Shown here piece by piece: positions 1-35,654 of a stretch of 35,654 nucleotides of DNA. Under the pieces are notes generated by a model. The model was not told the DNA's origin. It saw only the letters and a list, made by a program, of their open reading frames with translations, and made no database searches. Positions within the stretch are counted from its first letter, which is position 1, and every line of letters begins with the position of its first letter. This DNA is from Simplicispira hankyongi (GTDB lineage: Bacteria > Pseudomonadota > Gammaproteobacteria > Burkholderiales > Burkholderiaceae_C): contig NZ_QXJC01000013.1 of assembly GCF_003570885.1 (NCBI RefSeq), positions 1 through 35,654 of the forward strand, in the 5' to 3' direction. A program made the translations under genes and the position numbers.

Positions 1-5
1 AAAAC

Positions 6-82
6 TGGCGGAGTGGACGGGACTCGAACCCGCGACCCCCGGCGTGACAGGCCGGTATTCTAACCAACTGAACTACCACTCC
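6..82 (-). tRNA. tRNA-Asp (GTC), copy 1
   Basis: The reverse complement folds as a 77-nt cloverleaf with encoded CCA: acceptor GGAGTGG/CCACTCC, anticodon stem CCGGC/GCCGG, and loop CTGTCAC giving anticodon GTC. It is the last tRNA of the minus-strand Ala-Glu-Asp order. Its sequence is identical to the copy at 408-484. Confidence 0.95.
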
Positions 83-139
83 TGGCAGGCAGCTTTCGCT
101 TGTCTGAACCAAAATTCAAACAAGCCAAGCGCTACAACT

Positions 140-215
140 TGGCGACCCCACGGGGATTCGAACCCCGGTACTCACCGTGAAAGGGTGATGTCCTAGGCCT
201 CTAGACGATGGGGTC
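140..215 (-). tRNA. tRNA-Glu (TTC), copy 1
   Basis: The 76-nt cloverleaf on the reverse strand starts GACCCCATCG and ends with CCA. Anticodon loop CTTTCAC lies on stem TCACC/GGTGA and gives anticodon TTC. It is identical to the copy at 542-617 and lies near gltX, which encodes the enzyme that charges it. Confidence 0.95.
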
Positions 216-257
216 AAAACCTTGGAACTAACCGATTACCAACAAGCCGACAAATTT

Positions 258-333
<76 letters not shown>

Positions 334-360
334 AAACTTCCTTGCATCCCTGGCTTCAGG

Positions 361-402
361 TCAAAGAAAAACCCTTGCACATCCTGCGACCTGCAAGGGT
401 TT
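361..402 (-). terminator. Rho-independent terminator of the upstream tRNA cluster
   Basis: Inverted repeat 369-379 / 392-402 (AAACCCTTGCA and TGCAAGGGTTT) with a 12-nt loop. Read on the minus strand it follows tRNA-Asp at 408-484 and is followed by TTTTTCTTT. It would end the right-hand Ala-Glu-Asp transcript before the left-hand copy. Confidence 0.75.
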
Positions 403-407
403 CAAAC

Positions 408-484
408 TGGCGGAGTGGACGGGACTCGAACCCGCGACCCCCGGCGTGACAGGCCGGTATTCTAACCAACTGAACTACCACTCC
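408..484 (-). tRNA. tRNA-Asp (GTC), copy 2
   Basis: Same 77-nt sequence as at 6-82, with anticodon GTC and encoded CCA. It is the last tRNA of the promoter-proximal cluster and is followed on the minus strand by the hairpin at 361-402. Confidence 0.95.
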
Positions 485-541
485 TGGCAGGCAGCTTTCG
501 CTTGTCTGAACCAAAATTCAAACAAGCCAAGCGCTACAACT

Positions 542-617
542 TGGCGACCCCACGGGGATTCGAACCCCGGTACTCACCGTGAAAGGGTGATGTCCTAGGC
601 CTCTAGACGATGGGGTC
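542..617 (-). tRNA. tRNA-Glu (TTC), copy 2
   Basis: Same 76-nt sequence as at 140-215, with anticodon TTC and encoded CCA. It is the middle gene of the promoter-proximal cluster. Confidence 0.95.
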
Positions 618-658
618 AAAACCTTGGAACTAACCGATACCAACAAACCGACAAATTT

Positions 659-734
<76 letters not shown>

Positions 735-780
735 CTGGACAGCCACAAAACATGTTTTGCGGCAATCACCTGAGCCTTGA

Positions 781-786
781 ATTATA
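781..786 (-). promoter_or_regulatory. Putative -10 box of the tRNA operon
   Basis: The minus strand reads TATAAT here, directly after the gltX stop and 46 bases before the first tRNA. A GC-rich stretch (CAAGGCTC) follows, as in stringently controlled stable-RNA promoters. No good -35 hexamer is visible at 16-18 bases, so the call rests on the perfect -10 box and its position. Read-through from gltX is the alternative. Confidence 0.4.
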
Positions 787-796
787 GACAGCTTTT

Positions 797-2218
797 TTAG
801 CGCTTACCGAGCCGAGCAAGAACTTTTTCTCGCCCCATCAGTTCAAGCAGGGCGTCCACCGAAGGCGTGTGCGCCGTGCCTGCCACCAGCACACGAACCG
901 GCATCGCGAGCTGTGGCATTTTCAGTCCATGCTCGGCGAGGGTCTTCTTGATGGCCGCAGCAATGGCTGGCCGCTCCCAAGGGCATTCGGCAAGCGCCTT
1001 GGCCAGCGTATCCAATGCCGGCACCACCGCTGCCGTGACATGCTCTGCGCGCTCCTGCGCCGCCTCAGGGACGCTCTCGCCCAGCAGGCGCTCTGCCCAA
1101 TCGGCCAACGCTACGGTGGTGTCGCAGCGGTCCTTGAACAACGCACACACGGCGCGCAATTGGGTTGCATCACACGCGGCGAACCCGCGTTTTGCCAGTT
1201 GCGGCGCAACCAATTGGGCCAGTGCTCCGTCCTCCATCGCCTTGAGGTGCTGGGAATTTACCCAGCGCAGCTTGGCTTCGTCGAATTGCGCAGCGCTGCG
1301 CCCCAGGTGGTCCAGATTAAACCACTCGATAAATTGCTGGCGGCTGAAGATTTCATCGTCGCCATGGCTCCAGCCCAGACGCGCCAGGTAATTGATCATG
1401 GCGTCGGGCAGATAGCCTTCGTCGCGGTATTGCGTCACGGGCTTGGCACCGTGGCGCTTGCTCATCTTCTCACCCTGTTCATTGAGCACGGTCGGTAGGT
1501 GCGCATACACCGGAGGCTGTGCACCCAGGGCCAGGAAGATATTGATCTGGCGCGGGGTATTGTTCACATGGTCATCGCCGCGAATGACGTGCGTGATGGC
1601 CATGTCGATATCGTCCACCACCACGCAAAAGTTGTAGGTGGGCGTGCCGTCAGGCCGGGCAATCACCAGGTCGTCGAGCTCGTCGTTGCGGATTTCAATC
1701 CGGCCCTTGACCTTGTCGTCCCACGCGACCACCCCACCCTGCGGGTTGCGAAAACGCAGCACGGGTTGCACGCCTTCGGGGATGGGCGGCAACTGCTTGC
1801 CCGACTCAGGGCGCCACAGGCCGTTGTAGCGCGGTTTTTCCTTGTTCGCCATCTGCTGCTCGCGCAGGGCGTCGAGCTCTTGCATCGACATGTAGCAGGG
1901 GTAGACATGGCCACCCGCCTTGAGTTGCTCGAGCACCTCGCGGTAGCGATCCATGCGCTGCATCTGGTAGAACGGGCCTTCATCCGGCTGCATGCCCAAC
2001 CACTCAAGACTTTCCAAAATCACATCGACGGCCGCCTGTGTCGAGCGTTCGACGTCCGTGTCTTCGATACGGAGGATGAAGTCGCCACCCGTGGCGCGTG
2101 CAAATGCCCAGGGGTAGAGGGCCGAGCGGATATTTCCCAAATGAATGAACCCCGTCGGCGACGGTGCAAAGCGGGTGCGCACGCGCCGTGCTGCAACAGA
2201 ATTTTGTGAATCGTTCAT
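797..2218 (-). CDS. gltX: Glutamyl-tRNA synthetase
   Basis: Class I aminoacyl-tRNA synthetase that charges tRNA-Glu in the cytosol. The 473-residue product has the usual length. The Rossmann start carries the HIGH-type motif ([12 protein letters not shown], residues 18-29) and the KMSKR loop lies at about residues 251-255 (EKMSKRHGA). Start is ATG at 2218; it overlaps the metZ stop by four bases, which implies translational coupling. It is the last protein gene of the minus-strand run and is followed directly by two tRNA clusters, each with a tRNA-Glu. Family assignment is certain. Discriminating versus non-discriminating specificity cannot be read from the sequence. Confidence 0.97.
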
Positions 2219-3426
2219 TTCAGCATGTCCAGGCCGCGCGCGAGGTCGGCCTTCAAATCGTCAATATGTTCCAGGCCAACGGCGAGGCGGATGAGCCCCT
2301 GGCCGATGCCGGCAGCATCGCGCTGCGCATCGGTCAGGCGGCCATGCGAGGTGCTCGCCGGGTGGGTAATCGTGGTCTTGGTATCGCCCAGGTTGGCCGT
2401 GATGCTGCAGATGCGGGTGCTGTCAATGACCTGAAAGGCCCTGGCCCGCGCCGCAACTGCATCCTTGCCGCCCACCACAAACGACACCACCGCGCCACCC
2501 TGGCCCGATTGCTGGCGCATGGCGAGTTCGTGCTGCGGATGCGAAGCCAAACCAGGATAGAACGTGCGCTGCACCGACGGGTGCGCTTCCAGCCATTGCG
2601 CCAGCGCCAGCGCATTGGCGCCTTGCGCCTGCATGCGAATGGAGAGCGTCTCCAACCCCTTCAACACCACCCAGGCGTTAAAAGGCGAAAGGTTCATGCC
2701 GGCCGTGCGAATCAAAGGTGCGAGCTTGTCTTCGATGAGCGCGCGCGGGCCACACACGGCGCCCGCCATCACCCTGCCCTGGCCGTCGAGGAACTTGGTG
2801 CCCGAATGAATGACCAGGTCTGCGCCCAGTGCCGCTGGTTTTTGCAGCGCTGGCGAAGCAAAACAGTTGTCCACCGCCAGCAGCACGCCCGCTTCGTGCG
2901 CCAAATCGGCCAGCGCGCGGATGTCGCACAGCTCGGTCAGCGGGTTGGTCGGGGTTTCAGCAAACAGCAGCCGCGTCTCCGGTCGTATCGCTGCGCGCCA
3001 AGCCGCCACATTGGTCTGCGGGACAAAACTCGATTGCACGCCGAAGCGCGAGAACTCGCCCGCGATGAGCTTCATGGTCGAGCCGAACATCGACTGAGAG
3101 CACACCACATGGTCGCCCGCCTTGAGCAGTGCCAGGCACATCAGCAGGATAGCCGACATGCCGCTGGCGGTAGCGATGGCCGCCTCGGTGCCCTCCATCG
3201 CCGCCAGCCGCTGCTCGAAACTGGTCACCGTGGGATTGGCCGTACGGGTATAGGTGTAGCCTGCTTCCTCACCGGCAAAGCGCCGTGCCGCCGTTTCGGC
3301 GTCAGGCTGAACAAAGCTGCTGCTCAGATACAGCGCTTCGGAGTGCTCGCCATACTGGCTGCGCGGCACAGCCTGGCGAACCGCCAGGGTGTCAGGGTGC
3401 AGGCCAGTGCTATCGAATGCCGTCAT
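2215..3426 (-). CDS. metZ: O-succinylhomoserine sulfhydrylase
   Basis: PLP enzyme of the Cys/Met metabolism family that makes homocysteine from O-succinylhomoserine and sulfide in methionine synthesis. The PLP lysine is K211 in [12 protein letters not shown]. The N-terminal block (HPDTLAVR, then [11 protein letters not shown]) and the motif [11 protein letters not shown] fit MetZ better than MetB or MetC. I place the start at ATG 3426 because AAAGAG lies a few bases upstream. An ATG eight codons earlier (3450) has no Shine-Dalgarno sequence. It follows purF by about 30 bases, as in many betaproteobacteria, and overlaps gltX. Cystathionine gamma-synthase is the less likely alternative. Confidence 0.9.
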
Positions 3427-3456
3427 CAAACTCTTTCTTTCATTGGACACAATGCA

Positions 3457-4965
3457 TTACGCGGCCGCTGCGTTGGGCAGGGCCAGACGCGAGGCGTCTT
3501 CTTCCTCTTCGGCCCCAACACCCTTGCGACCCGCATTGAGGCGCGCAATATCGTCGGGCCCAATGTCACCCGTCACATAGATGCCGTCGAAGCAGGAGGC
3601 ATCGAAACCCGACAAAGCAGGGTTGCCCTCACCCACGGCCTTTTTCATGGCGTCTACATCCTGGTAGATCAGCGCATCGCAACCGATCAGTGCGCGAATT
3701 TCTTCAACGGTACGACCATGGGCCACCAGCTCATCGCTGGTGGGCATGTCAATGCCATACACGTTGGGATAGCGCACCGGTGGCGCCGCGCTGGCAAGGT
3801 ACACCTTGCGCGCCCCCGCTTCGCGCGCCATTTGCACGATTTCGCGGCTGGTAGTGCCACGTACGATGGAATCGTCCACCAGCAGCACATTGCGGCCCTT
3901 GAACTCGCTGGCGATCACATTGAGCTTTTGCCGCACCGATTTCTTGCGCACTTCCTGGCCCGGCATGATGAAGGTGCGACCCACATACCGATTTTTCACA
4001 AAACCTTCGCGGTACGGCACCCCCAGCAGATGCGCAAGCTGCGTCGCGCTTGGGCGGCTGGACTCCGGAATTGGAATGATCACATCAATTTCACTGGGCG
4101 GCACCGTCGAGACGACCCGCGTGGCCAGCGAAGCGCCCAGATTGAGCCGCGCCTGGTACACCGAAATGCCGTCGAGCACTGAATCGGGACGGGCAAGGTA
4201 GACGTACTCGAACACACAAGGAAAGTGCTGCGGCGCATCGGCGCACTGCTGGGCATGCACATTGCCAGCCAGATCAATGAAGAGCGCTTCGCCGGGCGCC
4301 ACGTCGCGCTCGAATTGGTGTCCTGTCCCCTCGATAGCGACGGACTCGCTGGCCAACATGATGGCGCCGTCTGGGCTGCGCCCCATCGCGAGCGGTCGAA
4401 TGCCATAGGGGTCGCGAAAGGCTACCAGGCCATGGCCCGCAATCAGGGCGATCACCGCGTACGAGCCGCGAATGCGCTTGTGCACTGCCCGCACCGCCTT
4501 GAACACATCGTCGGGTTGCAAGGGTATGCCACGCGTCGCGCGCTCTAGCTCATGGGCGAACACGTTGAGCAAGACCTCGGAGTCGCTATCGGTATTGGTG
4601 TGGCGGTGGTCGGTGGAAAAAAGCTCCGCTCGCAGGGCCGTGGCGTTGGTCAGGTTGCCGTTGTGCACCAATACGATGCCAAAGGGAGCGTTGACATAAA
4701 ACGGCTGAGCCTCCTCTTCGCTGAAGGCATTGCCTGCAGTGGGATACCGAACCTGGCCCAGGCCCGAATTGCCGGGCAACGCGCGCATGTTGCGTGTGCG
4801 AAACACGTCGCGCACCATGCCTTTTGCTTTGTGCATGAAGAACTTGCGCTCCTCCTGCGTCACGATACCCGCTGCATCCTGACCCCGGTGCTGGAGCAGC
4901 AGCAGCGCGTCGTAGATCAATTGGTTGACGGGCGCTCCACTGACCACACCCACAATTCCACACAT
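3457..4965 (-). CDS. purF: Amidophosphoribosyltransferase
   Basis: Catalyses the first committed step of purine synthesis: PRPP plus glutamine to phosphoribosylamine. It has an N-terminal Ntn glutaminase domain and a C-terminal PRTase domain. The start is set at ATG 4965 (MCGIVGVV) because Cys2 must become the N-terminal nucleophile; an ATG five codons upstream would bury it. QHRGQDAAGI and VHNGNLTNA belong to the glutaminase, and the PRPP loop LLVDDSIVRGTT lies near residues 360-371. Length is 502 residues, normal for the family. It is followed by metZ and preceded by cvpA across a 91-base gap with a perfect hairpin (5012-5028). No PurR-like operator was recognised. Confidence 0.97.
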   Translation of the reverse strand: MCGIVGVVSGAPVNQLIYDALLLLQHRGQDAAGIVTQEERKFFMHKAKGMVRDVFRTRNMRALPGNSGLGQVRYPTAGNAFSEEEAQPFYVNAPFGIVLVHNGNLTNATALRAELFSTDHRHTNTDSDSEVLLNVFAHELERATRGIPLQPDDVFKAVRAVHKRIRGSYAVIALIAGHGLVAFRDPYGIRPLAMGRSPDGAIMLASESVAIEGTGHQFERDVAPGEALFIDLAGNVHAQQCADAPQHFPCVFEYVYLARPDSVLDGISVYQARLNLGASLATRVVSTVPPSEIDVIIPIPESSRPSATQLAHLLGVPYREGFVKNRYVGRTFIMPGQEVRKKSVRQKLNVIASEFKGRNVLLVDDSIVRGTTSREIVQMAREAGARKVYLASAAPPVRYPNVYGIDMPTSDELVAHGRTVEEIRALIGCDALIYQDVDAMKKAVGEGNPALSGFDASCFDGIYVTGDIGPDDIARLNAGRKGVGAEEEEDASRLALPNAAAA

Positions 4966-5011
4966 ACTGGTTCCATCCATTCGCAGGCCATGACCCGCAT
5001 TGCACCGAAGG

Positions 5012-5028
5012 GACTGGCGATGCCAGTC
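5012..5028 (-). other. Perfect short hairpin between cvpA and purF
   Basis: GACTGGC and GCCAGTC flank a 3-base loop, giving a perfect 7-bp stem in the 91-base cvpA-purF gap. On the minus strand it is followed by CCCTTCGG, not a T-run, so it is not an intrinsic terminator. It could be an mRNA processing or stability element; function unknown. Confidence 0.4.
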
Positions 5029-5056
5029 TTCAAAAATAGCATTCCACGGCCATGAC

Positions 5057-5569
5057 TCAGGCCGGCAGCATGGAGCCGAATTTTTCGGGCAATGCAGGGC
5101 GCAAGCCCTGAAGCACGCTCGCGATGCGCGGCCCGCTGAGCGACCCGGTCCACCAGGCAGCAGACCCTATGGGGGTCAATTGCGCCACTACGCCCAGCAC
5201 CAGCACCAGCACCCCGGCGCGCACCACGCCAAAAACGGCGCCCAACACCCGATCCACCGGCCGCAGCCCAACCGCTTCTATCAGCTTCTTTGCCAACCAG
5301 GCCACCAGGCTGCACGCAAACAGCGTAGCGATAAACACAAGGACGAAGCCCGCCGCATAACGAACCGGCTCAGCTGCCTCGCCCATAGGCAAAAGGGCCG
5401 CCGCCGCTGCTGCGAACCACTGGGCAACCAAAAACGCCGCCACCCAAGCCAGAAGGGAAAGCACTTCGTATACCAGCCCGCGCCACGCACCCAGCAATAA
5501 AGAGGCAAACGCCACCGCCAGCAGCACCCAGTCGAGTGCAGCCAGTTGCAGCGAAGACGCGTCGGGCAT
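5057..5569 (-). CDS. cvpA: CvpA family membrane protein
   Basis: Inner-membrane protein of the CvpA (colicin V production) family, usually found next to purF; its biochemical role is poorly known. About 170 residues with four hydrophobic segments: WVLLAVAFASLLLGAWRGLV near the start, then stretches around LLAWVAAFLVAQWF, AAGFVLVFIATLFACSLVAWL and VVRAGVLVLVLGVVAQL. Start is taken as ATG 5569 (MPDASSLQ). A GTG at 5590 would overlap the dedD stop as GTGA and is a real alternative, since neither has a clear Shine-Dalgarno sequence. Family call is firm, exact start is not. Confidence 0.88.
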   Translation of the reverse strand: MPDASSLQLAALDWVLLAVAFASLLLGAWRGLVYEVLSLLAWVAAFLVAQWFAAAAAALLPMGEAAEPVRYAAGFVLVFIATLFACSLVAWLAKKLIEAVGLRPVDRVLGAVFGVVRAGVLVLVLGVVAQLTPIGSAAWWTGSLSGPRIASVLQGLRPALPEKFGSMLPA

Positions 5570-5586
5570 TTTTTCTGGCACGCGGC

Positions 5587-6471
5587 TCACAAGGTGAGGA
5601 TCGCAGCCGGCAAGCCAAGGGCCTTGATCTTTGCCGAAGCCTTCTCGGCTTGCTCACGCCCCTGGAACGGTCCCACACGCACACGGGTGCGCATTCCATC
5701 TTTGGTCTGCACCGCCTGCGTATAGGTCGTGATGCCTGCCCGCTCTAGCTTTTGCCGCGCTTCGCGCGCCTTGGCTTCGTCAGAAAACGCGCCGACTTGC
5801 ACGATAAAGCGATCGCCGCCAGCCGCAGCCGCAGCCGCAGCCGCAGCCGTCGGCGTTGCCGCCAGAGTGGCGGCGGCCACTTTGCCCGAACGCCCTTCAA
5901 GCAGTGCACGCGCCCGATCGGCCTCGTTGACAGACGCAACTGGGGGCGCGGGTGAACGAACGACCACTGCGGGTGGCTCGGTTCTGGCTTCGCTCCGGGG
6001 CTCGCTCTTGGCCGCACTCCTGGTCTCACTCTTGTTCGCGACGGCCTGCGGCTTGGCCTCGGTAAAGGCAGGTTTGCTGGCATCCTTGTGCACAGGGGCA
6101 GGCACAACCGCATGCTCTGGAGCGGGCTTGGCGACTTTGACCACGGGTTCTGACGCACGCGCAGCCACTACAGGCGCAGCCTCGGTGCTCGCCGCAGGGG
6201 GTGCCACCACCGCAGGTACCACCAGGGGCGCTACCTTGTCACGGTCAGGGATTTCGATGCGGGTGTCGACCGGAATGGGACGCGGCTGGGTGTCAAAGAT
6301 CAGCGGAAAACCCACCACCCCGAGCAGTACCAGCAAGGCGGCACCGATCAAGCGATGCCGGGCACGCCGGCGCATGACTTCTACGGTTTCGCCGCGCACT
6401 GCCCGTGCTACCTTGGCAGGCTTGCCCTCTGCAGCTTGTTGCCCGGGCCAGCGAATCTTGAAAAGTGCCAT
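5587..6471 (-). CDS. SPOR-domain membrane protein (DedD-like)
   Basis: Bitopic inner-membrane protein whose periplasmic SPOR domain binds denuded septal peptidoglycan, so it should act at the division site (family knowledge). Of its 294 residues, about 1-40 are a basic cytoplasmic tail and 41-58 a transmembrane helix (RLIGAALLVLLGVVGFPL). A long Pro/Ala/Lys/Glu linker follows, including a nine-Ala run coded by a hexanucleotide repeat, and the SPOR domain spans about 218-294 (FIVQVGAF, RVRVGPF). It sits between folC and cvpA, the usual betaproteobacterial order. Start ATG 6471 lies 14 bases after the folC stop. Confidence 0.9.
   Translation of the reverse strand: MALFKIRWPGQQAAEGKPAKVARAVRGETVEVMRRRARHRLIGAALLVLLGVVGFPLIFDTQPRPIPVDTRIEIPDRDKVAPLVVPAVVAPPAASTEAAPVVAARASEPVVKVAKPAPEHAVVPAPVHKDASKPAFTEAKPQAVANKSETRSAAKSEPRSEARTEPPAVVVRSPAPPVASVNEADRARALLEGRSGKVAAATLAATPTAAAAAAAAAGGDRFIVQVGAFSDEAKAREARQKLERAGITTYTQAVQTKDGMRTRVRVGPFQGREQAEKASAKIKALGLPAAILTL
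5821..5849 (-). repeat. Hexanucleotide microsatellite in dedD linker
   Basis: AGCCGC is repeated about 4.8 times on the plus strand. It codes an alanine run in the periplasmic linker just before the SPOR domain. Changes by one unit keep the frame and only alter linker length. Confidence 0.85.
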
Positions 6472-6485
6472 GAATGGGTAGAAAA

Positions 6486-7853
6486 CTAAGGCTTGCTTAC
6501 ACCGCTTTTGCTGGTGCTCCAGCCAAGGTGCTTGGCCTGCAACTTGGGCGTGCCATGCTCCAGGACACCGCCTACCGTGTAGAAAGAGCCAAAAACGACG
6601 ATTCTATCAGCGGCACCCGCCGCGGCCACCGCCGCATCAAGCGCCTCCTGGGGCGTTGCGTGCAGGCTCACCGGGATGCCCTTTCGTCTGCTCAGACCGG
6701 CCGCCAGGCTTTCCCAGAGTTGCGCGAGATCGGCGGCGCTGGCAGCACGCGCAGTGGGCAAATCGGTGAAATACCAGCGGTCCACCAAGAGGCCAATTCT
6801 CGCCAGCATGCCTTTGATGTCTTTGTCAGCCATGGCACCGAAGACGACGTGCGTCGTCGGATGAAAGCGCATTGCATCCAGGTTGGCCGTGAGCGCAGCG
6901 ACAGCATGCGGGTTGTGGGCCACGTCAAGCACCAGCGTCGGCTCGCCGGGCACGATCTGGAAACGCCCAGCCAGTTCGACCATGCCCAGACCATTGCGCA
7001 CGGCCTGCGCCGTCACTGGAATCCGATCGCGCAGCGCGTCGAGCGCCGCCAGTGCGCCTGAGGCGTTGACCAGCTGGTTGGCGCCGCGCAGTGACGGATA
7101 GGCCATGCCGGCATAGCGGCGACCCCGGCCAGCCCAGTTCCATTGCTGTTTGTCACCGGAAAAGTTGAAATCATGGCCGAAACGCCAGAGGTCGGCACCA
7201 ATTTCGCGCGCATGGTCCACCACGCTCTGCGGCGGCATCGGGTCGCAGACGATGGCCGGGCGGCCGGTGCGCATGATGCCCGCCTTCTCTCGCCCGATGC
7301 TTTCACGGTCAGGCCCGAGGTACTCGGTGTGGTCGATGTCAATGCTGGTAATGACCGCGCAATCGGCGTCCACGATATTCGTCGCATCAAGCCGGCCACC
7401 CAGCCCGACTTCCAGAATGGCGAGATCCAGCTTGGCCAGACTCATCAGGCGCAGGATGGCCAGCGTTGTGAATTCAAAGTAGCTGAGCGAGATTTCTTGG
7501 CCATTTTGGCCTCTGGCGCTCTCTACGGCTTCAAAGTTTGCTATTAACTCAGAAGCACTTACCGCTTCGCCATGAATGCGGCAGCGCTCTTCGAAATGCA
7601 CCAGGTGCGGCGAGGTGTACACACCGGTGCGGTAGCCAGCCTGGAGCGCCACGGCCTCGATCATGGCGCAGGTCGAACCCTTGCCATTGGTCCCGGCAAC
7701 GGTAATCACGGGGCAATCAAAATGCAGATTGAGCCGCTCGGCCACTGCGCGCACGCGCTCCAGGCCCAGGTCGATCTGCTGCGGATGGATGCGCTCGCAG
7801 TGGGCGAGCCAATCCTGAAGGGTAATAGGTGGGGTTGCTGGCATACGGGGCAC
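6486..7853 (-). CDS. folC: Dihydrofolate/folylpolyglutamate synthase
   Basis: Mur-ligase-like ATP enzyme that adds glutamate to dihydropteroate and folates in the cytosol. P-loop VAGTNGKGST lies at residues 52-61, followed by YTSPHLVHFEERCRI and LEVGLGGRLDATN. The C-terminal domain has LDVAHNPHA and ends with the VFGSFYTVGGV motif. I choose GTG 7853 as start: GGAGGA (7859-7864) sits 5 bases upstream. The in-frame ATG at 7844 would have 14-base spacing. The product is about 455 residues. A member of the dispersed repeat family (7508-7544) lies in the coding region and supplies residues around SELIANFEAVESARGQNGQ. It heads the folC-dedD-cvpA-purF-metZ-gltX run; accD, often found upstream, is absent. 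Confidence 0.93.
   Translation of the reverse strand: MPRMPATPPITLQDWLAHCERIHPQQIDLGLERVRAVAERLNLHFDCPVITVAGTNGKGSTCAMIEAVALQAGYRTGVYTSPHLVHFEERCRIHGEAVSASELIANFEAVESARGQNGQEISLSYFEFTTLAILRLMSLAKLDLAILEVGLGGRLDATNIVDADCAVITSIDIDHTEYLGPDRESIGREKAGIMRTGRPAIVCDPMPPQSVVDHAREIGADLWRFGHDFNFSGDKQQWNWAGRGRRYAGMAYPSLRGANQLVNASGALAALDALRDRIPVTAQAVRNGLGMVELAGRFQIVPGEPTLVLDVAHNPHAVAALTANLDAMRFHPTTHVVFGAMADKDIKGMLARIGLLVDRWYFTDLPTARAASAADLAQLWESLAAGLSRRKGIPVSLHATPQEALDAAVAAAGAADRIVVFGSFYTVGGVLEHGTPKLQAKHLGWSTSKSGVSKP
7508..7544 (-). repeat. Dispersed 37-nt repeat, member A (inside folC)
   Basis: On the minus strand this begins ATAGCA and, after 31 bases, ends AGAGCGCCAGAGGCC followed by AAAA. Core length equals that of members B, C, D and F. 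It is read in the sense direction of folC and stays in frame. Compared with the E. coli FolC region as I remember it (ARGDISLTYFE), only about four residues (QNGQ) are extra, so it may have partly replaced host sequence. This is the most diverged member. Confidence 0.55.
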
Positions 7854-7892
7854 GATTGTCCTCCGAGTCGCGGTTTGGGCCATGATGGATGC

Positions 7893-8264
7893 ATGAAAAA
7901 CCCTGTGCTTTACGGCCTCTCCAACTGCGATACCGTGCGCAAGGCACGCGCCTGGCTGTCTGGCCGGGGCGTGTCCTACGAGTTCCATGACTTCAAGAAG
8001 TCCGGCGTGCCGCAAGACGCGCTGGCGCGCTGGCTGGAGGTGCTGGGCCACAAGGCGCTTGTCAACCGCAAGGGAACCACCTGGCGCCAGCTCGACGCCG
8101 CCGAGCAGGCGGCCGTGACGGGCGATACACGGGCGCTGGCACTGCTGCTGGCGCATCCCAGCGCCATCCGCAGGCCCGTGGTCGAATGGCCAAACGGCGA
8201 CATCACCACGGGGTTTGACCCCACAGACTGGGAGCCGCGCAACAAAAACCCGCCAAGCGCCTGA
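7893..8264 (+). CDS. ArsC/Spx-type reductase family protein (YffB-like)
   Basis: Small cytosolic thioredoxin-fold protein of the ArsC/Spx/YffB group, 123 residues. The N-terminus MKNPVLYGLSNCDTVRKARA has the single conserved Cys12 in NCDTVRKA, and the C-terminal half carries RRPVVEW, as in YffB. The second Cys of CxxC-type Spx proteins is missing. True arsenate reductases use a different active-site context, and no ars gene is nearby, so arsenate reduction should not be assumed. It is transcribed divergently from folC across only 39 bases. Confidence 0.85.
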   Translation: MKNPVLYGLSNCDTVRKARAWLSGRGVSYEFHDFKKSGVPQDALARWLEVLGHKALVNRKGTTWRQLDAAEQAAVTGDTRALALLLAHPSAIRRPVVEWPNGDITTGFDPTDWEPRNKNPPSA

Positions 8265-8378
8265 TTGCGCACACTTCTTTACGCAGATTTACGGCGCGCA
8301 CCATCGCCATTCATGGCCGCTGGATAAACTTTCCTTCACCTTGGCGCGTTGTATAGGCGCTTTTGAAAGGGGATCACC

Positions 8379-9026
8379 ATGAAGAAGATTTTGCTGTTTT
8401 CGCTGATTGCCAGTGCATCGGCCATGGCCGTCGCACAGGAACGCGGCCGCGTGCTGTCGGTCACGCCCATCATTGAACAGGTGGCCGTTCCGCGGCAGGT
8501 GTGCGGTAACGAGACGGTGTACACGGGGCCGCAAACCAGCGGCGGCGGCGCGGTGCTGGGCGCCATCGCTGGCGGCGCAGCCGGCAACGCCATCGGTGGA
8601 GGTAGCGGGCGCGCCGCTGCCACGGCGATTGGCGTGATTGGCGGGGCCCTGCTGGGCAACCAAATCGAAGGCAATGGCCGGCCCGAGTACCAGAACGTGC
8701 AGCGCTGCGGCACCCAAATGTCCTACGAAAACCGCACCGCAGGCTACGACGTGGTCTATGAATACGCCGGCAAACGCTACACCACGCGCACCCAAACCGA
8801 CCCGGGCCGCTATATCGCCCTGAGCGTACAACCGCAGCAACAAGGCTACGACCAGCCCTACGACGACAACGGCTACAGCGAGCGCGGGGTGGTCGTCTCG
8901 CCGTACGCCACGGCCCCCATGCCGCCGCAGCCTGTGGTAACGCCTGGCGTGACGATCATTGATTACGGCTACGAGAGCCCACGCCCCTACTATCCCTACC
9001 CACCGCCGCGCCACCATTGGCGCTAA
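8379..9026 (+). CDS. Glycine-zipper 2TM-domain envelope protein
   Basis: Exported protein of 215 residues with a signal peptide (MKKILLFSLIASASAMAVAQ) and no lipobox cysteine. Residues 55-98 form a glycine-zipper domain with repeated GxxxG/GGxxG spacing (AIAGGAAGNAIGGG, GVIGGALLGNQIEG), as in the rickettsial 17-kDa antigen and related envelope proteins. The middle has two Cys (C42 and one in VQRCGTQ) that could pair. The C-terminus is rich in Tyr, Pro and Gln. Shine-Dalgarno AAAGGGG precedes ATG 8379. A strong terminator follows at 9040, so it is a single-gene unit. Molecular role unknown. Confidence 0.85.
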   Translation: MKKILLFSLIASASAMAVAQERGRVLSVTPIIEQVAVPRQVCGNETVYTGPQTSGGGAVLGAIAGGAAGNAIGGGSGRAAATAIGVIGGALLGNQIEGNGRPEYQNVQRCGTQMSYENRTAGYDVVYEYAGKRYTTRTQTDPGRYIALSVQPQQQGYDQPYDDNGYSERGVVVSPYATAPMPPQPVVTPGVTIIDYGYESPRPYYPYPPPRHHWR

Positions 9027-9039
9027 GCGGCAGACCACC

Positions 9040-9060
9040 AGGCCCTTCGGGGCCTTTTTT
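9040..9060 (+). terminator. Rho-independent terminator
   Basis: Stem AGGCCC (9040-9045), loop TTCG, stem GGGCCT (9050-9055), then a run of six T. It lies 14 bases after the stop of the glycine-zipper gene. Confidence 0.9.
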
Positions 9061-9159
9061 CATGGCCTACCGTGCGCGCGAGCAGCGGCCCCATGAGGCA
9101 GACAGGGCTGGCCTAAAATCTCCCCGTCTCAAGCTCACCCCAAAGCGTTCTGCACCACC

Positions 9160-9477
9160 ATGACCACCGAAAAGATCGACGGCGTGTCCGTCACCACCCA
9201 GGCCAGCGTGTATTTCGATGGCAAATGCGTCAGCCACGGCATCACATTCCCTGATGGAACAAAGAAATCGGTGGGCGTGATCCTGCCCGCGACGCTGACC
9301 TTCAAAACCGGTGCGCCGGAAACGATGGAAGGCGTTGGCGGCTCCTGCGAGTACCGCCTCGCCGGCAGCGACACCTGGGTGGCATCTGGCACGGGTGAAC
9401 GTTTCAGCGTGCCCGGCAACAGCCAGTTCGACATCCGCGTCACAGGCGCCTACCACTACATCTGCCACTTCGGCTGA
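9160..9477 (+). CDS. ppnP: Pyrimidine/purine nucleoside phosphorylase
   Basis: Small cupin of the PpnP (YaiE, DUF1255) family, which phosphorolyses several nucleosides to base and ribose-1-phosphate. Length is 105 residues against about 94 in E. coli. Matching blocks are VYFDGKCVSHGITF, KKSVGVILPATLTF, GAPETMEGV and FSVPGNSQFDIRV. Start ATG 9160. It ends three bases before argG, so both are probably one transcript. The link to arginine synthesis is not obvious. Confidence 0.88.
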   Translation: MTTEKIDGVSVTTQASVYFDGKCVSHGITFPDGTKKSVGVILPATLTFKTGAPETMEGVGGSCEYRLAGSDTWVASGTGERFSVPGNSQFDIRVTGAYHYICHFG

Positions 9478-10824
<1,347 letters not shown>

Positions 10825-10834
10825 GTAAGAAATT

Positions 10835-10871
10835 GGCCTCTAGCGCTTTATCTATAAGCGCTAATAGCTAC
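10835..10871 (-). repeat. Dispersed 37-nt repeat, member B (intergenic)
   Basis: Read on the minus strand: GTAGCT, then 31 bases ending GCGCTAGAGGCC, followed by AATTT. The interior contains a perfect 8-bp inverted repeat, TAGCGCTT / AAGCGCTA, with a short AT-rich loop. It lies 10 bases after argG and before its terminator, so it would be in the argG 3' UTR. Confidence 0.85.
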
Positions 10872-10883
10872 AAAATATATAGC

Positions 10884-10919
10884 AAACCGCCTGCCTGTAA
10901 AGCCAGGCGGTTTTCTTTT
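10884..10919 (+). terminator. Terminator of ppnP-argG
   Basis: Stem AAACCGCCTG (10884-10893) / CAGGCGGTTT (10904-10913) with a 10-nt loop, then TTTTCTTTT. It lies between convergent argG and the transporter gene that ends at 10921. The minus-strand tail (GGTTTGC) is weaker but may also terminate. Confidence 0.88.
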
Positions 10920-10920
10920 G

Positions 10921-11586
10921 TCACGCCGCGGCGGGCTCCGGTGCACGGCCGATGGAGCGCACGATGGCGGCCAGCACCACACCGTAGGCGGGCACGAACA
11001 GCAGCAGGCTCACGCCCAGCTTGATGGCGTAATCGACCCAGGCGATTTCAACCCAGTGCGCAGCCATGAAGGCATCGGGGCTGTGCCAGAAGGCGATAGA
11101 GAAAAAGGCCGCCGTGTCCAGCGCCTGGCCAAACACCGAGGCGGCTGCGGGCGCCAGCCACCAGGCCCGGCTTCGCTGGCGGATGCGGTCAAACACCTGG
11201 ATGTCGAGCAATTGACCCAGTGCATAGGCCGCAAAACTGGCGAATGCGATGCGAAACACGAAGGTGTTGAAGTCGCCCAGGGCGCTCCAACCATTGAAGT
11301 GGCCTTGGTGGAACAGCACGCCGACGATGTACGAGGCCAGCAGCGCGGGCAGCATGGCGCGGGTGATCACGCGGCGCGCATGCGTCTTGCCGATCAGGCG
11401 CACGGTCAGGTCGGTCGCCAGAAAAATGAAGGGGAAGCTGAACGCCCCCCAAGTGCTGTGAAAGCCCAGCAGGGTGATAGGCAGTTGCACCAGGTAATTG
11501 CTGGCGATGACGATGGCGACGTGGGACGCCACCAGGAGGGACAGGTACAGCGGCACGCGCGTCGGCGTTGCCTGGATGGTGCTCAT
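10921..11586 (-). CDS. yhhQ: Queuosine precursor transporter (YhhQ/VUT family)
   Basis: Inner-membrane transporter of the YhhQ/COG1738 family, which takes up queuosine precursors such as preQ0 and preQ1 for tRNA modification. The 221 residues have about six hydrophobic segments, starting with LYLSLLVASHVAIVIASNYL, with the conserved patches FPFIFLATDLTVRLIGKTHARRVI and SVFGQALDTAAFFSIAFW. Start ATG 11586 is preceded by AAGGAG at 11592-11597, four bases upstream. That Shine-Dalgarno sequence is the tail of a preQ1-I-like fold (11591-11624), which supports both function and regulation. No queuosine biosynthesis gene is adjacent. Confidence 0.88.
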   Translation of the reverse strand: MSTIQATPTRVPLYLSLLVASHVAIVIASNYLVQLPITLLGFHSTWGAFSFPFIFLATDLTVRLIGKTHARRVITRAMLPALLASYIVGVLFHQGHFNGWSALGDFNTFVFRIAFASFAAYALGQLLDIQVFDRIRQRSRAWWLAPAAASVFGQALDTAAFFSIAFWHSPDAFMAAHWVEIAWVDYAIKLGVSLLLFVPAYGVVLAAIVRSIGRAPEPAAA

Positions 11587-11590
11587 GGCA

Positions 11591-11624
11591 CTCCTTTTTG
11601 ATGAATGGGGGCGAGGGAACCCAT
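11591..11624 (-). promoter_or_regulatory. Candidate preQ1-I riboswitch over the yhhQ ribosome binding site
   Basis: Minus strand: P1 5' strand ATGGG (11624-11620), 10-nt loop TTCCCTCGCC (11619-11610), P1 3' strand CCCAT (11609-11605), then an A-rich tail TCATCAAAAAGGAG (11604-11591). The loop CC can pair with GG of the Shine-Dalgarno AAGGAG, forming the H-type pseudoknot of the translational preQ1-I class. GGGTTC at the loop entry and the A-tract in the tail agree with the class as I remember it. The downstream gene is a queuosine-precursor transporter, the expected target. Confidence 0.55.
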
Positions 11625-11780
11625 GTGGTGGCGATAGTGCCGGGTGGCGATTGTATTCACCTCTTGCGTGCCACGCGGATCGGACAGCGCCACGGCCATG
11701 CGTTCGCGCAGCACCGCTCGCAGGCTTGTCTGCGTCGCCACCCCATCAAAGAGGCGCCGGCAGCCACCCAAAAAAATGCG

Positions 11781-12854
11781 TCAAACCACCACCGGCTCCG
11801 GCTCCAGCCGGATGCCAAAACGCTCATACACACTGGTCTGTATGGCCTTGGCCAGCGTCATCACCTCCCCGCCGGTCACGCTGTCGGTGCCGTGGCCGCG
11901 GTTGACCAGCACCAGCGCCTGCTTTTCATAGACCGCTGCCTTGCCCACGGTTTTGCCCTTCCAGCCGCAGGCGTCGATGAGCCAACCGGCCGCGAGCTTG
12001 ATGCGGCCGTCGGGCAGCGCGTAGTGCACGATTTTGGGGTCGCGGGCGATGATGTCCTGGCACTGCTCGGGCGTGACGGTGGGGTTCTTGAAAAAGCTGC
12101 CGGCATTGCCGATGACGGCGGGGTCGGGCAGCTTGGCGCGGCGAATGTCGCACACCCAATCGAAGATCTGCTGCGCCGTGGGTTCGCCCGTACCCGCTTC
12201 TTGCGCGCAGCGCTCCAGCTCCAGGTAGCCCAGCTCAGGCTTCCACGCCTTGGGCAGGCGAAAGCGCACCTGCGTGATGACGGCGCGGCCCGCCAAGCCC
12301 ATGCCCCACGCCGGGCGGCCGGGCTCGGCCGTTTCAACGGGCGGGTGCTTGAACACCGAATCGCGGTAGCCAAAGCCGCATTGCGCGGCGTCGAGCGAAA
12401 AAAGCTCGCCGGTGGCCAGATCGATGGCATCCAGCGAATCAAAGCGGTCCTGCAGCTCGACACCGTAGGCGCCGATGTTCTGCACGGGCGCGGCGCCCAC
12501 CGTGCCGGGAATGAGTGCCAGGTTTTCCAGACCGGGCCAACCCTGGGCCAGGGTCCATGCGACCGTGTCGTGCCAGTTCTCTCCGGCGCCAACCTCCACG
12601 ATCCAGGCATCTGAGGTTTCCGCGACGAGGCGCCGGCCGGGAATTTCCACCTTGACCACCACGCCCTGGACATCGCCGGTGAGCACCACATTGCTGCCGC
12701 CGCCCAAAATGAACAAAGGCTGGCTGGCCAGCGGTGGGAAGGCTCGCAGTTCCTGGACATCCTTGACCGAGCGCACATGCACCAGTGTTTCCGCACGGGC
12801 CATGATGCCAAAGGTGTTGTAGGGCTGAAGCGAGCAGTTTTTCTCGACTAACAT
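11781..12854 (-). CDS. murB: UDP-N-acetylenolpyruvoylglucosamine reductase
   Basis: FAD enzyme that reduces UDP-GlcNAc-enolpyruvate to UDP-MurNAc in cytosolic peptidoglycan precursor synthesis. The 357-residue product fits the E. coli-type MurB. It starts [12 protein letters not shown] and has the FAD motif [31 protein letters not shown], the proton-donor serine in [10 protein letters not shown], and a C-terminal LVNRGHGT. Start ATG 12854 lies 60 bases from divergent yajQ. No clear hairpin follows it, only a T7 run in the gap. Confidence 0.96.
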
Positions 12855-12914
12855 TGGGCGAATTGTCGCATTTGCCCCCTATCCGGGCGCATTTTCTTGA
12901 GGAGTCCTGCTGCC

Positions 12915-13400
12915 ATGCCATCGTTCGATACCGTTTGTGAAGCCGATTTTGTGGAAGTGAAGAACGCCGTCGAGAACGCGGCCAAGGAAATCGGCACGCG
13001 TTTCGATTTCAAAGGCACATCGGCCGCCGTGGAGCTGAAGGACAAGGAAATCACGATGTTCGGTGACGCCGAATTCCAGCTCACGCAAGTGGAAGACCTA
13101 CTGCGGGGCAAGCTGACCAAGCGCAACGTGGACGTGCGCTTCCTCGACATCGGCAAACCGCAGAAGGTCGGCGGCGACAAGGTCAAACAGGTCATCAAGG
13201 TGCGCAACGGCATCGAGAGCGAGCTGGCCAAGAAGCTGCAAAGACTGATGAAGGACAGCAAGCTCAAGGTGCAGGCCGCCATTCAAGAGGAGAAGGTGCG
13301 CATCACCGGCGCCAAGCGCGACGACCTGCAGGCAGCGATGGCACTGATCCGCAAGGAGATCACCGATATGCCGCTGACCTTCAACAACTTTCGCGACTGA
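12915..13400 (+). CDS. yajQ: YajQ family nucleotide-binding protein
   Basis: Cytosolic YajQ/UPF0234 protein, 161 residues, the usual length. The family binds nucleotides, and a Xanthomonas member is a c-di-GMP effector; the role here is unproven. Hallmarks are [20 protein letters not shown] at the N-terminus, [17 protein letters not shown] in the centre and [10 protein letters not shown] at the C-terminus. ATG 12915 is used because the family always begins MPSFD; GAGGAG lies about ten bases upstream. It is followed at once by the aspartic protease and the HD-GYP-like gene. Confidence 0.95.
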
Positions 13401-13401
13401 C

Positions 13402-14052
13402 ATGGCCCGCGCCACGCCCCGTCTTTCCGCAGCGTGCCTGGCGCTGGGGTTTGCGCTCGGCGCCGCGGCAACGGCCCAAGCGGCCGATGCCGTGCTGGCC
13501 GGCGTACTGGGCAGCAAGGCCTTGCTGGTAGTGGGTGGCAGCGCACCGCACGCGGTGGCACCCGGCGAGCATTACCTTGGCATCACCCTGATCTCCGTCA
13601 ATGGCGACGGCGCGGTGGTCGAGGTCGATGGTCAGCGGCGCAATCTGCGCCTGGGCGCCCCAGTGAGCGTCGGGGGAAGCGGGGCGAGCCTACGCGTGGT
13701 GCTGGCGCCCGACAGCCTGGGCCACTATATGCAGCAAGGCCAGGTCAATGGGCGCACGGCCATGTTCATGGTCGATACCGGCGCTTCAATGGTTGCCATG
13801 GGCCAAGCCGACGCGGAACGCATGGGGCTCGATTTCCGCAAGGGCCGGATGGTAGGCATACGCACGGCCAACGGTACCGCACAAGGTTGGCAGGTCAAGC
13901 TCGATTCGGTGCGCCTGGGCGGTATCGAGCTGTTTGGCATTGACGCTGTCGTCACCCCGCAGCCCATGCCTTTTGTGCTGCTCGGCAACAGCTTTTTGTC
14001 GGAACTGCAAATGACGCGCAACGCCCAGCAAATGGTGCTAGAGAAGCGCTGA
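13402..14052 (+). CDS. Retropepsin-like aspartic protease, exported
   Basis: Protein of 216 residues with a signal peptide (residues 1-28, cleavage after AQA) and a single retropepsin-like domain: catalytic D125 in MVDTGASMVAM, later LGNSFLSEL near the C-terminus. This is the TIGR02281-type clan AA protease found in proteobacteria, predicted to be periplasmic and active as a dimer. The ATG lies one base after the yajQ stop and its own stop overlaps the next ATG (TGATG), so the three genes are likely co-translated. Substrate unknown. Confidence 0.87.
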   Translation: MARATPRLSAACLALGFALGAAATAQAADAVLAGVLGSKALLVVGGSAPHAVAPGEHYLGITLISVNGDGAVVEVDGQRRNLRLGAPVSVGGSGASLRVVLAPDSLGHYMQQGQVNGRTAMFMVDTGASMVAMGQADAERMGLDFRKGRMVGIRTANGTAQGWQVKLDSVRLGGIELFGIDAVVTPQPMPFVLLGNSFLSELQMTRNAQQMVLEKR

Positions 14053-15086
14053 TGGCAACCGAGGCGCTGGCGCGCAACCCCCACGACGAAGAGTATGAGG
14101 ACTTGCTCAGTCTCTGGGGAGATCTGGAATCCGCCCTGTCGGTGCTGCTCTCCAGGCCCACCCATGTGCACGATTTCGGTGCCAAGCTGCGCCAGTTCGA
14201 CCGCTGGCTACAGGAACTCGTAGCGCACGACATCGATGCATCGCTCTACCTGATGTTCCAGCTTGCCTCGACCTCGACGGTAGGCTACAGCGCATCGCAC
14301 GCGCTGGTCTGCGGCACGCTGTGCCACATCATGGCACGCGAGTTCAACCTGCCCGACCACGAACGCAATGCCCTGGTGCGCGCCGCGCTCACCATGAACA
14401 TCGGCATGACACAGATGCAGGACGAACTTGCGGTGCAACGCGAAGCGCCCAGTCCCGCGCAGCGGCAGGCCATTGCCGAACACCCACGCAAAAGCCAGGA
14501 CCTGCTCGAGCAACTGGATATCAGCAATGACCTGTGGCTCGACATCGTGGGCCAGCACCACGGCAATCTGCCCGCATCAACACTGCTGGCGCAGTTGTCG
14601 CCAGTAGACCGCCTTACCCGCATTCTGGGCACCATCGACCGCTACGCCGCCATGATCAGCCCGCGCAAGTCACGCGCCGGGCGCAGCGCCACCGATTCGG
14701 TACGTGCCTTGGTCGGCCAGGAGATCGACCAGCACGACGAAGTCGGCCTGATGCTGGTCCGCACCGTGGGCCTGTGCCCGCCCGGCACCTTTGTGCGCCT
14801 GGACAACGGTGATACCGCCATCGTGCTGCGCCGGGGCGACAAGCCCAATATGCCGCTGGTGGCCAGCGTGCTCGACGCGAGCGGCGCGCACTGTCACGAA
14901 CCACAGATTCACCCCACCGCAGCCGGCAAGCCGCGCGTGCAATCGGCGCTGGCGCACACCAGCGTGACGGTGGACATGAACCACCGCACCATGGTGCGCC
15001 TTGGCCTGTACGCGGCGCAGCGGGCAGCGGCACTGGTCACACACAGTGGCGCGGCGGCACTGACACCACACGGCGCCGTGGTTTAA
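14052..15086 (+). CDS. Degenerate HD-GYP-domain protein
   Basis: Cytosolic protein of 344 residues with an HD-GYP-like helical core at about 75-200. Recognisable pieces are YSASHALVCGTLCHIMARE, then ALTMNIGM where active enzymes have an L-HD-IG metal site, and IVGQHHGNLP where active enzymes have HHE..DG.GYP. The HD pair is replaced by MN and the GYP loop is lost, so c-di-GMP hydrolysis is unlikely. A short beta-rich tail (GTFVRLDNGDTAIVLRRG) resembles the C-terminal extension of many HD-GYP proteins. ATG overlaps the upstream stop. It may act as a binding or scaffold protein. Confidence 0.72.
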   Translation: MATEALARNPHDEEYEDLLSLWGDLESALSVLLSRPTHVHDFGAKLRQFDRWLQELVAHDIDASLYLMFQLASTSTVGYSASHALVCGTLCHIMAREFNLPDHERNALVRAALTMNIGMTQMQDELAVQREAPSPAQRQAIAEHPRKSQDLLEQLDISNDLWLDIVGQHHGNLPASTLLAQLSPVDRLTRILGTIDRYAAMISPRKSRAGRSATDSVRALVGQEIDQHDEVGLMLVRTVGLCPPGTFVRLDNGDTAIVLRRGDKPNMPLVASVLDASGAHCHEPQIHPTAAGKPRVQSALAHTSVTVDMNHRTMVRLGLYAAQRAAALVTHSGAAALTPHGAVV

Positions 15087-15111
15087 GCCACCGACCTTCG
15101 CTGGCGACTGG

Positions 15112-16110
15112 CTAGTGCTGGTGCCCCCAGACGAGCATGGCATCGCGCCCTTGCACCGCCAGATCGACCCTGGCCCCCACGGGGAGCAGCACCTTGGTCG
15201 CGACATGGCCGTACGGCAAACCGGTGAGCACGGGCACCGCCATCTGGCTGCGCAGCCACTGCACCACGCTGTCCATGCCGAACCCCTTGTCGTGCGGCGC
15301 CAGGCGAATCCCGGTGAACTGGCCCAGCAGCACCGCTTTTTGCCGCGCCAGCACCCCCGCGTAGAGCAGTTGCGTGAGCAAGCGCTCTATGCGGTAGGGG
15401 TGCTCGTTGACGTCTTCCAGGAAAAGCACACCGCCTTCGACTTGCGGCAGCCAGGGCGTGCCCACCAACGAGGCCAGTACGGCGAGGTTGCCGCCCCAGA
15501 GCGGCGCGCCATGGACCTCGAACGCATAGTCCGGCGTGCTCTCGCGGGCGACGCGGCTGCGTGGATACGGCAGGCGCCAGCCCGTGCCTTCTCCATAACC
15601 GGTGAGCAGGTCGTCAAAGCAGGCTTCCATGATGTCGTCTGGCTCGCCTGCCACGCCGAAATCGGGGCACAGCGCGGGCCCGGCCCAAGTGGTGGCGCCG
15701 GTACGCGCCTGCACCGCGCTCTGGAAGGCGGTGAAGTCGCTCACACCGACAAAGTGCATGCCGCCTTCCACCGCCTTGGCCACTGCGGCGTAGTCGATGC
15801 CCGGCAGGATGCGGGTCAGCCCATAGCCGCCACGCGAGACCAGCGCCACATCGGCGCCGCTGGCAGCCGCGCGGGCAATGGCGGCGATGCGCGTGGCGTC
15901 GTCGCCGGCAAAGCGGGTGTGCACCGCCAGGGCGTCGCGGTCGACCTCTACCTCGTGGCCGAGCGCCTGCAGCCGTTTGACGCCACGGCGAAACGCCGCC
16001 TTGTCGCGCACCGCGCTCGAAGGCGAATAAATATAGATGTGGCGCGGGCCGTGCGTATGGCCGCAATCGCAGCCGCCGCCGGGCGTGTGGAAATGGTGAT
16101 CGTGGGACAA
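15112..16110 (-). CDS. ldcA: LD-carboxypeptidase (S66 family)
   Basis: Muramoyltetrapeptide LD-carboxypeptidase of peptidoglycan recycling, removing the terminal D-Ala in the cytosol. The 332 residues contain SRGGYGLTRILPGIDY, nucleophile S124 in GVSDFTAF, the Glu region (GGVLFLEDVNEHPYRIER) and the His in GLPYGHVATK. The start is uncertain: the frame opens at TTG 16110 without a Shine-Dalgarno sequence. From there the product begins with a His/Cys-rich tail (SHDHHFHTPGGGCDCGHTHG) that normal LdcA lacks and that could bind metal. Neighbour on the same strand is the tadA fusion. Confidence 0.85.
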   Translation of the reverse strand: MSHDHHFHTPGGGCDCGHTHGPRHIYIYSPSSAVRDKAAFRRGVKRLQALGHEVEVDRDALAVHTRFAGDDATRIAAIARAAASGADVALVSRGGYGLTRILPGIDYAAVAKAVEGGMHFVGVSDFTAFQSAVQARTGATTWAGPALCPDFGVAGEPDDIMEACFDDLLTGYGEGTGWRLPYPRSRVARESTPDYAFEVHGAPLWGGNLAVLASLVGTPWLPQVEGGVLFLEDVNEHPYRIERLLTQLLYAGVLARQKAVLLGQFTGIRLAPHDKGFGMDSVVQWLRSQMAVPVLTGLPYGHVATKVLLPVGARVDLAVQGRDAMLVWGHQH

Positions 16111-16158
16111 GGCGAAAGTGCGGCAAGGCGCAAGTAAAACGTTCAGCGGCCCGCGGTT

Positions 16159-17571
<1,413 letters not shown>

Positions 17572-17574
17572 TTA

Positions 17575-17611
17575 ATAGCTTGTAGCGCTTACTGCATATG
17601 CGATAGAGGCC
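17575..17611 (+). repeat. Dispersed 37-nt repeat, member C (intergenic)
   Basis: ATAGCT (17575-17580), 31 bases beginning TGTAGCGCTTACTG and ending GATAGAGGCC, then AATTT; the flanks are AT-rich. It fills the 67-base gap between the tadA fusion start and the small membrane protein stop. Confidence 0.85.
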
Positions 17612-17626
17612 AATTTGACCTGAAAT

Positions 17627-17860
17627 TCATTCTGCCGGTTCAGGCCGCGGTTGGTTCAACGCGTTTTCCAGCGCCTTCTTGTAGTGCTGCTCAATCTGCT
17701 GGCTTTGGTCGCGCACCGTCGCTGGTGCCGAAGCACCGCTGGCCGGAGCGCTCTGCAGTGCTGGCACGGCGGCACGGGTGGTGTCCAGGCTCTTGCGGGT
17801 CATCAGCGCGACCAGCGCAAGGGCCACCAGCAAAGCAACCAGCCCCAGACCAGCGCGCAT
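17627..17860 (-). CDS. Small single-pass membrane protein
   Basis: Predicted 77-residue protein. One N-terminal transmembrane helix (LGLVALLVALALVALMT) is followed by a Pro/Ala/Ser-rich segment and a charged C-terminus with a short helix (QQIEQHYKKALENALNQ). ATG 17860 is chosen because AGGAG lies just upstream; the same frame is open further upstream but only over the paiB-like gene. It starts two bases after the paiB-like stop and is probably co-translated with it. No family recognised. Topology suggests a short cytosolic N-terminus and a periplasmic tail. Confidence 0.65.
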   Translation of the reverse strand: MRAGLGLVALLVALALVALMTRKSLDTTRAAVPALQSAPASGASAPATVRDQSQQIEQHYKKALENALNQPRPEPAE

Positions 17861-17861
17861 G

Positions 17862-18503
17862 TCATTTCTCCTGTGTCGAAACCAGCCCCAGCGTTTCCAT
17901 CCAATGTGCAAGCGCCTGGGCGTCGGCATCACCGGCGCGGTAGCGCGCATGCAGCGCCGCGTGCGACTCGGGGCGGTGCTGGTTCAGCTTGAGCGTGCAT
18001 TGCAGCTCGGTCACGCGCAGTTCGAAGCCGACGATGGCCTTGAGCATCTTGCTGGTGTAGTCCTCGTCCAGGGCGCGCCACTGCGCGGCATAGGGCGGCT
18101 CGTGCTGGCCGATCAGCGCTTTGAGGAGTGCGTCCTTGCCCTCTGCCTCGTCCACCAGCGTCGCCTCGACGCGGCAATGCACGGCCAGGTAGTTCCAGCT
18201 CGGCACGCGCGCCCGGTCGGGGTAGACCGCGGGCGAGAGGTAGGCGCCCGGCCCCAGAAACGTCACCAGCGCCTGCGGCCGCGCCGCAAGGTAGCGCCAA
18301 TGTGGGTTGGCGCGCGCGCAGTGGCCCAAAAGCACCAGCGCTTCGCCCGGCTCACCGTCCACCTCCCGCAGGTGCAGCGGCAGGTGCGAGACCACCGGAA
18401 ACCCGCTGTCGTCGGTGGACACCAGGCTCGCCAGTGGGTGCGCACGCATCAGGGCGCGCGCGTGGGCCGGGTCGGTGGAACGGAACTGCGGTGGCTGGTA
18501 CAT
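17862..18503 (-). CDS. PaiB-like FMN-binding protein
   Basis: Protein of 213 residues in the PaiB / FMN-binding split-barrel family. It opens MYQPPQFRSTDPAHARALMRAHP. Other family blocks are LVSTDDSGFPVVSHLPL, the GHCARANPHWRYL loop, VPSWNYLAVH and KLNQHRPE near the C-terminus. In Bacillus PaiB is linked to protease and sporulation repression; in proteobacteria the role is not established, so I give no regulatory function. Start ATG 18503. Confidence 0.87.
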   Translation of the reverse strand: MYQPPQFRSTDPAHARALMRAHPLASLVSTDDSGFPVVSHLPLHLREVDGEPGEALVLLGHCARANPHWRYLAARPQALVTFLGPGAYLSPAVYPDRARVPSWNYLAVHCRVEATLVDEAEGKDALLKALIGQHEPPYAAQWRALDEDYTSKMLKAIVGFELRVTELQCTLKLNQHRPESHAALHARYRAGDADAQALAHWMETLGLVSTQEK

Positions 18504-18522
18504 GGCGTGCCTTGTGCGGGAA

Positions 18523-19677
18523 TTAGTTCAGCGCTACGCGCGAACCGTCCTTGTAGGTATAGAGCGTGACAGCAGGTTCCGTCAACTCACCCTTGGGCGT
18601 GAACGCAATGTTGGCCGTGACACCGTGGTACTGCGCCTTGTGAATGAAGGGCGTGAAGACCTTGGGGTCGACCGAGTCGGCGCGCTTCATCGCGTCGACC
18701 AGCACCATGGCGGCGTCGTAGGCATAGGGGCTGTAGATCTGGAACTGGCCGGGGAACTTGGCGTCGTAGCGCTTCTTCCAGTCGGCACCGCCTTGCATTT
18801 TGTCCACCGAAGCGCCACCCGTGGCGCAGGTCACGTTGCGCAGCGTTGCGGCCTTGGCGGCCAACTCGGGCAGCTTGGGCGTGCACAGCGCGTCGCCGCC
18901 GAAGAACTTCACATTGGCCAGGCCAAGCTGCTCCATCTGGCGCAGCATGGGACCAGCTTGCGCATCGAGCCCACCGTAGAAGATGGCGTCGGGCTTCTTG
19001 CTCTTGATCTTGGTGAGGATGGCCATGAAGTCGGTCGCCTTGTCGGTGGTGAACTCCTCGGCCACCACGTTCATGCCCTTTTGCTTGGCCGTTGCCTTGA
19101 AAACGGAAGCCACACCCTGGCCGTAAGCCGTGCGGTCGTCAATGATGGCGACGTTCTTGAGCTTGTAGTAGTCGGCCGCAAACAGCGCCAGCGCGCCGCC
19201 GAGCGCGTTGTCATTGGCGATCAGGCGGAAGGTGGTGGGGTAGCCGGGTTTGGTCAAATCGGGGTTGGAAGCCGAGGCGGTAATGTTGGGCAGGTCGCAC
19301 TTGGCGTACACCGAGGAGGCGGGAATCGACGTGCCCGACTGCAAATGCCCGACCACGCCAGCGGCATGCTCGTCGCACAGCTTTTGTGCGACGGCGGTGG
19401 CCTGGCGCGGATCGCCGGCGTCGTCTTCGGCAATCAGCTCAAAACGAATCTTGTGCCCGCCGATGGTGAGCTTCTCGGCGTTCAGGTCATCAACCGCCAT
19501 GCGCACGCCGTTTTCGGTGTCCTTGCCGATGTGGGCAATGCCGCCAGAAACCGGTCCGGCGTGGGCGATTTTCACCACCTGAACGTCCTGCGCCGATGCG
19601 GCGGAGGCGCCCAGAACAAGGGCAGTGGCAAGGCACAGAGGCAGGGCCTGTGGCGGGCGGATCGAAAACACGGTCAT
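18523..19677 (-). CDS. Branched-chain amino acid-type ABC transporter binding protein
   Basis: Periplasmic LivJ/LivK-like type I solute-binding protein, 384 residues. ATG 19677 gives a clean signal peptide (LPLCLATALVLGASAASA) with the mature protein starting near QDVQVVKIAHAGPVSGG. Conserved blocks are GKDTENGVRMAVDDLNA, VVGHLQSGTSIPAS and YSPYAYDAAMVLVDAM. No permease or ATPase gene is adjacent, so it is an orphan that may feed a Liv system elsewhere. The substrate is not determinable; many members bind ligands other than Leu/Ile/Val. The leader contains a terminator-like hairpin and a 27-codon open frame. Confidence 0.9.
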   Translation of the reverse strand: MTVFSIRPPQALPLCLATALVLGASAASAQDVQVVKIAHAGPVSGGIAHIGKDTENGVRMAVDDLNAEKLTIGGHKIRFELIAEDDAGDPRQATAVAQKLCDEHAAGVVGHLQSGTSIPASSVYAKCDLPNITASASNPDLTKPGYPTTFRLIANDNALGGALALFAADYYKLKNVAIIDDRTAYGQGVASVFKATAKQKGMNVVAEEFTTDKATDFMAILTKIKSKKPDAIFYGGLDAQAGPMLRQMEQLGLANVKFFGGDALCTPKLPELAAKAATLRNVTCATGGASVDKMQGGADWKKRYDAKFPGQFQIYSPYAYDAAMVLVDAMKRADSVDPKVFTPFIHKAQYHGVTANIAFTPKGELTEPAVTLYTYKDGSRVALN

Positions 19678-19682
19678 GACGC

Positions 19683-19766
19683 TCAAACTCCAAACAGAAC
19701 ACAAAAAAAAGCCCACAACAGGGCAAGAAACGCGGGACGCGCCGTGTGACGCATCGGCACCCACAT
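19683..19766 (-). CDS. Possible leader peptide upstream of the LivK-like gene
   Basis: A short open frame, ATG 19766 to TGA 19683-19685. It encodes 27 residues starting MWVPMRHTARPAF and ending in a hydrophobic tail with several Leu, Phe, Trp and Val codons (FLALLWAFFCVLFGV). The tail overlaps the hairpin plus T-run at 19703-19724 and ends five bases before the next ATG. No Shine-Dalgarno sequence is obvious. It may be a leader peptide coupled to the binding-protein gene, or chance. Confidence 0.25.
   Translation of the reverse strand: MWVPMRHTARPAFLALLWAFFCVLFGV
19703..19724 (-). terminator. Terminator-like hairpin in the LivK leader
   Basis: On the minus strand GCCC (19724-19721), 6-nt loop, GGGC (19714-19711), then eight T. 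It lies about 25 bases before the start codon, inside the presumed 5' UTR; the next gene upstream is divergent. It cannot serve an upstream gene, so attenuation is possible. The stem is only four G:C pairs. Confidence 0.4.
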
Positions 19767-19825
19767 GGTAGTCGTACCGCAACACCCGTGCAGGCAAGTA
19801 CAGCATTGGAAGTGCTATTTATTTT

Positions 19826-19862
19826 ATAGCTTACAAAGCTTTATATAAAGGCGACAGAGGCC
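19826..19862 (+). repeat. Dispersed 37-nt repeat, member D (intergenic)
   Basis: ATAGCT (19826-19831), 31 bases beginning TACAAAGCTTTATATAAA and ending CGACAGAGGCC, then TATTTT. It lies in the divergent LivK/aldehyde dehydrogenase region. The interior is more diverged than in B or E, but the length is exact. Confidence 0.75.
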
Positions 19863-19916
19863 TATTTTGCTTAAAAACTTTTGCAATGCACGCAGGCTTG
19901 CCGCACAATGTTTTTC

Positions 19917-21350
19917 ATGCAAAACAACTTCATCGCCAACGAACCGGTTGCCTCGGCCAGCGGTCGCACGCTCGACGTCATTGATCCGTCGGACGGGCAG
20001 GTCTTTGACCACCTCCAGCGCAGCGACGCCAGCGACATCGACAGCGCCGTACAGGCGGCGCGCCACTGCTTCGAGACCCTGTGGCGCCCCATGGCGCCGG
20101 CCGATCGCGGGCGGCTGTTGATGCGGCTCTCCCATGCCATCACGGCGCATGGCGACCAACTCGCCGCGCTGGAGCAACGCGACTGCGGCAAGCCCACGGG
20201 CCAGGCGCGCGCCGATGTCCTGGCACTGGCGCGCTACTTCGAGTTCTACGCCGGCGCCTGCGACAAGCTGCACGGGGAGACCCTGCCCTACCAGGAAGGC
20301 ACCAGCGTCCTGACCTGGCGCGAGGCGCATGGCGTCACAGGCCATGTCATCCCGTGGAACTACCCGATGCAGATTTTCGGCCGCAGCGTGGGCGGCGCGC
20401 TGGCAGCGGGCAACACCTGCGTCGTCAAACCGTCCGAAGACGCCTGCCTGTCGCTCTTGCGCGTGGCGCAGTTGGCCGCCGAGGTGGGGTTTCCGCCCGG
20501 CGCGATCAACCTCGTCACCGGCTACGGGCACGAGGTGGGCGACGCGCTGGCCCGCCACGCCGGCATTGACCACATCAGCTTTACCGGCAGTCCCGGCGTC
20601 GGCACGCTGATCGCCCAGGCCGCCGCCGAACGCCACTGCCCGGTGACCCTGGAGCTTGGCGGCAAGAGCCCGCAGATCGTCTTTGCCGACGCCAACCTGG
20701 ACGCGGCGCTCCCCGCCATCGTCAACGCCATCGTGCAGAACGCAGGCCAGACCTGCTCGGCCGGTTCGCGCCTGTTGGTCGAGCGCAGCCTGTACGAGCC
20801 GCTCCTCGAACGCCTGGGCGCCCTGTTTTCAGGCCTGTGCGCCGGGCCGGCCAGCATGGACCTCGATGTCGGGCCCTTGATCCGCGCCACGCAGAAGGAG
20901 CGCGTGCTGGGCTTCCTGGAAGATGCCCACACCGCCGGTATTGCCACCGTGGCCCAGGGCAGCGTGGTCCCTGAGGCGCCCCCGGGCGGCTTCTACGCGG
21001 CCCCCACCTTGCTGCGCGATGTTCCCCCGGAGCACCGTCTGGCGCAAGAGGAAATCTTCGGGCCGGTGCTCTGTGCCATGCCCTTTGACGACGAGGACCA
21101 CGCGGTGCAGCTGGCCAATGGCACGCGCTTCGGCCTGGTCGCCGGCGTATGGACTCAGCAGGGCGCACGCCAGTTGCGGATGGCGCGGCGATTGCAATGC
21201 GGGCAGGTGTTCATCAACAACTACGGCGCGGGCGGCGGGGTGGAACTGCCGTTTGGCGGCGTGAAATCGTCGGGCTATGGGCGCGAGAAGGGTTTTGAAG
21301 CGCTGTATGGCTTCACCACGCTCAAGACCGTGGCCATCCGCCACGGCTGA
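19917..21350 (+). CDS. NAD(P)-dependent aldehyde dehydrogenase
   Basis: Cytosolic aldehyde dehydrogenase superfamily enzyme, 477 residues from ATG 19917. It has the Rossmann region with IPWNYPMQIF and VVKPSEDACLS, the general base E246 in VTLELGGKSPQ, the nucleophile C280 in NAGQTCSAGSR, and the late motifs EEIFGPVL and ELPFGGVKSSGYGREKG. Substrate not determinable; betaine-aldehyde- or gamma-aminobutyraldehyde-type enzymes are the nearest style. No clear Shine-Dalgarno sequence; ATG 19908 is an alternative start. The neighbouring SDR could form an oxidation pair with it, but they are separated by a gene on the other strand. Confidence 0.92.
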   Translation: MQNNFIANEPVASASGRTLDVIDPSDGQVFDHLQRSDASDIDSAVQAARHCFETLWRPMAPADRGRLLMRLSHAITAHGDQLAALEQRDCGKPTGQARADVLALARYFEFYAGACDKLHGETLPYQEGTSVLTWREAHGVTGHVIPWNYPMQIFGRSVGGALAAGNTCVVKPSEDACLSLLRVAQLAAEVGFPPGAINLVTGYGHEVGDALARHAGIDHISFTGSPGVGTLIAQAAAERHCPVTLELGGKSPQIVFADANLDAALPAIVNAIVQNAGQTCSAGSRLLVERSLYEPLLERLGALFSGLCAGPASMDLDVGPLIRATQKERVLGFLEDAHTAGIATVAQGSVVPEAPPGGFYAAPTLLRDVPPEHRLAQEEIFGPVLCAMPFDDEDHAVQLANGTRFGLVAGVWTQQGARQLRMARRLQCGQVFINNYGAGGGVELPFGGVKSSGYGREKGFEALYGFTTLKTVAIRHG

Positions 21351-21401
21351 CGGCCGTTTCAGCGCCGGTCAGGCGTATCGCCAGCGTTTCCGCCCAGCAC
21401 C

Positions 21402-22226
21402 TCAGCCCAGCACTTGCTTGAGCGCCGCGTCGTACAGATTCGTAAGGCGGTCGGTCACCTCCAGCAAGCGCTCGCTCGTGGTCGCTACATCAGCCAGGCC
21501 GCGCGCATCGGCCTTGCGCTGCAGAGCCGCGCTGAAGAACAGCCATTGCCCATCGCCCAGCGCCAACTCGTCGCGAATGGCGGGCGTGGACAGCGGCGCT
21601 GAGGCCAGGGTCGCCATGGCTTTGTGAAACTCGTCCGCATCGCTTGCCAGTTGCGCCCGCGCGCCTTTGAAATCGCCGCCGGTGGCCAGCAGAAAATAGT
21701 TCTTGGCAAGGCGCTGCGAGAGCGCACGCTGGCGGCCGGCAAGGTTTACCAGTTTGGCGGTGGAGGCTTTGGACGATTTCTCGAACGCCTCGGTCGCCGT
21801 GTTGGCGACGGCCAGCATGCGGTCGGCCTGCGCCGCCACGGCAGCCACCGACTGCACAGTGGGCGGCATGACGAGCAGCGCTTCGAGCGTATCCACCGAT
21901 TTGTGGACCTCGGTGATCTGCTGCGCCAGGTCTGCGGGCCAGGGCACGCTCGCCAAATCCTCAAAGCCCGAGCGCACCAGCTTCCTGGCCGATGCCATGA
22001 CGCTGGTCGCCTGATCGGGCAGCACCGCCAGTTGCATTTGCGCATAGGCCTTGGCGATGCGCTGCGACAAAGCGCGGTAGCGGGCGATGCGGTTAATGGC
22101 CGTGGAAACCGCAATCTGCGCTTGCGCTGCGCTCATGGCGGGAAGCAGCAAGGCGGCTGCCAGGGTTTGCACCACGGCACGGCGGGTGGCAAGGCGAGAG
22201 CGGCGGCAGGAAGAATGCGCAATCAC
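21402..22226 (-). CDS. Exported PilJ/NarX-type sensor-domain protein
   Basis: About 274 residues, secreted or periplasmic, made of two PilJ-type four-helix sensor repeats (RIARYRALSQRIAKAYAQM and LAGRQRALSQRLAKNYFLLA). This domain is found at the N-terminus of pilus chemoreceptors and of NarX-like nitrate sensors. Here it stands alone, with no kinase or receptor output. I choose GTG 22226: GGAG lies seven bases upstream and the product then begins with a basic signal (SRLATRRAVVQTLAAALLLP, AQA cleavage). The open frame further upstream has no signal. An FNR-type box at 22293 and adjacent Moco genes suggest a link to nitrate respiration (inference). Confidence 0.75.
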   Translation of the reverse strand: MIAHSSCRRSRLATRRAVVQTLAAALLLPAMSAAQAQIAVSTAINRIARYRALSQRIAKAYAQMQLAVLPDQATSVMASARKLVRSGFEDLASVPWPADLAQQITEVHKSVDTLEALLVMPPTVQSVAAVAAQADRMLAVANTATEAFEKSSKASTAKLVNLAGRQRALSQRLAKNYFLLATGGDFKGARAQLASDADEFHKAMATLASAPLSTPAIRDELALGDGQWLFFSAALQRKADARGLADVATTSERLLEVTDRLTNLYDAALKQVLG

Positions 22227-22265
22227 AATGGGCTCCAAAAGGCCCGGGTTGGGCCTAAGCCCGGA

Positions 22266-22306
22266 TTGTGTTGCGGCACGGCGCTCAACGACCTGATCCG
22301 CATCAA
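22266..22306 (-). promoter_or_regulatory. FNR-type box with spaced -10 upstream of the PilJ-like gene
   Basis: Minus strand TTGATGCGGATCAG (22306-22293) matches TTGAT-N4-ATCAA at nine of ten positions. The box centre predicts a start near 22258 in class II geometry, and the expected -10 position reads CACAAT (about 22265-22270). The leader to GTG 22226 would be about 32 bases. The region is also upstream of the divergent SDR gene. Confidence 0.45.
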
Positions 22307-22412
22307 GTCGCAGCAGTGCACGAGACAGCCGCCCCGCCCGCCTGCTTCGCGCCAGAATAGGCACTCGTCGGGCCAGCACCCCGTCCCTCCAACTGCCACG
22401 AAAGACCCGCCC

Positions 22413-23198
22413 ATGCGCCTCGCCCAGAAGTCCATCATCGTCACCGGCGCCGGCAGCGGCATTGGCGAGGGCATTGCCCTGCGCCTGGCCGCCGAGGGCG
22501 CACGCGTCATCGTCAACGACATCAACGCCGATGCGGGCGAGCGCGTGGCCTTAGCGATTCGGGCTACCGGTGGCGAGGCGCAGTTCTTTCGCGCCGACGT
22601 GACCCGCTCTGCCGATGTGAAAGCCCTGGTGGCGGAGGCTGTGCGCCTCTACGGCCGACTCGACGTGGTGGTCAACAACGCCGGCTGGACGCACCGCAAC
22701 CGCCCCATGCTGGAAGTGTGCGAGGAGGACTTCGACAAGGTCTATGCGATCAACGTGAAAAGCATCTACCTCTCGGCCATCCACGCCGTGCCAGCCATGC
22801 GCGCCAACCCACCGCTGGCCGATGGGGCCAGGAGTGGCGGCAGTTTCATCAACATCGCCTCCACGGCGGGCCTGCGGCCCAGGCCAGGCCTGACCTGGTA
22901 CAACGGTTCCAAAGGCGCGGTGATCACCACCAGCAAATCCATGGCCGCAGAACTCGGGCCCGAGAACATCCGCGTCAATTGCTTGAACCCCGTGTTCAAC
23001 CCCGACACCGGCCTGGCCGCCGAATTCGCCGGCGGCCCGGTGGACGAGGCGCGCCGGGCGAAGTTTCTCGCCACCATTCCGCTGGGGCGCTTTTCGACCG
23101 CGCTGGATGTGGCCAACGCCGCCTTGTACCTCGCCAGCGACGAGGCGGCGTTCATCAGCGGCGTCTGCATCGAGGTGGATGGGGCGCGCTGCGTGTGA
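22413..23198 (+). CDS. SDR-family oxidoreductase
   Basis: Classical short-chain dehydrogenase/reductase, 261 residues. Cofactor motif TGAGSGIG lies at about residues 11-18 with D38-region VNDINADAG (favours NAD), then NNAG, the catalytic serine in NIASTAG, and Y163/K167 in WYNGSKGA. C-terminal FISGVCIEVDGARCV matches FabG-like glucose or 3-oxoacyl-type dehydrogenases. Substrate unknown. ATG 22413 has a weak upstream purine stretch. moaA follows after 51 bases. Confidence 0.9.
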   Translation: MRLAQKSIIVTGAGSGIGEGIALRLAAEGARVIVNDINADAGERVALAIRATGGEAQFFRADVTRSADVKALVAEAVRLYGRLDVVVNNAGWTHRNRPMLEVCEEDFDKVYAINVKSIYLSAIHAVPAMRANPPLADGARSGGSFINIASTAGLRPRPGLTWYNGSKGAVITTSKSMAAELGPENIRVNCLNPVFNPDTGLAAEFAGGPVDEARRAKFLATIPLGRFSTALDVANAALYLASDEAAFISGVCIEVDGARCV

Positions 23199-23249
23199 AT
23201 CTTGCCGACCGCGAATGACCCTATTCGGGGTGTGCGGCAAAATCGGGGC

Positions 23250-24392
23250 ATGGCTGAACGCGTGATTCCTCTGGTTGATGCCCGGGTGGCGGCACTTCCC
23301 GTCCCGGCGGGCACGGGCGCGGCGCCATCGGGCCGTTTGGTCGACACATTGAACAGGCCGCTGCGCGACCTGCGCATCAGCGTGACCGACCGCTGCAACT
23401 TCCGCTGCAACTACTGCATGCCCAAGGAAGTGTTCGACAAGGAACACGCTTACCTGCCCCACAGCGCGCTGCTCACGTTCGAGGAAATCACCCGCCTGGC
23501 GCGCGCGTTCCTGGCGCATGGCGTGCGCAAGATTCGCCTCACCGGCGGCGAGCCGCTGCTGCGCAAGGACATTGAGGATCTGGTGGCGCAACTGGCCGCG
23601 CTGCGCACGGTCGATGGCCAGCCCCCTGAACTCACGCTGACCACCAATGGCTCGCTACTGGCGCGCAAGGCACACGCCTTGAAGGAAGCGGGCCTGAACC
23701 GTGTCACCGTCAGCCTCGACGGGCTTGACGATGCCGTGTTCCGGCGCATGAACGATGTGGACTTCCCGGTGGCCGACGTGCTGGCAGGGATCAACGCAGC
23801 GCGCGAAGCAGGCCTCTCGGGCCTGAAGGTCAACATGGTGGTCAAGCGCGGCACCAACGAGCACGAAATTCTGCCCATGGCGCGCCACTTTCGCGGCACC
23901 GGCATCACACTGCGCTTCATTGAATACATGGACGTCGGCGCCACCAACGGGTGGCGCATGGACGAAGTGCTGCCGTCCCGCGAGGTGATCGCCCTGCTGC
24001 GCGCCGAGCTGCCGCTGGTGCCGCTCGATCCCAGCGCGCCAGGCGAAACCGCCGAGCGCTGGGGCTACGCCGACACCGCTGGCCGCCATGACCCGCTGCT
24101 TGGCGAGGTGGGCGTGATCAGCAGCGTCACCCAGGCATTCTGCGGCGCCTGCAACCGCGCCCGCCTCTCCACCGAGGGGCGCATGTATTTGTGCCTGTTC
24201 GCCGGCCAGGGCTACGACCTGCGCGCGCTGCTGCGCGGCGGCGCCAGCGACGCCGGCCTGAACGACGCCATCGCCGCCATCTGGCAAGGCCGGGCTGACC
24301 GCTACTCCGAGCTGCGCGCCAGCCTGCCCGCCGACGCCAGCCGAGACAGCGCCGCGCCACGCCGCGTTGAAATGAGCTACATCGGTGGGTAA
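23250..24392 (+). CDS. moaA: GTP 3',8-cyclase (molybdenum cofactor)
   Basis: Radical-SAM enzyme that starts molybdopterin synthesis by converting GTP to 3',8-cyclo-GTP, later processed by MoaC. The first Fe-S cluster uses C49, C53 and C56 in [13 protein letters not shown]. The second cluster uses the Cys triad around [21 protein letters not shown]. The product is 380 residues and ends SYIGG, the functional GG tail of MoaA. ATG 23250 is chosen as it gives the usual N-terminus ([12 protein letters not shown]). It begins the run moaA-mobA-moeA. Confidence 0.96.
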
Positions 24393-24451
24393 CGCGCCAA
24401 CCCTTTCCCTCTTCTTCTCCTGCGCTGCCCCCGCCGCGCAGGCAAACCGCC

Positions 24452-25084
24452 ATGATTGACACCCAGGACATCACCGGCCTGATCCTCGCCGGCGGCCGCG
24501 GCTCACGCATGGGTGGGGTGGACAAAGGCCTGCAGGCGTTTCGCGGCGTGCCGCTGGCGCTGCACACGCTGCTGCGCCTGCAGAGGCAGGTCGGCGCGAC
24601 CATGGTCAACGCCAATCGCAACCTGGCGGCCTACGAATCCTTTGGCGTGCCGGTGTGGCCCGATGGCGACAGCGACTTTTCCGGCCCGCTCTCGGGTTTT
24701 CTCACCGGGCTGGAGCGCTGCGAGACGCCCTGGCTGCTTACCGTGCCCTGCGACACGCCGCTGTTCCCGCTGGACCTGGCCCAGCGCCTGGCGCAGGCGG
24801 CCGAGCAGGAACAGGCCGATATCGCCATGGCCGCCGCGCCCGAAGCGGGCAAGGACGGCAGCCTGCAAGTGCGGCCGCAGCCGGTGTTTTGTCTGCTGCG
24901 GGTCGATCTGCTGGAAAGCCTGGTGCGCTTCACCCAGGGCGGCGGGCGCAAGATCGACGCCTGGACAAGCCAGCACCGCTGTGCCATCGTCCCCTTTGAT
25001 GCGCCGGGCGACGACGCCAGCGCCTTCTTCAACGCCAACACCCTCGCCGAGCTGCAAGCGTTGGAATCGCGCAGCCCAACCTGA
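24452..25084 (+). CDS. mobA: Molybdenum cofactor guanylyltransferase
   Basis: Transfers GMP to Mo-molybdopterin to make the guanine-dinucleotide cofactor of DMSO-reductase-family enzymes (nitrate reductase, formate dehydrogenase). The 210 residues have the nucleotidyltransferase start [32 protein letters not shown], and [10 protein letters not shown] with the metal-binding Asp. Start ATG 24452; it lies 59 bases after moaA and 9 bases before moeA. Confidence 0.94.
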
Positions 25085-25093
25085 GCCTGCGCC

Positions 25094-26446
25094 ATGACCA
25101 GCATCGAACAGATCGCCGCCAGCCTGGAGGGCTACGACCCGCAGGCGATGAGCAGTACCCAGGTGACGGCGTTTCTCCAGCGCCTGGTGCAGCCGGTGCA
25201 AGAGCGCGAAACCGTCGCTCTGCACGACGCCCTTGGCCGCGTGCTCGCTGCAGACGTGGTTTCCCCCGTGAGCGTGCCGCCGCACGACAACTCCGCCATG
25301 GACGGCTACGCCTTTGACGGCGGCGCGCTGCGCCCCGGCCAGAGCCTGCGCCTGCGCGTGGTCGGCACAGCCCTGGCGGGTGCGGCCTGGCGCGGCAGCG
25401 TGCAGAGCGGCGAATGCGTGCGCATCATGACCGGCGCGGTCATGCCCGAAGGGCTGGACACCGTGGTGCCGCAGGAGTTCACACAGGCCGACGGCGAGCA
25501 CATCCACATCGCGCCAGACCTGCTGCGCGCCGGCGACAACCGGCGCTTGGCCGGCGAGGACCTGATGCAGGGCGCCGGGGCGCTGGCAGCCGGCGAGCGC
25601 ATCACGCCCGCGGCAATCGGCCTGCTGGCCAGTCTCGGCATGGCGCAGGTGCAGGTGCTGCGGCGCCTGCGTGTGGCGTATTTCTCGACCGGCGACGAAA
25701 TCCTGAGCCTGGGCGAGCCCCCGCGCGAGGGCGCCGTGTACGACAGCAATCGCTACACACTGTTCGGCCTGCTCACGCGCCTTGGCGTGGAGGCTATCGA
25801 CCTCGGCGTGGTGCGAGACGACCCCGCGCTGCTGCGGGACGCCTTTGCGCGCGCTGCCGCCCAGGCCGATGCCGTCATCACCAGCGGTGGCGTGAGCGTG
25901 GGCGAGGCCGACCACACCCGCAGCATGATGCGCGAGCTGGGCGACGTGGCGTTCTGGCGCATTGCCATGCGCCCCGGCCGGCCGATGGCGGTGGGGCGTA
26001 TTCCACGCGATAAAATATGGGTTAAAAATGGCTCTAGCGCATATGCAGAAAGCGCTAGTAGCTCATTTATCAGGAGCAATATATTTCCCAACGAAGCGCT
26101 GCTGTTTGGCCTGCCGGGCAATCCGGTGGCGGTCATGGTGACCTTCCTCGCGTTTGTGCGCCCCGCTCTGCTGCGCATGATGGGCTGCACCCAGGCGACA
26201 CCACCGCTGCTGCGCGCGCGCAGCAGCGAGGCGATTCGCAAGAAAGCGGGCCGCACCGAATACCAGCGCGGCCTGGTCGGTGTGGGCGCCGACGGCCAAC
26301 TCGAAGTGCGCGTCACCGGCAACCAGGGCTCGGGCGTGCTCAGCTCCATGGTGCGCGCCAACGGTCTGATCGTGCTGCCGCATGCCAGCGGCAACGTGGC
26401 CGCCGGCGAAATGGTCGACGTGATGGTATTTGACGGCGTGATTTAA
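25094..26446 (+). CDS. moeA: Molybdopterin molybdenumtransferase, with repeat-derived insert
   Basis: Inserts molybdenum into adenylylated molybdopterin. The 450-residue product is longer than E. coli MoeA (411). Motifs are PPHDNSAMDGYA at 62-73, RIMTGAVMPEG at 110-120, FSTGDEIL and TSGGVSVGEADH at 263-274, FGLPGNPVAVMVTF near 338-351 and a C-terminal MVDVMVFD. Between GRI (301-303) and the FGLPGN strand there are about 29 more residues than in E. coli. The stretch KNGSSAYAESASSSFIRSN in it is coded by the dispersed repeat at 26030-26064. The insert sits in a loop between strands, so the enzyme may still work. ATG 25094. Confidence 0.94.
   Translation: MTSIEQIAASLEGYDPQAMSSTQVTAFLQRLVQPVQERETVALHDALGRVLAADVVSPVSVPPHDNSAMDGYAFDGGALRPGQSLRLRVVGTALAGAAWRGSVQSGECVRIMTGAVMPEGLDTVVPQEFTQADGEHIHIAPDLLRAGDNRRLAGEDLMQGAGALAAGERITPAAIGLLASLGMAQVQVLRRLRVAYFSTGDEILSLGEPPREGAVYDSNRYTLFGLLTRLGVEAIDLGVVRDDPALLRDAFARAAAQADAVITSGGVSVGEADHTRSMMRELGDVAFWRIAMRPGRPMAVGRIPRDKIWVKNGSSAYAESASSSFIRSNIFPNEALLFGLPGNPVAVMVTFLAFVRPALLRMMGCTQATPPLLRARSSEAIRKKAGRTEYQRGLVGVGADGQLEVRVTGNQGSGVLSSMVRANGLIVLPHASGNVAAGEMVDVMVFDGVI
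26030..26064 (-). repeat. Dispersed repeat, member E (inside moeA)
   Basis: On the minus strand GAGCT, then ACTAGCGCTTTCTGCATATG, then CGCTAGAGCC followed by ATTTTTAACC. The core is one or two bases shorter than in the other five members. The inverted repeat CTAGCGC / GCGCTAG is perfect. It is antisense to moeA but keeps the moeA frame. Local base use is AT-rich against a GC-rich gene. Confidence 0.85.
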
Positions 26447-26542
26447 AAAACCTCCAGGACGCCGGCCGGAAGGCGAATGCATCTACAAGCCACGGCATGC
26501 TCCTTTCACTGCGCTTGGGACAGATTTTTCACGGAGCCCTTC

Positions 26543-26869
26543 ATGCCCTACACCGCCCGCCCGCTTTCCGCCGAACCCAGCCGCGACCAGATAGACCAGC
26601 TTGCCGAACCCACCGTGCTTGAATTCGGCACCCCATGGTGCGGCCATTGCCAAGCAGCGCAACCGCTCATCGAACAGGCCTTCAAGGGCCACCCGAACCT
26701 TGTCCACATCAAGGTCGAAGACGGCAAGGGTCGGCCGCTGGGCCGAAGTTTCGCTGTCAAGCTCTGGCCAACGCTGGTCTTCCTGCGCGGCGGGCAGGAA
26801 GTGGCGCGCCTGGTACGGCCACCGTCTTCCCAGGCGATCGAGGCCGCCATGAGCAACATGGCAGGCTGA
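26543..26869 (+). CDS. Thioredoxin-like protein
   Basis: Cytosolic thioredoxin-fold protein of 108 residues with the active site C33-G-H-C36 in FGTPWCGHCQAAQPL, and the cis-Pro in VKLWPTLVFLRGGQEVARL. WCGHC differs from the usual WCGPC and would raise the redox potential, as in protein disulfide isomerases (established for that motif). GGAG lies a few bases before ATG 26543. It is preceded by moeA and followed by the FNR-promoted cytochrome gene. Confidence 0.9.
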   Translation: MPYTARPLSAEPSRDQIDQLAEPTVLEFGTPWCGHCQAAQPLIEQAFKGHPNLVHIKVEDGKGRPLGRSFAVKLWPTLVFLRGGQEVARLVRPPSSQAIEAAMSNMAG

Positions 26870-26926
26870 GCGCGGAGACGGCCACCGCGGCCACCGCGCC
26901 GGTGGGAAGCCGTTTCGTTCGTGTGA

Positions 26927-26968
26927 TTGATACCGGTCAAGGCATGGCCTGGGACGCCTCTCGATAAT
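26927..26968 (+). promoter_or_regulatory. FNR-type class II promoter of the cytochrome c gene
   Basis: TTGATACCGGTCAA (26927-26940) matches TTGAT-N4-ATCAA at nine of ten positions. With the centre at -41.5 the transcription start would be near 26975. A -10 box GATAAT is found exactly where expected (26963-26968). The leader to ATG 26998 is about 23 bases. Confidence 0.6.
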
Positions 26969-26997
26969 TTCCCTATATTCAATAAGGTCATTATTCG

Positions 26998-27657
26998 ATG
27001 TTGCGCTTCCTCGCCTTTCTCGCCACCGTCATCGCATTCATCACCTGCCCGGCCGCCCTCGCTCAGACGGCCCGGGCACGCGCCACCGCTGGCACCGACC
27101 TGGACGCGCGCTTTGCCCAAGCGCAGGCCGACCCGGAACTGGCGCAACAGCTCCTGGCCACCGGACGCAAAGTGGCCGCCGTGTGCGCCAACTGCCATGG
27201 CGTGGGTGGCAACAGCAGCAAGCCGTCCGTACCCAACCTGGCAGGCCAGAACGCAGCCTATCTGCTCGAGCAAGTGCGCCAGTTCGCAGACGGGCGCCGC
27301 CGCGATATGTGGATGGAGGGCATGATCCGCGCCCTGGAAGCCGATGAGAAGATCGGCATGGTGCTCTTCTATTCGGCCCAGACGGTGGCGCCGCAGCCGG
27401 CCAAGGACGCAGCGCTCGCGGCCCAAGGCAAGGACTACTTCAGCAAGATCTGCTTTCGCTGCCACGGTGACAACGGACGCGGCAATGCGCAGATTGCCCG
27501 CATCGCCGGCCAGCAACCCGACTACCTGAAAAAGACACTCACGCTCTACCGCGACGGCAAAAGCCCGCGCGCCGATTCGCTCATGGTGCCCAACACGCGC
27601 CAGATGAGCGATGCCGACATCGCCGCCGTGGTGGCCTATGTCAGCGGCATGCGCTGA
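26998..27657 (+). CDS. Dihaem cytochrome c (c4-like)
   Basis: Periplasmic electron carrier of 219 residues. The signal peptide (residues 1-22, ends PAALA) is followed by two class I cytochrome c domains with CANCH at 63-67 and CFRCH at 152-156. Motifs PNLAGQNAAYLLEQVRQF and RIAGQQPDYLKKTLTLYRDG are typical of the c4 family, as is a late Met in LMVPNTRQMSD. c4 proteins pass electrons from bc1 to oxidases or nitrite/NO reductases. The FNR-type box upstream suggests expression at low oxygen. It ends 18 bases from convergent rnhA, with no clear terminator between them. Confidence 0.9.
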   Translation: MLRFLAFLATVIAFITCPAALAQTARARATAGTDLDARFAQAQADPELAQQLLATGRKVAAVCANCHGVGGNSSKPSVPNLAGQNAAYLLEQVRQFADGRRRDMWMEGMIRALEADEKIGMVLFYSAQTVAPQPAKDAALAAQGKDYFSKICFRCHGDNGRGNAQIARIAGQQPDYLKKTLTLYRDGKSPRADSLMVPNTRQMSDADIAAVVAYVSGMR

Positions 27658-27675
27658 ACAACCTCGATTCCTTGC

Positions 27676-28137
27676 TCACGCTTTTGTCTGGCCACGTCTG
27701 AGCGCCTGGTCCACGCCCCGATTGGCCAAGCCATCCGCGCGCTCATTGCCCGGGTCACCCGAATGGCCCTTGACCCAGCACCATTCAATACGGTGCCCGG
27801 CATCGCTCACCAAGGCATCCAGTCGCTGCCAAAGCTCGACATTTTTTACCGGTTGCTTGGCCGCTGTGCGCCAACCGCGCGCTTTCCAGCCAGAAATCCA
27901 CTCGGTAATGCCCTTGCGCACGTATTCGCTGTCGAGGTACAGCGTGACAGCACAGGGGCGCTTGAGTGCTGTCAAAGCCTCAATCACCGCCGTCAGCTCC
28001 ATGCGGTTGTTGGTGGTGCCCAGTTCCCCCCCAAACAGCTCTTTCTCGGTGGTGCCAGATTTCAGTACGGCACCCCAGCCGCCGGGGCCCGGATTGCCCT
28101 TGCAGGCACCATCGGTGTAAATCACGATTTCGTTCAC
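27676..28137 (-). CDS. rnhA: Ribonuclease HI
   Basis: Degrades the RNA strand of RNA-DNA hybrids (primer and R-loop removal). The 153-residue protein has catalytic D9 ([17 protein letters not shown]), E47 (NNRMELTAV), D69 (LYLDSEYV) and D135 (NERADGLA), with H125 in [11 protein letters not shown]. Start ATG 28137. On the minus strand it follows the YafS-like methyltransferase, the same order as in E. coli (mltD-gloB-yafS-rnhA), but a ~162-bp MITE-like element separates them. Confidence 0.97.
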
Positions 28138-28183
28138 GCAGTGTTTCCAGTCTTTCCAGTTTCATCAAATTCGTTGGGCCTTA

Positions 28184-28345
28184 GGGCGATGCTGAACAAG
28201 TCGCCGCGATGGCGCGCGCCGTGCATCGGGATGGAATGCAAGGCGCAAACCGCAGCCATAGCCGCAGCTATGGCGAGGATTTGCAACGCCGCAGACCGCC
28301 CAAGGTACGGATGCGCGGCGCGTGAGGGACTTGTTCAGCATTGCC
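28184..28345. mobile_element. MITE-like element, copy 1
   Basis: A 162-bp element with terminal inverted repeats: left GGGCGATGCTGAACAAGTC; right end, reverse complemented, GGCAATGCTGAACAAGTC. TTA flanks both sides (28181-28183 and 28346-28348), a possible 3-bp target duplication. The centre has a perfect inverted repeat CCATAGC / GCTATGG. No coding capacity. It is about 95 % identical by eye to copy 2 at 31406-31568, in inverse orientation. It lies between yafS stop and rnhA start. Confidence 0.75.
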
Positions 28346-29104
28346 TTAAGCGCTGCGGTTGGCCACCGGGATTTGCGCGCCGGCGTGCTTGGCGCCCGTT
28401 CGCCAGGCCGGTTCGAGCAAGCGCATGCCGTGCACGCGCTTGACGGCCACCACGAAATAGGCAGCGCCAAAAATCGGCCAGGCGCGCGCACCGACAGCGT
28501 CCATCCAGGCAAAGCGATCGAGCCAACGCGCACTGCGCACGGCGGGCCGGTAGCAGCCAAACTCCAGCGATTCCACCTCGAAACTCAGGAGCCGAAGCCA
28601 ATCGCGCAGGCGCCAGTGGCCGATCACTTCGCCACCATCCGGCAGATACAGGCTTCCACAGCCCATACGGCGGTACCAGCGCGAGCGCGCCTGGCGCCAG
28701 GCCCACAAACTCACCGGGTTCAATCCACTGATCACCAGCTTGCCCTCGGGCACCAGCACGCGCGCAGCTTCGCGCAGCGCCGCATGCGGGTCGTGACTCA
28801 GTTCCAGCGTGTGGGGCAGCAGCAGCAGATCGATGCTGCTTTCGGGGAAGGGCAAAGCGACGGGGTCGGCTAGCAATTCAGGGGCCGGCGCTGCGGCCAG
28901 CAGGTCGGGATGGGCCAGCGCCCGCCAGCGGTGCGGCATGCGGTTGGCACGCAGGCCGTCGAGCAGCGGCATGCCCAATTGCAAGCTGTGGTAGCCGAAG
29001 GCATCGGCCACCGCAGCGTCATAGCGCGCTTGCTCCCATTCCAGCAGGTAGCGGCCGGGCGGAGAGTCGAACCATTGATGCAAACCTATAATTTGTGCGG
29101 TCAT
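28346..29104 (-). CDS. YafS-like SAM-dependent methyltransferase
   Basis: Class I methyltransferase fold, about 252 residues. It starts TAQIIGLHQWFDSPPGRYLLEWEQ. Motifs are PVALPFPESSIDLLLLPHTLELSHDPHAALREAARVLVPEGKLVI and GLNPVSLW. The Gly-rich SAM motif is weak, as in YafS relatives. Between gloB and rnhA this is the E. coli yafS position, and the protein resembles it. I choose ATG 29104; a TTG further up (29137) is less likely. That ATG overlaps the divergent gloB ATG by two bases (CATG). The TAA stop lies in the TTA flank of the MITE-like element. Confidence 0.8.
   Translation of the reverse strand: MTAQIIGLHQWFDSPPGRYLLEWEQARYDAAVADAFGYHSLQLGMPLLDGLRANRMPHRWRALAHPDLLAAAPAPELLADPVALPFPESSIDLLLLPHTLELSHDPHAALREAARVLVPEGKLVISGLNPVSLWAWRQARSRWYRRMGCGSLYLPDGGEVIGHWRLRDWLRLLSFEVESLEFGCYRPAVRSARWLDRFAWMDAVGARAWPIFGAAYFVVAVKRVHGMRLLEPAWRTGAKHAGAQIPVANRSA
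29087..29092 (+). promoter_or_regulatory. Putative -10 box giving a leaderless gloB mRNA
   Basis: TATAAT lies 10 bases before ATG 29103, which would put the start site within about four bases of the start codon. No Shine-Dalgarno sequence precedes gloB. No good -35 hexamer is visible. The box lies inside the coding start of the divergent methyltransferase. Confidence 0.4.
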
Positions 29105-29876
29105 GAAGCTGTTAGCAATCCCCGCATTCTCCGACAACTATCTGTGGTTGCTGCACGACGCATGCCAAGCCATCGTCGTGGACCCGGGGCAGGCAGAGCC
29201 CGTGCTGGAGTGCCTGCGGGAACACCGGCTGGCGTTGCAAACCATTCTAGTCACCCACCACCACCCCGATCATGTCGGCGGCGTGGCAGCGCTGCGGGAC
29301 GCCACCGGCGCCCATGTGGTAGGCCCAGCCCACGAGCGCATCCCTGAACCCTTTGAGCATGTGCAGCAGGGTGACATGGTCGCGGCACTGGGCTTGCGCT
29401 TCTCTGTGCTGGACGTTCCCGGCCACACCGCAGGCCATATTGCCTACTACGCCCACTGCCCTGGCGAGGCACCACTGCTGTTTTGCGGTGACACCCTGTT
29501 TTCCGGCGGCTGCGGGCGCTTGTTCGAAGGCACGCCAGCGCAGATGCTGGCGTCACTCGATGCCCTGGCTGCCCTGCCCGGCGACACGCGGGTGTGCTGC
29601 GCCCACGAGTACACGCTGGCCAACCTGCGCTTTGCCCGTGCGGTGGAGCCTGGCAATACCCAATTGCACGACTACAGCCAAGAATGCGAGCAACTGCGTG
29701 CTCGCGGCCTGCCCACCCTGCCCTCCACCATTGCCATGGAGCGCGCCATCAACCCCTTCCTGCGCAGCCGCGAGCACGCAGTCATTGCCAGCGTGGCGGC
29801 CCATGCGCCCCACACCGATACACGCGACGAGGCGGCAGTATTTGCCGCCCTGCGTGAATGGAAAAACCAATTTTGA
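29103..29876 (+). CDS. gloB: Hydroxyacylglutathione hydrolase (glyoxalase II)
   Basis: Hydrolyses S-D-lactoylglutathione in methylglyoxal detoxification, in the cytosol. The 257-residue metallo-beta-lactamase-fold protein has THHHPDH at 51-57, DVPGHTAGHI, FCGDTLFSGGCGRLFEG and AHEYTLANLRFA, plus a C-terminal R-x-W-K-type end (REWKNQF). Its ATG overlaps the divergent yafS ATG. mltD starts inside its last codons. Confidence 0.97.
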   Translation: MKLLAIPAFSDNYLWLLHDACQAIVVDPGQAEPVLECLREHRLALQTILVTHHHPDHVGGVAALRDATGAHVVGPAHERIPEPFEHVQQGDMVAALGLRFSVLDVPGHTAGHIAYYAHCPGEAPLLFCGDTLFSGGCGRLFEGTPAQMLASLDALAALPGDTRVCCAHEYTLANLRFARAVEPGNTQLHDYSQECEQLRARGLPTLPSTIAMERAINPFLRSREHAVIASVAAHAPHTDTRDEAAVFAALREWKNQF

Positions 29877-31399
29877 AGAAACTTCTGCACATCGCCTGCC
29901 TCGCAGGCGCCTTGTGGCTGAGCGGTTGCGCAGCGCCCACCCAGCCCAAGACCCCCACCGAGGAAGGCGCCACGCCGTCTTCAGCCGCGGTCTTCCCGCA
30001 CACGCCGCTGTACCCGCAAGGCCCGCTGCAACCGATTACGGCCGCACAGACCAGTACCCACACCGTGACGCCGCTGTTTGCACCGACAGATTTGTGGGAC
30101 CGCATTCGCCGTGGCTTTGCCATGCCCAACTTGGACAACGACCTGGTGCGGGACCGCGAGCAGTGGTACGCCAGCCGGCCCGACTACATGCAGCGCATGA
30201 CGGAGCGCTCGCGCAAATACCTGTTCCACATCGTTGAAGAGCTGGAACGCCGAGGCATGCCCACGGAGCTTGCGCTGTTGCCCTACGTAGAGAGCGCGTT
30301 CAACCCACTGGCCGTCTCCTCTGCCAAGGCGGCCGGCATGTGGCAGTTCATGCCCGCCACGGGCGATTATTTCGAGCTCAAACAGAATGCCTTTCGCGAT
30401 GACCGGCGCGACGTACTCGCCTCCACCCGCGCGGCGCTGGACTATCTGCAAAAGCTCTACAACATGTTTGGCGACTGGCAACTGGCACTTGCTGCCTACA
30501 ACTGGGGCGAGGGCAACGTGAGCCGGGCCATTGCACGCAACCAGAAGGCGGGCCTGCCCACAGGCTACGACGACCTGACCATGCCCCCGGAAACCCGGTT
30601 GTATGTCCCCAAATTGCAGGCGGTGAAAAATATCGTCGCCAACCCTCGGTTGTTTGCCACCGAGTTGCCGCTGATTGAAAACCACCCGTATTTCGACACC
30701 ATCGATATTTCCAGAGACATCGATGTGGCACTGGCAGCGCAGTTCGCCGGTGTCCGCGAAGAAGACTTCAAGGAACTCAACCCCTCGCTGCACCGCCCGG
30801 TCATCCTGGCCGCCGGAACCCCTCAGATCCTGCTGCCCTGGGACAACGCCAAAGCGTTCGAACGCAATTTCGAGGCCTACACCCAGGGCCAGTACGCCAG
30901 TTGGACGGTATGGACCCTGCCCTCGACCATGAGCGTTGCCCAGGCAGCACGCAGCAGCGGCATGGACGAGCGCGACTTGCGCAGTGTCAACGGCATCCCG
31001 CCGCACATGCTGATCAAGGCGGGCTCAGCCTTGCTGGTGCCGCGTCCCACCACCGTAAAGGCCGACGTGACATCCACGGTTGCCGACAACGGGCAGATTG
31101 CCTTTACCCCCGAAGTGGTGACGCGGCGCACCACCGTGAAGGCCGGCCGGCGCGAGAGCGTCACCAGCATTGCCCGGCGCTACCACATTACAACGGCCGA
31201 TGTGGCCTCATGGAACGACGTGAAGTCGGGCGCTGCCTTCCGTCCGGGCCAGAGTGTGGTGCTCTACCTTCCCGTGCGCATATCTCAGGCCAAGACCAGC
31301 GCACGTGGCAGTTCAGGCAAACGCACCGCTGGCAAGCCTGCGAAGCACTCACGCAGCGCAGGGAAGGCGGCCAATATCAGGCGCAAACAGCACAAATAG
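29858..31399 (+). CDS. mltD: Membrane-bound lytic murein transglycosylase D
   Basis: Outer-membrane lipoprotein, 513 residues, that cleaves peptidoglycan to anhydromuropeptides. Lipobox is LSGC with C24. The SLT goose-type lysozyme domain lies at about 100-270 with catalytic E145 in LPYVESAFNPLAVS and SAKAAGMWQFMPATG. Two C-terminal LysM domains (about 345-400: TLPSTMSVAQAARSSGM; about 430-475: GRRESVTSIARRYHITTADV) bind glycan. The tail is Lys/Arg/Ser-rich. The start is taken as ATG 29858, overlapping gloB by 19 bases; a TTG codon near 29870 is an alternative. Confidence 0.94.
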   Translation: MEKPILKKLLHIACLAGALWLSGCAAPTQPKTPTEEGATPSSAAVFPHTPLYPQGPLQPITAAQTSTHTVTPLFAPTDLWDRIRRGFAMPNLDNDLVRDREQWYASRPDYMQRMTERSRKYLFHIVEELERRGMPTELALLPYVESAFNPLAVSSAKAAGMWQFMPATGDYFELKQNAFRDDRRDVLASTRAALDYLQKLYNMFGDWQLALAAYNWGEGNVSRAIARNQKAGLPTGYDDLTMPPETRLYVPKLQAVKNIVANPRLFATELPLIENHPYFDTIDISRDIDVALAAQFAGVREEDFKELNPSLHRPVILAAGTPQILLPWDNAKAFERNFEAYTQGQYASWTVWTLPSTMSVAQAARSSGMDERDLRSVNGIPPHMLIKAGSALLVPRPTTVKADVTSTVADNGQIAFTPEVVTRRTTVKAGRRESVTSIARRYHITTADVASWNDVKSGAAFRPGQSVVLYLPVRISQAKTSARGSSGKRTAGKPAKHSRSAGKAANIRRKQHK

Positions 31400-31405
31400 C
31401 ACCTG

Positions 31406-31568
31406 GGGCAATGTTGAACAAGTCCCTCACGCGCCGCGCATCCGTACCTCGGGCGGTCTGCGGCGTTGCAAATCCTCGCCATAGCTACGGCTATGGCTGC
31501 GGTTTTCGCCTTGCATTCCATCCCGATGCACGGCGCGCGTCATCGCGGTGACTTATTCAGCATCGCCC
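31406..31568. mobile_element. MITE-like element, copy 2
   Basis: About 163 bp, inverted relative to copy 1 at 28184-28345. Left end GGGCAATGTTGAACAAGTC; right end, reverse complemented, GGGCGATGCTGAATAAGTC. I count about seven differences from copy 1, the inner palindrome CCATAGC / GCTATGG included. It fills the space between convergent mltD (stop 31399) and the DUF3096-like gene, whose stop begins at the element's last base. It could act as a bidirectional terminator. Confidence 0.75.
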
Positions 31569-31720
31569 TAGAAGCGCAACTGGTGCACGCCAATCAGACC
31601 GAACACGCCAATCACGATGAGGTAGAGCGCGACAATGGTGCTGAGCAGCCGGGGAAACACCAGGATGAGAATGCCCGCGACGAGCGCCACCAGCGGGCCA
31701 ATACTGAGGTTGATGTGCAT
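31568..31720 (-). CDS. Small DUF3096-like membrane protein
   Basis: A 50-residue protein, MHINLSIGPLVALVAGILIL at the start, then FPRLLSTIVALYLIVIGVFG and a short tail LIGVHQLRF. Two hydrophobic helices with a FPR turn match the DUF3096 family, whose role is unknown. AAGGA lies eight bases before ATG 31720. Stop TAG (31568-31570) shares one base with the MITE-like element end, so insertion may have trimmed or created the C-terminus. Other family members can be compared for tail length. Confidence 0.75.
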   Translation of the reverse strand: MHINLSIGPLVALVAGILILVFPRLLSTIVALYLIVIGVFGLIGVHQLRF

Positions 31721-31747
31721 GGTGAATATCCTTCGTTCACGCGGTGA

Positions 31748-32170
31748 TCAGCGGTAACCGCTGAACAAGATTGCAATGTTGACCATCAGCGCCACGCCCC
31801 AGACCGTGCTGCGCAGGGTCGCTTTGTCACCCACGTAAAGGGCGATGTAGACGATGCGCAGCAACACGAAGGCGATCGCCAGCATATCCAGGCGGCCTTG
31901 CGGGGCGCCAAGTTGGTGCGCAATGATGACCGCGCCGATGAAAAACGGCAGCGCCTCGAAACTGTTGGCCTGCGCCGCATTGGCGCGAGCGGCCGCACCC
32001 TCCTGCTTCGCGAGCCAGGCGCGGGGGTTGTGGTTGTCGTAGCCCCCCTCGCTGCGCTTCTTGCCCACGCCGCCGCGCTTGGCAAACAAGCCGCAGAAGA
32101 ACGGTAGTACGGCCATGATCAGTACGCACCAATAGGCCAGCGTAAACGGGGGAAGCGCAGAAGGGTTCAT
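31748..32170 (-). CDS. MAPEG family membrane protein
   Basis: Integral membrane protein of 140 residues with about four helices. The loop GYDNHNPRAWLAKQEGAAARANAAQANSFEALPFF carries the Asn/Arg-rich MAPEG signature (eicosanoid and glutathione metabolism superfamily). Bacterial members have uncertain roles; glutathione dependence is inferred only from the superfamily. Start ATG 32170. A hairpin (CCGGC/GCCGG) sits in the gap to recR but lacks a T-run. Confidence 0.85.
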   Translation of the reverse strand: MNPSALPPFTLAYWCVLIMAVLPFFCGLFAKRGGVGKKRSEGGYDNHNPRAWLAKQEGAAARANAAQANSFEALPFFIGAVIIAHQLGAPQGRLDMLAIAFVLLRIVYIALYVGDKATLRSTVWGVALMVNIAILFSGYR

Positions 32171-32245
32171 GGTGGCGGCAGCCCCTGACGGGCATTGTGA
32201 AGTTCCGGCGCATTGTGCCGGTTTGCGCGGCTACCTGCTGCGCTA

Positions 32246-32836
32246 TCAGCGCCGGTCGGCCAGCGCATGGGCAATGGTGCCCAGATCGACAAATTCCAAT
32301 TCACTGCCCACCGGCACACCACGTGCCAGACGCGTCACCGCCAGGCCGCCCTGCCGCAGCGCCTCACCGATCACGTGCGCGGTCGCCTCGCCTTCGGCGG
32401 TGAAGTTGGTGGCAAGAATCACCTCCTGCACCACACCGTCGCGTGCCCGCTCAAGCAGTGCCTTGACGCCAATCTCGGCCGGCCCAATGCCATCGAGCGG
32501 GCTAAGCCGCCCCATGAGCACGAAATACAGCCCGCGAAACGCCCCGGTGCGCTCCAGCGCCGCCTGGTCGGCAGGCGTCTCCACCACGCACAAGCGCGTC
32601 GCGTCGCGCTCCGGGTCCAGACAGACAGCGCACACCTCAGTCTCGGTGAAGGTATGGCAGCGCGCGCAATGCCGCACCTGCTCCACCGCGCCCGCCAGCG
32701 CACGCGACAGCGCCTGCGCACCCTCGCGGTCGTGCTGCAGCAAATGAAACGCCATCCGCGCCGCAGACTTCGCCCCCACGCCCGGGAGGCGGCGCAGCGC
32801 CTGGATCAGCAGTTCAAGAGAATGGGTAGCGGGCAT
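32246..32836 (-). CDS. recR: Recombination mediator RecR
   Basis: Gap-repair protein that with RecO and RecF loads RecA. The 196 residues have a helix-hairpin-helix ([20 protein letters not shown]), a four-Cys zinc finger ([16 protein letters not shown]) and a Toprim domain ([26 protein letters not shown]). ATG 32836 is used; TTG at 32842 is possible. Usually dnaX-ybaB-recR are adjacent; here a 400-bp tandem repeat lies between ybaB and recR. Confidence 0.95.
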
Positions 32837-32875
32837 AGGCAATTGGAATTGTCACTTGTATTCCGACCCCGCACG

Positions 32876-33275
32876 CAAGGGCGTAGCGAGCGGGATGAGC
32901 GGCTAGGCGGCCGGAGCACAGGAACCGGAACGTACTGGAGGTACGTGAGGATTCCGAGCACCGCCCAACAACGCAGATCGCCCGCCCGGTAGCCAGTCAC
33001 CCCCGACCCTCAAGGGCGTAGCGGGCGGGATGAGCTGCCAGGCGCGGGTGGCGGGGAACCGGAGCGTACTGGAGGTACGTGAGGATTCCCCGACGGGCCC
33101 CGCAACAACGCAGATCGCCCGCCCGGTAGCCAGTCACACCCCCACCCTCAAGGGCGTAGCGAGCGGGATGAGCTGCTAGGCGCGGGTGGCGGGGAACCGG
33201 AGCGTACTGAAGGTACGTGAGGATTCCCCGACGGGCCCCGCAACAACGCAGATCGCCCGCCCGGTAGCCAGTCAA
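32876..33275. repeat. Three tandem ~135-138-bp structured repeats
   Basis: The units begin near 32876, 33011 and 33149 and fill the recR-ybaB gap. Units 2 and 3 differ at about three bases; unit 1 is more diverged. Each unit starts CAAGGGCGTAGCG, has an internal hairpin (CGTACTGGAGGTACG, extended by GGAACC and GGATTCC on its flanks) and ends GATCGCCCGCCCGGTAGCC. That end pairs imperfectly with the unit start (GCGGGCGGGATGAG). No convincing coding function: a minus-strand frame is open across units 2-3 but shifts at unit 1. They should be transcribed as part of the operon mRNA. Confidence 0.9.
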
Positions 33276-33608
33276 CTAAAACGGGAATTTCATGCCGCCG
33301 GGGAGGCCGGGCATCCCCGCCGTCAGCTTGCCCATCTTCTCCTGCGACGTATCTTCCGCCTTGCGCACCGCAGCATTAAACGCCGCGGCCACCAGGTCTT
33401 CGAGCATGTCTTTGTCTTCGGCCAGCAAGCTGGGGTCGATGGTGATGCGTTTGACGTCGTGCTTGCAGGTCATCACGACCTTGACCAGCCCGGCGCCTGC
33501 CTCGCCTTCGACCTCGACATGCGCCAATTCGTCCTGCGCCTTCTTGAGGTTGTCCTGCATGGCCTGGGCCTGCTTCATGAGGCCGGCGAGTTGTCCCTTG
33601 TTGAACAT
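33276..33608 (-). CDS. ybaB: YbaB/EbfC nucleoid-associated protein
   Basis: Small DNA-binding protein of 110 residues, a homodimer that coats the nucleoid. Hallmarks are [20 protein letters not shown] at the start, VTMTCKHD-like [21 protein letters not shown] in the centre and a Met/Gly-rich C-terminus ([14 protein letters not shown]). AAAGGA precedes ATG 33608. It follows dnaX by 33 bases, the typical order. Confidence 0.95.
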
Positions 33609-33641
33609 GGTGAAATCCTTTGTTGATCGATGGGGGGCGGC

Positions 33642-35495
33642 CTACAAGGGCCGGATGCTTCCAGGAACGATTTTCGCGCCATGGTTCTGCACCATGGCTT
33701 GCACGAAGGGGTCGTTCATGACAATGGCGCGGGCGCGCTCCAGGTCGGCATTTTCCTGCGCCGTATTGCGCCGGGCCGGCGTATCGCTGACGCGGCCCGT
33801 TTCAACACTAATGCGCTCGGCGTGCCCCGCGGCAGACAGCGCCGCCCGCAGACGCTCGCGGCTTGCCGGCTGGTTGAGCGATTCGCGCTCCACCCGCAGC
33901 AGCCAATGGTCGCCATCGCGCGCGATGAGCTGCGATTGCAGCGCCAGCTCGCGCACCAGGGCGGTGACCGATTCACTGGCAACCAGTTGCTGCACCACAG
34001 CGTGCCAGCAGTCGCCCTCTTCGCTCCGTTCGGGCTGCGGCGTCTGCCCCTCGGCTCGGGGCTGGAGGCGAGGGCCGGGCTCGGGCATTTCGCGCACGGG
34101 GACGGTGAGCACCGCAGGTGCAGACGCCGGGATGGTCACCGGGGCGATGGCTTCGGGAATCGGCTGCGCCACCGCCTCGCCAGACGCCACTGGCGTCGCA
34201 AGCATGCCATTTGCTTCTTTTTCGATAGCTGCTTGCGCAGGCGGTATAAGCGCTAGAGGCTCATTTTTCTTAAAATTTACGGCTGCAGCCGGCGGCACCG
34301 CCATTTCTGCCGCCGCGGGTGCGGCCGGCGCTTGGGCCACTGGCGCAGCGGGCTCAGGCGTCAGCGCTGTTTTTTTTTCCGGCGCGCCGCCCGCTGGCTT
34401 GAAAGCCAGCAGGCGCAGCAGGACCATGGTGAACGCCGCGTACTCGTCGGGCGCCAGGCCCAGTTCGGTGCGGCCGTGCAGACACATGCTGTAGAGCAGT
34501 TGCGTCTCGTCGGGTGGCAGCAGCGCCGCCAGGCGCGCGGTTTCCTGCGCTTCGGCGTCGTCTTCGCCCGATTGGCGGTGGCCGGGCACAGCCTGCAGCA
34601 CGGCCATGCGCTGCAGCAGGGCGCACATGTCTTCCAGCGCAGCGGCAGCCGACAGGCCGTGCAGGCGCAGCGCCTCGGCGGTCTCCACCACGGTGCGGCC
34701 GTCGCCACGCGCCAGTGCATCGACGAGGCGGGTGACGTGCGAGCGGTCCACACTGCCCAGCATCTGGCGCACTGCGGCCTCCTCGATGCTGCCGCTGCCA
34801 AAGGCAATGGCCTGGTCGGCAAGCGAGAGCGCATCCCGCATGGAGCCGCGGGCGCCGCGCGCCAGCAGGCGCAGTGCCGCCGGCTCGGCGGCCACCTGCT
34901 CGGCGGCGAGCACATGGGCGAGGTGCTCCTGCACGGTATCGGGCGCCATGGGGCGCAGGTTGAACTGCAGGCAGCGCGAGAGCACCGTCACCGGCACCTT
35001 CTGCGGGTCGGTCGTGGCGAGCACGAACTTGAGGTATTCGGGCGGCTCCTCCAGCGTCTTGAGCATGGCGTTGAACGCCGTGGTCGTCAGCATGTGGACT
35101 TCGTCGATCATGAAGACCTTGAAACGACCCTGCACCGGTTTGTAGACCGCCTGCTCCAACAGGCCCTGCACTTCATCGACGCCCCGGTTCGACGCCGCAT
35201 CCAGCTCGGTGTAGTCGACAAAACGGCCGGCATCAATCGCCGTGCAGGCCGCGCAGACGCCGCAAGGGGTGGCCGTAATACCGCCCTGCCCGTCTGGCCC
35301 CTGGCAATTGAGCGACTTGGCCAAAATGCGCGAGACGGTGGTCTTGCCGACGCCGCGCGTGCCGGTGAACAGATAGGCATGGTGCAGCCGCTGCTGGGTG
35401 AGCGCATTGGTCAGCGCCTGTACGACATGCTGCTGGCCGACCATTTCGCCAAAATTGCGCGGACGGTACTTGCGGGCGAGCACGAGGTAGGACAT
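33642..35495 (-). CDS. dnaX: DNA polymerase III subunit tau (and probably gamma)
   Basis: Clamp-loader ATPase and replisome organiser. 617 residues: Walker A GTRGVGKTT at 45-53, zinc Cys set (CQGP..CGVCAAC) at 64-85, DEVHML, SRCLQF. A Pro/Ala-rich linker begins after about residue 365, and the tau C-terminal domains follow (QQLVASESVTALVRELALQ, NDPFVQAMV). An A9 tract at 34370-34378 lies at codons 373-376, just past the clamp-loader part. A -1 shift or one added A ends after KKNSADA (stop 34354), and one lost A ends after KKQR. Both give a gamma-like product of about 380 residues. A dispersed repeat codes about residues 411-424 of the linker. Confidence 0.96.
   Translation of the reverse strand: MSYLVLARKYRPRNFGEMVGQQHVVQALTNALTQQRLHHAYLFTGTRGVGKTTVSRILAKSLNCQGPDGQGGITATPCGVCAACTAIDAGRFVDYTELDAASNRGVDEVQGLLEQAVYKPVQGRFKVFMIDEVHMLTTTAFNAMLKTLEEPPEYLKFVLATTDPQKVPVTVLSRCLQFNLRPMAPDTVQEHLAHVLAAEQVAAEPAALRLLARGARGSMRDALSLADQAIAFGSGSIEEAAVRQMLGSVDRSHVTRLVDALARGDGRTVVETAEALRLHGLSAAAALEDMCALLQRMAVLQAVPGHRQSGEDDAEAQETARLAALLPPDETQLLYSMCLHGRTELGLAPDEYAAFTMVLLRLLAFKPAGGAPEKKTALTPEPAAPVAQAPAAPAAAEMAVPPAAAVNFKKNEPLALIPPAQAAIEKEANGMLATPVASGEAVAQPIPEAIAPVTIPASAPAVLTVPVREMPEPGPRLQPRAEGQTPQPERSEEGDCWHAVVQQLVASESVTALVRELALQSQLIARDGDHWLLRVERESLNQPASRERLRAALSAAGHAERISVETGRVSDTPARRNTAQENADLERARAIVMNDPFVQAMVQNHGAKIVPGSIRPL
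34225..34261 (+). repeat. Dispersed 37-nt repeat, member F (inside dnaX)
   Basis: ATAGCT (34225-34230), 31 bases ending AAGCGCTAGAGGCT, then CATTTTTCTT. Antisense to dnaX but in frame. It codes residues within NEPLALIPPAQAAIEKEANG. It lies in the tau-only linker, 109 bases downstream (in gene direction) of the A9 slippage tract. Codon use here is AT-rich against the rest of the gene. Confidence 0.85.
34370..34378 (-). promoter_or_regulatory. A9 slippage/frameshift tract in dnaX
   Basis: Nine A in gene direction (codons GAA AAA AAA ACA). Both alternative frames stop within 4-8 codons. The same kind of A9 run makes gamma by transcriptional slippage in Thermus dnaX; E. coli uses a -1 frameshift on A AAA AAG. 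Confidence 0.6.
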
Positions 35496-35624
35496 GTGGC
35501 AGGATTCTATGTGGCTGCGAACGTGACCCGCTCGCGTTCATGAGATATTCATCTTGCACTGCTAGTGTGATGTCTCAGAAATAATTTGAATTATCTCGAT
35601 GCGTGTTGATCCAAGGAGTCTTCC

Positions 35625-35654
35625 ATGAAGGAGACTACGCAGATGGCCCACGCT
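35625..35654 (+). CDS. Start of an unidentified gene (partial, runs off the window)
   Basis: ATG 35625 with AAGGAG (35613-35618) six bases upstream opens a frame coding MKETTQMAHA to the window end. The AT-rich upstream region (35550-35605) has TGTGATGTCTCAGAAATAAT and resembles an insertion-sequence end followed by a transposase; IS21-type is a guess from style only. An ordinary gene is equally possible. Confidence 0.35.
   Translation, partial: MKETTQMAHA

Follow-up and report, generated by a model that had tools for sequence, protein, structure and literature searches.

What are the short palindromic repeats that recur along this stretch of DNA (the window, 35,654 nt)? The initial annotation had listed six, A to F, and a scan of the window recovers all of them on the strands claimed. 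A weight matrix applied at a threshold of 15 gives exactly six matches in the window, A–F and no others. Five of the cores had been described as 37 nt long and E as 35 nt; the length of the five stands, but E also aligns gap-free over 37 nt. The conserved unit is not 37 but 71 bp, spanning −16 to +54 of the core, and the members lie as follows.

7508-7544, minus strand: core A (37 nt), in 71-bp unit A at 7490..7560, minus strand, matrix score 34.5
10835-10871, minus strand: core B (37 nt), in 71-bp unit B at 10817..10887, minus strand, matrix score 80.4
17575-17611, plus strand: core C (37 nt), in 71-bp unit C at 17559..17629, plus strand, matrix score 80.8
19826-19862, plus strand: core D (37 nt), in 71-bp unit D at 19810..19880, plus strand, matrix score 63.6
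26029-26065, minus strand: core E (37 nt), in 71-bp unit E at 26011..26081, minus strand, matrix score 65.7
34225-34261, plus strand: core F (37 nt), in 71-bp unit F at 34209..34279, plus strand, matrix score 79.7

The repeats had been placed both between and inside genes, and with genes called by the authors' own simple coding model this is what is seen: A, E and F are intragenic, C and D lie in spacers and B overlaps the argG stop. Unit A lies within a Mur-ligase-family gene (6486-7853, minus strand) in the direction of the gene, and orthologues without the unit differ from it by zero indels. Unit E is antisense within moeA (25094-26446, plus strand), in a loop of variable length; the unit is present in 8/8 parsed same-genus moeA genes, this genome's included (4 of 12 same-genus loci being unparsed). 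Outside these, 16 of 52 named moeA loci were inspected for the loop, and 9 of the 16 carry the unit. Unit F is antisense within dnaX (33642-35495, minus strand), around residues 405-429; by Pfam domains this is the linker that joins domain III (ending at 364) to tau domain V (starting at 490). The unit around core B covers the argG stop (gene end at 10824) by 8 nt and has orthologous copies in relatives; it precedes a separate hairpin, terminator-like as judged by eye. Unit C occupies the spacer between genes 16159-17538 and 17862-18503 (both minus strand), with orthologous copies at this locus (gamma) in an alignment of 11 relatives, and unit D the divergent spacer between genes 18523-19677 (minus strand) and 19917-21350 (plus strand).

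The layout first described, with at most two mismatches, has 298 matches genome-wide against 0 for the reversed pattern, and with the 71-column matrix 800 kb of the genome yield 134 copies, reversed sequence 0. Counts so far above control exclude a chance origin, and extrapolation from the 800 kb gives some 620 copies per genome. The mean spacing of these 134 copies, 6,012 bp, agrees with the recurrence of about 6 kb noted in the window and is somewhat evener than random (CV 0.82; 0.9% of random draws are as low). The association of an abundant repeat family with Comamonadaceae was likewise right. AT-tracts flank the core on both sides about one helical turn apart, near −14, −4, +39.5 and +50.

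Two explanations had been offered from the outset, an RNA signal and a small structured element moved by a transposase in trans. As an RNA or hairpin signal, the repeat would be a terminator, attenuator or processing site, which suits the inverted repeat in the core and the location at gene ends: in co-directional spacers, copies lie a median of 16 bp downstream of the upstream gene. The stem, however, does not covary. In 183 copies the stem pairs form at the shuffled rate (for core 14-24, 0.55 and 0.55); the sole stem pair above that rate is 5-33, alongside one pair of a slid register. Next to co-directional genes the copies split evenly, 28 pointing the same way and 27 the opposite way, against the expectation for an intrinsic terminator. 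At argG the unit adjoins the terminator-like hairpin on its 5' side in some species and on its 3' side in others, by eye. In a further genus, g56, the outer frame is unchanged but encloses another centre, one without such a palindrome; this second dialect has 60 copies in 400 kb, compared with 0 for the control. An RNA signal is in consequence hardly credible, and because g56 shares the frame and not the centre, the palindrome seems, from sequence comparison, to belong to this clade's version of the centre. A hairpin RNA or single-stranded DNA element was also considered and is ruled out by the pair counts. An Rfam search matched tRNAs only and left the repeat unmatched.

Mobility by a transposase in trans fares little better: the copies are stationary, no constant 71-bp insert is seen and the RAYT distribution does not match that of the repeat. 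In the relative G011, 34 of 36 testable copies occupy the same place in the same orientation. This comparison used 340 kb of G011, against which 98 of the 134 copies were not testable, and pairs were accepted at a matrix score of at least 18, which leans slightly toward conservation, though 34 of 36 passed. A gene for a Y1 (RAYT-type) transposase occurs without regard to repeat abundance: G003, with 114 copies, lacks it, and G002, G005 and G007, with 1-2 copies, encode it. RAYT mobility is ruled out by this distribution. The single Y1 gene of this genome has its own, unrelated inverted flanks, by eye.

Comparison of filled and empty orthologous loci yielded no insert of constant length. An insertion with target duplication was sought at locus alpha and in 43 intragenic copies, 10 of which had lacking orthologues available. 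Gaps against these orthologues range from 0 to about 30 aa; there is none in 22 of 88 comparisons, member A among them, and one of at least 15 aa in 46, 42 of which concern moeA. Among intragenic copies, moeA alone looks like an insertion, judging from the sequences. A mobile element of the REP, MITE or Rickettsia palindromic kind, either no longer active or slow to move, with copies fixed later, would account for the fixed 71-bp length, the irregular gaps in some genes, those 46 comparisons and the moeA loop, longer in carriers than in some relatives. It would also fit locus alpha, where both filled and empty alleles exist across the species and the empty ones hold a short native spacer. Against this stand the copies in place, the strong constraint locus by locus, the inconstant inserts and gap-free comparisons, the lack of correlation with RAYT and the scarcity in unshared DNA. 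Such an origin is improbable.

The constraint is seen in the mismatches against G011, which amount to 6.5% in conserved columns and 37% in variable columns, the columns being ranked on the same genome's copies. Within the tracts AA and TT are exchanged in coupled columns, which suggests recognition of double-stranded DNA. DNA shared with G011 holds 39 copies in 212 kb, compared with 1 in 33 kb of unshared DNA (P 0.015 for this one genome pair); core DNA is favoured, and divergent spacers hold few copies. The query matched 3 of 72,556 plasmid and 0 of 50,697 phage records, figures in which the Comamonadaceae portion is uncounted and the query recovers 34-37 of the 134 known copies. The DUS prediction that flanks diverge more than the remainder of their gene held for 6 of 12 genes (means 0.152 and 0.138).

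Abundance, fixed positions, constraint, the second dialect and the bias to shared DNA point to a chromosome-wide 71-bp recognition sequence in double-stranded DNA. Its likeliest role in this Comamonadaceae lineage is that of a DNA-uptake (self-recognition) sequence, a reading with an even chance of being correct. A surface receptor, probably a type IV pilus minor pilin, would bind the unit in natural transformation, and the phased A-tracts may assist by bending the helix or narrowing it. Fragments that carry good copies would enter and recombine more often, so that homologous recombination would repair copies and pass them among relatives at tolerant sites (gene ends, linkers, loops). Copies could thereby stay near consensus without transposing.

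The main rival is a site of chromosome architecture or topology, where the phased A-tracts would let a nucleoid protein, a gyrase-like enzyme or a condensin loader wrap the 71 bp, chiefly at the ends of genes, at which supercoils accumulate. Double-stranded coupling and phased tracts suit this, as do the somewhat even spacing, the rarity in unshared DNA and the occupation of 25 of 53 convergent but 5 of 91 divergent spacers. It is less easily reconciled with the 40 of 134 copies (30%, in the 800 kb) that are intragenic, with the exchanged centre in g56 or with the complete loss of the motif in lineages inside genera that have rich relatives. Nor was a replication-strand trend apparent by eye among 39 strict matches in G004 (20 forward, 19 reverse). 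On balance a topology site is unlikely, albeit a serious contender. The convergent-spacer enrichment fits it too.

Loss within genera left no relics in G002 and G005. In 200 kb of each, nothing similar stood out as an alternative dialect, and one G005 candidate turned out to be a local 9-bp tandem repeat. The distributions of pilin and ComEC do not prove an uptake role. This genome encodes a ComP_DUS-family pilin; 79 of 80 genomes have such a pilin whether they are rich or poor in the motif, and it does not discriminate. ComEC is not informative either, being encoded by 23 of 26 genomes of the genus, the motif-poor G002 and G005 among them. One pilin type is found in 25 of 37 rich and 2 of 23 poor genomes, with a threshold set post hoc, ancestry uncontrolled and one pilin taken per genome, although some have several; 8 of 68 loci were unparsed (G155 rich; G093, G102, G138, G152, G209, G149 and G060 poor). 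Exceptions are G005 and G249, which keep the pilin type without the motif, and G088, with 581 matches and without that type. None of 22 PDB matches to the pilin was named ComP, and a prepilin pattern search over part of the genome gave no match.

In the weighing of an uptake role, abundance, in-place constraint, indel-free copies, AA/TT coupling with the phased tracts, filled and empty alleles, the dialect, shared-DNA bias, loss without relics, the likeness to published DUS traits, competence and selective uptake in relatives, and the ComP_DUS-family pilin of this genome were counted for it; the 71-bp length, near-universal ComP_DUS and ComEC, pilin-type exceptions, the flank result (6/12) and the want of a ComP-named PDB match were counted against it.

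Natural transformation occurs in relatives: in the account drawn on here, Acidovorax temperans took up own-species DNA only and Verminephrobacter eiseniae shows selective DNA uptake (PMC4212676). An uptake sequence in this large environmental family would explain both; self-DNA recognition would then extend beyond two families and be widespread among bacteria of soil and fresh water. The candidate could aid genetics in these bacteria and offer a second dialect system for studying the co-evolution of signal and receptor. If the role is instead chromosomal, the unit would be a conserved site, specific to the lineage and present at roughly 600 positions by extrapolation, with a function undescribed in the literature reviewed.

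Among known systems, REP/REPIN elements with RAYT likewise comprise hundreds of short palindromic repeats per genome; here, in contrast, the RAYT link is absent, copies are stationary, 30% are intragenic and the stem does not covary. Rickettsia palindromic elements show that palindromic sequence can be tolerated in frame within proteins, whereas here the insert is not constant and several copies arose gap-free. The AT-rich segments of the Pasteurellaceae USS have helical spacing, as in the 71-bp unit. In the parts of the USS literature considered, a conserved core and AT-rich segments that interact in uptake are further likenesses, but the USS core is short and lies on one side of the tracts, whereas here tracts lie on both sides of a 37-bp centre (PMC7811141). 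BRE, the betaproteobacterial repeat element, is also found in several Comamonadaceae and Bordetella and also intragenically, but as described in the section cited it is about 90 bp long, has a mean GC of 69%, is tandem and reaches at most 29 copies (PMC3110155). For Acidovorax ebreus and Polaromonas naphthalenivorans, the motif section of PMC5217627 lists pairs of motifs that are unexplained and entered only as potential novel motifs, among them GCTTAT(N)5AAGCG with 114 copies, 44 convergent and 4 divergent. This motif is found within copies here, for example at C4:4286, and ATAGCT(N)22CAAAAG from the same source is, by its sequence, probably a related dialect; the 71-bp unit, dialects, constraint and an uptake function are not proposed in that section.

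Uptake sequences in the literature reviewed come from Neisseriaceae and Pasteurellaceae only. DUS are core-biased and conserved, sit in permissive places, arise by recombination and form dialects, in the portions of the sources used (PMC2397512, PMC3630211). Like the present family, the Neisseriaceae DUS/ComP system has very numerous copies on the chromosome, biased to the core and placed at permissive sites; the copies are conserved, lineages have their own dialects and the reading frame limits copies inside genes. It differs in that its sequences are 10-12 bp, unrelated and proven by uptake assay, compared with a 71-bp candidate by sequence here (PMC3630211, PMC2397512). The unit would work like a DUS and yet not be one of the known ones, since it measures 71 bp against 9-12 bp. 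A fuller proposal, tentative and somewhat short of an even chance, is that Comamonadaceae have a third, separately evolved uptake system: a long modular double-stranded DNA signal in which the outer modules are constant, the A-tracts are phased with the helix and an inner dialect module can be exchanged. The type IV pilus would read this signal and transformation drive would maintain it, with clean loss in several lineages.

All six repeats that the initial annotation listed for the window are found there, and the 37-nt core it described is real, but the conserved unit is larger. Across 65 copies drawn from the opening 800 kb of contig C1, conserved positions extend from −16 to +54 relative to the core, with little outside, giving a 71-bp unit with AT-rich ends and ∼54 bits of information. 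A 71-column weight matrix of the unit finds 134 copies in the same 800 kb at scores of at least 18 and none in the reversed sequence; the mean spacing is 6,012 bp, and extrapolation from these 800 kb yields ∼620 copies in the 3.71-Mb genome. A model-free 10-mer count, made on two 200-kb segments of this genome, likewise ranks pieces of the motif first.

The copies lie both between and inside genes, as first described. By our own gene calls, 40 of the 134 fall wholly inside genes against 112 expected, with two reading phases accounting for 32 of these; 55 occupy co-directional, 28 convergent and 5 divergent spacers, 4 sit at gene edges and 2 at the ends of contig pieces. Among spacers of at least 60 bp, 25/53 convergent, 54/233 co-directional and 5/91 divergent ones are occupied, and copy orientation is even. 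In DNA shared with the syntenic relative G011 there are 39 copies over 212 kb, and in unshared stretches of at least 2 kb there is one over 33 kb (P 0.015). Matches occur in 3 of 72,556 plasmid records and none of 50,697 phage records, a scarcity that is only suggestive given that the query recovers 34–37 of 134 known copies. One stretch of viral contig matches (L146, 42,656 bases; 2552–2588, minus strand) and may be either viral or flanking host DNA. At 9–734 (minus) of the window, six tRNA genes appear to be two tandem copies of a three-gene block, whose three Rfam scores recur in order ∼402 bases further on.

Two motif pairs that bear on the unit are already in print. In the passages available from PMC5217627, Acidovorax ebreus has 114 copies of GCTTAT(N)5AAGCG (44 in convergent, 4 in divergent and 59 in co-oriented spacers) and Polaromonas naphthalenivorans has 125 of ATAGCT(N)22CAAAAG. 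Both pairs are listed there as potential novel motifs, the sole argument being against transcription initiation; the most motif pairs, 140, are given for Rhodoferax ferrireducens. Among the literature matches listed for the core strings and for uptake sequences in these taxa, no uptake function is proposed for the motif.

Movement by a transposase, one of the origins first envisaged, fits poorly with how stationary the copies are. Of the 134 copies, 36 are testable against 340 kb of G011; of these, 34 are present with place and orientation unchanged and 2 are absent. In the 34 pairs, mismatch is 6.5% in columns of at least 1 bit against 37% in columns below 0.4 bit (Spearman −0.85 between information and mismatch), and 6.1% against 45.1% for intergenic copies; reference divergence is 29.6% at third codon positions and 20.3% in alignable intergenic DNA outside the elements. 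Neutral relics should not show such a column-wise pattern. The genome's sole Y1-transposase gene, at L009 (G000:C13 ∼426412–426747), has inverted GGGGTCTGACCCC-like repeats on either side, judged by eye and unrelated to the unit.

Comparison of loci with and without the element gives a divided picture of insertion. Member A lies within a gene of the Mur-ligase family. At that spot the scores are 9.0 to 39.8 in seven orthologues and −36.5 to −52.7 in ten that lack the unit, and no gap separates carriers from non-carriers (one carrier has 4 extra residues). Copy C1_237929 (score 53.6) is gapless in three of four comparisons with orthologues lacking the unit, and two weaker copies are gapless throughout; the sequences suggest that the unit can arise in place. 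Across 88 such comparisons, gaps reach at least 15 aa in 46 (42 moeA, 4 dnaX) and 4–14 aa in 20, with none in 22. Considered alone, moeA looks like insertion: the loop that houses the unit measures, between the anchor motifs, 141–180 nt in carriers against 75–141 nt in the 7 of 16 loci that lack it.

Around argG, copies occupy three recurring places across the genus, with flanks that hardly align. The place directly upstream, alpha, holds the unit in 9 of 21 genomes and lacks it in 12. It is filled in G023 and empty in the closest relatives for the region, G022 (91.0%) and G003 (90.6%), whose empty alleles have a short native spacer resembling that of G004 and G025. Over loci L126–L145, filled or empty state does not track species closeness, and the pattern is read as allele exchange by recombination, possibly between species.

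With at most two mismatches, the ATAGCT + 31-base layout has 75–295 matches in 22 of 25 other genomes of the genus, against 0–3 in each of 24 genomes that represent the order's other families; G002, G005 and G007, of the same genus, have 1–2 each. No matrix match scores at least 0 in 200 kb each of G002 or G005, where the window's genome gives 36. The motif-poor G005 carries a 9-bp tandem repeat of CCAGTAACG units (L213, 9210–9282). At up to three mismatches, 49 of 250 family genomes have at least 50 matches (manual count), most of the rest lying near control level, and the motif has been lost within genera.

Match counts within genera of the family (at most three mismatches)
Genus g135: G244, 4; G159, 439
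Genus g106: G292, 5; G130, 184; G222, 318
Genus g91: G209, 5; G115, 179; G282, 222
Genus g142: G249, 10; G166, 129

Around moeA, matches at the same tolerance occur in 7 of 52 named loci (16 in total; reversed control, 4), of which that in L077 (Variovorax) is probably chance. Giesbergeria is a genus within Comamonadaceae, and the loop peptides of L050 and L051 are identical to those of G021 and G017 from the window's genus.

Other named moeA loci with matches
L050, Acidovorax
L051, Giesbergeria
L059, unnamed bacterium
L086, Ottowia
L091, Acidovorax
L100, Paracidovorax

Two species of genus g56 have 60 copies in 400 kb (at most 6 mismatches to a hand-written pattern) and none in reversed sequence. 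These retain the outer modules, which read GCTAT, seven bases and ATAGCT, followed by GGCTAGAG and C and lastly AWTTT. Tract positions are also kept, joined by weaker tracts at about +61 and +70. The inner sequence is different, and the palindrome of the window's genome is not present. Judged by sequence, this is a dialect with a shared outer frame and another centre. Two copies in G289 (G289:C1 3029240 and 305783) have the centre AGGCA...ATAAAAC...GGCGCTA, unlike the others in G289, and this genome may combine dialects.

A structured RNA or single-stranded stem, suggested by the palindrome, finds no support in 183 copies: stem positions pair at the shuffled rate (14–24, 0.55 vs 0.55; 16–22, 0.49 vs 0.50), only 5–33 and one slid-register pair exceed it, and the strongest couplings join neighbouring positions. 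On each side of the unit the AT tracts lie about a helical turn apart, with centres near −14 and −4 and near +39.5 and +50. They favour AA or TT (127 observed vs 87 expected at core 39–40, 134 copies) and avoid AT and TA (3 vs 43). The unit would thus be recognised as double-stranded DNA.

By analogy, the unit may be a DNA-uptake sequence, the favoured reading, whose chances are about even. Its abundance and conservation, its bias towards core DNA and tolerant sites, its origin in place, the recombination and dialect seen, and its clean disappearance from lineages jointly resemble the DUS/USS profile, as given in available parts of PMC2397512 and PMC3630211. Natural transformation in Comamonadaceae is described in the passages available from PMC4212676 for A. 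temperans, A. facilis and V. eiseniae, while A. defluvii and A. delafieldii failed to transform. In V. eiseniae, pilus mutants drop from ∼1e-2 to 1e-7 or lower, and salmon DNA at up to 1500-fold excess lowers transformation ∼ten-fold; A. temperans accepts DNA of its own species only. These passages name no uptake sequence.

Evidence for a receptor is weak. A ComP_DUS family pilin is present in 79/80 genomes and ComEC in 23/26. Median pilin pI is 9.51 in 37 motif-rich against 8.86 in 23 motif-poor genomes, and the pilin type of the window's genome (>110 bits, a post hoc threshold with ancestry uncontrolled) occurs in 25/37 against 2/23; G005, G249 and G088 run against this association. Among solved chains, the nearest are major pilins and one PilE; no chain of the 22 matched bears the name ComP. 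Of the traits of known systems, more divergent flanks are not confirmed here (6/12 genes), and the combination of a core with AT-rich segments, described for USS in the available part of PMC7811141, resembles the unit.
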